64,000 bases of DNA from Azonexus sp. (GTDB lineage Bacteria; Pseudomonadota; Gammaproteobacteria; Burkholderiales; Rhodocyclaceae), in the NCBI GenBank assembly GCA_017983755.1, contig JAGOAU010000002.1:62001-126000 (forward strand), read 5' to 3'. Position numbers and translations under genes: made by a program. This document shows, piece after piece, positions 1 through 64,000 of the stretch. The notes under the pieces were generated by a model. That model had not been told where the DNA came from. It made no database searches and saw only the letters and a list, made by a program, of their open reading frames with translations. Within the stretch, counting starts at the first letter, position 1. The number at the start of each line of letters is the position of its first letter.

Positions 1-1226
1 TCGACCTGCAGCCGCGCCTTGCTGTCGTCGTCGAGCACCGCGAACAGACGGAATTCGCGCATCAGGCGTGGCGACAGATACTGGGCGATGAAGCTTTCGT
101 CCTTGAAGTTGCGCATCGCAAAATCGAAGGTTTCACGCCAGCCGGACCCGGCGATATCGGGAAACCAGGCGCGGTCCTCATCGGTCGGCATCTCGCAGAT
201 GCGCCGGATATCCCGCCACATGGCAAAACCCAATGCATACGGGTTGATGCCGGAATACCACTTGCTTGTGTAAGGCGGCTGGTAGACGACATTGGTGTGC
301 GACTGCAGGAATTCGAACATGAATCCGTCGTTCACCCGGCCCTCGTCGTACAGCGTATTGAGCAGCGTGTAATGCCAGAAGCAGGCCCAGCCTTCGTTCA
401 TCACCTGGGTCTGGCGCTGCGGGTAGAAATACTGGCCGATCTTTCTGATGATGCGCACGATCTCGCGCTGCCACGGCTCGAGTAACGGCGCGTTCTTCTC
501 GATGAAGTAGAGCAGGTTCTCTTCCGGCTCCTCGGGAAAGCGGCTTTCCTCGGTCGCCGCCACCGCCGCATCATGGCGCGGCAGGGTACGCCACAGATCG
601 TTGACCTGGGCCTGAAGATAGGCCTCGCGCTCGCGCTGGCGGGACTTCTCCTTTTCCAGCGACAGCGGCGGCGAGCGCTTGTAGCGGTCGACCCCGAGAT
701 TGGAGAGCGCATGACAGGCGTCGATCAGTTGCTCGACGGCATCGACCCCGTGACGCTCCTCGCACTCGGCGATGTAATTCCGCGCGAAAACCAGGTAGTC
801 GATGATGGCGTCGGCACTGGTCCACTGCTTGAACAGGTGGTTGCCCTTGAAGAAGGAGTTGTGGCCGTAGGCGGCATGGGCGATGACCAGCGCCTGCATG
901 GTCAGCGTGTTTTCCTCCATCAGATAGGCGATGCAGGGGTCTGAATTGATAACAATCTCGTAGGCCAGCCCCATGTGGCCGCGCTTATAGCGGTTCTCGG
1001 TTTCCAGGAAATGCTTGCCGAAGGACCAGTGGTGGTAATAGATCGGCATGCCGATGGCGGCGTAGGCGTCCATCATCTGCTCGGCAGTGATGATCTCGAG
1101 CTGGTGGCGATAGGTATCCAGCCCGTAGTTCCTGGCGACACGACCGATTTCGGCGTCGTACTGGGCAATGGCCTCCAGCGTCCAGTCCGAACCTTCGGCA
1201 ATTAGGCGGGAACGCTTTTTGGTCAT
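1..1226 (-). CDS. spoVR: SpoVR/YcgB family protein, 3' end cut by window edge
   Basis: Reading from an ATG at 1226 gives about 408 codons still open at the window edge; the family is usually about 500 residues, so the C-terminus is missing. The protein starts MTKKRSRLIAEGSDWTLEAI and carries the conserved stretch YYHHWSFGKHF and MNEGWACFWHY typical of SpoVR proteins. Its molecular function is not established in the family. The ATG overlaps the stop of the upstream yeaH homologue by 4 bp (ATGA at 1223-1226), so it is probably translationally coupled. The order prkA-yeaH-spoVR is a widely conserved stress or stationary-phase module in proteobacteria, which strongly supports the call. Confidence 0.93.
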   Translation of the reverse strand, partial: MTKKRSRLIAEGSDWTLEAIAQYDAEIGRVARNYGLDTYRHQLEIITAEQMMDAYAAIGMPIYYHHWSFGKHFLETENRYKRGHMGLAYEIVINSDPCIAYLMEENTLTMQALVIAHAAYGHNSFFKGNHLFKQWTSADAIIDYLVFARNYIAECEERHGVDAVEQLIDACHALSNLGVDRYKRSPPLSLEKEKSRQREREAYLQAQVNDLWRTLPRHDAAVAATEESRFPEEPEENLLYFIEKNAPLLEPWQREIVRIIRKIGQYFYPQRQTQVMNEGWACFWHYTLLNTLYDEGRVNDGFMFEFLQSHTNVVYQPPYTSKWYSGINPYALGFAMWRDIRRICEMPTDEDRAWFPDIAGSGWRETFDFAMRNFKDESFIAQYLSPRLMREFRLFAVLDDDSKARLQV

Positions 1227-2491
1227 GCCAGCCGCTTTCTGAACAGTTCGCGGAAGACCGGGTAGATATCGCTCGCCTCGGCGATGCGCTGCAGGGCGAA
1301 CTGGCCGGCGTGGGTAGCGGCCAGTATCGCGTACTCCTCCCAGAGATTCTGGGGTTCGCCGTCGGTGATCTCGATGTAGGCGAAATACTGGACCAGCGGC
1401 AGGATCGATTCCGCCAGCAATTCTCGACACTGCGGCGAATCGTCGTTCCAGTTGTCACCGTCGGAGGCCTGCGCGCCGTAGATATTCCAGGTGCTACTGG
1501 CGTAGCGCTTGCCGATGATCTGGCGCATCAGTTTGAGCGCGCTGGATACGATGGTGCCGCCGGTTTCGCGGGAGTGGAAGAAATTGTCCTCGTCGACTTC
1601 CTCGGCAACCGTGTGGTGGCGGATGAAGACCACTTCGATATGTTCGTAATTGCGATTCAGAAAGAGGTAAAGCAGCATGAAGAAGCGCTTCGCCATCTGC
1701 TTCTTCGCTTCGTCCATCGAGCCGGAAACGTCCATCAGGCAGAACATCACCGCCTGCGTCGACGGCTCGGGAATACGGATGCGATTGCTGTAACGCAGGT
1801 CGAACGGGTCGATGAAGGGGACGGCCTCGCGCCGCGCCTTCAGGTAGGCGATCTCGCGCTGCAGGCGCTCAACTTCGGCATCGTCCGGCGGCGTTTCGTC
1901 AAGCGCCTCCTCCAGTTCGGCCTGCAGGCCGCGCAGCCGCGTCGCGTACGGCCCGCCCACCGCAACGCGGCGCCCGGCGGCACCGCGCATGGTGCGCACC
2001 AGGTTGATGTTGGTCGGCACCCCACTTTGCGTATAGCCGGCGCGCACCCGCTTGTATTCGTCGATGCGCGCCAGTTGCCGCTTGACCAGGTTGGGCAGAG
2101 CCAGTTCATCGAAGAAGATGTCGAGAAACTCGTCGCGGGTCAGCGTGAATACGAAATCGTCCAGCCCCTCGCCGTCCGGGCTCGCCCGGCCGCCCTGGCC
2201 GGCGCCACCGGGTGGCGGCCGTTCCATTTCGTCGCCGGTCTGGAATCGGTCGTTGCCCGGGACCACCGATTCCCGCACGCCGCCCTTGCCGTGATGGAAT
2301 TGCGGCTCGGAAATATCCTTGCCGGGAATGCCGATCTTTTCGCCGTTTTCCAGGTCGCGAATACCGCGCCGGGCGATGGCATCCGACACCGCCTTGCGAA
2401 TCTGCCCCTTGAAGCGATGGATGAAGCGGCCCCGGTTGATCGAACTCTTGTTCCTGCTGTCCTGCCGCCGGTCGACAATGCGTACCGTCAT
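1223..2491 (-). CDS. yeaH: YeaH/DUF444 family protein with VWA-like metal site
   Basis: The product is about 422 residues. The C-terminal half holds a von Willebrand A-like MIDAS motif DVSGSMDE near residue 254, expected to bind a divalent metal; the N-terminal half is charged and glycine-rich. The start is the ATG at 2491, because GGGAGG lies 6 bases upstream; a TTG two codons earlier is open but less likely. The gene sits between prkA (48 bp upstream) and spoVR (4-bp overlap). By family knowledge it works with the PrkA kinase in nutrient stress responses, but its biochemical role is unclear. Confidence 0.93.
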   Translation of the reverse strand: MTVRIVDRRQDSRNKSSINRGRFIHRFKGQIRKAVSDAIARRGIRDLENGEKIGIPGKDISEPQFHHGKGGVRESVVPGNDRFQTGDEMERPPPGGAGQGGRASPDGEGLDDFVFTLTRDEFLDIFFDELALPNLVKRQLARIDEYKRVRAGYTQSGVPTNINLVRTMRGAAGRRVAVGGPYATRLRGLQAELEEALDETPPDDAEVERLQREIAYLKARREAVPFIDPFDLRYSNRIRIPEPSTQAVMFCLMDVSGSMDEAKKQMAKRFFMLLYLFLNRNYEHIEVVFIRHHTVAEEVDEDNFFHSRETGGTIVSSALKLMRQIIGKRYASSTWNIYGAQASDGDNWNDDSPQCRELLAESILPLVQYFAYIEITDGEPQNLWEEYAILAATHAGQFALQRIAEASDIYPVFRELFRKRLA

Positions 2492-2539
2492 GCTCAACCT
2501 CCCGTGGCGGGCGAGGCGCGCGACCCCGCCCGCGGTCTC

Positions 2540-4462
2540 TCACGACGACTTGCGTACCCGCAGGTACCACTCGCAAAGCAGGCGTACCTGCTTTTCGGTG
2601 TAACCCTTGGTAATCATGCGGTTGACGAAATCCTGATGCTTTTTCTGCTCGTCGGCGCTGGCCTTGGTATTGAAGGAGATGACCGGCAGCAGTTCCTCGG
2701 TGTTGGAGAACATCTTCTTTTCGATGACCGCCCGCAATTTTTCATACGAGATCCACGCCGGATTCTTGCCATCGTGCTTGGCGCGAGCCCGCAGCACGAA
2801 GTTGACCACCTCGTTGCGGAAGTCCTTGGGATTGCTGATGCCCGCCGGCTTCTCGATCTTGTCGAGTTCATCGTTCAGCGCGCTGCGATCGAGCATTTCA
2901 CCGGTATTCGGATCGCGGAATTCCTGATCCTGTATCCAGAAGTCAGCATAGGTGACATAACGGTCGAAGATGTTCTGGCCGTACTCGGAGTAGCTTTCCA
3001 GGTAGGCGGTCTGGATTTCCTTGCCGATGAACTCGGCGTAGCGCGGGCTGAGGAATTCCTTCAGGTAGCGCAGGTAGCGTTCCTCGATTTCGGGCGGGAA
3101 CTGCTCCTGTTCGATCTGCTGCTCCAGCACGTACATCAGGTGCACCGGGTTGGCCGCCACCTCGCGGTGGTCGAAATTGAAGACCTTGGACAGGATCTTG
3201 AAGGCGAAGCGGGTGGATAACCCGGTCATCCCCTCGTCGACCCCGGCAAAGTCGCGGTATTCCTGGTAGCTCTTGGCCTTGGGGTCGGTGTCCTTGAGGT
3301 TTTCCCCGTCGTACACCCGCATCTTGCTGTAGATGCTGGAATTTTCCGGTTCCTTGAGCCGCGACAGCACCGAGAACTGCGCCATCATCAATAATGTGTC
3401 GGGGGCACAGGGGGCCTTGGAGAGCGAGGAATTGACCAGCAGTTTTTCATAGATGTGCATCTCGTCCGTGACCCGCAGGCAGTAAGGCACCTTGACGATG
3501 TAGATGCGGTCGAGGAAGGCCTCGTTGTTGCGATTGTTCTTGAAGGTCAGCCATTCCGCCTCGTTGGAATGGGCCAGTACCATGCCCTCGAACGGAATTG
3601 CCCCGAAGCCCTCGGTACCCTTGTAATTCTGTTCCTGGGTCGCAGTCAGCAAGGGGTGCAGCACCTTGATCGGCGCCTTGAACATCTCGACGAACTCGAG
3701 CAGCCCGCGGTTGGCCAGGCACAAGCCGCCGGAGTAGGAATAGGCATCCGGGTCATTCTGCGAATAGGTTTCCAGCTTGCGGATATCGATCTTGCCGACC
3801 AGCGAGGAGATGTCCTGGTTGTTCTCGTCGCCCGGCTCGGTTTTCGAGACGGCGATTTGCGACAGCACCGACGGGCGCAGCTTGACCACGCGGAAGCGGC
3901 TGATGTCGCCGCCGAATTCATGCAGCCGCTTGACCGCCCACGGGCTCATGATGGTTCCCAGGTAACGGCGCGGAATGCCGTAATCCTCTTCGAGAATCGG
4001 CCCGTCTTCCATTACGTTGAACAGGCTGAGCGGCGATTCGTGCACCGGCGACCCCTTGACCGCGTAGAACGGCACTTTTTCGATCAGATACTTCAGCCGC
4101 TCGGCCAGCGAGGACTTGCCGCCGCCGACCGGGCCGAGCAGGTAAAGGATCTGCTTCTTTTCCTCCAGCCCCTGCGCCGCATGGCGGAAATAGGAAACGA
4201 TATGCTCGATCACCTCTTCCATGCCGTAGAACTCGCGAAAGGCCGGATAAAGCTTGAGCATCTTGTTGGCGAAGATGCGGGAGCGGCGCGAATCGGTTCG
4301 CGTATCGACCAGTTCCGGCTCGCCGATCGCCAGCAACATGCGCTCGGCAACCGTGGCGTAGGCCTTGGGGTCGCTCTTGCAGATATCCAGGTATTCCTGG
4401 ATCGACATTTCCTCTTCCTGCTGGGCCTCGTAACGGCTCTGGTAGCGGGTGAGTATTGACAT
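2540..4462 (-). CDS. prkA: PrkA-type serine protein kinase (YeaG)
   Basis: The 640-residue protein has the full family length. A Walker A motif GPVGGGKSS lies at residues 110-118 in an N-terminal AAA-like domain, followed by the C-terminal kinase-related domain seen in PrkA/YeaG proteins. The start ATG is preceded by AGGAGG with a 5-base spacing. It is the first gene of the prkA-yeaH-spoVR module. In E. coli the homologue YeaG is linked to sustained nitrogen starvation and stationary-phase physiology; the same role here is inferred from homology and gene order. Confidence 0.95.
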   Translation of the reverse strand: MSILTRYQSRYEAQQEEEMSIQEYLDICKSDPKAYATVAERMLLAIGEPELVDTRTDSRRSRIFANKMLKLYPAFREFYGMEEVIEHIVSYFRHAAQGLEEKKQILYLLGPVGGGKSSLAERLKYLIEKVPFYAVKGSPVHESPLSLFNVMEDGPILEEDYGIPRRYLGTIMSPWAVKRLHEFGGDISRFRVVKLRPSVLSQIAVSKTEPGDENNQDISSLVGKIDIRKLETYSQNDPDAYSYSGGLCLANRGLLEFVEMFKAPIKVLHPLLTATQEQNYKGTEGFGAIPFEGMVLAHSNEAEWLTFKNNRNNEAFLDRIYIVKVPYCLRVTDEMHIYEKLLVNSSLSKAPCAPDTLLMMAQFSVLSRLKEPENSSIYSKMRVYDGENLKDTDPKAKSYQEYRDFAGVDEGMTGLSTRFAFKILSKVFNFDHREVAANPVHLMYVLEQQIEQEQFPPEIEERYLRYLKEFLSPRYAEFIGKEIQTAYLESYSEYGQNIFDRYVTYADFWIQDQEFRDPNTGEMLDRSALNDELDKIEKPAGISNPKDFRNEVVNFVLRARAKHDGKNPAWISYEKLRAVIEKKMFSNTEELLPVISFNTKASADEQKKHQDFVNRMITKGYTEKQVRLLCEWYLRVRKSS

Positions 4463-4546
4463 GGCTGCCTCCTCTTCAGGTATGCGTCGACTGCCGGATT
4501 ACTGCTTTCTCCCTTGTTTCTTCAACGGCTCTCCCGGCCGATCGGT

Positions 4547-6640
4547 TTACGCCGCCAGTCGGGGACGCTGGCTGAAATCGTTCAATGCTTCGCCAATCCT
4601 GCCGCGCCCCCACTCCAGCTCCTCGCGGCTGATGATCAGGGGCGGCGCCAGACGCAACACCGTACCGTGCGTATCCTTGGTCAGCACACCGTACCCGAGC
4701 AATGCTTCGGCCAACGCACGGGCATCGCCCTGTCGCGGGTCGAGTTCGATACCGGCAAACAGGCCACGCCCGCGTACTGCCCGGATCATCGAGGCTCTCT
4801 CCTTCAGTTGGTGCAGCCGGACGAGCAAAAGTTCGCCCAAGACAGCGGAATTTTTTATCAGCCCCTCCTCTTCCAGCACATCGAGGGCGGTCAGTGCAAC
4901 GTGGCAGGCGAGCGGGTTGCCGCCAAAGGTCGAACCGTGGTCGCCCGGCGAGAACACCTGCATGACCGCCTCGTCGGCCAGGAAAGCCGAAACGGGCAGC
5001 AGGCCGCCGCCCAGCGCCTTGCCGAGAATGACGCCATCCGGGCGCACGCCCTCGTGCTCGCAGGCGAGCAGCCTGCCGCTTCGGCCGAGTCCGGTCTGGA
5101 CCTCGTCGGCGATCAGCAGGACATCAAGACGCCTGCAGATCGCCGCGCAGGCGGCCAGATAACCAGGCGGCGGCAGAATGATGCCGCCCTCGCCCTGGAT
5201 CGGCTCGACCAGAAATGCCGCCGTATTCGGCGTGATGGCCGCAGCCAGCGCCGCCGCATCGCCGTAGGGGACAAGCTTCAGACCGGCCGGAAACGGCCCG
5301 AAGCCGTCGCGGTACTGCGGATCGGACGACAAGCCGACGATGGCGATCGAGCGCCCGTGGAAATTGCCTTCGCAAGCGATGATTTCGGCACGGTCGCGCG
5401 GCACGCCCTTGACCTTATGCGCCCATTTGCGTGCGGCCTTGAGGGCGGTTTCGACCGCCTCCAGCCCGGTATTGACGGGCAATACCCGATCATAGCCGGT
5501 GATCAGCGCCAGCCGCCGCAACAGCTGCGGCAGACGGTCGTTGCTGTAGGCACGCGAGGTTACCGCCAGACGGGATGCCTGGCGGGCCAGCGCGGCGACC
5601 AGGCGCGGATGCGCATGACCGAAGCTGGTCGCCGAATAGGCGGACATCAGATCGAGGTAGCGGCGCCCTTCGACATCGCTGACCCAGCAGCCATGTCCTT
5701 CGTGCAACACCACCGGCAGTGGCGCGTAATTCCTGACACCGAAGCCGGCTTCCCAGCGCTGCAGGATGCCTTGGTCCGGCGCCGAGGCTGCATCCAGCAA
5801 ATCGAGAACCAGGTTCGCTGTCCGCCCATCCGGGTCGGCGACCGGATCGTACTCGGCAATCTCCAGCCCGACGAAGTTGCGTTCCCGCAGGACGCCGCGC
5901 ATGACCAGCTTGAGTGCCTCGGGGTCCAATCCGCCAGCAACCGGCGTCGAAACGCCAGGGGCTAACTCGGGATCAATTGCATCGAGGTCGAAGCTGATAC
6001 CCCAGGGTTCGCTACCGACGATGCGCAAGGCCTCGGCAAATACCTCGGCGAGTCCGCGTTCGGCAATTTCGTCCATGGTGAAAACGCGCACCCCCAAGGC
6101 CGCCAGATGCCCCACCTCCGCTGGTTCGCTGCTGCGCACGCCGACGACAACGGTCCGCGCCGGATCGAGTGCCGGCCCCGGGATTTCCGTCATGGCCGGA
6201 TCGCCCAGTCCGAACAGTGCCGCCAGCGGCATGCCGTGGGCGTTGCCCGACGGGCTGGATGCCGGCGTATGCGCATCGAGATGCGCGTCGATCCAGATCA
6301 GGCCAGGTGGCTCGCCCAGCGCGCGGCCGATGCCGCGCCAGGTACCCGCCGCCATCGAATGATCGCCGCCGATGATCAATGGACGCTCGCCGGCGGAAAT
6401 CGCCGCCGCCGTGACATCGGCGAGATCGCGCAGGACAATGCCGATTGCTGCGGTCGACGCTTCCGGAATGGCAATTTCCAGCCACTCCGCGGCCAGCCCG
6501 TTATGGCGGATGACTGACGGCAGACCGGCGTGGCGCAACGCCTCGGGACCACGGTCGCATGCGGAGAAGGAAGCGCCGAAACGGCAGGCCACCCCGATGC
6601 AGCGCACCGTCGGGTTCAGGGAGATGAGCCTGCGCATCAT
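4547..6640 (-). CDS. Fusion protein: arginase (N-terminal) and ornithine aminotransferase (C-terminal)
   Basis: One 697-residue frame covers two consecutive steps of arginine breakdown. Residues 1-290 are an arginase/ureohydrolase domain with the manganese ligand motifs GGDHS (91-95), DAHLDAH (118-124) and SFDLDAIDP (216-224). Residues from about 300 are a class III PLP aminotransferase of ornithine aminotransferase type, with ADEVQTGLGR (511-520) and the PLP lysine at about K541 in LGKALGGG. Arginine would give urea and ornithine, then glutamate semialdehyde. Two adjacent ATGs (6640 and 6637) follow AAGGAG; either could be used. No stop or frameshift separates the domains. The gene lies 84 bp upstream of the prkA start on the same strand's far side. 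A ureohydrolase acting on another guanidino compound cannot be excluded. Confidence 0.9.
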   Translation of the reverse strand: MMRRLISLNPTVRCIGVACRFGASFSACDRGPEALRHAGLPSVIRHNGLAAEWLEIAIPEASTAAIGIVLRDLADVTAAAISAGERPLIIGGDHSMAAGTWRGIGRALGEPPGLIWIDAHLDAHTPASSPSGNAHGMPLAALFGLGDPAMTEIPGPALDPARTVVVGVRSSEPAEVGHLAALGVRVFTMDEIAERGLAEVFAEALRIVGSEPWGISFDLDAIDPELAPGVSTPVAGGLDPEALKLVMRGVLRERNFVGLEIAEYDPVADPDGRTANLVLDLLDAASAPDQGILQRWEAGFGVRNYAPLPVVLHEGHGCWVSDVEGRRYLDLMSAYSATSFGHAHPRLVAALARQASRLAVTSRAYSNDRLPQLLRRLALITGYDRVLPVNTGLEAVETALKAARKWAHKVKGVPRDRAEIIACEGNFHGRSIAIVGLSSDPQYRDGFGPFPAGLKLVPYGDAAALAAAITPNTAAFLVEPIQGEGGIILPPPGYLAACAAICRRLDVLLIADEVQTGLGRSGRLLACEHEGVRPDGVILGKALGGGLLPVSAFLADEAVMQVFSPGDHGSTFGGNPLACHVALTALDVLEEEGLIKNSAVLGELLLVRLHQLKERASMIRAVRGRGLFAGIELDPRQGDARALAEALLGYGVLTKDTHGTVLRLAPPLIISREELEWGRGRIGEALNDFSQRPRLAA

Positions 6641-6738
6641 GCGACTCCTTTCCGCAATCGGAATTCCTAAGCTTCGCCGGTTTGACTATCTCCAGGTCAT
6701 CTGGTTCGTGCAACGTCGACAGCGCGCGAAGCCGGCAC

Positions 6739-6773
6739 AAAAAACCCCGCCGGCATTGCTGCCAGGCGGGGCT
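6739..6773 (-). terminator. Intrinsic terminator after gltD
   Basis: On the minus strand a GC-rich stem (CCCCGCC pairing with GGCGGGG) is followed by a run of six T, 17 bp past the gltD stop. Confidence 0.85.
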
Positions 6774-6789
6774 TTCGGATGCGTGCGGC

Positions 6790-8256
6790 TTAGCGTGGCA
6801 GCGTCGTGCTTCCCATCAGGAAGTTGTCGACTTCACGCGCAGCCTGGCGCCCTTCGCGGATGGCCCAGACGACCAGCGACTGGCCCCGGCGGACGTCCCC
6901 GGCTGCAAAGACCTTGGCGACATTGGTCGCGTAGCAGCCTTCGCCATCGGTCGTTGCCTTGGCATTTTGGCGCGCATCCTTCTCGACGCCGAAGGCATCG
7001 AGCAGGCCGCCGACCGGGTTGGTGAAGCCCATGGCCAGGAAGGCGTTGTCGCACGGCAGCTCGAATTCCGAACCTGCCACTTCGCTCATCTTGCCGTCCT
7101 TCCAGTCCAGACGGACGGCCTTGAGCGCCTTGACGTTGCCCTTGCCATCATCGACGAAGCCCTTGGTGGCGATGGCAAAATCGCGGGTGCAGCCTTCGTC
7201 GTGCGAGGAAGAAGTGCGCAGCTTGTACGGCCAGTACGGCCAGGTCAGGACCTTGTTCTCCTCTTCCGGCGGCATCGGCATCAGTTCGAACTGGGTCACC
7301 GAGGCGGCGCCGTGGCGATTCGACGTACCGACGCAGTCAGAACCGGTATCGCCGCCACCGATGACGATGACGTGCTTGCCCTTGACGTTGATCGGGTTGG
7401 CCTTGCCCTGCTGGACTTCCTTGTTCTGGGGAATCAGGAACTCGAGCGCGGCGTAGATGCCCTTGAGCTCGCGGCCCGGGACCGGCAGATCGCGCGGTAC
7501 TTCGGAACCGGCGGCGAGAATGACCGCGTCGAAATCCTTCTTGAGCTGATCAGCCGAAATGAACGCGGTCGAATCGTTGTTGATGCCGGCCGGCACGTTC
7601 TTGTCACCGATCACGACCTTGGTCTTGAAGGTGACGCCTTCGGCTTCCATCTGGGCGACACGACGGTCTACCAGGGTCTTTTCCATCTTGAAGTCCGGAA
7701 TGCCGTAGGCGAGCAGGCCGCCGATACGATCGCTCTTCTCGAACACGGTCACGTCGTGACCAACGCGCGCCAGTTGCTGGGCGGCAGCCAGGCCAGCCGG
7801 GCCGGAGCCGACGATGGCGACCTTCTTGCCAGTCTTCGCTTTCGGCGGCTGCGGCACAACCCAGCCCATTTCCCAGCCCTTGTCGATGATCGCATGCTCG
7901 ATCGACTTGATGCCGACCGGCGCGGCATTGATGCCGAGCGTACAGGCCGCTTCGCAGGGTGCCGGGCAGATGCGGCCGGTGAAATCCGGGAAGTTGTTGG
8001 TGGAGTGCAGCACTTCCAGCGCCTGTTTCCAGTTGCCGCGATAAACCAGATCGTTCCAGTCCGGAATGATGTTGTTCACCGGGCAGCCGTTGTTGCAGAA
8101 CGGGATACCGCAGTCCATGCAACGCGCGCCCTGGATCTTGGCATCGTCGTCAGACAAGGCGTGGACGAATTCCTTGTAGTGCTTCAGGCGCTGTTCGACC
8201 GGGTCGTACGACTCGGACAGGCGCTCGAATTCCATGAAGCCAGTCGGCTTGCCCAT
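6790..8256 (-). CDS. gltD: Glutamate synthase (NADPH) small subunit
   Basis: The 488-residue protein is the NADPH-oxidising subunit that feeds electrons to GltB to make glutamate from glutamine and 2-oxoglutarate. N-terminal cysteine clusters that bind 4Fe-4S centres are visible: [13 protein letters not shown] (from residue 46) and CPAPCEAAC (97-105). An FAD-binding motif VGSGPAG follows near residue 150, and a second Rossmann motif [11 protein letters not shown] lies in the NADPH domain. The start codon overlaps the gltB stop by one base (TAATG), with GAAGGAGG inside the gltB end as ribosome binding site, so the two subunits are translationally coupled. Confidence 0.97.
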
Positions 8257-11200
8257 TATGCAGCCTCCTTCTGTGCAGCAGCGGCCATCTCGGTGAGGGC
8301 GCGCTTGTATTCATGCGGATAGACTTTGACGAACTTCTCGCGGTAGGCATCCCAGTTGCCCAGGATGGCCTTGGCGGTCGCGCTACCAGTGTATTCGGCG
8401 TGACGGGTGATCAGCTCCTTGAGCTGGGTCTCGTCAGCGATGCCCAGATGCAACGGTTCGCCAGCGGCGTGACGCGACGCCGGCAAGACCTTCTCGAGGG
8501 CGACCTGCGCGAGGTTGCAGCGATGCTTGAAGCTGCCATCCTCATCGAGCACGTAGGCGATGCCACCCGACATGCCGGCCGCGAAGTTGCGCCCGGTCAT
8601 ACCCAGCACGACCACCGTGCCACCGGTCATGTATTCGCAACCGTGGTCGCCAACACCTTCAACAACAGCCGTGCCACCGGAATTACGAACACAGAAGCGT
8701 TCGCCGCCGACGCCTGCGAAGAACGACTCACCTTCGGTTGCGCCGTACATGACGGTATTGCCGCAAATGATGTTCTGCTGCGTATCACCCCGGAAATCCG
8801 GGCTCGGCTTGATGATGATGCGACCGCCCGACAGGCCCTTGCCGACGTAGTCGTTACCTTCGCCGGTCAATTCCAGCGTCACGCCCTTGGCCAGAAAGGC
8901 ACCGAAAGCCTGGCCGGCCGTACCGGTCAGCTTGACGTGGATGGTGTCGTCCGGCAAACCTGCATGACCGTAGCGGCGGGCAACTTCGCCCGACAACATG
9001 GTGCCGCAGGTACGATTGACGTTGATGATCTTCGTCTCGATCTGGACCTTCTGGCCCTTCTCGAGCGCCGGCTTGGCTTCGGCGATCAGCTTGTGATCCA
9101 GCGCCTTCTCGAGACCGTGGTCCTGGCCTTCGGTATGCAGACGCGGCACATCGGCCGGGACGTTCGGCTGGAAGAAGATCTTGGAGAAATCCAGTCCCTT
9201 GGCCTTCCAGTGTTCGATACCGGCACGCATGTCGAGCAGGTCGGCACGACCGACCAGATCGTCGAACTTGCGGATGCCCAGCTGGGCCATGATCTCGCGG
9301 ACTTCTTCGGCAACGAAGAAGAAGAAATTGACGACATGCTCAGGCTGACCGGAGAAGCGCTTGCGCAGCACCGGATCCTGCGTGGCCACACCGACCGGGC
9401 AGGTATTAAGGTGACACTTGCGCATCATGATGCAGCCTTCGACGACGAGCGGCGCCGTGGCGAAGCCGAACTCATCGGCGCCAAGCAGCGCACCGACGAC
9501 GACGTCGCGGCCGGTCTTCATCTGGCCATCGACCTGAACGCGGATGCGCGAACGCAGGCGGTTGAGCACAAGCGTCTGCTGGGTTTCGGACAGGCCGAGT
9601 TCCCACGGCGTACCGGCATGCTTGATCGACGACTGCGGCGAAGCACCCGTACCACCATCGAAGCCGGCGATCACGACGTGATCGGCCTTGGCCTTGGCGA
9701 CACCGGCAGCCACCGTACCAACGCCGACTTCGGATACCAGCTTGACCGAGATGGACGCCTTGGAATTGGCGTTCTTCAGGTCATGAATTAGCTGAGCCAA
9801 ATCTTCGATGGAGTAGATGTCGTGGTGCGGCGGCGGCGAAATCAGGCCGACACCCGGCACCGAGTGACGCAGGAAACCTATGTACTCGGAAACCTTGTGA
9901 CCCGGCAACTGGCCGCCTTCACCCGGCTTGGCACCCTGTGCCATCTTGATCTGGATCTGGTCGGCATTGACCAGATATTCGGTCGTCACGCCAAAGCGAC
10001 CGGAAGCGACCTGCTTGATGGCCGAACGCAGCGAATCGCCTTCCTGGAAGGTGTAGTCGCGTTCGATACGCGAAGCACCGACCACTTCGGACAGCGTCTG
10101 GCCGGCCTTAAGCGGCACGAAACGCTTGGCATCCTCACCACCTTCACCGGTATTCGACTTGCCGCCGATACGGTTCATGGCGATGGCCAGCGTCGTGTGG
10201 GCTTCGGTCGAGATCGAGCCGAGCGACATGGCGCCCGTAGCGAAGCGCTTGACGATTTCCTTGGCGGATTCGACTTCTTCGAGCGGAATGGCCGTGCCGG
10301 TCGGTTTGAATTCGAACAGGCCGCGCAGAGTCAGGTGACGCTTGGTCTGATCGTTGATCAGCTTGGCGTATTCCTTGTAGGTCTCGTACTTGCCGGAGCG
10401 GGTCGAATGCTGCAGCTTGGCGATCGAATCCGGTGTCCACATGTGTTCTTCGCCGCGGGTGCGGTAAGCGTACTCACCGCCGGCATCAAGCATGTTGGCC
10501 AGCACGGGATCAGCGGAGAAGGCTTCGTCATGCAGGCGAATGGCTTCCTCGGCAACCTCGAATACACCGATACCTTCGACGTTCGAAGGCGTACCGGTAA
10601 AGTACTTTTCGACAAACTCCTTCTGCAGACCGATGGCTTCGAAGATCTGGGCACCGGTGTAGGCCATATAGGTCGAGATGCCCATCTTGGACATGACCTT
10701 CATAAGGCCCTTGCCGATGGCCTTGACGTAGTTCTTGGCGTACTTCTCGGCCTTTGCGGCATCGCCCTTGGCAAAGCTGGCGATCGTTTCGAGCGCGACG
10801 TAGGGGTGAACCGCTTCGGCGCCGTAGCCACCGAGCAGGGCAAAGTGATGCGTTTCGCGCGCCGAACCGGTCTCGACGACGAGACCGGCACTGGTGCGCA
10901 GGCCTTTCTTGACGAGATGCTGGTGGATAGCAGAAGTGGCAAGCAGCGCTGGAATAGCGACATGCTCGGCATCAACCTTGCGGTCGGAGACGATCAGGAT
11001 GTTGGCGCCGGAACGCACGGCATCTTCGGCATCAGCCGCCAGCGACGCGAGGCGTGCCTCGATACCGTCCTTGCCCCAGGCGACCGGGTAACAGATATCA
11101 AGTTCGAAAGACTGGAATTTGTTGGACGTGTACTTCTCGATGTTGCGCAGCTTTTCCATGTCGTCGAACGACAGGACGGGCTGCGATACCTCGAGACGGA

Positions 11201-12893
11201 TCGGCGGGTTGATGTCGTTGGTGTTGAGCAGGTTCGGCTTCGGCCCGATGAAGGACACCAGCGACATGACCAGTTCCTCGCGGATCGGGTCGATCGGCGG
11301 GTTGGTCACCTGGGCGAACAACTGCTTGAAGTAGGTGTAGAGCGTCTTGTTCTTGGCCGACAGCACCGGCAAGGCCGAGTCGGTACCCATCGAACCCGTA
11401 GCCTCTTCGCCATTCTGAACCATCGGCTCGAGAATGATCTTGACGTCTTCCTGCGTGTAGCCGAATGCCTGCTGGCGATCGAGCAAGGAAGCGGCGGGGG
11501 CTGAACACTTTTCGTTCGGAGCCGGCACTTCGTCGAGCTTGATACGGATCTTCTCGATCCATTCGCGGTATGGCTTGGCATTGGCCAAGGAGTTCTTCAG
11601 TTCCTGGTCATCGATGATGCGGCCCTGCTCCATGTCGATCAGGAACATCTTGCCCGGCTGCAGGCGCCACTTCTTGACTATCTTCTTTTCCGGAATCGGC
11701 AGCACGCCCGACTCGGACGCCATCACGACGAGGTCGTCGTCGGTCACCAGATAACGAGCCGGACGCAAACCGTTACGGTCGAGCGTCGCGCCGATCTGGC
11801 GTCCGTCGGTGAAGGCCACGGCGGCCGGACCGTCCCATGGCTCCATCATGGCGGCGTGATATTCATAGAAGGCGCGACGATTCTCGTCCATCGTCGTGTG
11901 CTTTTCCCAAGCCTCAGGAATCATCAGCATGACGGCCTGGGCCAGCGAGTAGCCACCGCCCATGACCAGCAGTTCAAGGGCGTTGTCGAAGGAAGCTGAG
12001 TCGGATTGGCCTGGATAATGCAGCGGCCACACCTTGTCCAGATCCTTGCCAAGAATGGGTGAGGAGATGGCTTGTTCACGCGCCTTGAACCAGTTGACGT
12101 TGCCGCGAACCGTATTGATCTCGCCGTTATGGGCGATGTAGCGGAACGGGTGCGCCAGATCCCAGGTCGGGAAAGTGTTGGTCGAGAAGCGCTGGTGCAC
12201 AAGGGCAAGCGCCGAAACGGTTCGCTTGTCCTGCAGGTCGAGGTAATAAACACCGACCTGATCGGCCAAGAGCAGGCCTTTATAGTTGATCGTGCGCGCC
12301 GAGAAGGATGGCACGTAAAATTCTTGGCCGAACTTGAGCTTCAGCGACTTGATCGCATTGGCTGCACGGCGGCGGATGATGTATAGCTTGCGCTCAAGCG
12401 CATCCGTGACGAAAACATCAGGACCGCGACCGACGAATACCTGACGAATCACCGGTTCCTTGGCACGTACGGTCGGCGACATGGGCATGTCACGATTGAC
12501 CGGCACGTCGCGCCAGCCAAGCAGAACCTGGCCTTCGGCAATGACCGAGCGTTCGATTTCCTCGATGCAGGCATAGCGCGAAGCAGCTTCCTGCGGCAGG
12601 AAGACCATGCCAACACCGTACTCGCCTGCCGGAGGCAGATCGACACCCTGGCGGGCCATTTCTTCACGATAGAACTGGTCCGGAATCTGGATCAGAATAC
12701 CTGCGCCATCGCCTTGCAAGGGGTCGGCGCCAACCGCACCGCGGTGATCGATATTCTTCAGGATCAACAAACCCTGCTCGATGATGGCATGATTTTTCTG
12801 GCCTTTGACATGCGCCACAAATCCAACGCCGCAAGCATCGTGCTCGTTCGCGGGGTCGTACAAACCCTGCTGCTCAGGTACTGCCGGTGCCAT
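8256..12893 (-). CDS. gltB: Glutamate synthase (NADPH) large subunit
   Basis: The protein is about 1545 residues from the ATG at 12893. An open extension of 41 codons upstream is unlikely to be translated, because [14 protein letters not shown] fits the usual short propeptide. Cleavage would expose the catalytic Cys21 (DACGVGF) of the type II glutamine amidotransferase domain. The central and FMN/2-oxoglutarate domains follow, with the 3Fe-4S cysteines in [12 protein letters not shown], and a C-terminal right-handed beta-helix rich in glycine. The start has GAAGGA about 9 bases upstream. It forms the GOGAT enzyme with gltD directly downstream. Confidence 0.97.
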
Positions 12894-12944
12894 CACACTC
12901 GTTCCTTCAAAAAACTCGGCCAATGAAAACAAGGACCAAAGGTA

Positions 12945-12977
12945 GAAAAAACCGGCTTCCCGATACGCTAGCCGGCT
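12945..12977 (-). terminator. Hairpin with T-run between aroB and gltB
   Basis: On the minus strand CCGGCT and AGCCGG form a 6-bp stem around a 12-base loop, followed by six or seven T. It could end aroB transcription. It also lies about 50 bp upstream of the gltB start, so it could act in a gltB leader. Confidence 0.6.
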
Positions 12978-13082
12978 TGTACGAAACTTCGGGGCGACCG
13001 CGGAATATACCGCCAAACCCCTGTCAATTCAAGATGCTGCGATGCACCAACGCGGCTCCATCGCCGCCCCGACGCTCCCCTT

Positions 13083-14177
13083 TCAGGTGCATCGTGCCTC
13101 GATTGCCGCCGCGATCATCGCTTCGTCCGCCACATCGGAAACCACTCCCTTCCCAATCGCTTTCAGCAATACCAGGCGCAGCTTGCCATCCTGCACCTTC
13201 TTGTCATGACGCATCAATTCGATGTACCGCACAGCGCCCAGCGGAGCGCCATGAACCGGCAATCCGCAGCGCACGAACAGCCTTTCAGTTCGCAACACCG
13301 CTTCGGCATCGAGCCAGCCCAAACGCCGCGACAACTCTGCAGCAATTAGCGTGCCGGCTGCAATCGCTTCCCCATGCAGCCATTCGCCGTAGCCGACACC
13401 GGTTTCGATCGCGTGCCCGAACGTATGGCCGAGATTGAGCAAGGCTCGTTCACCGGATTCACGCTCGTCGGCAGCCACGACTTCGGCCTTGTTGGCGCAC
13501 GAACGATGGACTGTATAGGCCAGCGCCTCCTTGTTGCGCGCCAGCAGTTTCTCGATATTCGCTTCCAGCCAGACGAAAAACTCTGGATCCCGAATCAACC
13601 CATACTTGATCACCTCGGCCAGACCGGCCTTCAATTCGCGGTCAGGCAATGTATCGAGAGTAGCGATGTCGGCGAGCACTAGTTTCGGCTGATAGAACGC
13701 ACCGATCATGTTCTTGCCCAGCGGGTGGTTGATTGCCGTCTTGCCACCGACCGACGAGTCGACCAGCGAGAGCAAGGTCGTCGGCACCTGGATGAACGGC
13801 ATGCCACGCTGATAGCAGGCAGCCGCGAACCCCCCCATGTCACCGATGACGCCGCCACCAAGGGCAATCAGGGTCGTGCTGCGCTCGCAGTGCGCACCAA
13901 GCAATGCATCGAAGATCAGATTGAGGGTTTCCCAGTTTTTATATTTTTCACCATCTGGAAGAACCACCGGCAAGACTGAAATTCCGGCTTTTTCGAGAGT
14001 CGACCGCAACAGGTCGAGATAGAGGGGAGCGACCGTCGTGTTACTGACGACCACGGCCTTTTTCTGTTTTAAATGAGGTATCAGCAAATCGGCGCAGGTC
14101 AACACCCCGCAACCGATATGAATAGGGTAGGAACGCTCGGCCAAGGCGACCGTCAGAGTCTGAATCACGTTTTGCAT
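13083..14177 (-). CDS. aroB: 3-dehydroquinate synthase
   Basis: The 364-residue protein catalyses the second shikimate pathway step, cyclising DAHP to 3-dehydroquinate with NAD and a divalent metal. Family features include [19 protein letters not shown], the [20 protein letters not shown] region and the metal-binding histidine stretch [12 protein letters not shown]. Length is normal for the family (about 360). It overlaps the end of aroK by 13 bp and lies downstream of the pil operon, the classic pilQ-aroK-aroB arrangement of beta- and gammaproteobacteria. Confidence 0.97.
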
Positions 14178-14692
14178 AGTCGGCTGAATTCCCGCAACAG
14201 GTGTTGAACGATACCGGAAGCGACAAGATGCGATCCGTCCACCACCAGATGGGCGGTTTCGCGGTAGAGGGGATCACGCTGTTCGTGCAACTCTTCGAGC
14301 CTTGTCAGCGGATCCGGCACGCGCAATAGCGGGCGATTCCGATCGTGTCGCGTGCGCTCGAACAACATGGCCGGTGGTACATTGAGATAGACAACCCAAC
14401 CGGTGTCATGCAGCCGGATGCGGTTTTCCGGTTTCAGGACGACGCCGCCCCCGGTTGCAAGAACAATATCGGTCCCGGCAGTCAGTTCCGCTATCGTCTG
14501 CGACTCGCGGCGCCGGAATCCCTCCTCGCCCTCGATCTCGAAGATGGTCGGAATGGGCACTCCGGTACGCTCGACGATTTCGTGATCGGAGTCGTAAAAC
14601 GGGCGCCCGAGGCGTTTCGCCAATTGCCGGCCGATGGTCGTTTTTCCGGCCCCCATCAGCCCCACGAGATAGATATTGCTGCGAATGTTCAC
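14165..14692 (-). CDS. aroK: Shikimate kinase
   Basis: Phosphorylates shikimate at the 3-hydroxyl using ATP. The Walker A motif GLMGAGKTT is near the N-terminus, and [10 protein letters not shown] and TGGGVVL match shikimate-binding segments. I place the start at GTG 14692, giving 175 residues beginning with [10 protein letters not shown] after the initiator. The frame stays open to a TTG at 14728, but that codon lies in the T-run of the pilQ terminator. The start is therefore less certain than the identity. It overlaps aroB by 13 bp. Confidence 0.94.
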
Positions 14693-14726
14693 GCCGGCAA
14701 TTTTATCCGAGTCTGGAGATTCCCCC

Positions 14727-14757
14727 AAAAGACAAGGGCCGGCATTGCCGGCCCTTC
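14727..14757 (-). terminator. Intrinsic terminator after pilQ
   Basis: A perfect 10-bp stem (AAGGGCCGGC with GCCGGCCCTT, 3-base loop) lies 20 bp past the pilQ stop and is followed on the minus strand by GTC and four T. Confidence 0.72.
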
Positions 14758-14776
14758 TAGATACAGTTTGGATGGA

Positions 14777-16897
14777 TCAGTTGATTTGCAGCTTGTCGGA
14801 AATGACGCGCGGCGTGATGAAGAACAGCAGTTCGCGCCGCTGGCCGGTATCGTTCTGATACTTGAACAGGTAGCCGAAGAACGGGATATCACCAAGCAAC
14901 GGCACCTTTTCGGTCACATTTTCCTTCTTGGTGATATAAACGCCGCCGATAACCACGGTACCGCCATTTTCCACGAGTACGTTGGTCTCGACCGTAGCGG
15001 TCTTGATCGGCGGGTTGCCAAGCACTGCGCGTGTCCAGTCCGGCTCTTCCTTCTTGACCACCAGCAACATGCGAACGCTACCTTCGGGCGTAATCTGCGG
15101 TGTCGCTTCCAGTGAAAGAGCTGCGGTCTTGAATGAGACGTTCTGGGTTGCCACACCACCACCGGCAACAGTCGTCACATAGGGAATTTCCGTACCATCC
15201 TGAATCTTTGCCTTCACATTATTCGCGGTAATGACGCGCGGACTGGATACGATCTTGCCGATACCGTCCGTTTCCAGAGCCGCAAGCTCAAGATTAAGAA
15301 TTCTCGTCAGCGAAGCATTGAATAGCGAGAACGCTAGCGATCCGCCGACATTGGTAAAGGATGGGAGATTGACACCGACCGTATTGTTGGTTACCTGACC
15401 GGACGGAGAATACGAACCACCGCCGGAATAGATGCCGCTACCGCCAACCTGGGTACCGCCGGCACGCGCGCTCAGGAAATTCATTCTGACGCCAAGGTCG
15501 CGGTTGAAAGTATCGCTGGCCTCTACCACCCGTGCCTCGATCAATACCTGACGTACACCAATGTCGATCGCTTTGATAAACCGGCGAATCTCCTCGAGCT
15601 TGCTCGGAATGTCATTGACGAACAGGAGATTGGATTGCGGATCGGCCACCGCATTGCCGCGCTTGCTCAGAATTCGCTGAGCCTGTCCTGGAATAGCCTG
15701 CTGCCCGACCGGAGCCAAACCGGCGAGAAGACGTGCCACATCGCCAGCCTTCTGGTAATTCAATACGAACTGCTCCAACTGGATTGGCTCAAGTTCGCTG
15801 ATCTGTTGCCGCGACTCGAAGTCCAGTTTCTCGCGCGTAGCAAGCTCATCACGCGGGGCAATCATCATGATGTTGCCCTTCTTGCGCATGTCCAGCCCCT
15901 TTTGCTGGAAGATGATGTCGATTACCTGGTCGGCCGGCACATCCTTGAGGACCAAAGTCGTCGTTCCCGTAACCGTTTCGCTGATGACAGCATTAAGACC
16001 CAGTTCCTCGGCCATCAAGCGGAGCAATGCCCGCACGTCACCGTTCTGGTAATTGATGCTGACACGCGGCCCCTGATAACCCGTCTTGGTGCCCTGCACC
16101 AGCTTGTTCGGATCTTCGACGATGCGCTTGACCTCGACCACGAACTGGTTTTCGCTCTGGTAGGCGTTGTGCTCCCACAAGCCCTGCGGGGAAATGGTCA
16201 TCCGCACGTTCTCACCAAAGGCCTTGGTTTCGACAGAGGTCACCGGTGTTCCGAAATCCGTTACGTCCAGTTTTCGACGCAGATTATCGGGAACCGAAGT
16301 TTTCACGAAATCGACCACCAAATTCTTGCCCTGCTGGCGAATGTCGATACCGGTACCCGCATCGCTCAAGTCGACGATGATGCGCGCCTCGCCATCCTTC
16401 CCGCGCCGGAAAGTCACATCCTGCAAGGCATGACGCTTGCCGACGGCGGACTCCTCTGTGAAACGGGTCACGCGCTGTGCCAGGGACTCGGAAACCGCGG
16501 GGACTGGCGCCAGAACAACATAGAGCGCCTTGCCATCGATGCGCGTGGTGTAGTTCATCCCTCGCGTCAAATTGAGAACCAAGCGCGTACGGCCGCCAAC
16601 CTCGACGACATTGACACTCTGCAAATCCCCTTCCTTGAGCGCCAGGCTGTTTTTGCCCAAACCATTCGCAGTCGACGGGAAATCAAAGGCAATTTTTGCC
16701 GGCTTGGCGACACTGAATCCGGTAGGAGGGGCCGCAAGTGGCTCCTTGAAATCGATTCTGATGGCAATATCCGTTCCCTGTGGAGCGGCATTGATCGCCT
16801 CAATCGAATTTACGGCGGCCGTCTGCGCCGAAAGCGGACCAGCCAAGGCAAGGCAGGTCGCCGCAACAGCGGCCATCGCGTAGTTGATAAATTTCAT
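14777..16897 (-). CDS. pilQ: Type IV pilus secretin PilQ
   Basis: The 706-residue protein forms the outer membrane pore through which the pilus exits. It starts with a signal peptide (residues 1-24, ending GPLSAQ), followed by AMIN-type domains thought to contact peptidoglycan. An STN/N0 domain (from about residue 270) and N1 domain come next, and the conserved secretin domain ends in LLFFITPRVISDKLQIN. A Gly/Ser-rich stretch (GGSGIYSGGGSYSPSG) lies in the gate region. The start overlaps the pilP stop by 4 bp. It is the last gene of pilMNOPQ. Confidence 0.97.
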   Translation of the reverse strand: MKFINYAMAAVAATCLALAGPLSAQTAAVNSIEAINAAPQGTDIAIRIDFKEPLAAPPTGFSVAKPAKIAFDFPSTANGLGKNSLALKEGDLQSVNVVEVGGRTRLVLNLTRGMNYTTRIDGKALYVVLAPVPAVSESLAQRVTRFTEESAVGKRHALQDVTFRRGKDGEARIIVDLSDAGTGIDIRQQGKNLVVDFVKTSVPDNLRRKLDVTDFGTPVTSVETKAFGENVRMTISPQGLWEHNAYQSENQFVVEVKRIVEDPNKLVQGTKTGYQGPRVSINYQNGDVRALLRLMAEELGLNAVISETVTGTTTLVLKDVPADQVIDIIFQQKGLDMRKKGNIMMIAPRDELATREKLDFESRQQISELEPIQLEQFVLNYQKAGDVARLLAGLAPVGQQAIPGQAQRILSKRGNAVADPQSNLLFVNDIPSKLEEIRRFIKAIDIGVRQVLIEARVVEASDTFNRDLGVRMNFLSARAGGTQVGGSGIYSGGGSYSPSGQVTNNTVGVNLPSFTNVGGSLAFSLFNASLTRILNLELAALETDGIGKIVSSPRVITANNVKAKIQDGTEIPYVTTVAGGGVATQNVSFKTAALSLEATPQITPEGSVRMLLVVKKEEPDWTRAVLGNPPIKTATVETNVLVENGGTVVIGGVYITKKENVTEKVPLLGDIPFFGYLFKYQNDTGQRRELLFFITPRVISDKLQIN

Positions 16898-17439
16898 TTC
16901 TTGCTTCCCTCCTTGCCCTGCAGATACAAAGAACTCGTGCGTTCGCTCCAGTCACCCGCAGAATCCTGAATCAATTCGCGCAATACCACTTCCTTGTCAG
17001 TGATTTGCGTCACCATGCCGAAGTCAAGACCGACATACTCCCCCACCTTGACCTGTTTAACCTTGTCTTCAACCTGAATCACGGCGATCGGGCGCCGGTT
17101 GACGTTCAGGTAGCCGATCATCTTCAGAGACTCGACCGGATATTTCTCAAGCAAGCTGTTGCGCAGCTCCCGCGCCTCAAAATCCGGCTGGAACACACCG
17201 CTATTGCCCGCAGCCTGCTTGTTTTTGGATTCCGGCTCGATCTTGCCCGGCTTGAATGGATCCAGCAGCGCCTCGACATCGTAGGGAACTGGCTGATAGG
17301 GCTTGACTTCGGGCAATTTGGGTACGTTGCCACGCATGTCCTTGGTGCTGTCCGCCATCCACTGCTTGAGATCTTCGTGGTCACCGCCCGAACAGGCCCC
17401 CAGGGCACCACAGAGTGCGACGAGCATTAATCGCTTCAC
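16894..17439 (-). CDS. pilP: Type IV pilus assembly lipoprotein PilP
   Basis: The 181-residue protein has a lipoprotein signal with lipobox LGAC at residues 13-16, and a C-terminal beta domain (VNRRPIAVIQVEDKVKQVKVG) that in known systems contacts PilQ. It links the inner membrane PilNO complex to the secretin. Both ends overlap neighbours by 4 bp, as expected for the pilMNOPQ operon. Confidence 0.96.
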   Translation of the reverse strand: MKRLMLVALCGALGACSGGDHEDLKQWMADSTKDMRGNVPKLPEVKPYQPVPYDVEALLDPFKPGKIEPESKNKQAAGNSGVFQPDFEARELRNSLLEKYPVESLKMIGYLNVNRRPIAVIQVEDKVKQVKVGEYVGLDFGMVTQITDKEVVLRELIQDSAGDWSERTSSLYLQGKEGSKK

Positions 17440-18098
17440 TTCTTCGCTCCTTGCGCTGCCTTCTTCTGCCTGGCGACCTCTTCCTCGTCCAGGTAACGGA
17501 AAGTCTTGGTTGTCGCATCGAGTGCCAGCACGCCATCCTTGCCGGGAACTATCGAGATATTGTTGAGGGTCACGATGCGCGGCAACTTGGCGATATCAGC
17601 AGCAAATGCCCCGAAGTCATGGTAGCCCCCATTGATCTTGACGGCGATCGGCAACTCGGCATAGAAGTCCTTGACCTGCTCCGCCCCGGGGCGGAAGAGG
17701 TCAAACTGGAGGCCGCGCCCCAAACCTGCCTGGTTGACTTCGATCAGCAATGCTTCGATCTCCGACTTGTTGGGCAATTGCTTGAGCAGGGCACCAAAGG
17801 AGCGATCGATTTCGGCGAGCTGTTCAATATACAAGTCCAGATTGACCGCTTGGCGCTTCTTGTCCAGATATTGCTGCTTCAGGGTCTCCTCTTCCTTTTG
17901 CTTGCCCTCCAGTTCGGCAAGCTGGTCGCTCCAGAGAAACCACCAACCAGCAAGCAACAGCGCGGCGAAGAGACCGAGCAACATGGTCAGCTTGGGAATC
18001 AGCGGCCAGGCACCCGGATCGTTCGGATTCAGGTAACGAAAATCATCGGCGATTGCCTGAAAATCGATCTTGGGAGTTGAAGTGGTCTTGGCTTTCAT
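17436..18098 (-). CDS. pilO: Type IV pilus inner membrane protein PilO
   Basis: The 220-residue protein has a short cytoplasmic N-terminus and one membrane segment (about residues 35-55, LTMLLGLFAALLLAGWWFLW). A coiled coil rich in Glu, Lys and Gln follows, then a ferredoxin-like periplasmic domain. It pairs with PilN to form the alignment complex. The 4-bp overlaps with pilN and pilP mark tight operon coupling. Confidence 0.96.
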   Translation of the reverse strand: MKAKTTSTPKIDFQAIADDFRYLNPNDPGAWPLIPKLTMLLGLFAALLLAGWWFLWSDQLAELEGKQKEEETLKQQYLDKKRQAVNLDLYIEQLAEIDRSFGALLKQLPNKSEIEALLIEVNQAGLGRGLQFDLFRPGAEQVKDFYAELPIAVKINGGYHDFGAFAADIAKLPRIVTLNNISIVPGKDGVLALDATTKTFRYLDEEEVARQKKAAQGAKK

Positions 18099-18664
18099 TT
18101 CTTGCCCTTCCCATCATCAGGCTTGGTACGCGTCAGCGTGAAATTCATCGCGAACTCGTTGCTCCGGCGTCCGTTGAGAACGACCGCCTTGACTTCGACC
18201 AACTGCGGATTCTCCAACCAGGGCGACGCTTCGAGATTGCGCATCAAGGCCGAGACGCGCGCATTGGATTGAGCGTAGCCGGTGATGTTTACCTTGGCGC
18301 CTTCCTGCTTCAGAGACTTGAGGTAAACGCCTTCCGGCACCTGCTTGACAAGCTCCGTCAACAGATAAACCGTTTCGCCCCGGTCACGCTGCAGGTCTTC
18401 GATAACCTGCTTGCGGGAAAGCAGCGCCTGGGTCTGTTCCTTGAGCCGCTTGATCTGGTCGATCTGTTTATCCAGAACCGCAATCTCGCGCTTGAGGAAA
18501 TCGTTCGCGTCGTTCTGGCTGCTGATATAGCCATTGATGATGGTATAGCCAAGAAAAACCACCAGTGCGGCCAAGGCGGCAACACCGCCCAACATGAGAT
18601 AGAACTGCTGGCGTTTTGCCTTGCGGGCCTCTTCGCGGTGAGGCAGGAGGTTAATGCGAATCAT
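18095..18664 (-). CDS. pilN: Type IV pilus inner membrane protein PilN
   Basis: The 189-residue protein begins MIRINLLPHREEARKAKRQQ; the INLLP motif near the N-terminus binds the cytoplasmic protein PilM in known systems. One membrane segment follows (residues about 25-48), then a coiled coil and a periplasmic ferredoxin-like domain. It overlaps pilM and pilO by 4 bp each. Confidence 0.97.
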   Translation of the reverse strand: MIRINLLPHREEARKAKRQQFYLMLGGVAALAALVVFLGYTIINGYISSQNDANDFLKREIAVLDKQIDQIKRLKEQTQALLSRKQVIEDLQRDRGETVYLLTELVKQVPEGVYLKSLKQEGAKVNITGYAQSNARVSALMRNLEASPWLENPQLVEVKAVVLNGRRSNEFAMNFTLTRTKPDDGKGKK

Positions 18665-19746
18665 GATGGATCAAACCTCCGCAAGGCCAGGCCACAAGCC
18701 ACCATCAGCGACGAGGCATCGGCGAGCAAGTTTTTCGCCCGAACGCGGTCCGAGAGCACCATGTTGGCAAACGGGTTGGCGATCAGCGTGCTGACCTGGG
18801 TGCGTGTTGCGACGACCTCATCGACACCGGGAATCACCGCACAGCCACCCGCCAGAACAATATGGTCCACCTGGTTGTACTGGGTCGAGGTAAAGAAGAA
18901 CTGCAGGGCACGAGAAATTTCAAGGGCCAGATTCTCCATGAACGGCGCCAGCAATTCCGCTTCGTAACCCTCGGGAAGACTGCCGGCGCGCTTGGCAACT
19001 TCGGCCTCCTCGTAAGTCATCCCGTAATGCCGGGCGATATCCTGAGTAAGTTGCCCACCGCCGAAGGCCTGCTCACGGGCATAAACCTGCTGGCCATTGC
19101 GCAGAACCGTCAGGCTCATCACATTGGAGCCGGCATCGATCAGAGCCACCGTCTGGTTCTTGCCACCCTCGGGAAGTTGCCGTTCAATCAACTCGAAAGC
19201 CGCCAAGGACGCCAGCGACTCGACATCGACGACGACCGCGCTGAGCCCCGCCGCATCGGCTACCGCGACGCGATCCTCGACCCGGTCCTTCTTCGAGGCA
19301 GCAATCAGCACCTCGAGTTCGTCAGGCACGGACGGCGCCGGGCCAATCACCTGGAAATCCAGATTGACCTCGTCAATGGCGAACGGGATGTATTGATTGG
19401 CTTCCGACTCAACCTGAATTTCAAGCTGATCGTCGCGCAGCCCTGCAGGAACGATGATCTTCTTGGTGATCACCGCCGAGCCGGGCAACGCCATCGCGAC
19501 ATTCCGCGTGGACGTACCCAGGCGCTTCCAGGCCCGCTTGACGGCATCGACGACGCCATCCAGATTGGCGATATTGCCATCCGACACCGCATCTTTCGGC
19601 AACACCTCGATGGTGTAACGCTCGACACGGTAACCCTCTTTCCCGTTGGCGGTCAGCTCGACCAGCTTGACAGCCGAGGAGCTGATGTCCAGCCCCAACA
19701 ACGGACGCGCCTTGGGATTAAACAACGCTGAGATATCGAAGCCCAC
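18661..19746 (-). CDS. pilM: Type IV pilus assembly actin-like protein PilM
   Basis: The 361-residue cytoplasmic protein has the actin/FtsA fold, with phosphate-binding segments LLGLDISSSAVKLVEL near residue 16 and VALIDAGSNVMSL around residue 200. It binds the PilN tail and anchors the assembly machine. The start is a GTG at 19746; GGGGG lies a few bases upstream. It is first in pilMNOPQ and diverges from mrcA with a 161-bp gap, the usual arrangement in this group. Confidence 0.97.
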   Translation of the reverse strand: MGFDISALFNPKARPLLGLDISSSAVKLVELTANGKEGYRVERYTIEVLPKDAVSDGNIANLDGVVDAVKRAWKRLGTSTRNVAMALPGSAVITKKIIVPAGLRDDQLEIQVESEANQYIPFAIDEVNLDFQVIGPAPSVPDELEVLIAASKKDRVEDRVAVADAAGLSAVVVDVESLASLAAFELIERQLPEGGKNQTVALIDAGSNVMSLTVLRNGQQVYAREQAFGGGQLTQDIARHYGMTYEEAEVAKRAGSLPEGYEAELLAPFMENLALEISRALQFFFTSTQYNQVDHIVLAGGCAVIPGVDEVVATRTQVSTLIANPFANMVLSDRVRAKNLLADASSLMVACGLALRRFDPS

Positions 19747-19868
19747 CAGACCCCCAAAAAGTCCTTACAAAATGCGATGTTAGGCAAAACAACCAATAAT
19801 TTGGTTTAGATGCTAGCAACAACCACCCGGCATGTAAAGCGTTTTCACGGGCTGTTTACGCAACAGCG

Positions 19869-19874
19869 TATAAT
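19869..19874 (+). promoter_or_regulatory. -10 box of a likely mrcA promoter
   Basis: A perfect TATAAT lies 34 bp before the mrcA start. The best -35 candidate is only TTCACG at 19844-19849 with a 19-bp spacer, so the promoter is weakly supported upstream. Confidence 0.5.
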
Positions 19875-19907
19875 CCGCGCAACGCCATTCTTACCGACCC
19901 CACGACC

Positions 19908-22229
19908 TTGTCTTCTCTCCCTCTGGCCACCCGTATCGTCCTGTCCCCGCTGATCGTTTTGCTCGGCCTTGTCGCCATCGGCATTGCACTGGCCATGATC
20001 ATTCTCGCGCTCGCCTATCCCAACCTGCCATCACTGGAAGTGCTCACGGATTACCGTCCAAAGATCCCCTTGCGCGTCTATACCAGCGATGGACACCTGA
20101 TCGGTGAATTCGGCGAGGAACGACGGGCTGTCGTCAGCATACAGGATGTTCCGCCGGTCATGAAGCAAGCCATTCTCGCAGCCGAGGACGATCGCTTCTA
20201 TCAGCACGGTGGCGTCGACTACATGGGAATTTTGCGCGCTGCGGCCGCCAACCTGGCTGGGGGCGGAAAACGCCAGGGGGCATCGACCATTACCCAGCAG
20301 GTTGCCCGCAACTTCTTCCTCTCCGGTGAGAAGACCTATACGCGCAAGCTCTACGAAGCCCTGCTATCGTTCAAGATCGAAAACAATCTGAGCAAGGACC
20401 AGATTCTCGAACTCTATATCAACCAGATATTTCTCGGGCAGCGCGCCTATGGATTCGCTGCCGCCGCCCAGATCTACTTCGGCAAGCCGCTAAAGGACAT
20501 CTCCATTGCCGAGGCAGCCATGCTCGCCGGCCTGCCGAAAGCCCCCTCGGCCTACAACCCGATCGTCAATCCCAAGCGTGCAAGAATCCGGCAGCAATAT
20601 GTATTGCGCCGCATGCACGACCTGGGCTACATCACCGACGAGCAGCACGAATCCGCCCTGAAGGAGCCGCTGGTGGTCAAGCGCGAACTGGCGGACTACG
20701 CGGTCCACGCCGAACATGCCGCGGAAATGGCACGCCAGATCACCGCCGAGCGCTTCCCCGAGGACGTCTATTCACGGGGACTCAAGGTCTACACCACGCT
20801 CGTCAAGGGCGAGCAGGAAGCCGCCTATCTCAGTCTGCGCCGGGGAGTCATGGATTACGACCGCCGCCACGGTTACCGGGGTGCCGAGTCTTATCTCGAC
20901 ATGAAGGACATCAGCTCGGATCAGGACGAAGCGATCGACGAGGCGTTGCAGGACATTGCCGATACCGGCGACCTGATCCCCGCGCTGGTACTGGCGGCCG
21001 ACGCCAAACAGATCCGCGCCTACCGCAAGGGGGGCGAAATCGTCACGCTGACCGGCGACGCCATGAAATTCGCCGCCAGGATGCTCGACGACAAGGCGCC
21101 ACCCAACAAGCGCATCAAGCGCGGTGCCATCATCCGCCTGCAGAAGGATGAAAAGGGTGGCTGGCAGATCAGCCAGCTGCCCGACGTGGAATCGGCGTTC
21201 GTTGCGGTCAACCCGCAGGATGGTGCAATTCGTGCCCTGGTTGGCGGCTTCGACTTCAACCGCAACAAGTTCAATCACGTGACGCAGGCCTGGCGGCAGC
21301 CCGGCTCCAGCTTCAAGCCCTTCATCTATTCGGCGGCGCTCGAAAAAGGCTTTCACCCGGGCACCATCATCAATGACGAGCCGATTGTGATTTCGGCCAG
21401 CCAGACCGGCTCGCAAGCCTGGGAGCCGCACAACTACGACGGCAAGTACGAAGGTCCGATGAAGATGCGGATGGCGCTGGCCAAATCGAAGAACATGGTG
21501 TCGATCCGCATCCTGCAATCCATCGGCACGCATTACGCACAGGACTACGCAAGCCGCTTCGGCTTCGACCCCGAGAAGCATCCGCCCTATCTGACCATGG
21601 CCCTTGGTGCGGGATCGGTCACGCCCTGGCAGATGGTGACCGCTTACTCCGTGTTCGCCAACGGCGGCTACCGGATCAAGCCCTTCGTCGTGCGTGAAAT
21701 CCGCGACGAGAACAACCAGGTCATCGCCCGCTCGGCAGAAGTGCCGGCCGGCGAGGAATCGATCCGCGCCATCGATCCGCGCAATGCCTTCATGATGGAC
21801 AGCATGCTGCGCGACGTCACCATCTACGGCACCGCCGCCAAGGCTTCGGTCGCCCTCAAGCGCCAGGATCTGGCCGGCAAGACGGGAACCACCAACGAAT
21901 ATGTGGACGCCTGGTTCTGCGGCTACCAGATGACGGTCAGCGCCTGCGCCTGGGTCGGCTTCGACCAGCCGAAAAAGCTGGGCGACAAGGAAACCGGCGG
22001 CGCCGCGGCGTTGCCGATCTGGATCGGCTACATGGGCCGCGCCCTCAAGGATCTGCCGATGCAGACGCCGCCGATGCCGGAAGGCATCACCGCGTTCGGC
22101 AGCGGCCGCGAGCGCACCTACATCTACAGCGAGAACGTCGTCAAGGAAGCGCCGCCGGAGGAGGAGGGTTCCGAAGGCATACCATCATCGGTGGTCGACC
22201 CGGGGCACCTCCCGCCACCTTCGGACTGA
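19908..22229 (+). CDS. mrcA: Penicillin-binding protein 1A (bifunctional peptidoglycan synthase)
   Basis: The 773-residue inner membrane enzyme polymerises and cross-links peptidoglycan. One N-terminal membrane anchor (about residues 8-35) precedes the GT51 glycosyltransferase domain with catalytic Glu93 in AAEDDRFYQHGG. An OB-like insert follows, then the transpeptidase domain with the SxxK serine in PGSSFKPF (about residue 466) and KTGTTNEY near 656. The start is a TTG, chosen because the next ATG would remove most of the anchor; no clear ribosome binding site is visible. It diverges from pilM, a common pairing. Confidence 0.95.
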   Translation: MSSLPLATRIVLSPLIVLLGLVAIGIALAMIILALAYPNLPSLEVLTDYRPKIPLRVYTSDGHLIGEFGEERRAVVSIQDVPPVMKQAILAAEDDRFYQHGGVDYMGILRAAAANLAGGGKRQGASTITQQVARNFFLSGEKTYTRKLYEALLSFKIENNLSKDQILELYINQIFLGQRAYGFAAAAQIYFGKPLKDISIAEAAMLAGLPKAPSAYNPIVNPKRARIRQQYVLRRMHDLGYITDEQHESALKEPLVVKRELADYAVHAEHAAEMARQITAERFPEDVYSRGLKVYTTLVKGEQEAAYLSLRRGVMDYDRRHGYRGAESYLDMKDISSDQDEAIDEALQDIADTGDLIPALVLAADAKQIRAYRKGGEIVTLTGDAMKFAARMLDDKAPPNKRIKRGAIIRLQKDEKGGWQISQLPDVESAFVAVNPQDGAIRALVGGFDFNRNKFNHVTQAWRQPGSSFKPFIYSAALEKGFHPGTIINDEPIVISASQTGSQAWEPHNYDGKYEGPMKMRMALAKSKNMVSIRILQSIGTHYAQDYASRFGFDPEKHPPYLTMALGAGSVTPWQMVTAYSVFANGGYRIKPFVVREIRDENNQVIARSAEVPAGEESIRAIDPRNAFMMDSMLRDVTIYGTAAKASVALKRQDLAGKTGTTNEYVDAWFCGYQMTVSACAWVGFDQPKKLGDKETGGAAALPIWIGYMGRALKDLPMQTPPMPEGITAFGSGRERTYIYSENVVKEAPPEEEGSEGIPSSVVDPGHLPPPSD

Positions 22230-22547
22230 TCAGTCCAGTCGCACAGCCTCGCCGGCCTGTTGGCTGGCGAGCGTCGACAGCTTTTCCAGCAATTCGGCGC
22301 CATCGCGCGTGTCGCGCCAGACCGCTCCGTCCCAGCGAAAATGAAAGCCGCCGGCACGGGCCGCCACCCAGATCTCGCGCGCCACGCCGTGGCGATTGAC
22401 GATGATCTTGCTGCCGTCGGCGAACTCGATTTCCAGCACGCCACCGGCCGCCAGCTCGAAGTCGACATCAGCGCCACAGGCCTCCAGCGCCGCTTCGATG
22501 CGGGCCAGAACACCGTCGGCCAATGTGTTGAATTCCTTGTCATCCAT
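22230..22547 (-). CDS. cyaY: Iron-sulfur assembly regulator CyaY (frataxin homologue)
   Basis: The 105-residue protein matches frataxin in length and pattern: an acidic first helix (MDDKEFNTLADGVLARIE), then the beta-sheet core with INRH/VNRH-type and WVAARAGGFHF segments. Bacterial frataxin binds iron and IscS and modulates Fe-S cluster assembly. Its stop directly abuts the mrcA stop on the other strand (TGATCA at 22227-22232). It diverges from the small lipoprotein gene upstream of lysA, as in many proteobacteria. Confidence 0.94.
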   Translation of the reverse strand: MDDKEFNTLADGVLARIEAALEACGADVDFELAAGGVLEIEFADGSKIIVNRHGVAREIWVAARAGGFHFRWDGAVWRDTRDGAELLEKLSTLASQQAGEAVRLD

Positions 22548-22588
22548 CGTGTGCTACCATCCAATTTTTACTGACCGGTCCGTCATTA

Positions 22589-22786
22589 ATGTCCCGCATC
22601 GTTGCCGCGCTCCTGACGTTCTGCCTCGCCGCCTGCGGCATGCGGGGTCCCCTGGAAATGCCGCCCGGGCCGCCGCCGGAACCCTTGTTCGGCAACCCGA
22701 AGCCGGCGCCGGCAGCGCCTCCGGCAACCAAGGCCGCCCCTGCTGCGGGCGATGTTAGCACGGACCAAAAGACCAGCCCCCAATGA
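22589..22786 (+). CDS. lptM: Small LptM-like lipoprotein
   Basis: The 65-residue product has a lipoprotein signal ending in LAAC at residues 13-16, the conserved CGMRGPL just after the acylated cysteine, and a proline/alanine-rich tail. This is the pattern of the YifL/LptM family, found immediately upstream of lysA. In E. coli LptM helps mature the LptD translocon; that role here is by homology. Its stop overlaps the lysA start (ATGA). Confidence 0.85.
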   Translation: MSRIVAALLTFCLAACGMRGPLEMPPGPPPEPLFGNPKPAPAAPPATKAAPAAGDVSTDQKTSPQ

Positions 22787-24045
22787 GCCACTTCACCCTC
22801 CAGCAAGGCGTCCTGCACGCCGAATCCGTCGCCCTGCCCGACATTGCCGAGCAATTCGGGACGCCGGCCTACATATATTCCCGCAGCGCACTCGAAGCTG
22901 CATTGCAGGAATTCCTCGATGTCCTGAACGCCCACCCGGTCGGCACCGACGCACTGGTCTGCTACGCCGTCAAGGCCAACTCCAACCTCGCCATTCTCAA
23001 CCTGTTCGCCCGCATGGGTGCCGGTTTCGACATCGTTTCCGGCGGCGAACTCCAGCGCGTGCTGGCCGCCGGCGCCGACCCACGGAAAATCGTCTTCTCC
23101 GGCGTCGGCAAGACGGCGGCCGAGATGAAGCTGGCGCTCGACACCGGCATCCTCTGCTTCAACATCGAATCGCCGGCCGAACTGGAACGCCTGAACGAAG
23201 TCGCCGGCCAGTGCGGCAAGCGGGCGCCGGTCAGCCTGCGCGTCAACCCGAACGTCGATCCGAAAACCCATCCCTACATCTCGACCGGCCTCAAGGAAGC
23301 CAAGTTCGGTGTCGCCTACGACGACGCGCTGGCCCTTTACCGCCGTGCCGCCGCGCTGCCCAATATCGAGGTAGCCGGCATCGACTGCCACATCGGCTCG
23401 CAACTGCTCGACCCGTCGCCCTTCGTCGAGGCGCTCGAGCGCATTTTGGCCCTTGTAGACCAGTTGACCGCGGAAGGCATCCGCATTCACCACATCGACC
23501 TCGGCGGCGGCCTCGGCATCAAGTACAAGGATGACGAGGTGCAGCCGACGGTCGCCTCCTACCTGAACCCGCTGCTCGACAAACTGGCCGGGCGCGGCCT
23601 CAAGGTCGTGCTCGAACCCGGCCGCCGCCTGGTCGGCAACGCCGGCCTGCTGCTCACCCGCGTCGAATTCCTGAAACCGGGCGAGGGCAAGAATTTCGCC
23701 ATCGTCGATGCGGCAATGAACGACCTCAAGCGGCCGGCGCTCTACGAGGCGTGGCACGACATTCTGCCGGTGACGCCGCACGCCGGCGAAACCCGCGTCT
23801 ACGACGTCGTCGGCCCCGTCTGCGAAACCGGCGACTTCCTCGGCCTAGCGCGCCCACTGTGCCTCGCTGCCGGCGATCTGCTGGCGGTCATGTCGGCCGG
23901 TGCCTACGGGATGGCGATGGCCTCCAACTACAACACGCGGCCGCGCGCCGTCGAGGTCATGGTCGATGGCGATCAGGTACACCTGATCCGGCGCCGCGAA
24001 ACGGTCGCCGAACTCTACGCCGGCGAACAGCTCCTGCCGGCATGA
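22783..24045 (+). CDS. lysA: Diaminopimelate decarboxylase
   Basis: The 420-residue PLP enzyme converts meso-diaminopimelate to lysine. The N-terminal alanine-racemase-like barrel contains the PLP lysine in CYAVKANSN (about residue 62), HIGSQL, and GGGLGI; the C-terminal sheet domain contains GPVCETGDFL with the catalytic cysteine. It overlaps the lipoprotein gene upstream and the efflux adaptor gene downstream by 4 bp each, so lysine synthesis and an efflux pump share one transcript. Confidence 0.97.
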   Translation: MSHFTLQQGVLHAESVALPDIAEQFGTPAYIYSRSALEAALQEFLDVLNAHPVGTDALVCYAVKANSNLAILNLFARMGAGFDIVSGGELQRVLAAGADPRKIVFSGVGKTAAEMKLALDTGILCFNIESPAELERLNEVAGQCGKRAPVSLRVNPNVDPKTHPYISTGLKEAKFGVAYDDALALYRRAAALPNIEVAGIDCHIGSQLLDPSPFVEALERILALVDQLTAEGIRIHHIDLGGGLGIKYKDDEVQPTVASYLNPLLDKLAGRGLKVVLEPGRRLVGNAGLLLTRVEFLKPGEGKNFAIVDAAMNDLKRPALYEAWHDILPVTPHAGETRVYDVVGPVCETGDFLGLARPLCLAAGDLLAVMSAGAYGMAMASNYNTRPRAVEVMVDGDQVHLIRRRETVAELYAGEQLLPA

Positions 24046-25145
24046 AGCGCGGCGCCCTGCTGCTTGCGGCCGCATTGCTGGCCGCCGCCTGCGGCGAGAA
24101 ACCAGCCGAGAAAAAGGGCGCGCCGCCGACCCTGATCACGACCACCCAGGCGCAGGTCATGCCGCTGGAAATCGGCGAGCGGACGCTGGGCACGCTGGAA
24201 GCGGTCAACGACCCGAAGATCGGCGCCGAAATCGCCGGCAAGGTCGTCAAGGTCACCGCCCGCACCGGTGAAACGGTCGTCAAGGGACAGTTGCTGGCGC
24301 AGATCGACCCGACCGACGCCGGGCATCAGGTCAATGCCGACAGCGGTGAAGTCGCCCGTCTCGAAGCGCTGCTCCTCCAGCAGGAACGGGTGCTGGCCCG
24401 GCAGAGCGAACTGGTGCAGAAGAGTTTCATCTCGAAGAACGCCCTCGACGAGGCCACCGCCCAGCGCGACGCCCTGAAGAACCAGCTGGCCAGCGCCCGG
24501 GCCCGCGCCAACCTGTCGCGCAACGCCCTCGACAAGACGCGCGTCGTCGCTCCCCTGGCCGGAATCATCGAAACCCAGGTGGTCGCCCCCGGCGACTACG
24601 TCAAGGTTGGCGACCCGCTGTTCCGGATGGTCTCCAACGCCCGCCTGCGCGCCAACCTGCCGTTCCCGGAAAGCGCCGCGACGCGCCTCCAGATCGGCCA
24701 GCCGGTGCGCCTCTCCAGCCCCCTGTCGCCCGGGGAAGCCATCTCGGCGGTCGTCGAGGACATCCGCCCGACCGTCGGCGACGGCAACCGCGCGCTCGAA
24801 GTCATCGCCCGGCTCGACAATCCCGGCCCGCTGAAGGGCGGCGGCTCGGTCGATGCCGTCGTCGTCACCGGCCGGCGCGAGCAGGCAGTGGTCGTTCCCG
24901 AGCAGGCCGTCGTCCTGCGGCCGGCCGGCAAGGTCGTCTACCTGATCGCCGACGGCAAGGCCAAGCAGCAGATCGTCGAGGTCGGCAGCAAGCAGCGCGG
25001 CCTGATCGAGATCACCGGTGGCCTGCAGGGCGGCGAAACGGTCGCCCTCGACGGCGCCGGCTTCCTCAGCAACGGTGCTGCGGTCAACGTCAAGGAAACG
25101 CCGAAAACCACCGCCGCCCCGCCGGCCGCCGCGAAGCCGCAATGA
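24042..25145 (+). CDS. RND efflux periplasmic adaptor (membrane fusion) lipoprotein
   Basis: The ATG at 24042 overlaps the lysA stop and gives 367 residues. A lipoprotein signal ends in AAAC at residues 14-17. A lipoyl-like half (IAGKVVKVTARTGETVVKGQ), a coiled-coil hairpin (about residues 100-160), the second lipoyl half and a beta-barrel domain follow, as in AcrA/MexA-type adaptors. A proline/alanine-rich tail ends the protein. It pairs with the RND pump gene downstream (4-bp overlap). No outer membrane factor gene is nearby, so a shared TolC-like channel is expected. Confidence 0.93.
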   Translation: MKRGALLLAAALLAAACGEKPAEKKGAPPTLITTTQAQVMPLEIGERTLGTLEAVNDPKIGAEIAGKVVKVTARTGETVVKGQLLAQIDPTDAGHQVNADSGEVARLEALLLQQERVLARQSELVQKSFISKNALDEATAQRDALKNQLASARARANLSRNALDKTRVVAPLAGIIETQVVAPGDYVKVGDPLFRMVSNARLRANLPFPESAATRLQIGQPVRLSSPLSPGEAISAVVEDIRPTVGDGNRALEVIARLDNPGPLKGGGSVDAVVVTGRREQAVVVPEQAVVLRPAGKVVYLIADGKAKQQIVEVGSKQRGLIEITGGLQGGETVALDGAGFLSNGAAVNVKETPKTTAAPPAAAKPQ

Positions 25146-28100
25146 CCCTGCCCGAGCTGTCGATCAAGCGCCACGTGCTGGCGTGGATGCTGAGCGCGGT
25201 GCTCGTGCTGTTCGGCGTCATCAGCTTCGACCGGATCGGCATGGACCGCTATCCGTATATCGAATTTCCGGTCGTCTCGATCACGACGACGCTCAAGGGC
25301 GCCAACCCGGACATCGTCGACGCCTCGGTGACCAACATCATCGAAAGCTCGGTCAATTCGACGCCGGGCATCGAGCACATCCAGTCCACGTCGTCGCCCG
25401 GCGTCTCGGTGATCGCCATCACCTTCAACCTCGAAAAGAAGATCGACGTCGCCTTCAACGAGGTCCAGGCCAAGGTCAACCAGGTGCTGCGCCGCCTGCC
25501 CAAGGACGCCGACCCGCCGGTCGTCGCCAAGGTCGAAACCAACGCCCAGCCGATCATGTGGCTGGCCCTGCAGGGTGACCGCACGCAGCAGCAGTTGAAC
25601 CAGTACGCCATCAACGTACTGAAGAAGCGCCTGGAAACCATCGACGGCGTCGGCGAAGTGCGGCTCGGCGGGCGCCGTGACCGCACCATCCGTGCCGAAC
25701 TGTGGCCGGCGCGCATGGCGGCGTTCGGCGTCACCGCGCAGGACATCAACGACGCCTTCGCCCGCGAACACGTTCAGATGGCCGGCGGTTTCGTGGTCGG
25801 CGAAAAGACCGAAAGCCTGGTCAAGCTCGACCTCGAATTCCATTCGATCGATGCGCTCAAGCAGATGGTGATCGGCTGGAAAGCCGGCGCACCGATCCGC
25901 CTGCAGGATGTCGCCGAGGTCATCGACGGCCTCACCGACAACCGCCAGCTTGCCCGCTTCAACGGCGAGACGACGATCGGCCTCGGCATCGTCAAGGTCA
26001 CCAACACCAACACCGTCGCCATCGTCGACAAGGTCAAGGCAAAGCTGGAAAACGAGCTGCGCCCGCAACTTCCGCCCGGCCTGCAGCTGCATGTCGTGTC
26101 GAACGACGCGGTGTTCATCCTCGAGATCGTCAATGCGCTGAAGGAGCACCTGGTCGAGGGCACCCTGCTCGCCGCACTGGTCGTCTGGCTCTTCCTGCAA
26201 TCGGTACGGGCGACCATCATCGTCGCGCTGGCCATTCCGGTGTCGCTGATGGGCGCCATCGCGGTCATCTACTTCTTCGGCTACACGCTCAATTCGCTGA
26301 CCCTGCTCGGCCTCCTGCTGCTGATCGGCGTCGTCGTCGATGACGCCATCGTCGTCCTCGAGAACATCTTCCGCCACCGCGAGGAACTCGACGCCGATCC
26401 CGTGTCTGCTGCGGTCAACGGCGCCAACGAGGTCGTTTTCGCGGTCATCGCCGCAACGCTGGCGCTGGTCTCGATCTTCGCCCCGGTCATTTTCATGAGC
26501 GGCATCATCGGCCAGTTTTTCCGCTCCTTCGCCGTCGTCGTCACCTTCGGCGTGCTGGTTTCGCTGTTCGTTTCGCTGACCCTGACGCCAATGCTCTGCT
26601 CGCGCTTCCTGACCATGCGCGAACACGGCCAGCACCACAACCGCTTCCTGGCCGCCATCGAACGCGGCTTCCAGCGTCTCGACGCCTTCTACCGCCGCCT
26701 GCTCGCCCGCGCCCTGGCGCGTCGCTGGACCGTGGTCCTGCTGACCCTACTCACCGTCGCCTCCAGCGCCTTCTTCTTCGCCAATGTCGGCAAGACCTTC
26801 GCGCCGGAACAGGACGAGGGCCGCTTCCTGGTCTATCTGCGAGCGCCGCTCGGCTCGTCGATCGACTACACCGACTCGCGGCTGCGGATGGTCGAGGCCG
26901 TGCTCAACGAGCATGACGAAATCGTCACCGAATTCGCCCTGATCGGTCTCGGCAGCGCCGGCCAGGTCAACCAGGGCACGGTCGTCGCCCGCATGGCGCC
27001 GCGCAACGAACGGCGCATCAGCCAGCAGGACTTGCTGCCCATCCTGCGCGAAAAGCTGGCCCAGATCCCCGGCGCCCGCGTCTTCGCCGCCCCCTACCCG
27101 ATGGTCCAGGGCCAGCGCGGCGAGCCGCTGCAGTTCGTACTGAGCGGCGAGAACCTGGCCGAAGTCGGCCGCCTCGGCCGCGAACTGCAAGGCAAGCTGG
27201 CCGCCGAACCCGGCCTTGGCGGGCGCATCGACACCGACCTCCAGCTCGACCTGCCGCAACTCGTCTTCCAGCCCGACCGCCTGCGCATCGCCGCGGCCGG
27301 GCTGACCACCGGCGACGTCGCGGCGGCCATCAACATGCTGACCGGCGGCATCGACATCGCCAAATACAACGACGAACCGGGCGACGGCCAGCGCTACGAC
27401 ATCCGCGTCAAGGGCCGCGAGGGCGAATTCACGCAACCGGCCGACCTCGCGAAGATCTATCTGCGCAACAAGGAAGGCAAGCTGGTGCGCCTCGATTCGG
27501 TCGCCAGCTTCAATGAAACGCTGGGCCCCGCCGTCATCGGCCGCTTCGACCTGCAATACGCCGCCACCTTCTTCGCGACACCGACCATCCCGCTCGGCGA
27601 AGCGGTGCAGAAGGTGCGGTCGTTCGCCGACGACCTGCCGCCGGGCTACCAGATCAAGCTGATCGGCCAGGCCGAGGAATTCGCCAAAACTACCAAGTAC
27701 ATGACCTTCGCCTTCGTCTTGGCGATGGTGCTGCTCTACATGGTGCTGGCCAGCCAGTTCGACTCCTTCCTGCAGCCTTTCATCGTCATGCTCGCCCAGC
27801 CGCTGGCCATCATCGGCGGCGTCGCCGCGCTGTGGGCGACCGGCCAGACACTCAATATCTATTCGATGATCGGCCTCGTCCTGCTGATCGGCCTGGTCGC
27901 CAAGAATTCGATCCTGCTCGTCGACCTGACCAACCAGCGCCGTGCCGGCGGCATGGGCATCGACGACGCGCTGAACGACGCCTGCCCGATCCGCATGCGC
28001 CCGGTGCTGATGACCTCGGCCACGGTCGTCCTCGCCCTGGCGCCCGCCGCGCTCGGTTTCGGCGCCGGCGCCGAAACCAACCAGCCGCTGTCGATTGCCG

Positions 28101-28225
28101 TCATCGGCGGCATGATCTCGTCGACGCTGCTGACCCTGGTTGTCGTACCGGCGGTCTATTCGCTGGTCGAGAACTATCTGGCGCGGCGCAAGGAAACGCC
28201 GGAAGGTCACCGCCAGGTAGTCTAA
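25142..28225 (+). CDS. RND efflux transporter, inner membrane pump (HAE-1-like)
   Basis: The 1027-residue protein has the length and twofold repeat of hydrophobe/amphiphile exporters: one helix, a large periplasmic loop, six helices, and the same again. The proton-relay aspartates are visible in LIGVVVDDAIVVLENI, and the second half has GLVAKNSILLVDL. The substrate cannot be told from sequence. It is translationally coupled to the adaptor gene and ends just before a repeat element. Confidence 0.94.
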   Translation: MTLPELSIKRHVLAWMLSAVLVLFGVISFDRIGMDRYPYIEFPVVSITTTLKGANPDIVDASVTNIIESSVNSTPGIEHIQSTSSPGVSVIAITFNLEKKIDVAFNEVQAKVNQVLRRLPKDADPPVVAKVETNAQPIMWLALQGDRTQQQLNQYAINVLKKRLETIDGVGEVRLGGRRDRTIRAELWPARMAAFGVTAQDINDAFAREHVQMAGGFVVGEKTESLVKLDLEFHSIDALKQMVIGWKAGAPIRLQDVAEVIDGLTDNRQLARFNGETTIGLGIVKVTNTNTVAIVDKVKAKLENELRPQLPPGLQLHVVSNDAVFILEIVNALKEHLVEGTLLAALVVWLFLQSVRATIIVALAIPVSLMGAIAVIYFFGYTLNSLTLLGLLLLIGVVVDDAIVVLENIFRHREELDADPVSAAVNGANEVVFAVIAATLALVSIFAPVIFMSGIIGQFFRSFAVVVTFGVLVSLFVSLTLTPMLCSRFLTMREHGQHHNRFLAAIERGFQRLDAFYRRLLARALARRWTVVLLTLLTVASSAFFFANVGKTFAPEQDEGRFLVYLRAPLGSSIDYTDSRLRMVEAVLNEHDEIVTEFALIGLGSAGQVNQGTVVARMAPRNERRISQQDLLPILREKLAQIPGARVFAAPYPMVQGQRGEPLQFVLSGENLAEVGRLGRELQGKLAAEPGLGGRIDTDLQLDLPQLVFQPDRLRIAAAGLTTGDVAAAINMLTGGIDIAKYNDEPGDGQRYDIRVKGREGEFTQPADLAKIYLRNKEGKLVRLDSVASFNETLGPAVIGRFDLQYAATFFATPTIPLGEAVQKVRSFADDLPPGYQIKLIGQAEEFAKTTKYMTFAFVLAMVLLYMVLASQFDSFLQPFIVMLAQPLAIIGGVAALWATGQTLNIYSMIGLVLLIGLVAKNSILLVDLTNQRRAGGMGIDDALNDACPIRMRPVLMTSATVVLALAPAALGFGAGAETNQPLSIAVIGGMISSTLLTLVVVPAVYSLVENYLARRKETPEGHRQVV

Positions 28226-28252
28226 AATTAAAAACTTGGTGGCAGACCGCGG

Positions 28253-28283
28253 CCTGTTGCGGTCGACCGCATTTTTTTTGGCA
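28253..28283. repeat. Dispersed GTCGAC-core repeat, copy A
   Basis: Core GCGGTCGACCG at 28259-28269, preceded by CTGTT and followed by an 8-T run and GGC. It lies in the 64-bp spacer between the RND pump and the YeeE/YedE-type gene. Confidence 0.7.
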
Positions 28284-28289
28284 AAAACC

Positions 28290-29369
28290 ATGGATCTCAA
28301 CAGCCTCACCGAATTGCTGGGTGACAAGACGACGATCGCGCTCGCCGGCCTGATCGTCGGCGTACTGTTCGGTATCTGCGCCCAGCGCTCGCGCTTCTGC
28401 CTGCGCTCGGCGGTCGTCGAATTCTGGAACCGGCAAGGCACTGCAAAACTGGCCATCTGGCTTTTCGCCTTCTCCTCAGCCATCGTCGCCACCCAGCTAT
28501 TCATCACCCAGGGCTGGCTCGACGTCGGCCAGGCGCGCCAGCTTTCGGCGGCCGGCAGTCTCTCCGGTGCCCTCGTCGGCGGCCTGCTGTTCGGCATCGG
28601 CATGATCCTGGCGCGTGGCTGCTCGTCACGCATGCTGGTGCTCGCCGCCAACGGCAACCTGCGCGCCCTGCTCACCGGGCTGATCTTCGCGGTCACCGCC
28701 CAGGCCTCGCTGAGCGGCGTACTATCGCCGGCCCGCACCTGGATTTCCGGCCTGTGGACCATCGAAGGCGGCGCCGCCCGCGACCTGCTCGCCACCTTTC
28801 ACCTCGGCCACTACGGCGGCCTTGTCTTCGGCCTCGTCTGGCTCGCCACCGCCATCCATTTTGCCCAGCGCGCCCGGATTAGCCGGCGCGAGTGGCTGGG
28901 CGCCGTCGGCGTCGGCATCATGATCGCCCTCGCCTGGCTGCTGACCTACCGGATCGGTTCGCAGTCCTTCGAGATCGTCCCGGTGCAGAGCCTCAGCTTC
29001 ACCGGCCCGTCGGCCGACATGCTGATGCTCGTCCTGTCACCCCCCGGCCAGCCCTGGGATTTCGACATCGGCCTGGTGCCCGGAGTCGTCCTCGGTTCCT
29101 TCCTCGCCGGGCTGTGGGGCAAGGAACTCAAACTGGAAGGCTTCAAGGACGGCCACAGCATGCGCCGCTACATCGCCGGCGCGCTGTGCATGGGTTTCGG
29201 CGGCATGCTGGCCGGCGGCTGCGCGGTTGGCGCCGGCGTCTCCGGCGCCTCGGTCTTCGCCCTCACCGCCTGGCTGGCGCTGATCGGCATGTGGCTGGGC
29301 GCCGGCCTGACCGACCGCTGGGTCGACCGGCCGCAGCGCTACCAGGAAAAGCAGGCCCTCCAGACCTGA
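28290..29369 (+). CDS. YeeE/YedE family membrane transporter (possible sulfur compound uptake)
   Basis: The 359-residue protein has about nine to ten hydrophobic segments. Conserved family cysteines are visible: GICAQRSRFC (C30, C37), ARGCSSR (C111) and AGGCAVGAG (about C311). In the E. coli thiosulfate importer YeeE (TsuA), cysteines in such positions relay thiosulfate through the membrane. The start is the ATG at 28290; an earlier in-frame start lies inside the repeat and is unlikely. No TusA/TsuB partner gene is adjacent. The neighbouring sox cluster makes sulfur transport plausible, but the substrate is inferred. Confidence 0.85.
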   Translation: MDLNSLTELLGDKTTIALAGLIVGVLFGICAQRSRFCLRSAVVEFWNRQGTAKLAIWLFAFSSAIVATQLFITQGWLDVGQARQLSAAGSLSGALVGGLLFGIGMILARGCSSRMLVLAANGNLRALLTGLIFAVTAQASLSGVLSPARTWISGLWTIEGGAARDLLATFHLGHYGGLVFGLVWLATAIHFAQRARISRREWLGAVGVGIMIALAWLLTYRIGSQSFEIVPVQSLSFTGPSADMLMLVLSPPGQPWDFDIGLVPGVVLGSFLAGLWGKELKLEGFKDGHSMRRYIAGALCMGFGGMLAGGCAVGAGVSGASVFALTAWLALIGMWLGAGLTDRWVDRPQRYQEKQALQT

Positions 29370-29525
29370 ATCGCAGAGGTTTCGGGAAGCCTGGGCACAG
29401 CGCTGCCACGGGTCATGCGATATGATTTGCCTGTCTGCACCGGACTTTCCCGTAGCACCCCGCATCCGGCTCAAGCCCGGCGGTCGCACCGTGAAGCAAC
29501 CACCAAACCGTTTCCACTCCTCCCA

Positions 29526-30380
29526 ATGGCCAGCTCCGTTCACTACCTGCTTGATACCAATGCCGTCCTGCAAGAGCCGGAAGTTCTGGCGGCGGCCCGC
29601 CAGCGCAAGCTGCTCATCCCCAAATCGGTCCTCGCCAAGCTCGCGACGCTGAACCGCGAGCACAGCCGCAAGGTCGTCGGTGCGCTGGTTAACGATGCCA
29701 TCGCGGCAGGCGCCGAAGTCGTCGAGACACCGCCGCACATCCACTGCGAACCCCTGGCCGCTGATCTGGCTGCGCATCGGCTGACGCCGAGTGCGATGGA
29801 AGTCGCCCGCACGGCCATTGGTCTGGCCGAGGGCGGCAAGGCAGTCACCGTCGTCACGCTCGACAAGCCACTCGGTAATTTTCTGGCGACACGCAAGATC
29901 CGCTCGCTGCCTCCTGCGGCTTTTCTCGAAGAAGGGAAATCGGAAACTGCGGATGCCGCCCTGCTGACTTCGGCCAAATCCTACGCCGCCGGGCGCAATC
30001 GCTACCTGGCGATCAATGCGACGGTCGGCGTACTCGGCGCGCTGGGGGCCGGCATCGTCTATTTCAACGCCGCCTACCTGCTGAGCACCATCTCGGTCTG
30101 GGGAACGGCCGTCGTCCTGCCGCTGCTCGGCGTGCTGCTGTTCTGGTATCGCCAGCGCTACCGCCTGTCCTACGGCGTGTTCGAGTTCCTGGTCGGCGTC
30201 ATGATGGCCTACTTCGTTTTCCTGCCGTCGTTCGACTTGAAGACGCTGGGCGTCATCCAGGGCTTGCAGATTCTTGGCGGCCTGTATGTCATGGTGCGCG
30301 GGCTCGACAACGTCGGCCAGGGCATCGAGGAAGGGACAAGGCTGGAAACCCTCTGGAATCGCCTCTTCGAGGAAGAATAG
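29526..30380 (+). CDS. Membrane-anchored PIN-like domain protein, function unknown
   Basis: The ATG at 29526 gives 284 residues. The first 130 resemble a PIN-type nuclease fold: YLLDTNAVLQ at residues 7-16 supplies the typical first Asp, and VVTLDKPLGN near residue 115 could supply the late acidic position. Residues about 155-265 contain four hydrophobic segments, so the protein is probably held in the inner membrane. The frame is open 37 codons further upstream, but that extension has no family-like features. No antitoxin-like gene is next to it. Nuclease activity is not shown by the sequence alone. Confidence 0.6.
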   Translation: MASSVHYLLDTNAVLQEPEVLAAARQRKLLIPKSVLAKLATLNREHSRKVVGALVNDAIAAGAEVVETPPHIHCEPLAADLAAHRLTPSAMEVARTAIGLAEGGKAVTVVTLDKPLGNFLATRKIRSLPPAAFLEEGKSETADAALLTSAKSYAAGRNRYLAINATVGVLGALGAGIVYFNAAYLLSTISVWGTAVVLPLLGVLLFWYRQRYRLSYGVFEFLVGVMMAYFVFLPSFDLKTLGVIQGLQILGGLYVMVRGLDNVGQGIEEGTRLETLWNRLFEEE

Positions 30381-30403
30381 GCCTGGACCGGCGCGACGAG
30401 CCG

Positions 30404-30439
30404 AAAAAAAGCCCGCCGGAGCGATCCGACGGGCTTTTT
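30404..30439. terminator. Bidirectional terminator between convergent genes
   Basis: GCCCGCCGGA and TCCGACGGGC form a 10-bp stem with one mismatch and a GCGA loop, flanked by an A-run and a T-run. It serves the PIN-like gene (plus) and the sox operon end (minus). Confidence 0.88.
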
Positions 30440-30452
30440 GGCTTCGCGGGGT

Positions 30453-31073
30453 TCAATGCGGGAAATACATCTTCGCCTTGTCCAGCTTGTAGGTCCACGG
30501 CAAACCGGCATTCTTCCAGCCGTTGACCGTGCGCTGGCCGGCCTTGGGGCCGTCCTTCGCGGTATCGCCCTCGACGCCCTCGGTGATGCTGTAGACGCGC
30601 GTGAAGCCGGCCATCTGCAAACGATCCTGCGCCTTGGAGCTGCGGTCGCCGGAGCGGCAAATCAGGATCACCGGCGCATCCTTGCCGAGGCCCATTTCCT
30701 TCATGCGGCGCTCGATTTCCGGCACGAAATCCTGGTTCGGTTCGAGCTTGTACATGAAACGCTTGTCGTCCCAGTCGCTCATGATTTCCGGGTGTTCGAC
30801 GAAAGGCACGAGCGCGTCGGCATCGCCCGGCCAGCCGACGTACATGGCTTCGGCCCGGGTACGGACGTCGAAGAAGGCGACCCCTTTCGGGTCCTTTTTC
30901 TTCATGTCATAGGCCTGCTGTGGCGTCAGGTAGAGTGCCAGCTTGCTGCGTTTGACTTCCGGCAGGGCGGCCCAGTCGGTGCTGCCCGGCGCCCAGTCGG
31001 CGGCGTTGGCGAAGGTGGCGGCGAACAACAGGCCGCCCACCAGCAGCGGCTTGCGAAAAACGTTCTTCATCAT
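30453..31073 (-). CDS. Secreted rhodanese-domain protein at the end of the sox operon
   Basis: The 206-residue protein has an N-terminal signal peptide (residues 1-24, ending FANA) and one rhodanese domain. The active-site loop is CRSGDRS with Cys139, expected to carry a persulfide. It starts with ATGATG at 31073, overlapping the soxB stop by 4 bp, so it is the last cistron of the sox operon. A periplasmic sulfurtransferase could handle sulfane sulfur released during thiosulfate oxidation; this role is inferred from position. Confidence 0.88.
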   Translation of the reverse strand: MMKNVFRKPLLVGGLLFAATFANAADWAPGSTDWAALPEVKRSKLALYLTPQQAYDMKKKDPKGVAFFDVRTRAEAMYVGWPGDADALVPFVEHPEIMSDWDDKRFMYKLEPNQDFVPEIERRMKEMGLGKDAPVILICRSGDRSSKAQDRLQMAGFTRVYSITEGVEGDTAKDGPKAGQRTVNGWKNAGLPWTYKLDKAKMYFPH

Positions 31074-32791
31074 GCCATCCCCGGATTGTTGTCGACGCCC
31101 TTTAGCTTCGGCAGGTTGAGGCTGACCGGCTTGACCGTCTTGATGTCGCGCAGGTAGGTGGCGACGACGTCCCAGATCGGCTCGCCGGCGTTCTTCGCCT
31201 CTTCGGAAACCGGCGCCCAGCCGGCGACCTTGTAGGTCTTCGCCGGGTCGATCGGCTGCCCCTTGAGCATCATGTTCTGGATGCGCGCGCCCATCTTGGC
31301 AGTCGGGTCGCAGGTGTATTGCAGGCCGCCGACGCGCACCATGTCGCCGCCCTGCTGGTAATACGGATCGGGGTTGAAGAGGTTGTCGCAGACGTCTTCG
31401 AGCACGGTCTTGATCATCTCGCCGCTCATGTTGGTCACCGTCGTCCACGGATAGGTGATGGCGGTCTGGTCAAGGACGTGCTCCATCAGGATCGGCTGCC
31501 CCGGGAGCAGCGAGGTGCCCCAGCGGAAGCCGGGCGAGAAGGCGATTTCGGCGTCCTTCACTTTCATCAGCGCGTCGAGGATGACCTGGTCGAAGGTGCC
31601 GTTGAAGTTGCCACGACGGAACAGCGTGCCTTCGGTAACCGCCAGCTTTTCGTTGAGCTTCGCCAGGTAGGGCGCACGCGCCTTGTCGATCAGCGCCTGC
31701 ATCGCCTTGTCGGCCGGCAAGAGGTTGGCGAAGACCGGCAGCAGCTTGTAGCGGAAGTCGGCGACCTTGCCGTTCTTCACGTCGAAATCGAGGACGCCGA
31801 GGAACTTGCCGTTGGAGCCGGCGTTGGTGACCAGCGTCTGGCCGCCGGGGTTCTTGACGACGACCGGCGCCGGCACCCCGTCGTGGGTATGGCCGCCCAT
31901 GATGGCGTCGATGCCCTTGACCCGGCTGGCCATCTTGAGGTCGACGTCCATGCCGTTATGCGACAGGACGACGACGACCTGGGCGCCGGCGCTGCGGGCT
32001 TCGTCCACGGTCTTCTGCATGTTGTCTTCCTGGATGCCGAAGCTCCAGTTCGGCGTCTGCCAGCGCGGATTGGCGATCGGCGTGTAAGGGAAGGCCTGGC
32101 CGATGATGGCCACCGGCACGCCATTGATCTTCTTCATCACGAATGGCTTGAACACGGCATCGCCGAAATCGGTGGTCTTGACGTTCTGGGCGACGATGTC
32201 GATCTGGCCGGCAAAATCCTTTTCCTCGATTTCCTTGACCCGCGCTTCGCCGTAAGTCGATTCCCAGTGCAGGGTCATGACATTGACGCCGAGCGCCTTG
32301 CAGGCATCGACCATGTCCTGCGCGTTGCTCCACAGCGCGGTGCCGGAACCCTGCCAGGTGTCGCCGCCATCGAGCAACAGGGCGCCCGGGCGATTGGCCT
32401 TCATGCGCTTGACCAGCGTCGCCAGGTGGGCAAAGCCGCCGACCTTGCCGTAGGTCTCGGCGGCCTTCTCGAAATTGAGGAAGGTGAAGGCGTGCGCGTC
32501 GAGGGTGTCGGGCTTGATGCCGAAGCGCTTGAGGAACGCGTTGCCGACCAGGTGCGGCACCTGGCCGAACTGGTCGCCGAAGCCGAGATTGACGTTCGGC
32601 TCGCGGAAGTAGATCGGCAGCAACTGGGCATGGCAATCGGTGATATGCAGCAGGCTGACGTTGCCGAATTTCGGCAGGTCGTACATCTTCGCCGCGCCTT
32701 TTTCAGCCAGCGCGAAATCACTGTGCAGCGACATGCCGCCGGCGGCGGCGACAGCCATGACCTGGAGAAACTCCCGACGATTCATGCTCAT
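31070..32791 (-). CDS. soxB: Sulfur oxidation protein SoxB (thiosulfohydrolase)
   Basis: The dimanganese enzyme hydrolyses the sulfate group from the SoxY-bound S-sulfonate. From the ATG at 32791 it has 573 residues; two other in-frame ATGs lie close by, but this one has AAGGA with a 6-base spacing. The N-terminus carries a Tat signal (NRREFLQVMAVAAAGG). Metal-binding motifs of the calcineurin-like domain are visible: ITDCHAQ, LLDGGDTWQG, HWESTYGE and GGHTHDG. A C-terminal 5'-nucleotidase domain follows. It lies between soxX and the rhodanese gene. Confidence 0.97.
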   Translation of the reverse strand: MSMNRREFLQVMAVAAAGGMSLHSDFALAEKGAAKMYDLPKFGNVSLLHITDCHAQLLPIYFREPNVNLGFGDQFGQVPHLVGNAFLKRFGIKPDTLDAHAFTFLNFEKAAETYGKVGGFAHLATLVKRMKANRPGALLLDGGDTWQGSGTALWSNAQDMVDACKALGVNVMTLHWESTYGEARVKEIEEKDFAGQIDIVAQNVKTTDFGDAVFKPFVMKKINGVPVAIIGQAFPYTPIANPRWQTPNWSFGIQEDNMQKTVDEARSAGAQVVVVLSHNGMDVDLKMASRVKGIDAIMGGHTHDGVPAPVVVKNPGGQTLVTNAGSNGKFLGVLDFDVKNGKVADFRYKLLPVFANLLPADKAMQALIDKARAPYLAKLNEKLAVTEGTLFRRGNFNGTFDQVILDALMKVKDAEIAFSPGFRWGTSLLPGQPILMEHVLDQTAITYPWTTVTNMSGEMIKTVLEDVCDNLFNPDPYYQQGGDMVRVGGLQYTCDPTAKMGARIQNMMLKGQPIDPAKTYKVAGWAPVSEEAKNAGEPIWDVVATYLRDIKTVKPVSLNLPKLKGVDNNPGMA

Positions 32792-32870
32792 GTTCATTCC
32801 TTGAAATTGAAATTTCGGCGAAGCCGAAAAAATGCCCGGCCAGTTTCCCGGCCGGGCCAATCACGCAAGT

Positions 32871-33524
32871 TCAGTCCTTGTTGACCGGGGATTCCGGATC
32901 CATCAGGAAGGCCACGACGTGGGTGATCTCCTCCGGGGTCAGCCAGTTGTGCAGGCCGAAACGCGGCATGTTGGTGCATGCGTTGAACGCGTTGGAGTTG
33001 TAGATCTTGTCGTAGGCATACTTGACGATATCGTCGGAATTGCCGCGCAGCTTGCCGAAATGGTGCAGGCTGGGGCCGATGGTGCCGTAGGCGACCTCCT
33101 TTGCTGCCAGTTGATGGCAGGCATAGCAGTTGCCGCCGCGCGGCGTCATCGGCGCATCCGGCTGGATGAAGCCGATGTGGCCGCCGCGGCCGTGGGCGGC
33201 GATCTTTTCGCCTTCCTGCCATTTGCCCATCAGCTTGCCGTCGACCGGATAGCGGATGGTCGCCTTTTGCGCCAGTTCGATTTTCTGGCGCACGGCCGCC
33301 GGCGGGTTGTCCTTGTACTGGCCGCACAGCCGCATCGCATCATCCTGTTCGATGCGGCTCATCCAGTATTTCGGGTTGTCCGGGCGGAAGGAATTGCGGA
33401 AGACCTGTTCCGCCTCGGCGGAGACGGGGTTTTTGGCAACGGCCTTGCCCGAAGGGGTTTTTTCCTGGGCCAGCACCGTCTGGGCCAACGCAGCGCACAA
33501 GGCTGCAAACACAATTTTTTTCAT
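32871..33524 (-). CDS. soxX: Sulfur oxidation cytochrome SoxX
   Basis: The 217-residue periplasmic monohaem cytochrome c partners SoxA in linking thiosulfate to SoxY. A signal peptide ends in TVLAQ; the haem site is CYACH and the likely axial methionine is in CTNMPRFG. The start is placed at the second ATG (33524), which has better spacing from GAGGGG than the one at 33530. The protein is longer than minimal SoxX because of an N-terminal region before the haem. The gene follows soxA with a short gap. Confidence 0.94.
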   Translation of the reverse strand: MKKIVFAALCAALAQTVLAQEKTPSGKAVAKNPVSAEAEQVFRNSFRPDNPKYWMSRIEQDDAMRLCGQYKDNPPAAVRQKIELAQKATIRYPVDGKLMGKWQEGEKIAAHGRGGHIGFIQPDAPMTPRGGNCYACHQLAAKEVAYGTIGPSLHHFGKLRGNSDDIVKYAYDKIYNSNAFNACTNMPRFGLHNWLTPEEITHVVAFLMDPESPVNKD

Positions 33525-33534
33525 CGTCATCCCC

Positions 33535-34350
33535 TCAGCGCTTGATGCCCGGCGTTTCCATCACGGTGCCCGTCGCGTTCTTCTGCAGATACACCTGCAA
33601 GGCGACGATGGAATCGGACAGATATTTCGGTTCGGGGAAGCGGGCCTGGCGCATGCAGTCGATCAGGCGGCGCTCCATGGTCCACACCGCCCCCTGTGAT
33701 ACGCGATACGACGGCCAGGTCTTCATCGCCGTTCCGGCGCCTTCCTTGGTCGTCAGGTTGCCGAGTTCCTGCAGGCGGATACGCTTGCCATCCTGACCGT
33801 GGCAGATGGCGCAGGAGAAATCCTGCGGACCGGAGCGGCGGTAAAAGACATACTCGCCGATCTGGTACATCTTCTTCTCTTCCGGATGGGTGGCCGGCAC
33901 ATTGATCGGCATGCCGTTCGACTTGGCGCCGATGAAGGTGACCAGCGCCTCGATGTCGGACTCGGTGCCCGGACGCGAGAACCACTGTTTGGTCACGTCT
34001 TCCTGCTTGAAGCCCTGCAGGGTGACCATGCAATGGACGAGGCGCGACTCGACATCCATCACCTTGCCGGTGTCCTTGAAATAGCGCGGCAACTGGGCGT
34101 ACGCGCCCTCCAGCTTGCCGGGTCCGAGACCGAAGTCGCATTGCTCGAGCGATGCATTTTTCGGACCGCGCTTCTCTGCCCACAACGCTGCGCCCTTGAC
34201 TTCGAGCAGGTCGGCCGGGTTGCCGTCGGCCAGCGCCTCGCGGTATTTCGCCAGTTCGTCGGCGACCTTGCTGTCCTGTGCCACTGCGCTGCCGGCAAAC
34301 GCCGCAACGACAGCCGCACCGACCAGCGTCCTGATAAAACGTTGGATCAT
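33535..34350 (-). CDS. soxA: Sulfur oxidation cytochrome SoxA, apparently single-haem type
   Basis: The 271-residue protein catalyses oxidative coupling of thiosulfate to the SoxY cysteine together with SoxX. A signal peptide ends AVAQ (residue 25). Only one haem motif, CAICH (C180, C183, H184), is seen; the position of the first haem in dihaem SoxA is replaced by isolated Cys71 and Cys107, which could form a disulfide. Cys232 in IDCMRQARFP is the expected active-site cysteine ligand. Length and residues fit the monohaem SoxA subgroup. Confidence 0.95.
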   Translation of the reverse strand: MIQRFIRTLVGAAVVAAFAGSAVAQDSKVADELAKYREALADGNPADLLEVKGAALWAEKRGPKNASLEQCDFGLGPGKLEGAYAQLPRYFKDTGKVMDVESRLVHCMVTLQGFKQEDVTKQWFSRPGTESDIEALVTFIGAKSNGMPINVPATHPEEKKMYQIGEYVFYRRSGPQDFSCAICHGQDGKRIRLQELGNLTTKEGAGTAMKTWPSYRVSQGAVWTMERRLIDCMRQARFPEPKYLSDSIVALQVYLQKNATGTVMETPGIKR

Positions 34351-34380
34351 TTCAACTCCTCCGGGGATTGGAAGCGGCGG

Positions 34381-34415
34381 CTGCGGTCGACGCCGCCTTG
34401 CCGCCGTTTTTCAGC
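34381..34415. repeat. Dispersed GTCGAC-core repeat, copy G (degenerate)
   Basis: CTGCGGTCGACG at 34381-34392 followed by a GCC-rich stretch, GTTTTTCAGCC and the soxZ stop. It lies in the soxZ-soxA spacer inside the sox operon. Read in soxZ sense it matches copies B and C in arrangement. Confidence 0.5.
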
Positions 34416-34417
34416 CA

Positions 34418-34732
34418 TCAGGCAATCGCTGCTTCGTCGGTACGGGTCTCGCCCTTGTTGTCCTTCCAGCTGACAACGATCTTGTCGCCCTTGGCGCCGC
34501 CCTTGAAGCGGAAAGCCAGGTAGGGGTTCTTCGAAACGGCGGTGCCGAACTCGGCGCCGAGGACGACGCGGTCGTTGTGCTTGGCGGTCAGTTCGGTAAT
34601 GAACCAGGCTGGCACGATGGCGCCGGACGCATCCTTGCGCTGGCCGGTTTCCATTTCGTGGCTGATCAGGACTTTCACTTCGGTCACGCCATCCTTGTTG
34701 TTGGCGCGGATCTTCATCGGGTTTGCTGCCAT
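34418..34732 (-). CDS. soxZ: Sulfur carrier complex subunit SoxZ
   Basis: The 104-residue protein has no signal peptide and is exported bound to SoxY. It shows the immunoglobulin-like fold pattern: VTEVKVLISHEMETG, PAWFITELTAKHND and PYLAFRFKGGAKGDKIVVSW. It stabilises and presents the SoxY carrier arm to the other Sox enzymes. It lies 36 bp downstream of soxY. Confidence 0.97.
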   Translation of the reverse strand: MAANPMKIRANNKDGVTEVKVLISHEMETGQRKDASGAIVPAWFITELTAKHNDRVVLGAEFGTAVSKNPYLAFRFKGGAKGDKIVVSWKDNKGETRTDEAAIA

Positions 34733-34768
34733 GTAAATCTCCTTGAATTCTTTGAAAGTCGGGACCGC

Positions 34769-35236
34769 TTAGCCGCCGCAGCCACCCAGGGTGACCTTGA
34801 TCTCTTTCGTAGCCATGAAGAACTTGCCGTCCGACTTGACCAGCGCGTAGACATTGGAGGTCTGGCCCATCTTGACGCGCGTCTGGACGTTGGCTTCGGT
34901 GCCTTCCGGCAGGGTGAAGCTGGCGGCCAGCGCGTTCGGGTTCTTCTCGATCAGGATGGCGACCATCGTGACGTTCGGCAGCGTCGAGCTGACGCCGACC
35001 GGCACGACGGCGCCGTTTTCGGCGATGTCCGGGCCGGTGACCTGGACGTCCTTGCTGTCGGCCGGGCTGCCGGCACCCAGGGCCTTCAGCGTATCGGCCA
35101 TGCTCTTGGCTTCGAAGGCCGCCTTGTTCCAGTCGGCCAGGGCCATGCCCGGCTTGATGAGGCCGGCGGCGGCGAGAATGCCCAGGAGCGCAGCCCCGGA
35201 GCCCGATTTCAGTACGGTACGACGTTGATTGTTCAT
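34769..35236 (-). CDS. soxY: Thiosulfate carrier protein SoxY
   Basis: The 155-residue protein ends in the swinging arm GGCGG, whose cysteine (residue 153) carries the sulfur substrate through the Sox cycle. A Tat signal is present (QRRTVLKSGSGAALLG). Length and C-terminus are as expected for functional SoxY. It precedes soxZ and follows soxD. Confidence 0.98.
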   Translation of the reverse strand: MNNQRRTVLKSGSGAALLGILAAAGLIKPGMALADWNKAAFEAKSMADTLKALGAGSPADSKDVQVTGPDIAENGAVVPVGVSSTLPNVTMVAILIEKNPNALAASFTLPEGTEANVQTRVKMGQTSNVYALVKSDGKFFMATKEIKVTLGGCGG

Positions 35237-35258
35237 GACTTCTCCTCTCAAAAATCGA

Positions 35259-36311
35259 TTACTTGGCACCGGCCATGATCCACTGCACCAGTGTCTTGAT
35301 GTCTGCATCCTGCAAATGCGCGTTCGGCGGCATCGGCACTGAGCCCCAGACGCCCTGGCCGCCGTTCTTGACCTTGGCCACGAGGCGGCTTTCCGCATCC
35401 GGCTGGTCCTTGTAGCGGGCCTGCACCTCGTTGTAGCCGGGGCCGACGATCTTGTTGTTGACGCCGTGACAGGCCATGCAGCCGTTCTTGGTCGCCAGCT
35501 CCAGGGCCGGATTCGCTGCCGCGGCCGCCGGGGCGGCGGCTGCTGCACCGAGCGTCCTGGTGCCGCGTACCGGGCCGAAGGAACGGTTCTGGTCGGCCAG
35601 TTCGCCGTGCGCCGTACGCGCGTAGTCCGGCAGGGTAGAGCCGATCTGGACTTCGCTCTTGCAGTTCTTCATGCACGCCTTGTTGCTGGTGTCCGGCTTG
35701 CCGCCGTTGCCGATGCCACCTTTGGCGGCCGAGGCGCCCGGCCACATGCCGTGGTCGGTGGTCATGCCGTCGCGGTTGGGCAGTATTTTCTGGATATCGG
35801 CGATGTTCTTGTCAGAGAGCACGAAGTCGCTCGGCACCATTTCCGACAGGTTGAGCATGTAGGCGAGGATGGCGTAGACCTCGTCCGGCTTCAGCGACTT
35901 CGGCGCCGTCCACGGCATGGCGCGCTGGATGTAGTCGAATACCGTCGAGATCGTCGCCACCTTGGTGAAGGTCGTGCGCTGCGGCAGTTCGCCGGACGAC
36001 AGGCCCTTGACGCGGCCGGTCTTCATGTCGTCCTTGGTGGTGCCGCCAACCAGCGGCGTGAACACCTCGTTCGACTCGCCGAAGGTGCCGTGGCAGGAGG
36101 CGCATTTTTCCTCGAACAGTTCCTGGCCCTTGTCCACCGAACCCGATCCCTTGGGCAGGCCCTTGAAGTCGGGGCGGACGTCGATGTCCCAGGCCTTCAC
36201 TTCGGCCGGCGTCGCCTGGCGGCCGACGCCCTTGAAGTTGTCGAAGGCGACGGCTGCGGTCGACGCCCCGAAAAGGGCCAAAACGAGAATGGTCTTAGAG
36301 AACCTGAACAT
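35259..36311 (-). CDS. soxD: Sulfur dehydrogenase cytochrome subunit SoxD
   Basis: The 350-residue periplasmic protein has a signal peptide (residues 1-22) and two c-type haem sites: CASCH (70-74) and CMACH (278-282). The haem domains are joined by an Ala/Pro-rich linker (about 255-267). A CMKNC pair (213-217) in the middle is not a haem motif. With SoxC it removes six electrons from the SoxY-bound sulfane sulfur, allowing full oxidation of thiosulfate to sulfate. Its start lies 17 bp inside the end of soxC. Confidence 0.95.
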   Translation of the reverse strand: MFRFSKTILVLALFGASTAAVAFDNFKGVGRQATPAEVKAWDIDVRPDFKGLPKGSGSVDKGQELFEEKCASCHGTFGESNEVFTPLVGGTTKDDMKTGRVKGLSSGELPQRTTFTKVATISTVFDYIQRAMPWTAPKSLKPDEVYAILAYMLNLSEMVPSDFVLSDKNIADIQKILPNRDGMTTDHGMWPGASAAKGGIGNGGKPDTSNKACMKNCKSEVQIGSTLPDYARTAHGELADQNRSFGPVRGTRTLGAAAAAPAAAAANPALELATKNGCMACHGVNNKIVGPGYNEVQARYKDQPDAESRLVAKVKNGGQGVWGSVPMPPNAHLQDADIKTLVQWIMAGAK

Positions 36312-37641
36312 TGCTGACCTCCCCGCTTTCGATGACTTTCCAGGATTGAATTGCGTTGTTGTGATAGATCGACTTGGTGCCGCGCACCTTGCGCAGCTGG
36401 CCGTAGGTCGGCTGGACGAAACCGGTTTCGTCCATCGCCCGCGACTGCAGGATGGCCGGCTTGCCGTCCCACACCCAGTTGATGTTGAAGCGGGTCAGCG
36501 CCTTGTTCTGCACCGGGCCTTCGATGCGCGCGGTCTGCCAGTTGATGCCGCCGTCGAAGGAGACGTCGACCTGCTTGATGCGGCCGCGGCCGGACCAGGC
36601 GATACCGGAGACGTTGTAGAAACCCTTGTCGAGCAGCGTCTGGCCGCCGGAGGGGGTGGTGATGACCGACTTGCATTCCTGGATCGAGCTGTACTGGCGA
36701 TGCAGGCCGTTGGGCAGCAGGTCGATGTAATGCACGGCCTCGTCCTTGGTCGCCCAGGGCTTGTCGCCGACTTCGATGCGGCGCAGCCACTTGACCCAGG
36801 ATACGCCCTGCACGCCCGGCACGACCAGGCGCAGCGGGTAGCCGTTTTCCGGACGCAGCATTTCGCCGTTCTGGCCGTACGCGACCATCACTTCGCCGTT
36901 CTCGACCATTTCCATCGGGATGGTGCGGGTCATCGACGAGCCGTCGGCGCCTTCGGCCAGCACGTAGCGCGCCTTCTTGTAATCGACGCCGCAGTCATCC
37001 AGCAGTGTCTTCAGCGGCACGCCGGTGAATTCGGAGCAGGACAGCATGCCGTGCGTGTATTGCACGGTCGGTACCGCAACGTTGCCCCATTCGAGGCCGG
37101 TATTGGCGCCACACTCGATGAAGTGGATGCGCGATACCGGCGGCAGGCGCATCAGTTCGTCCATGGTGTAGACCTTGGGCTTCTTGAGCAGCGAGTCGTC
37201 GGAACCGTTCACCATCAGGCGGTGGCGCGACGGGTCGATGTCATGCCAGCCCTGGTGATGGCGCTCGAAGTGCAGGCCGGACGGCGTGATGATGCCGAAC
37301 AATCCCTGCAGCGGCGCAAAGGAAACCGAAGCCCCGCCGACGCGCGCCAGGCCCGGCGACTCGCGACGGACCAGCTGGCTCTCGAACTTGGACGGCAAGC
37401 CGTAGGGGCGCATTGCCACCGGCTGGCCGAGGGTCGTCGTCCATTCCGGATTCTGCAGGATGTTGGGGTCGCCGTCGGCGGCGCGGGCCGCCAGCGGTGC
37501 CGCCAGTGCGGCTCCGGCGGCGAGGAAGCTCTTCCTCAGGAAATCTCGCCGCCCTGCGCCAACGGCCTTGATCTGCTCTTCCGACAAAAAATTCTCCGGC
37601 GCGGGCCGCAAACGCCCCGGTTGCTTGACGCTATCCACCAT
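36295..37641 (-). CDS. soxC: Sulfur dehydrogenase molybdenum subunit SoxC
   Basis: The 448-residue protein belongs to the sulfite oxidase family; FIECGANTG contains the cysteine that coordinates molybdenum. A Tat signal is visible (GRRDFLRKSFLAAGAAL) after a roughly 30-residue leader, typical of SoxC. A C-terminal dimerisation domain follows. GGGGAG-like ribosome binding sequence lies 8 bases from the ATG. soxC overlaps soxD and follows soxR by 33 bp. Confidence 0.97.
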   Translation of the reverse strand: MVDSVKQPGRLRPAPENFLSEEQIKAVGAGRRDFLRKSFLAAGAALAAPLAARAADGDPNILQNPEWTTTLGQPVAMRPYGLPSKFESQLVRRESPGLARVGGASVSFAPLQGLFGIITPSGLHFERHHQGWHDIDPSRHRLMVNGSDDSLLKKPKVYTMDELMRLPPVSRIHFIECGANTGLEWGNVAVPTVQYTHGMLSCSEFTGVPLKTLLDDCGVDYKKARYVLAEGADGSSMTRTIPMEMVENGEVMVAYGQNGEMLRPENGYPLRLVVPGVQGVSWVKWLRRIEVGDKPWATKDEAVHYIDLLPNGLHRQYSSIQECKSVITTPSGGQTLLDKGFYNVSGIAWSGRGRIKQVDVSFDGGINWQTARIEGPVQNKALTRFNINWVWDGKPAILQSRAMDETGFVQPTYGQLRKVRGTKSIYHNNAIQSWKVIESGEVSNVQVL

Positions 37642-37674
37642 CGAGATGACTCCCCTCTGACTTGTTTGACCGAT

Positions 37675-38007
37675 TTACCGCAAAGACCTGCCGACAACCC
37701 CCATCTCCTCGCCCAGATCACGGCTGGCTACCGTGATGCTGACGGTCCGGCAGATATCGACGAAATTCGGATCGATGACGCGATAGAACACCGAGCTACC
37801 CTCCCGCCGCCGGTCGACCACCCCGGCCCGGTAGAGGATGTTCAGATGCCGGGAAATGTTGGCCTGCGTCAGGCCGACCTTTTCCACCACTTCATGCACC
37901 GGGCGCTCCTCCCCGCACAGGCAGGAGAGAATGCGCAGTCGCGTCGGATCGGAAAGCAATCCAAAGTAATGCGCCACCCTTTCGAACACCTCGTTTGTCT
38001 CGTCCAT
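37675..38007 (-). CDS. soxR: ArsR-family repressor of the sox genes (SoxR type)
   Basis: The 110-residue winged-helix protein has the ArsR recognition helix region LTQANISRHLNILYRAGVV. Cysteines occur at C29 and C31 (ILSCLCGEE) and C86 (FVDICRTV). ArsR-type sulfur sensors such as SqrR/BigR use a cysteine in the second helix and one in the fifth to sense persulfide, so C31 and C86 are candidates, though spacing differs. It is the first gene of the minus-strand sox operon and faces fccA divergently, ideal for controlling both. Its regulon is inferred. Confidence 0.9.
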   Translation of the reverse strand: MDETNEVFERVAHYFGLLSDPTRLRILSCLCGEERPVHEVVEKVGLTQANISRHLNILYRAGVVDRRREGSSVFYRVIDPNFVDICRTVSITVASRDLGEEMGVVGRSLR

Positions 38008-38034
38008 CGCGTTTTTTGATCTGAGTTAAGAATT

Positions 38035-38063
38035 AATGTATAACTGCGTACTTATATAGTCAA
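38035..38063 (-). promoter_or_regulatory. Likely promoter of the soxR-sox operon
   Basis: On the minus strand TTGACT (38063-38058) and TACATT (38040-38035) are separated by exactly 17 bp, placing the start of transcription about 20 bp before the soxR ATG. Confidence 0.6.
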
Positions 38064-38093
38064 CTACTTATATTGTTGCAATGCAGCATGCAA
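38049..38093. promoter_or_regulatory. Candidate operator region between soxR and fccA
   Basis: TACTTATAT occurs twice as a direct repeat (38049-38057 and 38065-38073), flanking the -35 box. Next to it is a near-perfect inverted repeat, TTGCA-A-TGC-A-GCA-TGCAA (38076-38093). Binding by SoxR is inferred from position only. Confidence 0.45.
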
Positions 38094-38193
38094 TTTCGGC
38101 TAAAGGTCTATAACCTTTGCCCTACGCTGATAAGCACAAAGCACAAGAATTCGGCTATATGGCGTGCCAACATCACACTGAGGAGATGTCCCG

Positions 38194-38499
38194 ATGAAAC
38201 TGCTTCCCACTGTCGCAGCGCTCAGCCTGCTTGCCGCAACCGGCGCCGCGCACGCGGCCGATCCCAATCTGGCCCGCAACCTGGCGGCGACCTGCGCGAA
38301 CTGCCACGGTACCAACGGCAACGCCGTCAAGGGCTCGGGCATGGATGCCCTGGCCGGCATGGAAAAGGCCAAGATCCTGCAAAAACTGGCCGATTTCAAG
38401 AGCGGTGACAAACCCGCCTCGATCATGCATCAGATATCCAAGGGCTACACCGACGAGCAAATCGATCTGATCGCCGGCTATTTCGCTGCGCAAAAGTAA
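38194..38499 (+). CDS. fccA: Monohaem cytochrome c subunit, FccA/SoxE-like
   Basis: The 101-residue protein has a signal peptide (ending AAHAA), one haem motif CANCH and a likely methionine ligand near SIMHQI. It resembles cytochrome c553-type subunits of flavocytochrome c sulfide dehydrogenase. GAGGAG lies shortly before the ATG. It precedes the flavoprotein gene by 12 bp, so the two probably form one enzyme that oxidises sulfide and reduces a periplasmic cytochrome. Confidence 0.88.
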   Translation: MKLLPTVAALSLLAATGAAHAADPNLARNLAATCANCHGTNGNAVKGSGMDALAGMEKAKILQKLADFKSGDKPASIMHQISKGYTDEQIDLIAGYFAAQK

Positions 38500-38511
38500 G
38501 GGGACAACACC

Positions 38512-39789
38512 ATGATGCTCATGAAAAGACGTGATTTCCTGAAGGCCGGCGCGGCAGCCGGTGCCATGGCCTCCCTCTACGGCTGCGCCGGCGGCGGCAA
38601 GGCCAGCGGCCATGTCGTCGTGGTCGGCGGCGGCTACGGCGGCGCGACGGTCGCCAAGTACCTGCGCATGTGGAGCGAGGGCGGCGTCCAGGTAACGCTG
38701 ATCGAACGCAACCCGACCTTCATCTCCTGCCCGATCTCCAACCTGGTCATCGGCGGCACCAAGACCATGGAAGACATCACCGTCAGCTACGACGGCCTCA
38801 AGAACAAGTGGGGCGTCCGCATCATCCAGGACGACGTGGTTGCGGTCGACGCCGCCAAACGCTCGATTTCGCTCGCCAAGGGCGGCGCCATGACCTACGA
38901 CCGCCTAGTGCTGTCGCCCGGCGTCGATTTCATGTGGGACCAGATTCCCGGCCTCAACAACGCCGCCGCCCAGGGCAAGATCCTGCACGCCTGGAAGGCC
39001 GGCCCGCAGACCATCGCCCTGCGCAAACAGCTGGAAGACATGAAAAACGGCGGCGTCTACGCCATTTCGATTCCCAAGGCGCCCTACCGCTGCCCGCCCG
39101 GACCCTACGAGCGCGCCTGCCTGGTCGCCGATTATTTCAAGAAGAACAAGCCGAAATCGAAGGTAGTCATCCTCGACGCCAACGAGGACGTGATGTCCAA
39201 GAAGGGGCTGTTCACCAAGGCGTGGACCGACCTTTACAAGGACATCATCGAGTACCGCAACAATAGCGAGGTCAAGGACGTCGACGTCAAGACCAACACC
39301 GCCGTCCTCGAATTCGACAAGTTCAAGGCCGACGTGCTGAACGTCATCCCGCCGCACCGCGCCGGCGACATCGCCGCCAAGTCCGGTCTCAAGCTGATCA
39401 ACAACCGCTGGGTGGACATCAACTGGCTGTCGATGGAAGTCAACGGCACGCCGGGCGTGCATGTCATCGGCGATGCGATCTTCCCGGCGCCGACCATGCC
39501 GAAGTCCGGCCACATGGCCAACCAGCACGGCAAGCTGGCCGCCGCCGCCATCCTCAACATGCTCTCGGGCATGGAGCCGAGCCCGACGCCGGTGGTCATG
39601 AACACCTGCTACAGCTTCGTCGATGCCAAGCAGGCGATCCACGTCGCCTCGGTGCACCAATACGATGCAGCGACCAAGGTCGTGCAGCCGGTCAAGGGCG
39701 CCGGTGGCGTCTCCGCCGCGCGCAGCGAACTGGAAGGCAAGGTCGCACTGGGCTGGGCAAAGAACATCTGGGCCGACATGCTGGCCTGA
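38512..39789 (+). CDS. fccB: Flavocytochrome c sulfide dehydrogenase flavoprotein subunit (SoxF)
   Basis: The 425-residue protein has a Tat signal (MKRRDFLKAGAAAGAM), a dinucleotide-binding motif VVVGGGYGGAT and a late FAD contact HVIGDAI. Cysteines in SCPISN and YRCPPGP match the redox-active pair of FccB. It would oxidise sulfide to sulfur or polysulfide in the periplasm, passing electrons through the cytochrome encoded just upstream. In sox clusters this protein is called SoxF. Confidence 0.93.
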   Translation: MMLMKRRDFLKAGAAAGAMASLYGCAGGGKASGHVVVVGGGYGGATVAKYLRMWSEGGVQVTLIERNPTFISCPISNLVIGGTKTMEDITVSYDGLKNKWGVRIIQDDVVAVDAAKRSISLAKGGAMTYDRLVLSPGVDFMWDQIPGLNNAAAQGKILHAWKAGPQTIALRKQLEDMKNGGVYAISIPKAPYRCPPGPYERACLVADYFKKNKPKSKVVILDANEDVMSKKGLFTKAWTDLYKDIIEYRNNSEVKDVDVKTNTAVLEFDKFKADVLNVIPPHRAGDIAAKSGLKLINNRWVDINWLSMEVNGTPGVHVIGDAIFPAPTMPKSGHMANQHGKLAAAAILNMLSGMEPSPTPVVMNTCYSFVDAKQAIHVASVHQYDAATKVVQPVKGAGGVSAARSELEGKVALGWAKNIWADMLA

Positions 39790-39806
39790 TTTTCTCCCGC
39801 GCCAAT

Positions 39807-39836
39807 GACAAAAGGCCGCGACTGCGGCCTTTTGTC
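39807..39836. terminator. Bidirectional terminator between fccB and cytochrome c4-like gene
   Basis: A perfect 13-bp stem (GACAAAAGGCCGC with its complement) and a GACT loop, with A- and T-tracts on both sides, lies between convergent genes. Confidence 0.9.
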
Positions 39837-39852
39837 TTATGCAGCGCGCAAC

Positions 39853-40470
39853 TCAGTTGAGCGTCGCGATGTACTCGGCTACTGCGTGGCGCTCCAGTTC
39901 GCTCAGCTTGGAGGCGACGGTATGCATGACCGCATTGTCGTTGGTCCGCTCGCGCGAATTGAACTGCTTGAGCTGATCCTCGATGTAGCGCGGATGCTGG
40001 CCGGCGAGACGCGGCAATTGCGGCGTGCCGAGACCCTTCGGCCCGTGGCAGCTGGCGCAGCTCGGCAGGCCGGTGAACTGGTTGCCGCGGTCGAAAGTGT
40101 ATTTGCCAACGGCAAGCAGCTCGGCATCCTTCGCTGGCCGTGGTCCGACCTTCTTGCCTTCGAAGTAGGCGCCCAGCGCCTTCATCTCGGCCGGCGTCAA
40201 CTCCTCGGCCTGCGGTTTCATGGTGTCGCTCTTCCGCTTGCCGGCCTTGAAGTCGGCGAGTTGCTTGGCGATGTATTCCGAATGCTGGCCGGCAAGGCGC
40301 GGGAATACCGGGCTGGCCGATTCGCCTTCCATGCCGTGACAGAGAAAGCAGCGGCCGGAAACAATTTCTTCGGCCCGCGCCTGGTCGGCCTTGGCGTCAG
40401 CCCTTGCCGACAGGCTCGACACGATGGCCAGCGCCGCCATGCCCGATATGACTAAATGCTTGTAATTCAC
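39853..40470 (-). CDS. Cytochrome c4-like dihaem protein
   Basis: The 205-residue periplasmic protein has two similar halves, each with one haem: CFLCH (near 41) and CASCH (near 138). Each half ends in the segment FPRLAGQH or LPRLAGQH followed by (S/R)xYI, diagnostic of cytochrome c4. A signal peptide precedes (ending ARAD). The start is a GTG preceded by GAGGGG with a 6-base spacing. It probably carries electrons from Sox or Fcc enzymes to a terminal oxidase. Confidence 0.92.
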   Translation of the reverse strand: MNYKHLVISGMAALAIVSSLSARADAKADQARAEEIVSGRCFLCHGMEGESASPVFPRLAGQHSEYIAKQLADFKAGKRKSDTMKPQAEELTPAEMKALGAYFEGKKVGPRPAKDAELLAVGKYTFDRGNQFTGLPSCASCHGPKGLGTPQLPRLAGQHPRYIEDQLKQFNSRERTNDNAVMHTVASKLSELERHAVAEYIATLN

Positions 40471-40638
40471 TTACGTCCCCTCCGACGATATCAATATCCG
40501 TAAATGATTAAATATTAATTCGCTTACACCGTGCTTTCAACCGGCCAGATTAGACGCCAGGTGGCAGTCGAATCAAAAAAGTAGACGCCGAACGGCGATG
40601 GCGAGAAGATTAGTATTTAACCGTTTCAGGAGATGCTG

Positions 40639-41649
40639 ATGAAGCGCCGCAACTTTCTCCGCTCTGCCGCCGGCTTTCTCGCCCTAGGCGCTGCCGAATT
40701 CGCGCCGTGGCAGGCGATGAGCGCCTTTGCCCGCGAGGTCGAGGATTTCGTGCGCGGCCCGGCAGTCAAGGATCACCCGCTGCGGCAAGTCTCCAAACAC
40801 GTCTGGATCATCTTCTCGCCGGACGGCTTCCCGACTCCGGAAAATCAGGGAATGATGTGCAACATCACCTTCGTCAACACCGCGCAGGGCCTGGTCGTCG
40901 TCGATTCCGGCGCCTCGGCGCAGATCGGCGAGATGGCCATCCGCCAGGCGCAAAAGACATTCAAGAAGCCGGTCGTCGCCATCGTCAACACCCACTACCA
41001 CGGCGACCACTGGCTCGGCAACGATGCCTTCGCCGCCGCCTTCAAGAATTTGCCGATCTACGCCCACCCCGGCACAACGCGTGAAATCAAGGGCGTCCAG
41101 GGCAACATGTGGCGCACGCTGATGGAGCAATGGACCAACCAGGCCACCCTCGGCACCCGCGTCGTGCCGCCGACGCAGCCGCTGGAACACGGCAGCGAAC
41201 TGAAGTTCGGCGACGTCACGCTGCGCATGCACCATTACGGCAAGGCGCACACGCCGTCCGACATCTGTGTCGAAGTGGTCGAGGACAAGCTGACCTGCGT
41301 CGGCGACGTCGCCATGGACCGGCGCATTGCCAACATGGACGACGGCTCCTACCTCGGCACCTTCAAGACCTACGACGCGCTGGAGAAGAACGCCAACAGC
41401 GCGATCTGGCTGCCCGGCCACGGCGAACCGGGGCCCAACGTGCTGAAATGGAACCGTGAGCTGTTCGAAGGCATCTACCGGACCTGCGAGCAGGCGGTCA
41501 AGGACGGCCTGCCGCTGGAGGAAGCCAAGACGCTGGTGCTCAAGGACCCGCGCGTCGCGAGCCGGGCCAGGGACACCAAGGGCTTCGACACGAACATCGG
41601 CAAGTACGTCAGCCTCGCCTATCTCGAAGCCGAGGCGGCGGCGTTCTGA
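40639..41649 (+). CDS. soxH: SoxH-like metallo-beta-lactamase fold hydrolase, Tat-exported
   Basis: The product is 336 residues from the ATG at 40639, which has AGGAG with a 6-base spacing; an ATG two codons earlier directly abuts that site. A Tat signal is present (MKRRNFLRSAAGFLALG). The metal-binding motif NTHYHGDHW marks the metallo-beta-lactamase fold, with later ligands in GDVAMDR and LPGHGEPG. Similar proteins occur as SoxH in sox regions and beside small cytochromes elsewhere. The substrate is unknown. It starts a three-gene plus-strand unit with a cytochrome and a thioredoxin-like protein. Confidence 0.85.
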   Translation: MKRRNFLRSAAGFLALGAAEFAPWQAMSAFAREVEDFVRGPAVKDHPLRQVSKHVWIIFSPDGFPTPENQGMMCNITFVNTAQGLVVVDSGASAQIGEMAIRQAQKTFKKPVVAIVNTHYHGDHWLGNDAFAAAFKNLPIYAHPGTTREIKGVQGNMWRTLMEQWTNQATLGTRVVPPTQPLEHGSELKFGDVTLRMHHYGKAHTPSDICVEVVEDKLTCVGDVAMDRRIANMDDGSYLGTFKTYDALEKNANSAIWLPGHGEPGPNVLKWNRELFEGIYRTCEQAVKDGLPLEEAKTLVLKDPRVASRARDTKGFDTNIGKYVSLAYLEAEAAAF

Positions 41650-41698
41650 GCATCCGCCGCACAAGCTTCGCCCATCCACCCCCAATTCGGGAGAAACC

Positions 41699-42010
41699 AT
41701 GCGCCTGACCTTCGTTGCCCTGATCGCCCTGCTGCCCCTTGCCGCCCACGCCGAAGAACCCTGGGGCAAGGTCGACCTGCAAGCCGCCAAGCCGCTGCAC
41801 GACAAGAACTGCCTCAGCTGCCACGTGCGCATGTATGGCGGCGACGGCAGCAAGATGTACACCCGCGACGGCCGCATGCTGTCCAACAAGCTGGAACTCC
41901 TGCAGCGGGTCTCCGCATGTAACGCCCAGGTCAGTTCCGGCTGGTTCCCGGAAGAGGAAGGCGCCGTCGCGGCCTGGCTCAACCAGCATTACTACCATTT
42001 CGACAAGTGA
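41699..42010 (+). CDS. Small periplasmic monohaem cytochrome c
   Basis: The 103-residue protein has a signal peptide (ending AHAE) and one haem motif CLSCH (residues 38-42). Later residues include Cys74 (VSACNAQ) and Met/His candidates for the sixth ligand. GGGAG precedes the ATG. It lies 49 bp after the SoxH-like gene and 1 bp before the thioredoxin-like gene, so it probably works with them. I cannot assign it to a named cytochrome family. Confidence 0.85.
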   Translation: MRLTFVALIALLPLAAHAEEPWGKVDLQAAKPLHDKNCLSCHVRMYGGDGSKMYTRDGRMLSNKLELLQRVSACNAQVSSGWFPEEEGAVAAWLNQHYYHFDK

Positions 42011-42011
42011 C

Positions 42012-42503
42012 ATGAGTTTTGCCTTACAAACCCTCCGCCAGGTGCTGATCGCCGGCCTGCTGGCCTTGTCCTCGCTGAGCGGACTGGCGGCGGGCACCGA
42101 CCTGCCGCCGGCACAGGATCTGCGCACCGAAGCGGAGCGGGCCGCAAAAGCCGGCGGTCCCCTGATCGTCGTCTTCAGCCGCCAGGACTGCAAGTATTGC
42201 GAGACGGTCAAGCGCGACTACCTGAAGCCGCTGGCCGCCGACCCGCGCTTCCGCGACCGGGTCGTCATCCGCCAGGTCAACCAGGACAGCGACGCGGCGC
42301 TCGTCGATTTCCATGGCGCCGCGACCTCCCACGCGCAGCTGGCCAAGGCCGAGAAAATCAAGCTGGTGCCGGTCGTCGCCTTTTACGGTCCGCAGGGCAA
42401 ACGCCTGGCCGAGCCGATCATCGGTGCCCGGCTGCCGGATTTCTATCCGAGCTACCTGGAAGCATCCGTCGAGAAATCGTCGCGGGCACTGAAGGCCCGC
42501 TGA
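42012..42503 (+). CDS. soxW: Periplasmic thioredoxin-like protein (SoxW type)
   Basis: The 163-residue protein has an N-terminal signal or anchor segment (residues 10-27) and a thioredoxin fold. The redox motif is DCKYC (C60, C63), and the cis-proline is in KLVPVVAFYG. SoxW proteins are periplasmic thioredoxins that keep SoxYZ reduced; SoxV, their usual membrane electron donor, is not in this window. It ends the SoxH-cytochrome-thioredoxin unit. Confidence 0.83.
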   Translation: MSFALQTLRQVLIAGLLALSSLSGLAAGTDLPPAQDLRTEAERAAKAGGPLIVVFSRQDCKYCETVKRDYLKPLAADPRFRDRVVIRQVNQDSDAALVDFHGAATSHAQLAKAEKIKLVPVVAFYGPQGKRLAEPIIGARLPDFYPSYLEASVEKSSRALKAR

Positions 42504-42504
42504 G

Positions 42505-42543
42505 CCGCCTGAAAATCGGCCTTTTTTGGCCGTCGACCGCCAC
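42505..42543. repeat. Dispersed GTCGAC-core repeat, copy B
   Basis: CGCCTGAAAATCGGCC, a T-run, then GGCCGTCGACCGCCAC. The core is at 42530-42540. It fills the 42-bp spacer between the convergent soxW and AEC transporter genes. Confidence 0.75.
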
Positions 42544-42545
42544 CG

Positions 42546-43436
42546 TCAGCGCAACACCAGCACCAGCGCCAGCGGCAGGAAGAGCAGCGCCGCCAGGTTG
42601 CCGATCAGCACGATGGAGGCCACCCGTTCCGGCTCCTGCTTGTAACGCTCGGCGAAGAGGAAGTTGAGCACCGCCGGTGGCAAGGCGCCGAACACCAGCA
42701 GCATCGCCGCCTCGCGCCCCTGCAGGCCAAGCAGCTGGATGACGCCGGCGGCGATCAGCATGCCGGCAATCGGCCGCAGCAGCGCGCTGCCGGTTGCCAC
42801 CTTCCATTCCTTGAAGGAAACGTCGGTCATGCGCACGCCGAGCGAGAAAAGCAACAGCGGCACCGAAACATCGCCGAGCATCTTAATGGCGATGACCAGC
42901 GGCTGCCAGACGGGAATTTTCAGCAGCGCTACGGCCAGCCCGGCGATTGCGGCGGCGACCACCGGCACGCGCCACAGCGTCAGCAGGCGCGCGTGCGGAT
43001 CGAGCAGCCGGGCGCCGAAGGAGAAATGCAGCGTGTTCTCGACCATGAACAGGATCACCGCCGCCGGCAAGGCCTCCTCGCCCCAAGCCAGCACGGCGAG
43101 CGGCAGGCCGATGTTGCCGGAGTTGTTGAACATCATCGGCGGCGCCAGCGTCTTCGGCTGGATGCCGATCAGCTTCGCCAATGGCCAGGCGAGCAGACCG
43201 CAGGTCGCCAGCACGAGGAAGCCGCCGAGGGCCAGCGGCGCGTAGGCGGCGAGGTCGAAGGACTTGCCGGCCATCGCCGCGAAGACCAGCGCCGGCACGA
43301 AGACATCCATGTTCAGCCGGTTGGCGACCGCCATCTCCGGCTTGTGATGGCGGGCATAGAAGTAGCCGGCGGCGACGATCCCGAAGATCGGGAAGAGAAT
43401 GGCGACGAGCCGAAAGCTCAGGCTCTCGCCACTCAC
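42546..43436 (-). CDS. AEC family membrane transporter
   Basis: The 296-residue protein has ten predicted hydrophobic segments with the inverted-repeat pattern of auxin efflux carrier family proteins. Characteristic pieces are [17 protein letters not shown] and the C-terminal [23 protein letters not shown]. The substrate is unknown. It starts inside the hslU stop (4-bp overlap) and is last in the STAS-hslV-hslU-AEC operon, an uncommon linkage. Confidence 0.9.
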
Positions 43437-44782
43437 AGCACGTAGCGCGACAGATCTTCGTCGGCTGCCAGCTCGCCAAGGCGGCCGTTGACGTAGGCGG
43501 CGTCGATGGCGACTTTTTCCTGACCGGCCTTGCCGGCGTCGAAGGAGATTTCCTCGAGCAGCTTTTCCATCACCGTATGCAGGCGACGGGCGCCGATGTT
43601 CTCGGTCTTCTCGTTCACCTGGAAGGCGATCTCGGCCAGCCGCTTGATGCCCGCCTCGGCGAACTCGATATGCACGCCTTCGGTTTCCAGCAACGCCTGA
43701 TACTGCCGAGTCAGGCAGGCATCGGTCTGGGTCAGGATGCGCTCGAAATCGGCGACCGACAGCGAATCGAGTTCGACACGGATCGGGAAACGGCCCTGCA
43801 ATTCGGGGATCAGATCCGATGGCTTGGACAAATGGAAGGCCCCGGAAGCGATGAACAGGATGTGGTCGGTCTTGATCATGCCGTACTTGGTCGACACCGT
43901 CGTGCCCTCGACCAGCGGCAGCAGGTCTCGCTGTACGCCCTGGCGCGAGACGTCGGCGCCCTGCATCTCCGAGCGGCTGGCGATCTTGTCCAGCTCGTCG
44001 AGGAAGACGATGCCGTTCTGCTCGACCGCCTTGACCGCTTCCAGCTTGACCTCCTCGTCATTGACCAGCCGGGCGGCCTCCTCGTCGGTCAGCAGCTTCA
44101 GCGCTTCCTTGATCTTCAGCTTGCGCGATTTCTTGCGCCCCTGCCCCATGTTCTGGAACATGCCCTGAATCTGCTGGGTCAGCTCCTCCATGCCGGGCGG
44201 CGCGAAGATTTCCGCCTGCATCGACGGGGCGGCCAGCTCGATATCGATTTCCTTGTCGTCCAGCTCGCCTTCGCGCAGCTTCTTGCGGAATTTCTGGCGC
44301 GTGGCACCATCGGTTGCGGTCGACTCCGAATTTTCGGCAAAAAAGCCGGGGCTGCGTGCCGGTGGCAACAGCACGTCGAGCACACGCTCCTCGGCGGCAT
44401 CCTCGGCGCGGGTGCGCATCAGCTTCATCGCCCGTTCGCGGTGCGACTTGATCGCCATTTCGACCAGGTCGCGGATGATCGTCTCGACATCGCGGCCGAC
44501 GTAGCCGACTTCGGTGAACTTGGTCGCCTCGATCTTGATGAACGGCGCGTTGGCCAGCCGCGCCAGACGGCGGGCGATCTCGGTCTTGCCGACGCCGGTC
44601 GGGCCGATCATCAGGATGTTCTTCGGCGTAATCTCCTGGCGCAGCGGCTCGGCCACCTGCGCCCGCCGCCAGCGGTTGCGCAGGGCGATGGCGACTGCCT
44701 TCTTGGCGTTGTTCTGGCCGACGATGTGCTTGTCCAGCTCGTGGACGATTTCCTGCGGCGTCATCGAACTTCCAGCACTCAT
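43433..44782 (-). CDS. hslU: ATP-dependent protease ATPase subunit HslU
   Basis: The 449-residue AAA+ unfoldase supplies substrates to HslV. Walker A is GPTGVGKTE, Walker [11 protein letters not shown], and the pore motif region GYVGRDVE is present. The C-terminus LSRYVL matches the tail that docks on HslV. The insertion (I) domain contains a loop whose DNA resembles the dispersed repeat (44311-44347). The start at 44782 overlaps the hslV stop by 4 bp; a second ATG at 44764 is also possible. Confidence 0.97.
44311..44347. repeat. Repeat-like copy inside hslU
   Basis: CGGTTGCGGTCGACTCCGAA, TTTTCGGC, an A-run and GCC resemble the intergenic repeats. It encodes a stretch in the variable loop of the HslU I domain around [10 protein letters not shown]. 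It could be an in-frame insertion or chance similarity. Confidence 0.4.
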
Positions 44783-45315
44783 TCCAGGGCCTCGATGGTG
44801 AAATTGCGGTTGGTGTAGATGCAGATATCGCCGGCGATTTCCAGCGATCTGGTGACGATGTCGCGCGGGCTCAACTCGGTGTTTTCCAGCAGCGCGCGCG
44901 CTGCGCTCTGGGCGTAGGAACCGCCCGAGCCGATGGCGACGATGCCCTGCTCCGGCTCCAATACGTCGCCGTTGCCGGTGATGATCAGCGACACTTCCTT
45001 GTCGGCCACCGACAGCATCGCCTCCAGCCGGCGCAGCGCGCGGTCGGAACGCCAGTCCTTGGCCAATTCAACCGCCGAGCGCAGCAGGTTGCCCTGATGC
45101 TTGTCCAGCTTGGCCTCGAAGCGCTCGAACAGGGTGAAGGCATCGGCCGTGCCGCCGGCGAATCCGGCCAGGATGCGGCCCTGGTAAAGGCGGCGCACCT
45201 TGCGCGCGGTCGACTTGATGACGACGCTGCCCAGCGTCACCTGGCCGTCGCCGCCCATGGCGACCGAACTGCCGCGGCGCACCGACAGGATCGTCGTGCC
45301 GTGATATTGCTCCAT
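44779..45315 (-). CDS. hslV: ATP-dependent protease peptidase subunit HslV
   Basis: The 178-residue protein is a threonine peptidase of proteasome beta type. The catalytic threonine is Thr7 in [11 protein letters not shown], exposed after removal of six residues. GDGQVTLG and the long [18 protein letters not shown] segment are diagnostic. AGGA lies 4-6 bases before the ATG. It is 14 bp downstream of the STAS gene and overlaps hslU. Confidence 0.97.
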
Positions 45316-45329
45316 GTTTTTCCTGACTC

Positions 45330-46610
45330 TTAAGACTTGGGAACGATGATGCGTGCGAACTTGTTGAGGCCGACGACGGCCATAAGTTCCGCGATCAGGT
45401 GATTGGGGCTGCGGATGACGACTTCCCGCCCGCTGTCCTTGACCGGCACCAGCCGGTTGACCAGTTGCCCGGCCGACACGAAGTCAAGCCGGCGCACTGC
45501 CGAGAAATCGAGCACGACATGATCCTCGGCATTGAGTACCGCCGCCAGATCCTCGAAGCGGCTGTTCTTGATTTCGCCGCTCAGGTAATGCGCCTTGTCC
45601 GCCGACTGCGCCGGCTTGGTGCCGGCCGGCAGCTTGGGCAGCGGCACGCTTTCCCAGGACGGCGGCGAGCGCTCGAAGGTCACCGCAAAATCGATGGCGC
45701 ACATCTCGAACTCATCCTGCGAGCCGTAACGCTGCAGCAGTTCCAGCACCAGCAGCCAGGTCCGCGTATTCTGTGCTTCGCCGACATTTAGACGGGAGCG
45801 CAGGCGCGGGATGATGCTTTCGATCTGCTCGAGGACGATCACTGCCCCCTGCTTACGCGCACTCATCAGCAGCTCGGCCAGGCGGCCGGCGATCTCGTCA
45901 TCGCATCCGATCAGCCGGCTGCAATCGACACGCAACGGCCGCTTGGCTTTAAGCGCGTCGGCCAGCGGCAGCAGTGCCGCAGCGTCTTCCGCGGTCATCA
46001 CGCCCTGCAGGGTGCACACCGCGACGCCCGGCGCGGCGGGCGTCGAAGCCGGTGCCGGCGTCAGCTGGCGCCAGGTCGGCGGCGACATCTCGCAGGTCTG
46101 GACGAAGTCGGCACCAAGTTTTTCAAAGGCTGCACGATCGCCCGTCAGCTGCAGGAAATCGAACAGCATCAGCCACAGGCGCAAGCCCTCGTTGCCCGGA
46201 TAGGCCCCGAGCAGCGACTCAAGCAAGGGGCGGACGACCGCATCCTGGCCGTTGGCATAGAGGACGGCAACCTGCTCGACATCGGACTGGATCGAATCGG
46301 CGCCATGGTCGACATTGATCGCCATCACGTCCGATTCGGTATATTCACGCTCGAATTCGGACATCGCGAGTTCGAGATCAGCCTTGGTTTTGGGCGCTGC
46401 CGCCTTGACGGGGGCTGACGGCGCGCTGGCCGCGGACTGGCCGGAGGATGTGAATTCGAGGTCGGGCAGCGGCGAGCGCGCCTCTTTCGTCTCTTCCTCG
46501 GCAGCCTGCGGCGCGGACTCCAGAGGCTTGGGTGCAACCGCCGCCCTCGGGCGCACGATCTCGCGCTCCGGCATTTTCTCCTGCTTTTTCTTGAAGAACG
46601 AAAAGACCAT
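45330..46610 (-). CDS. STAS-domain protein of unknown function
   Basis: The 426-residue cytoplasmic protein has an N-terminal charged and proline-rich region (1-75), a helical segment with repeat-like pieces ([15 protein letters not shown] and [15 protein letters not shown]), and two STAS-like modules. The clearer one is C-terminal, [29 protein letters not shown]; the other is near [23 protein letters not shown]. The phosphorylatable Ser of anti-sigma antagonists is not evident. SPPTW and SPPSW motifs follow each helical part, so the protein looks internally duplicated. It precedes hslVU by 14 bp. Confidence 0.75.
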
Positions 46611-46655
46611 GCTGACTCCGAATGCAGAACTGTTCTTTTAGCACGCTCCCCGACG

Positions 46656-47420
46656 TCATGCAATGACCAGACCCAGCGCAATCAGCAGCAGCGCCAGCAC
46701 CGGCCCGAAAGGCTGATCCAGCCAGAGGGCCAGGGCGAAGGCGGCAATGTAGCCGGCGACGCCGACCAGCATCGCCAGCAGCAGGCCGCGCCGCCAGCTA
46801 TGCGCCCGCCGGAAGACGATCCACGCCGGCACGAAGATCAGCGCGAAACCGCCCATGACGCCCATCGTCATCGTCGCCAGGGCCAGGGTCAGTGCGGCGA
46901 TCAGGTCGAAGCCGAGCATCACCGGCCAGGCCCGCAGGTGCCGGGCCTGGAAATAGTCGGGATAGACGCGCGCCAGCAACAGGTGGCGCGACAACACGAG
47001 CAGCATCATCCCGGCGAAGGCGGTCCACGGCGCCACCAGCGCCAATTGCGCGACGCCGGAGAAATACAGCTGGCCGTCAAACAGGGCATGCCCCAGACGT
47101 TCGGCCAGCGGCTGGTTGGCGGCGAGCAGCACGGCGACCGCCCAGCCAGCCAGCAGCAGCAGGGCGAATGCCGCACCGCCGGCCAGCCGCCGGGCGAACA
47201 CCCGCTTGCTCGCCCCGGCCAGGGCGGCCGCCGCCATGCCGCCAAGCGCCGGGGCGATGCCGCCGACCAGGGCGAGCAGGGCGCCGGCGGCGGCGACATG
47301 CGCATAGGCCAGCGCCGCCAGCCACTCGTCGCGCAGGCGCAGGAAACAGCCGAGCACCGGCAGGAGCAAGGCGAGGCCGAGCCCGGTCAGGAAGGGCATC
47401 AGGAAGAGGTCAGACCACAT
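46656..47420 (-). CDS. Metal ABC transporter permease (ZnuB/MntB family)
   Basis: The 254-residue membrane protein has about eight hydrophobic segments and fits the ABC-3 permease family (LLPVLGCFLRLRDEWLAALAYAH and MTMGVMGGFALIFVPAWIVF). It would carry zinc, manganese or iron with the ATPase and binding protein encoded just upstream. The ATG at 47420 overlaps the ATPase gene by 11 bp. Confidence 0.85.
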   Translation of the reverse strand: MWSDLFLMPFLTGLGLALLLPVLGCFLRLRDEWLAALAYAHVAAAGALLALVGGIAPALGGMAAAALAGASKRVFARRLAGGAAFALLLLAGWAVAVLLAANQPLAERLGHALFDGQLYFSGVAQLALVAPWTAFAGMMLLVLSRHLLLARVYPDYFQARHLRAWPVMLGFDLIAALTLALATMTMGVMGGFALIFVPAWIVFRRAHSWRRGLLLAMLVGVAGYIAAFALALWLDQPFGPVLALLLIALGLVIA

Positions 47421-47994
47421 CTGGCACCTCACGCAGGACAATAACCTGATCGCAGACCTGCGCCACGAATTCGTGGTCGTGGCTGACCAGCACCACCCCG
47501 CCGTCGAATGCCACGCGCTCGCGCAGCGCGGTGACCAGGTGGGCAACACCGGCCGCATCGAGGTTGTTGGTCGGCTCGTCGAGCAATACGAGGTCGGCCG
47601 GCGCCTGAAGGATGGCCCACAGCGCCAGGTAATGCCGCTGCCCGCCGGACAGGCGGTCGAGCCGCAAATCGAGGCGCCCCGCCAGCCACGGCGGCAGGCC
47701 GTCGGCGGCGGCAGCGGTAAGGCCCAGCAGTTCGCGCCCGGTCAGCGGCACGCCGGCGACCGGCGGCACCTCCTGGGTCTGCAGCGCCAGGCGCAAGCCG
47801 GGGCGCATTTCAAGCAGACCCGAGAAGACCCGGGCGCGGCCGGCCAGCGCCGAGAGAACGGTCGTCTTGCCGACCCCGTTGGGTCCGGTCAACCCGAGAA
47901 TACGGCCACTTTCCAGGACGAAGTCGAGCGGCGCCGTGGCCGGCCCCTGCCAGCCGGCCACCAGCGCTTGGGCGCGCAGCAGCGGCGCGCTCAA
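47410..47994 (-). CDS. Metal ABC transporter ATP-binding protein, short form
   Basis: The 194-residue protein has Walker A GPNGVGKTT, signature LSGGQRHYLAL, Walker B DLVLLDEPTNNLD and the H-loop VSHDHEF. It starts at a TTG (47994) that overlaps the stop of the binding protein gene (TTGA). The open frame continues upstream, but within the other gene and without family-like sequence. It is shorter than typical ZnuC (about 250). Confidence 0.85.
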   Translation of the reverse strand: MSAPLLRAQALVAGWQGPATAPLDFVLESGRILGLTGPNGVGKTTVLSALAGRARVFSGLLEMRPGLRLALQTQEVPPVAGVPLTGRELLGLTAAAADGLPPWLAGRLDLRLDRLSGGQRHYLALWAILQAPADLVLLDEPTNNLDAAGVAHLVTALRERVAFDGGVVLVSHDHEFVAQVCDQVIVLREVPDVV

Positions 47995-48887
47995 TTCAGG
48001 CCTTTCAGCAAACGCCGGATGGTGTCGTCGAAGAGGCCGAACAGGTCGCCGGCCTCCGGCGTGCCGCCCACCGTGAACGGCAGCATCACCGCCGGAATGC
48101 CCGCCTTGCCGGAAATCCACAGGCTCGGCCCGTCGCTCTGGTAGGCGGTGCGCAGCACCATTCTGGCCGGCGCGCCCTGCTGGCGCGCGAGCAGGCCAGA
48201 AAGATGGCCGCTGCTCGGCTCGACACCCGGTTTCGGCTCAAGCGTGCCGGTCTGCTTCAAGCCCAGCCAGTGGGCGAGGTAGACGAAGGAGGCATGGTGG
48301 ACCAGCACCGGCACGCCGCGCAGCGGCGCCGCTTCCTTTTCCCAGCGGGCGATCGCCGCCTGCCACTTGCCGGCGAAGGCCTGGTAGCCGCTCCGGTAGG
48401 CCGCGGCGTTGGGCGGATCGAGTTCGCCGAGGCGGGTGGCCAGCGCCTCGCCGATCCGGAACAGGTTGCGCGGGTCGAGCTGGAGGTGCGGATTGCCGGC
48501 GGCGTGGACATCGCCCTGCGTCCGGTCGAGCACTGCCGGCACATCGAGCAGGGTGACGTAACCGGCGGCTTCGAAATAGCCGGGCTGGCCGCGCTGGATG
48601 TCGGCATTGCCGGAATCGCGCAGGACCAGCGGTAACCAACCGGCTTCGAGATCGGCGCCGGTCGCCACCACGAGGCCGGCGCGGCGGGCCTGGGCCAGCA
48701 GTGACGGCCGCGCCTCGATACGGTGCGGGTCCTGCAGCGCCGTCGTGGCGACGAAGACGTTCACCTTGTCGCCGCCGATTTCGCGCACCAGCGCTCCCCA
48801 TTCCGGCACCGTGGCGAACACCTGCAGTGCGGCCGCTGCCGGAAAGCCCAGCGCCGCCAGCAACAGCATCGTCATCAGTCTGATCAT
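47991..48887 (-). CDS. Metal ABC transporter substrate-binding protein
   Basis: The 298-residue protein has a signal peptide (MIRLMTMLLLAALGFPAAAA) and the cluster A-I binding protein fold. Likely metal-binding histidines are in LQDPHRIE, GNPHLQLDP and VHHASFVYL. The His-rich loop usual in ZnuA is absent, so zinc, manganese or iron are all possible. The ATG at 48887 has AGGAG with a 7-base spacing. It leads the binding protein-ATPase-permease set and follows the porin gene by 11 bp. Confidence 0.85.
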   Translation of the reverse strand: MIRLMTMLLLAALGFPAAAALQVFATVPEWGALVREIGGDKVNVFVATTALQDPHRIEARPSLLAQARRAGLVVATGADLEAGWLPLVLRDSGNADIQRGQPGYFEAAGYVTLLDVPAVLDRTQGDVHAAGNPHLQLDPRNLFRIGEALATRLGELDPPNAAAYRSGYQAFAGKWQAAIARWEKEAAPLRGVPVLVHHASFVYLAHWLGLKQTGTLEPKPGVEPSSGHLSGLLARQQGAPARMVLRTAYQSDGPSLWISGKAGIPAVMLPFTVGGTPEAGDLFGLFDDTIRRLLKGLN

Positions 48888-48898
48888 TGCCGTTCTCC

Positions 48899-50311
48899 TC
48901 AGAACTTGTGCACACCATGCGCGCCGAGGCTCATGATGTACTGGACTATCCACTGATTATCGGTGATTCCCGCCATCGACCTGTCCTGCGCATACTGCAG
49001 GCGGACGCGGGAAAACTCGCTCCAGCTATAGTCAACCATTGCCGTCGCGCGCTTCGGCCGGTAATCCTGAACGACGAGACTGGCCGCATTGGCGCCGAGA
49101 TTCTGCCGACCGCTGTCGAGCTGGTCGTAGCGCAGGCCGGCCCGCCAGTTCGGCGTGAACTGGTAGACACCCTGGGCATACCAACCGCGCTGGCGCGTGT
49201 CGTAGTCGCCGGTGACCGGCGTCGCGCAGGCATTGCCGACACCGTTCCCATCCGTGCAGGTTAGTTCGCCCTTGTCCTTGCGCACGAAGTATTCGCTCTG
49301 GAACTTGAAGTTCCGGTACTTCGGATTGCCGTCCGGCGCCCACTTCCAGACGAAATCGGCGATCCAGGTCGCCGTGTCGCCGTTGAACAGCCCCTGCGCC
49401 TGCAAACCGTTGATGTCGACGAAGTCGGCCTCGCGCTCGCCGGATGAGGTCTTCAGGTAGGAGAGGCCGGTGCGCCAGCTGTTGGCGACACCGAGGTCGT
49501 CGCCGACGTGCACATAGGCAGCCCAGGCGCCGGCACCGTTCTTGTTGCTGTCGGTGCCCGGGAAATTGGCGCCGCGCCCGACTTCGGTGCCGAATTCGAC
49601 AAAAACCGGCGTCGGCGCCAGCCACTTGAGCTGCAGGCCGTCCTGGCGATAGCTCGCCTCCTGGCCGAACAGCGCGTTGTACATCAGCGGCGCATTGGCG
49701 AAATCCCACTGGTGCGGGTGCTGCTCGTTCAGATAGCCGATGCCCGAAAGGTAACGGCCGCCCTTGAGCCCGATACCATGGCCGATCGCCAGCGACTGGA
49801 ACCACGCTTCCTCGACCTCGACCGCTTCGTCCTGCACGGCGAAGATCGCCTGGCCGCGCCAGTAGGGATCGATGCCGGCGCTGAAAACCAGCTCGGTATG
49901 GTTGAGGGAAAAGCCGCGCGTGCTGATCCCCTTGCCGTGATCGTCGTGACCGCCGGCCGGCCAGAAGCCGGTGATGGTGCGGTCGGGGACGTTCTGCATT
50001 TGTGCGTACTGGCCCTGCAGGATCAGCGACACCTCGGGGTTGAAGGCGCTGGCGGCGGTCAGTGCTCCGCTCGCCGCGGGCGACGGGTTGGCCGCCACCG
50101 GCGCCGGCACCTGGGCGACCGGCATCGGCCTGGCTTTGGCATCTGCCTCGGCCTGGGCCAGCCGCTGTTCGAGCGCGGCGATGCGCTGCTCGTAGGACTT
50201 CTTCATTTCATCGATCTGGCTGCGGATGGCGGCGAGATCGGCATCGCCGGCTGCCTGCGCGCCGCACGAAGCGGCGAGCAGCGCAGCCACGGCAAGTGGC
50301 TTGTGCAACAT
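48899..50311 (-). CDS. Outer membrane porin-like protein linked to the metal transporter
   Basis: The 470-residue protein has a signal peptide (ending GAQAA) and a coiled coil (residues about 25-60, rich in Glu, Gln and Ala). A Pro/Ala linker and a long beta-barrel with alternating aromatic residues follow, and the last residue is Phe, as is usual for outer membrane barrels. Two cysteines (LTCTDGNGVGNAC) lie in one loop. A histidine-bearing stretch (GGHDDHGKG) might attract metal. It lies directly upstream of the metal-binding protein gene and may be its outer membrane entry route; this is inferred. Confidence 0.75.
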   Translation of the reverse strand: MLHKPLAVAALLAASCGAQAAGDADLAAIRSQIDEMKKSYEQRIAALEQRLAQAEADAKARPMPVAQVPAPVAANPSPAASGALTAASAFNPEVSLILQGQYAQMQNVPDRTITGFWPAGGHDDHGKGISTRGFSLNHTELVFSAGIDPYWRGQAIFAVQDEAVEVEEAWFQSLAIGHGIGLKGGRYLSGIGYLNEQHPHQWDFANAPLMYNALFGQEASYRQDGLQLKWLAPTPVFVEFGTEVGRGANFPGTDSNKNGAGAWAAYVHVGDDLGVANSWRTGLSYLKTSSGEREADFVDINGLQAQGLFNGDTATWIADFVWKWAPDGNPKYRNFKFQSEYFVRKDKGELTCTDGNGVGNACATPVTGDYDTRQRGWYAQGVYQFTPNWRAGLRYDQLDSGRQNLGANAASLVVQDYRPKRATAMVDYSWSEFSRVRLQYAQDRSMAGITDNQWIVQYIMSLGAHGVHKF

Positions 50312-50355
50312 GGAATTCTCCTGAAAACGCGATGTAGCGACCCGCTGCAGGACTG

Positions 50356-50392
50356 CTGCGGTCGACGGTCAAAAACGGGCGATTTTCAGGCG
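50356..50392. repeat. Dispersed GTCGAC-core repeat, copy C
   Basis: GCTGCGGTCGACGGTC, AAAAACGGGC and GATTTTCAGGCG. Core at 50358-50368. It contains the stop codon of the DUF2946-like gene and occupies most of the spacer before the porin gene. Confidence 0.75.
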
Positions 50393-50667
50393 ATGGGGGG
50401 GCCGCGCTGCGGGGCGGCAGGCGGCGGGAAGGCGCTGCGACCGCCAGCGTACTGCACCTCGGGAACCAGCGCCGCCGTGATGACCGGCGGCAAGGCCGCC
50501 AGCGACGGCAGGCCGGCGCCAAGATCGTGCGCCGCCAGGCACAGCTCGCAGGTATGCGCCGGCAAGCTGCCCTCGTTGTCCGCCGCATGCCCGGCGGCAT
50601 GCGCCCCCGCCGCCAACTGGGCGAAGACGAGAACGGCGACGAGAAGGAGGTGACGCAGCGGATTCAC
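50386..50667 (-). CDS. Small DUF2946-like secreted protein
   Basis: The 93-residue protein has an N-terminal hydrophobic segment (LLLVAVLVFAQLAAGAHA), then HTCELCLAAHDLG, a cysteine/histidine motif that matches DUF2946-type proteins often found next to metal uptake or efflux genes. The tail is proline-rich. Metal binding is suggested by CELC but not shown. It lies 10 bp after rlmI and before the porin gene on the same strand. Confidence 0.65.
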   Translation of the reverse strand: MNPLRHLLLVAVLVFAQLAAGAHAAGHAADNEGSLPAHTCELCLAAHDLGAGLPSLAALPPVITAALVPEVQYAGGRSAFPPPAAPQRGPPIA

Positions 50668-50676
50668 GAGTTCAGT

Positions 50677-51870
50677 TTAATCGACCTGGACGAGCAGGCC
50701 CTTCAGATATTCGCCTTCCGGAAAATTCAGCGCCACCGGATGATCGGCGGCCCCGGCCAGCCGGCGCACGATGCGCGCCGCGCGGCCGGCATCGTGCGCG
50801 GCGCCGGCGACGATCTTCTGGAACAGTTCCAGCCCGATGCCGCCGGAACAGGAGTAGGTCATCAGCAAGCCACCCGGCTTGAGCAGCCGGCAACCGAGCA
50901 CGTTGATGTCCTTGTAGGCGCGTGCGGCGCGCTCGGCGTGGGCGGCCGACGGCGCGAACTTGGGCGGATCGAGGACGATCAGGTCGAACTGCCGGCCGTC
51001 CTTGCGAAAATCGCGCAGCGCCTGAAAGACGTCGGCCTCCCGCCAGCTAGCGCGGTCGGCCGGCAAATGCGGATTGAGCGCCAGATTGGCCTGCGCCTGC
51101 GCCAGCGCCGGACCCGAGGAGTCGATCGACAGCACGCTGGCCGCGCCGCCGGCCAGCGCCTGCAGCGAAAAGCCGCCGGTGTAGCAGAAGCAGTTGAGAA
51201 CCTCCTTGCCCGCGGCCAGCTGGCCGAGCAAGGCGCGGTTGTCGCGCTGGTCGAGGTAGAAACCGGTTTTGTGGCCGCCGACGATGTCGACCGCAAGCCG
51301 GACGCCGTTTTCCTCGATCGTCAGCGCTGCTGCCGGCGCCTCGCCGTGCAGCCAGCCGGTGGTCGGTTCCAGCCCTTCGAGGCCGCGCACGTCGGAGTCG
51401 GAACGCTCGTAGATGCGGGCACAGCCGGTCGCCTTGACGAGACCGGCGACGATGGCCTTGCGCCACTTGTCGGCGCCGGCCGAGGTCAGCTGGACGACGA
51501 CGGTGTCGCCATACTGGTCGGCGATGACGCCGGGCAGCCCGTCCGATTCGGCGTGGATCAGGCGCAGGCCTGACTGGCCGCGCAGCTCCGGCAGCGCCTG
51601 GCGGCGTGCCACGGCGGCCGCGATGCGGCGCTTGAAGAAGGCGTCGTCGACCGATTCCTCGACATCGAAGGTCCAGAAGCGGGCGCGGATCTGCGATTGC
51701 GGGCTGTACGCCGCGCGGCCCAGCGGACGCAGGTTGTCGGCCAGCACCTCGACCGTGTCGCCCGGCCGAGCACGGCCTTCGAGCCGACCGACCGAGCCGG
51801 CGAAAAGCCACGGATGATGCTGCTTGAACGCGGAGCGTTCCTTGCCCGGCAGAAGAATCAGCTGCGCCAT
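50677..51870 (-). CDS. rlmI: 23S rRNA (cytosine-C5)-methyltransferase RlmI
   Basis: The 397-residue protein starts at ATG 51870 (MAQLILLPGKERSAF). An N-terminal PUA-like domain (HPWLFAGSVGRLEG) is followed by a SAM-dependent methyltransferase domain with FCYTGGFSL, DLIVLDPPKFAPS and the cysteine in YSCSGGIG. It methylates C1962 of 23S rRNA in E. coli. The start lies 21 bp beyond a terminator, so it has its own promoter or depends on readthrough. Confidence 0.92.
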   Translation of the reverse strand: MAQLILLPGKERSAFKQHHPWLFAGSVGRLEGRARPGDTVEVLADNLRPLGRAAYSPQSQIRARFWTFDVEESVDDAFFKRRIAAAVARRQALPELRGQSGLRLIHAESDGLPGVIADQYGDTVVVQLTSAGADKWRKAIVAGLVKATGCARIYERSDSDVRGLEGLEPTTGWLHGEAPAAALTIEENGVRLAVDIVGGHKTGFYLDQRDNRALLGQLAAGKEVLNCFCYTGGFSLQALAGGAASVLSIDSSGPALAQAQANLALNPHLPADRASWREADVFQALRDFRKDGRQFDLIVLDPPKFAPSAAHAERAARAYKDINVLGCRLLKPGGLLMTYSCSGGIGLELFQKIVAGAAHDAGRAARIVRRLAGAADHPVALNFPEGEYLKGLLVQVD

Positions 51871-51890
51871 GTCTTTCCCCACCTCAAATG

Positions 51891-51923
51891 AAAAGCCCCG
51901 GCTGCCTTGCGGCAACCGGGGCC
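51891..51923 (-). terminator. Intrinsic terminator after the 50-residue basic protein gene
   Basis: GCCCCGG/CCGGGGC with an inner TGCC/GGCA extension and a GCAA loop form a strong stem. On the minus strand it ends in four T. It lies 19 bp after the small gene's stop. Confidence 0.82.
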
Positions 51924-51941
51924 CGATGAAACCGAAAAAGC

Positions 51942-52094
51942 TTAGGCGCCCAGTGCCTTGCGATTGCGGGCGTGGCACTCGGCGGCGTAGATGACCTTGA
52001 ACATGGTCTTGCCGGTTCCCTTGAACAGGCGCTTGCTGGACTTGGAAATGCTGCGGCGCTCCAGGGACGAACGGCGGGTGCGGTTGATAGCCAT
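51942..52094 (-). CDS. Unrecognised 50-residue strongly basic protein
   Basis: The frame runs from ATG 52094 to TAA at 51942. It starts MAINRTRRSSLERRSISKSS and ends CHARNRKALGA. It has 8 Arg, 6 Lys and only 2 Glu, so a net charge near +12, suggesting binding to nucleic acid or the ribosome. AAGGAG lies 6 bases before the ATG, a near-consensus promoter lies 40-68 bp upstream, and a strong terminator follows. The protein is not S20, L36 or Sra as I know them. It is a short monocistronic gene that length cut-offs would miss. Function unknown. Confidence 0.8.
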   Translation of the reverse strand: MAINRTRRSSLERRSISKSSKRLFKGTGKTMFKVIYAAECHARNRKALGA

Positions 52095-52133
52095 GACTAA
52101 CTCCTTGATTCCGGCGAATTTTCAAAACCGCCA

Positions 52134-52162
52134 ATCATAGTGGCTGGCAGCACCGGCGTCAA
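52134..52162 (-). promoter_or_regulatory. Promoter of the 50-residue basic protein gene
   Basis: On the minus strand TTGACG (52162-52157) and TATGAT (52139-52134) are separated by exactly 17 bp. Transcription would start about 33 bp before the ATG. Confidence 0.72.
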
Positions 52163-52165
52163 TTG

Positions 52166-52206
52166 CCGTCTGATTTTCGGCCATTTTCGACGGTCGACCG
52201 CAACCG
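52166..52206. repeat. Dispersed GTCGAC-core repeat, copy D
   Basis: CCGTCTGATTTTCGGCCATT, TTCGACGG and TCGACCGCAACC. The core is at 52191-52201. It lies between the xerC stop and the promoter of the small basic protein gene. Confidence 0.75.
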
Positions 52207-52207
52207 G

Positions 52208-53101
52208 CTATCTTTTGGCCCGTGGATGGGCGCTGTCGTAAACCTTCGCCAGATGCTGAAAATCGAGATGGGTATAGACTTGGGTCGAGGCGATGCTGGC
52301 ATGGCCGAGCATCTCCTGCACCGCGCGCAGGTCACCCGACGACTGCAGGACGTGCGAGGCGAAGGAATGGCGCAGCATGTGCGGATGGACGTGACGTGGT
52401 AGCCCGGCGCGCAGGGCCTGTCGGCCGAGACGGTCCTGGATCGAGCGATGGCTCAGACGGGCGCCGCGCCGGCTGACGAAAAGCGCCGGTTCGTCGCCGG
52501 CGGCCAGCTGCTCGCGCAAGGGCCGCCACGCCGCCAGCGCCTCGCGTGCCCGGGCGCCGACCGGCACGATGCGCGCCTTGCTGCGCTTGCCGAGCACCCG
52601 CACCTCGCCCTCGAGCAGCGCAGTTTCCAGCGCATCGACATCGAGGGCGGCGAGTTCAGCGAGGCGCAGCCCGGACGAATACAGGAGTTCGAACATCGCC
52701 GCATCGCGTGCCGCCAGCGCCGGGTCGTCATCACCCTCAGGGGCCAGCAACGCCGCCGCCTCGTCGACCGAAAGCGCCTTGGGCAGCAGCCTGGGCGATT
52801 TCGGCGGGCGCACCCCGTCGCAGGGATTGGCCTGCACACGATTGCGCCGCCCGAGCCAGCCGAAGTAGCCGCGCCAGGCCGACAGCATGCGGCCGAGCGA
52901 GCGCCCGGAAAGACCCTGGGCGTGGAGTTGGGCAACGAAGCGGCGGATCTGGTGCACCTGCAGGTCCGCCAGGCCGGCATCGCCGGCCAAGGCCAGCAGG
53001 CGCATCAGGTCGCGCCGGTAATTGCTGATGGTATGCGGGGACTGCCGGCGCTGCTCGGCCAGTTCGGCCAGATAGTCTTCGACGGCAGCCTTTGCGGTCA
53101 C
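52208..53101 (-). CDS. xerC: Tyrosine recombinase XerC
   Basis: The 297-residue recombinase resolves chromosome dimers at dif with XerD. The N-terminal SAM-like domain (residues 1-85) and catalytic domain are present, with the active-site residues Arg146 (SSGLRLAEL), His241 and Arg244 (HPHMLRHSF), His267 (LGHAS) and nucleophile Tyr276 (TQVYTHL). The start is a GTG at 53101 overlapping the DUF484 stop (GTGA). The order dapF-DUF484-xerC is conserved in proteobacteria. Confidence 0.95.
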   Translation of the reverse strand: MTAKAAVEDYLAELAEQRRQSPHTISNYRRDLMRLLALAGDAGLADLQVHQIRRFVAQLHAQGLSGRSLGRMLSAWRGYFGWLGRRNRVQANPCDGVRPPKSPRLLPKALSVDEAAALLAPEGDDDPALAARDAAMFELLYSSGLRLAELAALDVDALETALLEGEVRVLGKRSKARIVPVGARAREALAAWRPLREQLAAGDEPALFVSRRGARLSHRSIQDRLGRQALRAGLPRHVHPHMLRHSFASHVLQSSGDLRAVQEMLGHASIASTQVYTHLDFQHLAKVYDSAHPRAKR

Positions 53102-53769
53102 TGTGCGGGTTTGGCGACGCGGGTCAGGGCGGCGGAGAGCATTTCGCCCATCCGTTCGAGATAGAGGACGCCCATTTCGCCATAGAAGCGCTGCGCATCT
53201 TCGCTGCCGAGCGCCAGCATGCCGATCGTCGTACCGCCTTCGCACAGCGCGATCAGGGCCTGCGAGCGGATGTGCGCCGCCTGTTCGCCGAACCAGGCGG
53301 CAGTACCGAAGCCCGAGGTCGAGCCGCAGTAAGGGTGGGCCAGGGTTTCGGCGAACACCTGCAGTTCCGGCGCCACCACCGCGAACTCCGGCAATTCGTC
53401 GACGCCTGCCGGCTTCTGCCACAGGCGCAGGGCCACGTGCGGCACCGAGAAATCGTCGCGCAGGTGAAAGCGCAGCAGGTGGATCACCGCCGGGAAGGTT
53501 TCGACCGCGATCAGGCCCACGGCCAGGCGATGCACCTTTTCGCTGATCGCGTCATTTTCCTCGCCGAAGGCGATGAGTTCGCCCAGCTTGCTCTCGGTCT
53601 CCCGGTTTTTCTCGCGCAAGGTCAGCATCTGCCGCTCGGCCAGCGATACCGCGCGCCCGCCATGCGGGTGCGGCACGTAGATCTGCGCCAGCAGGTCGGC
53701 GTACTGCTCGAAAAAGCCTGGATTGGTCTTCAGGTATTCGGCGACATCTTCGGCGAAGGGGGCGCTCAT
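53098..53769 (-). CDS. DUF484 family protein
   Basis: The 223-residue protein has the family's N-terminal [28 protein letters not shown] region, a helical linker ([21 protein letters not shown]) and a GAF-like C-terminal domain. Members sit between dapF and xerC, but their function is unknown. It overlaps dapF upstream and xerC downstream by 4 bp each. Confidence 0.93.
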
Positions 53770-54596
53770 AGTTCGATTTCTCCAGTGAAAACAGTGACGG
53801 CGGGGCCGCTCATCAGTACCGGCCGTCCGGGGCCGCCCCAGGCGATGGTCAGGTCGCCACCGCGCGTCGTCACACGCACCGGCGAATCGAGCAGGTCGCG
53901 GCGGATACCGGTGACGACGGCGGCGCAGGCGCCGGTGCCGCAGGCCAGCGTTTCGCCAGAGCCGCGCTCGAAGACGCGCAGCTTGATGGCGTGGCGGTCC
54001 ACGATCTGCATGAAGCCGGCATTGACGCGCTGCGGGAAGCGTTCGTGATTTTCGATCAATGGACCGTGTTCGCTCACCGGCGCGCTGTCGACGCTGGCAA
54101 CGACCTGCACGGCGTGCGGGTTGCCCATCGAGACGACGCTGATCTCCAGCGTCTCGTCAGCCACGTCAAGGTTGTAGATGACGACATCGTCGTCGTGCAG
54201 GAAGGGAATCTCGGCCGGCAAAAAGCGCGGTTCGCCCATGTCGACCGTGACATTGCCGTTCGCTTCGAGGCGCGGCTCGATGATGCCTTTCAGCGTTTCG
54301 ACGCGAATCTCGCGCTTGTCGGTCAGCCCGGCTTCGTGGACGAAGCGCACGAAGCAGCGGGCGCCATTGCCGCACTGCTCGACCTCGCTGCCATCGGCAT
54401 TGAAGATGCGGTAGCGGAAATCGACGCCCGGCTGGCTGGCCGCCTCGACCAGCAGGATCTGGTCGCAGCCGACCCCGAAATTGCGGTCGGCCAGGTAGCG
54501 CAACTGTTCCGGGGTCAGCGAGACTTGCTGGCGAATGCCGTCGAGGACAACGAAATCATTGCCCAGGCCATGCATTTTCGAAAATTTGAGTTTCAC
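53766..54596 (-). CDS. dapF: Diaminopimelate epimerase
   Basis: The 276-residue enzyme interconverts LL- and meso-diaminopimelate, feeding lysine and peptidoglycan synthesis. The two catalytic cysteines are in QCGNGARCF and [16 protein letters not shown] near the N-terminus is characteristic. It starts the dapF-DUF484-xerC operon and supplies the substrate of LysA, encoded at 22783-24045. Confidence 0.97.
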
Positions 54597-54622
54597 TGCC
54601 TGCTCCGCGAGACGATTAAAAA

Positions 54623-54651
54623 AGGATAGCAGAGACAGATGCTTGTCTCAA
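54623..54651 (-). promoter_or_regulatory. Likely promoter of dapF-DUF484-xerC
   Basis: On the minus strand TTGAGA (54651-54646) and TATCCT (54628-54623) are 17 bp apart, about 27 bp before the dapF ATG. A small GAGACA/TGTCTC dyad lies between them. Confidence 0.5.
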
Positions 54652-54655
54652 ATTC

Positions 54656-55162
54656 TTAAAGTTTCTTCTCCATCACGTAGTCATCCATGACGAAGCCGCG
54701 GCCGATGTCGTCGACTATCGCTTCGCGCACGACGAAGCCATATTTCCGGTAGGAACCGATCGCCTTCTCGTTGCGCTTGTTGACCGCCAGGATCACGCAC
54801 GGGTAACCCAGCTTTTTCGCCCGCGCCGCGACATGGGCGATCAGTTCGCCACCGACGCCCTTGCGCTGGACATCGGGGTGAATGTAGAGCTTGTCCAGCT
54901 TGAACTCGCCCTTGTAGATTTCGCTGAAGGCGAAGCCGACGCGGCGCCCGTCGTGGAAGGCCTGATCCAGCCACTTGTCGGCATCCTCAAGATCATCGTA
55001 CAGGCGCTCGTGGCCATAACGCTGCTCGAGCATGAAGTCGATCTGTTCCTGCGTGATGATGCCAGGATAGGTGGCCTGCCAGATTTCGCGGGCCAGCAAG
55101 GAGATGGCGGGCACGTCGGGCGGGGTGACGGGGCGGATTTCGATATTCAGGCTGCAGCTCAT
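54656..55162 (-). CDS. GNAT family N-acetyltransferase
   Basis: The 168-residue protein has the acetyl-CoA binding motif QRKGVGGELI (about residues 100-109) and the later VNKRNEKAIGSYRKYGF segment typical of GNAT enzymes. The acetyl acceptor is unknown. It overlaps the upstream acyltransferase-like gene by 4 bp, so it ends that operon, before the dapF promoter. Confidence 0.9.
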   Translation of the reverse strand: MSCSLNIEIRPVTPPDVPAISLLAREIWQATYPGIITQEQIDFMLEQRYGHERLYDDLEDADKWLDQAFHDGRRVGFAFSEIYKGEFKLDKLYIHPDVQRKGVGGELIAHVAARAKKLGYPCVILAVNKRNEKAIGSYRKYGFVVREAIVDDIGRGFVMDDYVMEKKL

Positions 55163-56034
55163 TTGTAAAACCTCTGTTCTCCGGGTGGCCGGGTCTTGAA
55201 GCGTTTGTGCAACCAGAAGTACTGCTCCGGCATACGCAGCACCTGGCTTTCGATAAAGCGGTTCATATAGGCAGTGTCATCCTCGACACTCGCCCCGGGG
55301 AAGTTTTCCCATGGTGGTATGACTTCGATTTCGTAGCCAGTCGGCACCTGGCGGACGATGATCGGGACGACGCACGCCCCGGTAAGGCGCACCAGACGGG
55401 ACAAGGCGGGAATGGTAGCGGCTTGCACGCCAAAGAAGGGAACAAATATCGATTCCTTGGGCCCGAAATCCTGATCCGGCAAATAATAAAAGGGAAGGCC
55501 ATCCTTGAGTGCCTTGACGATCTTGCGCATTCCGTCCTGCCGCGAAAGCAGCACGGTGGGGCTGAAACGGGTGCGCCCGTGAAACAGCAGGCGGTCGAAG
55601 ACAGGATTTTTCTGGGCGGAATAGACGCTGCAGGCCAGCACATCCATCGAGAGGCGCGTCGCCGCCGCGTCGAGCCCGACAAAATGCGGGCACAGCATGA
55701 TCACCGGACGCCCGGCCGGATCCTTCAGATGCTCGATCCCGGTAACGCGGCAAAGCCGCCGCAACCGCGCCTCCGACGACCACCAGGCAAAGGTGCGGTC
55801 GAGCGCGGCACGGCTGAAGGCGATGACATGGGCACGCGCCAGACGGTCGATTTCGGCCTCGGGCTTGTCCGGAAAGCACAGCCGCAGGTTTATTTTTGCG
55901 ACATTGCGACGCTCACGGCCCAGCGCATACAACACGCGGCCCAGCACGCTGCCGATGGCGCGCGTGACCGGCAAGGGCAGCCAATGCAGCGCCCAGAGCA
56001 CGCCGACCGCCAGATAGATGAATACCGTTTTCAC
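55159..56034 (-). CDS. Lipid A acyltransferase-like protein (LpxL/HtrB family), first copy
   Basis: The 291-residue protein has an N-terminal membrane segment and the catalytic HX4D motif, His117 and Asp122 (PHFVGLD). Other family marks are DQDFGPKESIFVPFFG and the C-terminal PEQYFWLHKRFKTRP. It should add a secondary acyl chain to lipid A or a precursor. It is the second of two tandem acyltransferase genes (4-bp overlap), which differ enough not to be a recent duplication. Confidence 0.9.
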   Translation of the reverse strand: MKTVFIYLAVGVLWALHWLPLPVTRAIGSVLGRVLYALGRERRNVAKINLRLCFPDKPEAEIDRLARAHVIAFSRAALDRTFAWWSSEARLRRLCRVTGIEHLKDPAGRPVIMLCPHFVGLDAAATRLSMDVLACSVYSAQKNPVFDRLLFHGRTRFSPTVLLSRQDGMRKIVKALKDGLPFYYLPDQDFGPKESIFVPFFGVQAATIPALSRLVRLTGACVVPIIVRQVPTGYEIEVIPPWENFPGASVEDDTAYMNRFIESQVLRMPEQYFWLHKRFKTRPPGEQRFYK

Positions 56035-56879
56035 GATTGTTTCTCCGGCGGCGGCTCGGCGCCGGCCGGCCGTTTATAGCGGTTGTATCCCCACAGATAT
56101 TGCGTCGGGCACTCCCGTACCAAAGTCTCGATCTCGCTGTTGATCTGGCGTGCCCGGGCGATGGTGTTGCCCTCCAGTTCGCTCAGCGCCCGGCGCAGAT
56201 GCAGGTGATAACCGCGGCCGCCGGAGAGGCGTTCGGCCCACGCGAAAATCGTCGTCGCCCCGGTTTCCGTCAGACGCGCGGCCAGCGTCATCGTATAGGC
56301 CGGCTTGCCGAAAAAGTCGAGCCAGACCCCCTCGCCCACCTTGGGCGCCTGATCGGGCAACAAGCCGACGGCCTGGCCCCGCTTCAGGGCCTTGACCAGC
56401 GAACGCACGCCGGAAACATCGGCCGGCGCCAGGTGAAGATTTTCGCGCCGGCGCCCGGTTTCGATGAGCTTTTGCAGGAACGCCCGCTTCGGCGGCCGGT
56501 AGAGGACGGTAATCGGCGCATGGGCCGCGTAGTACTGCGCGGTAATCTCGAAACAGCCGAGATGAGGTGTCAGGAAAACGATTCCCTTGCCCGACTGCCG
56601 CGCGGCTTCGACGATTTCCCAGCCGCTGACCGCGACCACGCGCGGCGTCACTTCTTCGAGCGGCTTGAGCCAGATCGGCGCCAGTTCCAGCGCCTGCCGG
56701 CCGGCGGCGGCGGCTACCGTACCGCGCAACTGCGGTGCAAAACCCGCCTGCGCCAGATTCTCCCGCAGGTGGCGGCGGTAGGTTGGCGAGAGAAGGTAGG
56801 TCAGCCGGCCGAGCCCGGCGCCCAGCAGGTGAACCAGCCACAAGGGCAGACCGCTCAGTAGTCGTAGGAAAAAAACCAT
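56031..56879 (-). CDS. Lipid A acyltransferase-like protein (LpxL/HtrB family), second copy
   Basis: The 282-residue protein has an N-terminal membrane segment (LPLWLVHLLGAGLGRL) and an HX4E active site, His106 and Glu111 (PHLGCFE). LLPDQAPKVGEGVWLDFFG and PTQYLWGYNRYKRP match the family. It is first in the minus-strand operon with a second acyltransferase and a GNAT gene, and diverges from metK. Which acyl positions the two enzymes use cannot be read from sequence. Confidence 0.9.
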   Translation of the reverse strand: MVFFLRLLSGLPLWLVHLLGAGLGRLTYLLSPTYRRHLRENLAQAGFAPQLRGTVAAAAGRQALELAPIWLKPLEEVTPRVVAVSGWEIVEAARQSGKGIVFLTPHLGCFEITAQYYAAHAPITVLYRPPKRAFLQKLIETGRRRENLHLAPADVSGVRSLVKALKRGQAVGLLPDQAPKVGEGVWLDFFGKPAYTMTLAARLTETGATTIFAWAERLSGGRGYHLHLRRALSELEGNTIARARQINSEIETLVRECPTQYLWGYNRYKRPAGAEPPPEKQS

Positions 56880-56918
56880 GCTGCCCCGGGGGTTGAAACC
56901 CGCCGTGAAAAGTCTATT

Positions 56919-56947
56919 ATTATCGCTTCGCCGAGTTAAACAGACAA
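56919..56947 (-). promoter_or_regulatory. Promoter of the acyltransferase operon
   Basis: On the minus strand TTGTCT (56947-56942) and GATAAT (56924-56919) are separated by 17 bp, about 40 bp before the ATG at 56879. Confidence 0.6.
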
Positions 56948-56991
56948 CTTGCAGGGCGATTTGCATAAATACTGCTAAAGCGTCACCGCTC

Positions 56992-57027
56992 GTGGTCCGA
57001 AGCAGGTACGCCGGATCAAAGGACCAC
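56992..57027 (+). promoter_or_regulatory. Hairpin in the metK leader
   Basis: GTGGTCC (56992-56998) and GGACCAC (57021-57027) form a perfect 7-bp stem around a 22-base loop. The stem ends 1 base before the GGAG ribosome binding site of metK. I do not recognise a known SAM riboswitch class here. Confidence 0.5.
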
Positions 57028-57038
57028 TGGAGCAATTC

Positions 57039-58202
57039 ATGAGCGATTACCTCTTCACCTCCGAATCGGTTTCCGAGGGCCATCCCGACAAGGTCGCCGA
57101 CCAGATTTCCGACGCCATCCTCGACGCCATCCTGTCCCAGGACAAGCATTCGCGCGTCGCCGCCGAGACCCTGTGCAACACGGGGCTGGTCGTGCTGGCC
57201 GGTGAGATCACCACCAACGCCAACGTCGATTACATCCAGGTCGCGCGCGACACGATCAAGCGCATCGGCTACGACAACACCGACTACGGCATCGACTACA
57301 AGGGTTGCGCCGTGCTCGTCGCCTACGACAAGCAGAGCCCGGACATCGCCCAGGGCGTCAATGCTGCCTACGACGACAACCTCGGCCAGGGCGCCGGCGA
57401 CCAGGGCCTGATGTTCGGCTACGCCTGCGACGAGACCGACTCGCTGATGCCGCTGCCGATTTACCTGTCGCACCGCTTGGTCGAACGCCAGGCCATGCTG
57501 CGCAAGGATGGCCGCCTGCCGTGGGCGCGCCCCGACGCCAAGTCGCAGGTCACCATCCGCTACGTCGACGGCAAGCCGCACTCGATCGACACCGTCGTGC
57601 TGTCCACCCAGCACTCGCCCGACATCAGTCTGGAAGATCTGCGCGAGGCGACCATCGAGCAGATCATCAAGCCGGTACTGCCCAAGGAACTGATCAAGGG
57701 CAACATCAAGTACCTGGTCAACCCAACCGGCCGCTTCGTCGTCGGCGGCCCGCAGGGCGACTGCGGCCTGACCGGCCGCAAGATCATCGTCGACACCTAC
57801 GGCGGCGCCGCGCCGCACGGCGGCGGCGCCTTCTCCGGCAAGGATCCGTCCAAGGTTGACCGTTCCGCCGCCTACGCCGGCCGCTACGTCGCCAAGAACA
57901 TCGTCGCCGCCGGCCTCGCCTCGAAGTGTCTGGCACAGGTTTCCTACGCCATCGGTGTCGCCGAACCGACCTCGATCATGATCGACACCTTCGGCACCGG
58001 CAAGATCAGCAACGAAACGCTGACCGAACTGGTCAAGAAGCACTTCGACCTGCGTCCGAAGGGCATCGTCAATATGCTCGACCTGCTGCGCCCGATCTAC
58101 CAGAAGACCGCCGCCTACGGGCACTTCGGCCGCGACGAGCCGGAATTCACCTGGGAAGCCACCGACCGCGCGCTTCTGCTCAAGTCCGACGCCGGCCTGT
58201 AA
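57039..58202 (+). CDS. metK: S-adenosylmethionine synthetase
   Basis: The 387-residue enzyme makes SAM from methionine and ATP. Motifs are [13 protein letters not shown] near the N-terminus, the loop and ATP-contact region [13 protein letters not shown], and the P-loop-like [19 protein letters not shown]. Length is normal. GGAG lies 6 bases before the ATG, after the leader hairpin. It heads a SAM-cycle block with ahcY and metF, but ahcY has its own leader. Confidence 0.98.
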
Positions 58203-58207
58203 GCCTG

Positions 58208-58254
58208 CCGCGGTCGACCGTCGAAAATTGGCATTTTTCGGCGGTCGACCGCAA
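58208..58254. repeat. Dispersed GTCGAC-core repeat, copy E (double core)
   Basis: Two cores, GCGGTCGACCG (58210-58220) and GCGGTCGACCGC (58241-58252), flank GAAAATTGGCATTTTTC, itself a short inverted repeat. It lies between the metK stop and the ahcY riboswitch. This is the most complete copy. Confidence 0.8.
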
Positions 58255-58283
58255 CAGCCCCGTCCCGGGGCGAAAAACCGGTT

Positions 58284-58289
58284 TATAAT
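58284..58289 (+). promoter_or_regulatory. -10 box upstream of the ahcY riboswitch
   Basis: A perfect TATAAT lies about 10 bp before the predicted aptamer, consistent with transcription starting at the riboswitch. No good -35 box is visible. Confidence 0.55.
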
Positions 58290-58298
58290 CCGCAACGT

Positions 58299-58355
58299 AC
58301 CGAGGAGCGCTGCAGGGGAAGGTTCCCTCAGGCTCGGTTTCAAACCGCGCTCACC
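58299..58355 (+). ncRNA. S-adenosylhomocysteine (SAH) riboswitch in the ahcY leader
   Basis: The segment has the hallmark SAH riboswitch pieces in order: CCGAGGAGCGCTGCA, then CAGGCTCGG, then GCGCTCACC. CCGAG pairs with CTCGG and GAGCGC with GCGCTC. Downstream, GGTGAGC (58386-58392) could pair instead with GCTCACC (58348-58354), enclosing a CCCGTGC/GCACGGG hairpin, and may form the expression platform. SAH riboswitches raise ahcY expression when SAH builds up. Position before ahcY fits exactly. Confidence 0.88.
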
Positions 58356-58438
58356 TATCAACCCCGTGCCGGGCACGGGATGTCGGGTGAGCCGAATTTG
58401 CCCCGTCCCTCCCGGCCACAGTTCATCAGGAGCTTACT

Positions 58439-59839
58439 GTGGCTGAATTCAAAGATTACGTCATCGCCGATCTTTCCCTTGCCGACTGGGGTCGCAAGGA
58501 AATCCGCATTGCCGAAACCGAAATGCCTGGCCTGATGGCCATTCGCGAGGAATTCGCGAAGAGCCAGCCGCTCAAGGGCGCGCGCATCACCGGCTCGCTG
58601 CACATGACCATCCAGACCGCCGTGCTGATCGAGACGCTGACCGCACTCGGCGCCGAAGTCCGCTGGGCCTCGTGCAACATTTTCTCGACCCAGGATCACG
58701 CTGCTGCCGCGATCGCCGCCGACGGCATCCCGGTCTTCGCGGTCAAGGGCGAAACCCTGGTCGATTACTGGGATTACACCCACCGCATCTTCGAATGGGC
58801 CGACGGCGGTTACTCGAACATGATCCTCGACGACGGCGGCGATGCCACCCTGCTGCTGCACCTCGGCGCCAAGGCCGAGAAGGACATCTCCGTGCTGGCC
58901 AAACCGGGCTCGGAAGAAGAAACCATCCTCTTCGCCGCCATCAAGGCCAAGCTGGCCATCGATCCGAGCTGGTACTCCGTGCGCCTGGCCGCGATCAAGG
59001 GCGTCACCGAGGAAACGACCACCGGCGTGCATCGCCTGTACCAGATGCACCAGCGCGGCGACCTCAAGTTCCCGGCCATCAACGTCAATGACTCGGTGAC
59101 CAAGTCCAAGTTCGACAATCTCTACGGCTGCCGCGAATCGCTGGTCGACGGCATCAAGCGCGCCACCGATGTGATGATCGCCGGCAAGGTTGCCGTGGTC
59201 TGCGGCTACGGTGACGTGGGCAAGGGCTCGGCCCAGGCGCTGCGCGCCCTGTCGGCCCAGGTCTGGGTCACCGAAATCGACCCGATCTGCGCGCTGCAGG
59301 CCGCCATGGAAGGCTACCGCGTGGTGACCATGGAATACGCCGCCGACAAGGGCGACATTTTCGTCACGACGACCGGCAACTTCCACGTCATCACGCACGA
59401 CCACATGGCGGCCATGAAGGACCAGGCCATCGTCTGCAACATCGGCCACTTCGACAACGAAATCGACGTCGCGTCGATCGAGAAGTACCAGTGGGAAGAG
59501 ATCAAGCCGCAGGTCGATCACGTCATCTTCCCGGACGGCAAGCGCATCATCCTGTTGGCCAAGGGCCGCCTGGTGAACCTCGGCTGCGGCACGGGCCATC
59601 CGTCCTACGTCATGTCCTCGTCCTTCGCCAACCAGACCATCGCCCAGATCGAGCTGTTCACCCGCACCGCCGAGTACCCGGTCGGCGTTTACACGCTGCC
59701 CAAGCATCTCGACGAAAAGGTTGCCCGCCTGCAGCTCAAGAAACTCAACGCCCAGCTGACGACGCTGCGTCCCGACCAGGCCGCCTACATCGGCGTGCCC
59801 ATCGAAGGCCCGTACAAGGCCGAGCATTACCGCTACTAG
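58439..59839 (+). CDS. ahcY: S-adenosylhomocysteine hydrolase
   Basis: The 466-residue NAD enzyme splits SAH to homocysteine and adenosine, preventing product inhibition of methyltransferases. The NAD-binding motif is [11 protein letters not shown], with TGNFHVIT and the C-terminal KAEHYRY also typical. Length fits the form with the 40-residue insertion found in many bacteria. The start is a GTG with AGGAG 6 bases upstream. An SAH riboswitch lies in the leader. Confidence 0.98.
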
Positions 59840-59854
59840 GCAAGCCGACCGGCG

Positions 59855-60676
59855 ATGAGCATGAACTCCTTCCACGCGCGGCAGAAAAAGCCGCGCCCCG
59901 CAGCCCAACCGGCCCACGAACGGCCGGCCGGCATGCTGCGGGCGGATGCCCTGCTCGTCGCCCAGAAGCTCGCACCATCGCGCACGGCAGCGCAATGGCT
60001 GATCAAGGAAGGCCGGGTCAGCTGGGCCGGCGGTCCGATTACCAAGCCGTCTCTGGAATTACCCGAAGCAACGCCGTTGACCGTAGCCGCCGACCCGGAG
60101 GCTCATTTCGTTTCGCGCGGCGGCCTCAAGCTTGCCGGCGCCCTGGCGAAGACCGGATTGGCGGCTGGCGGCAAGGTTTGTCTCGATGTCGGCCAATCGA
60201 CCGGCGGCTTCACCGACTGCCTGCTGCAGGCCGGTGCCCGGCACGTGGTCGGCGTCGATGTCGGCCACGGCCAGTTGCATCCGCAACTGCGCTGCGATCC
60301 TGCCGTCACTGCCATCGAGGGCGTCAACTGCCGCGCCCTGAGCCGCGCCGACCTAGGCAGTGCCTTTCCGCCCGGCGGCTTCGACCTGATCGTCGGCGAC
60401 GTGTCGTTCATTTCGCTGACGCTGGTCCTGCCGCAACTGCCTGCGCTCCTGGCTGATGACGGCGACCTCCTGCTGCTGGTCAAGCCGCAGTTCGAAGTCG
60501 GACCCGGCAACATCGGCAAGGGCGGCATCGTTCGCGACCCCGCGCTGTACCACGACGTCGAATCGAAGCTGCGCCGATGCGCCGAAAACCTCGGTCTGGC
60601 CGTCCGCGCCTGGCTCGACAGCCCGATCACCGGTGGCGACGGCAACCGCGAATTCTTCATCTGGTTGAAAAAATGA
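59855..60676 (+). CDS. tlyA: TlyA family RNA methyltransferase
   Basis: The 273-residue protein has an N-terminal S4 RNA-binding domain (MLRADALLVAQKLAPSRTAA and FVSRGGLKL) and an FtsJ-type SAM-dependent methyltransferase domain with CLDVGQSTGGFTDCLLQAG. TlyA proteins 2'-O-methylate rRNA. The first 26 residues are basic and proline-rich; the family usually starts nearer Met27, so the start is uncertain. The gene lies between ahcY (15 bp) and metF (4-bp overlap), sharing SAM-cycle regulation. Confidence 0.88.
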   Translation: MSMNSFHARQKKPRPAAQPAHERPAGMLRADALLVAQKLAPSRTAAQWLIKEGRVSWAGGPITKPSLELPEATPLTVAADPEAHFVSRGGLKLAGALAKTGLAAGGKVCLDVGQSTGGFTDCLLQAGARHVVGVDVGHGQLHPQLRCDPAVTAIEGVNCRALSRADLGSAFPPGGFDLIVGDVSFISLTLVLPQLPALLADDGDLLLLVKPQFEVGPGNIGKGGIVRDPALYHDVESKLRRCAENLGLAVRAWLDSPITGGDGNREFFIWLKK

Positions 60677-61497
60677 AACCCGAAATCTCCATCGAATTTT
60701 TCCCGCCGCAAACGCCGGAAGGCGTCGTCAAGCTGCGCACCGTGCGCGCCAGGCTGGCCGAACTGAAGCCGGCGTTTTTCTCGGTCACCTTCGGCGCCGG
60801 CGGTTCGACCCGCGAGCGCACCTTTTCCGTAGTCAAGGAAATCGCCGCCGAAGGCTTCGATGCCGCGCCGCATCTCTCCTGCATCGGCTCGACCCGGGCC
60901 AGCATCCGCGACATCCTGGCCGACTACAAGGCAGCCGGCATCCGCCGCATCGTCGCCCTGCGCGGCGACCTGCCCTCGGGCATGGCCGAGACCGGCGAAT
61001 TTCGCTACGCCAACGAGCTGGTCGAATTCATCCGCGCCGAAACCGGCAACTGGTTCAGCATCGAAGTCGCCGCCTACCCGGAATGGCACCCGCAGGCACG
61101 CAGCCCGAAGGACGATCTCGACGCCTTCGCGCGCAAGGTCAAGGCCGGCGCCAACTCGGCCATCACCCAGTATTTCTACAACGCCGATGCCTACTTCAGC
61201 TTCGTCGACGAAGCGCAGGCCCTCGGCGTCTACGTGCCGATCATTCCCGGCATCATGCCCATCGTCGGCTTCACCAAACTGGCCCGCTTCTCCGATGCCT
61301 GCGGCGCCGAAATCCCGCGCTGGATGCGGAAGAAGTTCGAGAGCTACGGCGACGATGCCGACTCGATCCGTGCCTTTGGCCTGGATGTCGTTACCGAACT
61401 GTGCGAACGCCTGCTCCAGGGCGGCGCTCCCGGCCTGCACTTCTATTCGATGAACCAGTCGGCGCTGACCACGGAAATCTGCCGCCGCCTCGGCTGA
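60673..61497 (+). CDS. metF: Methylenetetrahydrofolate reductase
   Basis: The 274-residue flavoprotein makes 5-methyltetrahydrofolate for methionine synthesis. Signatures are ISIEFFPPQTPEG at the N-terminus, VTFGAGGSTRERT, ALRGDLP and ITQYFYNADAYFSFVD. The ATG at 60673 overlaps the tlyA stop by 4 bp. It closes the metK-ahcY-tlyA-metF block: homocysteine from AhcY plus methyl-folate gives back methionine. Confidence 0.97.
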   Translation: MKPEISIEFFPPQTPEGVVKLRTVRARLAELKPAFFSVTFGAGGSTRERTFSVVKEIAAEGFDAAPHLSCIGSTRASIRDILADYKAAGIRRIVALRGDLPSGMAETGEFRYANELVEFIRAETGNWFSIEVAAYPEWHPQARSPKDDLDAFARKVKAGANSAITQYFYNADAYFSFVDEAQALGVYVPIIPGIMPIVGFTKLARFSDACGAEIPRWMRKKFESYGDDADSIRAFGLDVVTELCERLLQGGAPGLHFYSMNQSALTTEICRRLG

Positions 61498-61505
61498 AAC
61501 CCACC

Positions 61506-61519
61506 GGTTGCGGTCGACA
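61506..61519. repeat. Dispersed GTCGAC-core repeat, copy F (partial)
   Basis: GGTTGCGGTCGAC at 61507-61519 region, followed by a terminator instead of the usual second half. It lies after the metF stop. Confidence 0.5.
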
Positions 61520-61521
61520 TG

Positions 61522-61550
61522 AAAAAAGCCCGCAAAATGCGGGCTTTTCT
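61522..61550. terminator. Bidirectional terminator between metF and the MscS gene
   Basis: AAAAGCCCGC and GCGGGCTTTT form a perfect 10-bp stem around AAAAT, between convergent genes. Confidence 0.9.
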
Positions 61551-61567
61551 GCCTGGAGCTACCGCGA

Positions 61568-62392
61568 TCAGGCAGATTGCGTGACGATCACGTTCTGTGC
61601 CGGCATCGGCGCCGGGAAACCGGCCTCGGCCAGTGCTTCGCGGATCACCTTGTTGGTGTCGAAATACACCTGCCAGTAGTTATCGTTATGGCAATACGGA
61701 CGCACCGCCAGCACCGGGCCAACCAGCGTGAAATCGAGAATCTCGACATCCACCTTCGGCTCGGGCAGCACATTCGGAATCGCGGCAATCTTCTCGCGTA
61801 ACAAGGCCATGGCTGCCCGATGGTCGGCCGCACCTGACAACTGGCACTTCAAATCGACGCGGCGGAACGGGTTATGCGTGAAATTCTGGATCGTGTCGCT
61901 GAACACCTTGTTGTTACCGATAATCGTCTGCACGTTATCCGGCGTGTTGATGGTGGTCGTAAACAATCCTAACTCGGTGATAGTCCCCGTAATACCACCG
62001 ACCGTGACGAAATCGCCAACCTTCAACGGCCGCAATACCACCAGGAAGGCACCTGCAGCAAAGTGGGCAAGCAGGCCCGACCAGGCGAGGCCGATGGCAA
62101 CGCCAGCAGCTGCAATCAACGCCGCAAACGTCGTGGTCTGGATACCGAAGTAACCCAGAATGCCGATCACCAGCAACACATTCAAGGTCACGGTGACGAT
62201 CGAACCGACGTAGCGCAGAACAGTCGGGTCAACCTTCTGCTTTTCCAGCGAGGACCGCACCATGCCGACCGCAACACCGATCAGCCACCGGCCAATCACC
62301 CAGAAGGCCACTGCCGCCAGTATCTTGAGACCCAGGTCGGTGGCCGCCGTCACGATCAAATCCTGATAGCGCGAAATGTCTTCCTTGTTCAT
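61568..62392 (-). CDS. mscS: Small-conductance mechanosensitive channel, MscS family
   Basis: The 274-residue protein has three N-terminal membrane helices. The pore helix has the alanine/glycine pattern FAALIAAAGVAIGLAWSGLLAHFAAGAFL, followed by the beta domain RPLKVGDFVTVGGITGTITELGLF and VIGNNKVFSDTIQN-like segments of MscS. It protects against osmotic downshock. Length matches the minimal MscS type (about 286 in E. coli). Confidence 0.94.
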   Translation of the reverse strand: MNKEDISRYQDLIVTAATDLGLKILAAVAFWVIGRWLIGVAVGMVRSSLEKQKVDPTVLRYVGSIVTVTLNVLLVIGILGYFGIQTTTFAALIAAAGVAIGLAWSGLLAHFAAGAFLVVLRPLKVGDFVTVGGITGTITELGLFTTTINTPDNVQTIIGNNKVFSDTIQNFTHNPFRRVDLKCQLSGAADHRAAMALLREKIAAIPNVLPEPKVDVEILDFTLVGPVLAVRPYCHNDNYWQVYFDTNKVIREALAEAGFPAPMPAQNVIVTQSA

Positions 62393-62456
62393 TTGTTTTC
62401 TCCGTCAGATTGAAATCACGCCGAAGCTTGATCAGGAACGATCGGGCGCAAACCAT

Positions 62457-62484
62457 TTTAGAATGACAATCGGAAATCGGACAA
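62457..62484 (-). promoter_or_regulatory. Possible promoter of the MscS gene
   Basis: On the minus strand TTGTCC (62484-62479) and TCTAAA (62462-62457) are 16 bp apart, about 65 bp before the ATG. Confidence 0.35.
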
Positions 62485-62534
62485 ATCACGGGAAATTATC
62501 GCGAGGTTGTACTCCCATCCCGCCCACCTGTTCG

Positions 62535-62563
62535 TTGACAGCCATTCCGACCATCCCTATAAT
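62535..62563 (+). promoter_or_regulatory. Consensus promoter of the tRNA operon
   Basis: Perfect TTGACA (62535-62540) and TATAAT (62558-62563) with a 17-bp spacer, followed by a GC-rich discriminator (CCGCGC) typical of growth-rate-controlled stable RNA promoters. Confidence 0.9.
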
Positions 62564-62578
62564 CCGCGCTCCCAGGTC

Positions 62579-62654
62579 GGGTCGGTAGCTCAGTCGGTAG
62601 AGCAGCGGACTTTTAATCCGTTGGTCCCGAGTTCGAATCTCGGCCGACCCACCA
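62579..62654 (+). tRNA. tRNA-Lys (anticodon TTT)
   Basis: A 76-nt cloverleaf: acceptor GGGTCGG pairs with CCGACCC, the anticodon loop is CTTTTAA, the T arm has GTTCGAATC, and CCA is encoded. It begins about 15 bp after the expected transcription start of a consensus promoter. Confidence 0.97.
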
Positions 62655-62670
62655 GTCGTTTGGGAACTCT

Positions 62671-62746
62671 GGGGCGCTAGCTCAGTTGGTAGAGCAGCGG
62701 ACTCTTAATCCGTAGGTCGACAGTTCGAATCTGTCGCGCCCCACCA
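62671..62746 (+). tRNA. tRNA-Lys (anticodon CTT)
   Basis: A 76-nt cloverleaf: acceptor GGGGCGC pairs with GCGCCCC, the anticodon loop is CTCTTAA, and CCA is encoded. It follows the other tRNA-Lys by 16 bp and shares its anticodon stem sequence GCGGA/TCCG. Confidence 0.97.
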
Positions 62747-62762
62747 GAATAATCAAGCACTT

Positions 62763-62790
62763 AGCCCAACCAAATCGGTTGGGCTTTTTG
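62763..62790 (+). terminator. Intrinsic terminator after the tRNA-Lys pair
   Basis: AGCCCAACC and GGTTGGGCT form a 9-bp stem, followed by five T. Confidence 0.92.
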
Positions 62791-62849
62791 CTTTCCGGTG
62801 TTCGTGTAAGCACTTTGTAAGCAGATTTCTTCAACGCTTTCCTGATTTT

Positions 62850-62924
<75 letters not shown>

Positions 62925-63003
62925 ACAGCACTATTGCTCCGGCCCGATGAAGTCTTAAGCGGCATACTTGACGCGCTTGCCTTGGAAGTAACGGCGATGC
63001 AGA

Positions 63004-63318
63004 TCAAAACCGGTTCGGCTCCCGCCCTTCTTGCACAGCCCAATACAGCAAGATGACCCAGCCAATCACCGGAATGAAGTTGAGCAACAGAAACCAGCCG
63101 CTCTTGTCGATGTCGTGAAGCCGGCGAACGCTGACGGCGATGCCCGGCAGCAGGAACGCCAAGGAAAACAACGCAGACAACTTGTCACTGATGATTCCGG
63201 TCGCCGCAGTGACCAACACCACGAAAAGGAACCACCACCAGTATTCGGACCGGGAAGCACGCCCCGAAAAGTCAGCATACTTCGAGAAACAGGTCTTGAT
63301 GGATTCGCCGAAAGTCAT
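63004..63318 (-). CDS. DUF805 family small membrane protein
   Basis: The 104-residue protein has the DUF805 pattern: FSGRASRSEYWWWFLF, several hydrophobic segments (three to four), RRLHDIDKSGWFLLLNFIPVIGW and a short C-terminal PNRF. Its function is unknown. It stands alone between the tRNA-Thr gene and the SRAP gene. Confidence 0.9.
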   Translation of the reverse strand: MTFGESIKTCFSKYADFSGRASRSEYWWWFLFVVLVTAATGIISDKLSALFSLAFLLPGIAVSVRRLHDIDKSGWFLLLNFIPVIGWVILLYWAVQEGREPNRF

Positions 63319-63377
63319 TTGTGCTTAACGCTATGATTAAAAGGCGTACTGTACCGGAACCAATCTTCCTTGCATAT

Positions 63378-64000
63378 TTAAGGCGAATTGACAGGCTCGA
63401 CGCACACCGGCCCCTCGACCCTGCCTGAGTTGATCGCCGGACTGACCGGGTAGGCGGACATCAATTCCGGCCGGGAAGGCATCAGCATCGCCGTCAGCGC
63501 GGCCGTATCGTGATTGCCCGGGGCAAGCCAAGCGTCGAACTGCTCGGGCGCCAGAATGGCCGGCATCCGGTCGTGTATCGGCGCCATGACCTGATTCGGG
63601 CCGGTGGTAATGATGCAGGTCGAAACGACCGTCTCGCCGTCTGGTGGCGTCCATGCGGCCAGTAGGCCAGCAAAGGCGAAAATGTCACCGGGGGCGGTTG
63701 GGTGAATGTAGTACGGCTGCTTCCTGCCCGCGACCGTCTTCCACTCGTAGAACCCGTTGGCAGGTATCAGGCAGCGGTGCCGGGCAAAGCTGGAACGGAA
63801 GGCTGGCTTCTCCGCGACCGTTTCGCCACGGGCATTGTTGAGCTTGGCGCCGATGCTCGGGTCTTTGGCCCAAGAGGGAATCAGCCCCCATCGCACAAGC
63901 TGACCAACTCGGCCAGCATCCGGCTTGAATCGGATAACCGGGATAATTGACTGAGGCGCGATGTTGTAGCGTTCAGCGAAGTCCGGACACGAAAGCAGAT
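63378..64000 (-). CDS. SRAP (YedK/HMCES) family protein, N-terminus outside window
   Basis: About 207 residues are visible, running in from beyond the window end with CPDFAERYNIAPQS and continuing as VRWGLIPSWAKD. The family's active-site residues are present: Asn in KLNNARGET, Glu in ANGFYEWK and His in PIHDRMP. The catalytic Cys2, which cross-links to abasic sites in single-stranded DNA, lies outside the window. The protein shields abasic sites at replication forks. Confidence 0.93.
   Translation of the reverse strand, partial: LLSCPDFAERYNIAPQSIIPVIRFKPDAGRVGQLVRWGLIPSWAKDPSIGAKLNNARGETVAEKPAFRSSFARHRCLIPANGFYEWKTVAGRKQPYYIHPTAPGDIFAFAGLLAAWTPPDGETVVSTCIITTGPNQVMAPIHDRMPAILAPEQFDAWLAPGNHDTAALTAMLMPSRPELMSAYPVSPAINSGRVEGPVCVEPVNSP

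Follow-up and report, generated by a model that had tools for sequence, protein, structure and literature searches.

A dispersed, directional motif in the genus of Dechloromonas sp. SSB2 is probably a DNA uptake sequence

According to a study from 2006, Pasteurellaceae and Neisseriaceae were the only transformable bacteria in which uptake sequences were known (PMC1626085). The uptake signal sequence (USS) of Pasteurellaceae is described in two types, Hin (AAGTGCGGT) and Apl (ACAAGCGGT; Apl-type 10-mer ACAAGCGGTC, ending GCGGTC), which have an inner core, GCGGT, in common, carry two A/T segments about a helical turn apart on its 3' side, and differ between subclades 5' of GCGGT (PMC1626085, PMC12616744). 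In the same accounts, USS are not insertions, arise by mutation, and show no strand bias. One copy per kb is given for Haemophilus influenzae and Neisseria, and 742 9-mers in 2.2 Mb for Actinobacillus pleuropneumoniae (PMC1626085). The DNA uptake sequence (DUS) of Neisseriaceae is reported as strongly enriched, divided into species dialects, and missing from some family members (PMC3630211). Among the matches listed in a literature search (titles and abstracts), no uptake sequence was reported for Rhodocyclaceae, Dechloromonas, or Azonexus. Here, we describe a motif dispersed through an Azonexus sp. genome and its relatives that is probably a DNA uptake sequence, that is, a self-recognition tag for natural transformation.

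The window (the whole 64,000-nucleotide stretch of DNA analysed) contains seven copies of GTTGCGGTCGAC and none of the reversed word, where composition predicts 0.01. A preliminary description had listed a core at seven spacers, and it was found at all of them, in some with changes; the A/T tracts noted beside it belong to the unit, as proposed. Both tracts accompany the spacer copies at 50359..50386 (plus strand, GCTGCGGTCGAC), 52173..52200 (minus, GTTGCGGTCGAC), and 61511..61538 (plus, GTTGCGGTCGAC; the copy reads TTGCGGTCGACATG at 61509), as well as the copy in the convergent spacer at 42512..42539 (minus, core GGCGGTCGAC; GCGGTCGACGGC on the minus strand at 42529). Only the second tract is present in the spacer copy at 34384..34411 (plus, GCTGCGGTCGAC) and, on the plus side, at the palindromic double core GCGGTCGACCGC (28242..28287, no strand assigned), which lies before a gene starting at 28284. 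Two copies face each other downstream of an S-adenosylmethionine synthetase gene (57039-58202), one at 58211..58238 (plus, core CGGTCGAC, tripartite match) and one at 58224..58251 (minus, core GTTGCGGTCGAC), and the two arms have both tracts in common. The 12-bp palindrome described as the core is exact twice in the window (28259 and 58241); with up to two mismatches allowed, it occurred 24 times against 12.9 expected, a count equalled in 0 of 100 shuffles.

The copies had been described as intergenic, but they are not confined to spacers, and genic ones had been missed at 6449, 13999, 36255, 38841, 44315, and 51286. These are a copy with both tracts in the 3-dehydroquinate synthase gene (13083-14177; copy 13979..14006, minus), copies in a cytochrome c gene (35259-36311; 36257..36284, plus) and in an AAA_2 ATPase gene that is presumably hslU (43433-44782; 44317..44344, plus), a copy with weak tracts in a flavocytochrome c sulfide dehydrogenase-like gene (38512-39789; 38843..38870, plus), and core copies with the second tract only in a methyltransferase gene (50677-52134; 51266..51293, minus) and an arginase/aminotransferase gene (4547-6640; 6451..6478, plus).

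Assembly-wide, GTTGCGGTCGAC occurs 270 times in the window's genome and the reversed word 3 times. A 300-kb contig piece, picked for its length, has TGCGGTCGAC first among all 10-mers (70 copies, 3 reversed) and GTTGCGGTCGAC first among 12-mers (30 copies, 0 reversed); at k = 8 other words lead, and the motif is not in the top ten. Agreement of genome counts with expectation had been named in advance as the result that would make the family a chance one; these counts dispose of that. The ratio of perfect to one-mismatch copies is 0.64 for the word and 0.06 for its reverse. In the copy profile (30 rows representing 28 distinct copies, one palindromic pair being counted twice, and with the L062 and L063 copies removed by a position filter), the unit has a direction and is interrupted: CGGTCRAC is followed, after about 5 bases, by an A tract and, after about 6 more, by an A/T tract; the consensus is TTGCGGTCGAC plus variants. 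A/T is enriched at offsets 12-16 and 23-27 in motif-bearing genomes, and the tripartite pattern is found 215 times against 0 in the reversed control. Density is 70 10-mers in 300 kb and 120 in 464 kb, or about 230-260 per Mb; the C26 and G064 regions begin at the start of their contigs, whereas those from C15, C9, and G099 were chosen for containing listed copies, so their densities are biased upward. The copies are not clearly spaced more evenly than by chance (coefficient of variation, 0.97 for forward 12-mers and 0.81 for 10-mers on one contig).

Such a word could in principle be a by-product of mutation or composition, for instance of a codon-pair or repair bias, and the preference that coding copies show for one reading frame (36 of 76) leans that way. 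The rarity of the reversed word (3 against 270), the fixed-offset tracts outside genes as well, and the tripartite count, which we regard as refuting, leave this explanation next to no probability. Nor is the core enriched in four motif-poor genomes of the same genus (69 copies, 120 of the reversed word), where tracts stand beside only 1 of the 69 cores and the A/T enrichment is absent.

Comparison of intergenic with coding counts, as the preliminary description had advised, went against its picture in one respect and bore it out in another: most 10-mers in the 300-kb piece are genic (48/70), yet spacers hold 22 of the 70 in 12.3% of the DNA (p = 2e-5). Genic copies are split between sense (27) and antisense (21), coding copies fall in all six frames, and the tracts keep their offsets inside and outside genes alike; beside wholly coding 10-mers (n = 76), the A/T fraction at offsets 23-27 is 0.84, against 0.28 in the reversed-word control. 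Gene and spacer counts from G020 (400 kb) were not used because its coding fraction was 0.73, perhaps through sequencing errors. One 18.5-kb stretch of contig C26 in the window's genome (G000) is free of the motif; it encodes an RND efflux set together with a metal ATPase and a MerR regulator. Acquired DNA would be expected to look like this, although a single case proves nothing.

Spacer enrichment would also suit a transcription-end signal or another regulatory element of adjoining genes, and the facing pair at 58211-58251 folds strongly (-46.3 kcal/mol, z -6.1). The transcript-end role suggested earlier could apply only to a few inverted pairs such as this one. Single copies are not hairpins, and the one facing pair that was folded lacks the U run that follows the hairpin of an intrinsic terminator at gene ends. 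With most copies genic, on both strands, and in all six frames, we consider a regulatory element very unlikely.

Orthologous sites differ by substitution, with a gap of at least 8 bases in only 1 of 52 pairs. At the hslU site (44317..44344), 30 genomes aligned over 66 bp gave 18 gapless alignments, nine with a 3-base gap, two with a 6-base gap, and one with a 1-base gap. Orthologous 10-mers were identical in G020 at 11 of 12 sites (random positions, 33/168; p 6e-7) and in motif-poor G034 at 0 of 17 (30/166; p 0.08), the controls being random positions unmatched for gene or spacer. Small gaps within 20 bp were commoner at motif sites than at controls (G020, 6/12 against 35/168; G034, 5/17 against 19/166). 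The copies have no sequence in common outside the core and tracts.

The REP/MITE-like nature first proposed, in which a mobile element of the REP/BIME or MITE type is moved by a Y1 (RAYT) transposase, is hard to reconcile with these sites. Dispersal, spacer enrichment, and some inverted pairs (58211-58251) would fit it, and the window's genome has one Y1_Tnp match, as do 17 of 40 genomes including it. However, orthologous sites lack insertions (at hslU, gaps of 1, 3, or 6 bases), genic copies lie on both strands where extragenic copies only would be expected of a REP/RAYT element, and the Y1 match of the window's genome has no core within 450 bp. The transposase that the preliminary description had proposed to look for was missing from several motif-rich genomes: G002, G008, G019, G029, and G030 (99-100% complete), and likewise G005 (as complete, but with 10% contamination), had no Y1_Tnp match. 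A REP/MITE origin is largely refuted, and we give it hardly any credence.

Neither does the motif favour a strand. The copies of GTTGCGGTCGAC in the window's genome are split 133/137 (p 0.86), and those in the closed SSB2 genome 191/193 (p 0.96); of the forward copies there, 100 lie within the initial 1.744 Mb and 91 beyond it (origin position unmapped), and eight bins across the first 1.74 Mb are even, with no step (chi-square p 0.19). These counts gave no sign of the bias along replichores that the preliminary description had thought worth seeking.

Of all genera sampled, only one carries the pattern above background, and within that genus it is patchy. Of 76 genomes in the genus of Dechloromonas sp. 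SSB2, 43 have 21-404 pattern copies and 33 have 0-18 (reversed control, at most 2), while 285 sampled genomes of the family, drawn from 67 other genera, have at most 3 copies each. In the stretches examined, which span 20-480 kb of each genome (GC content, 57-65%), the bases beside the shared core vary by species, giving the dialects TGCGGTCGAC, AGCGGTCGAC, TGCT(G/A)CGGTCAAC-like, and CGCGGTCGAC. A search of about 100 kb each of motif-poor G016, G026, G034, and G021, blind to tags rarer than about 50 per Mb, found no clear alternative tag: at k = 12, GC-rich, coding-like words reached 5-7 copies in G016 and G026, parS-like words appeared in G034, and none appeared in G021. Viral contigs had no match to one exacting pattern, a result of little weight.

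The most serious competitor is a binding site for an intracellular protein that organises or segregates the chromosome (a nucleoid protein, macrodomain, or occlusion factor), with hundreds of sites per chromosome. Hundreds of spread sites on both strands agree with this, DNA bending at the A/T tracts could serve a protein of this kind, and the state of comEC and of the pilins does not follow the motif. Chromosome-organising systems are usually conserved throughout a genus, though, and here sites are scarce or lacking in 33 of the 76 genomes, with dialects that differ by species. KOPS and Chi show orientation skew, which the closed SSB2 genome lacks. The architecture, moreover, coincides with that of the USS, and we know of no chromosome-organising site built in that way. 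We regard this explanation as unlikely, if less so than the other alternatives.

Genes for a type IV pilus secretin (PilQ by gene order), PilP, PilO, PilN, and PilM lie in the window itself (14777..19746, minus), and they are machinery that uptake would need. comEC scored above the family cut-off in 31 of 36 genomes of the genus; the window's own assembly (74% complete) had no match. As read from the match table, with the window's genome excluded, comEC is intact in 14 of the 18 motif-rich genomes and in 10 of the 17 motif-poor ones (p 0.29). The window's genome encodes a minor pilin that matches Pfam ComP_DUS; a ComP-like gene lies at C23:109261-109740 in this genome, next to a FimT-like one. 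Pilins of the ComP_DUS family were found in 70 of 76 genomes, among them motif-poor ones, with no relation to the motif, and the GspH/FimT family occurs in 69 of 76, motif-rich and motif-poor genomes not being separated. The presence or absence of either family did not single out a receptor. Closely similar ComP-like pilins are found in G066 (197 copies) and G067 (7 copies). Trees of the best 30 GspH hits and of 21 ComP-like and FimT-like neighbours showed no separation by motif beyond all-positive clades, the largest of which holds seven ComP-like rows. Neither comEC integrity nor the minor pilins track the motif across species.

A DNA uptake sequence was not among the readings of the preliminary description; of those it did offer, a protein binding site forming a real family fits. 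The motif is an over-represented word without orientation bias, with genic and spacer copies made by mutation and with clade dialects, as in known uptake sequences. The CGGTCRAC core would be bound by a receptor at the cell surface, for which a type IV minor pilin is the likeliest candidate. The two A/T tracts, which lie to one side of the core and roughly a helical turn from each other, may allow the DNA to bend or melt, so that it could be pulled in by the pilus and secretin. Tagged DNA would be taken up preferentially and then recombined, and tags would therefore accumulate (by point mutation plus recombination), building up in spacers, where the cost is low, and in genes where codons allow; a lineage that lost the preference would lose its tags.

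We lean, with somewhat less assurance than for the uptake reading itself, to a third lineage with sequence-specific DNA uptake. In this reading, an environmental genus of betaproteobacteria would possess an uptake sequence of its own on the Pasteurellaceae plan, with a GCGGTC core and two A/T tracts at helical spacing, either through convergence or because the pilin receptors are of a common type. Species dialects would act as barriers to gene flow, and the sequence would have been lost repeatedly within the genus. If true, this would be the third bacterial group with an uptake signal, after Pasteurellaceae and Neisseriaceae. An independent third case would separate what an uptake machine requires (GCGGT, helically spaced tracts) from accident, the 43 tagged and 33 untagged related genomes are material for a receptor hunt, and a route might open to transforming organisms important in wastewater phosphorus removal.

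Among known systems, REP/BIME elements with their RAYT resemble the motif in being dispersed, palindromic-looking, and spacer-enriched, but its copies are genic, made by substitution, and not associated with a Y1 transposase. The Neisseriaceae DUS is alike in dialects, enrichment, and patchiness (PMC3630211), and a ComP_DUS-family minor pilin is present here as well; the DUS differs in sequence (GCCGTCTGAA) and, as described, has no flanking motifs (PMC1626085). A further parallel is the Pasteurellaceae USS. The exact 9-mers AAGTGCGGT and ACAAGCGGT do not match the motif, only GCGGT(C) being common to both, and the motif is therefore not that USS itself. The motif's core extends 3' to CGGTCRAC, so its first tract starts further out, and its hosts are GC-rich (57-65%) betaproteobacteria. 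Its density comes to roughly a fourth of the figure of one copy per kb given for H. influenzae and Neisseria (PMC1626085), a typical value and not a requirement. The two are alike in GCGGT(C), directionality, a pair of A/T tracts 3' of the core at helical spacing, the lack of strand bias, mutational origin, and variants 5' of the core.

All places named in the preliminary description of this window, which had proposed a dispersed repeat family, carry the core, exact or slightly altered. A family beyond chance is borne out by the 2.5-Mb assembly of the window's own genome (G000), where GTTGCGGTCGAC occurs 270 times (strand split, 133/137) versus 3 times for its reversal. Within a 300-kb piece of its contig C26, selected for length, the scored lists were headed by TGCGGTCGAC among 10-mers (70 versus 3 reversed) and by GTTGCGGTCGAC among 12-mers (30 versus 0 reversed), and by other words at k = 8. 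The exact 12-bp palindrome put forward earlier as the core was counted at 54 places (control, 3); it stems from the self-complementary GTCGAC and is not the repeat unit. On the same contig, 18.5 kb without the motif (L239 to L240, C26:187900-206431; lower GC, 0.60), encoding RND efflux, a heavy-metal ATPase, and MerR, looks like acquired DNA.

The motif is directional and discontinuous. Profiling 28 different copies in 30 rows gave the order c(G/T)GTTGCGGTCGAC, 5 loosely held bases, AAAA, about 6 bases (nGGCCn), an A/T tract, and then C, with A or T at three tract positions in 30/30 rows, a GC content of 63 to 65% in the surrounding host DNA, and little common sequence outside the motif columns. 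Across 464 kb of G000, A/T content peaked at offsets 12 to 16 and 23 to 27, counted from the core's first C, i.e., about 11 bp apart, and both tracts accompanied 63/328 cores versus 0/152 reversed cores.

Genes were called with our own codon-model script, not taken from annotation. Out of 70 TGCGGTCGAC 10-mers in the C26 piece, 48 were genic (27 sense, 21 antisense) and 22 lay in spacers, which make up 12.3% of the DNA and are thus enriched (P = 2e-5). In wholly coding copies (n = 76; C26, a piece of C15, and the window), the second tract was 84% A/T versus 28% for the reversed core, and all six reading frames were occupied, unequally (1, 7, 36, 15, 4, and 13), for which codon constraint could be the source. 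Directly after a facing motif pair, in the spacer that separates the SAM synthetase gene from the one at 58439, lies a SAH riboswitch (58296-58359; Rfam RF01057, 52 bits).

Motif copies arise by substitution, not insertion. A copy within an AAA_2 ATPase gene, presumably hslU, was aligned across 30 genomes of the genus, including G000; over the 66 bp around it, 18/30 had no gaps, 9 had 3-base gaps, 2 had 6-base gaps, and 1 had a 1-base gap. The 12-mer was identical in two genomes (G020 and G023), and the remaining genomes differed through base changes. Gaps of at least 8 bases occurred once among 52 site-genome pairs (24 sites; 28 bases, in G031). Orthologous 10-mers were identical at 11/12 sites in G020 versus 33/168 random positions (P = 6e-7), and at 0/17 versus 30/166 in the motif-poor G034 (P = 0.08). 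The single Y1/RAYT-type transposase match in G000 (locus 5691-6020 of stretch L302, C17:36000-48000) is about 470 bp from the closest motif core.

A strict single pattern searched against GTDB genomes matched nine stretches, in Dechloromonas sp. SSB2, Dechloromonas sp. MAG-194, and one other proteobacterium. In the genus of the first, which also includes G000 and is Azonexus in GTDB, a degenerate tripartite pattern had 21 to 404 copies in 43/76 genomes (motif rich) and 0 to 18 in 33/76 (motif poor), with at most 2 reversed copies per genome; the rest of the family, as sampled (285 genomes, 67 other genera), had at most 3 each. Comparable A/T peaks were found in G020, G064, G099, G031, G023, and pooled G012, G014, and G033; four motif-poor genomes had no peaks around the identical core, with tracts at 1/69 cores. 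Five TTTCACGTGGAA-type words, resembling parS, lie in the first 100 kb of G034 (L126 to L130, C1:1-100000). Dialects vary in the bases that precede the core on its 5' side and in a single base within it: TGCGGTCGAC in G000, G020, and G023; AGCGGTCGAC enriched in G064; TGCT(G/A)CGGTCAAC in G099, with a like form in pooled G012, G014, and G033; and CGCGGTCGAC enriched in G031. An hslU tree covering 30 genomes, 16 of them motif rich and 14 motif poor, requires 7 changes in motif presence (bootstrap, 6 to 8), versus a mean of about 10 in shuffles, 17 to 22 of 500 being as low; presence is therefore patchy yet clustered to some degree, the motif having been lost or gained several times. G023 has two hslU-like copies, one near either end of a single contig (C1:11419-12690 and 3952766-3954112), which share 89 and 91% identity with the window's protein; an overlap left untrimmed in a circular assembly may account for them.

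The window encodes pilM to pilQ, and a G000 minor pilin, adjoining a FimT-like pilin, scores above the Pfam ComP_DUS cutoff. comEC exceeded its family cutoff in 31/36 genomes of the genus (any match, 35/36) and was not found in the window's own assembly (74% complete). Neither comEC integrity (intact in 14/18 motif-rich versus 10/17 motif-poor genomes; P = 0.29) nor pilin families separated the two classes, the chief weak point of the case for uptake. comEC matches lie in pieces 20 to 41 kb apart in G002 (C33:109264-144789), G005 (C9:207483-249923), and G018 (C8:1064725-1114638), as would be seen after mobile-element insertions into this DNA import gene; in G034, the fragments are adjacent. 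The candidate uptake role is argued from the form and evolution of the motif. In the titles and abstracts listed, a scope excluding most subscription papers and all preprints, no uptake sequence is described for Rhodocyclaceae, Dechloromonas, or Azonexus.

Among transformable bacteria, uptake sequences are known only from Pasteurellaceae and Neisseriaceae, according to Redfield and colleagues (PMC1626085), who describe the Pasteurellaceae uptake signal sequence (USS) as AAGTGCGGT or ACAAGCGGT, differing by subclade, with two 3' A/T segments spaced by about one turn of the helix, without bias in orientation, and with a mutational origin backed by gap analysis. A 2025 paper (PMC12616744) again gives a discontinuous architecture, with GCGGT common to both USS types and a minor pilin as the predicted receptor. 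The DNA uptake sequences of Neisseriaceae occur as dialects, with ComP as their reported binding protein (PMC3630211). The Dechloromonas-type motif has the identical GCGGT inner core of the USS but is neither known USS word, is less dense than known uptake sequences, and has copies that are not evidently spaced more evenly than by chance; judged by sequence, this candidate bears most marks of a USS-type uptake sequence.
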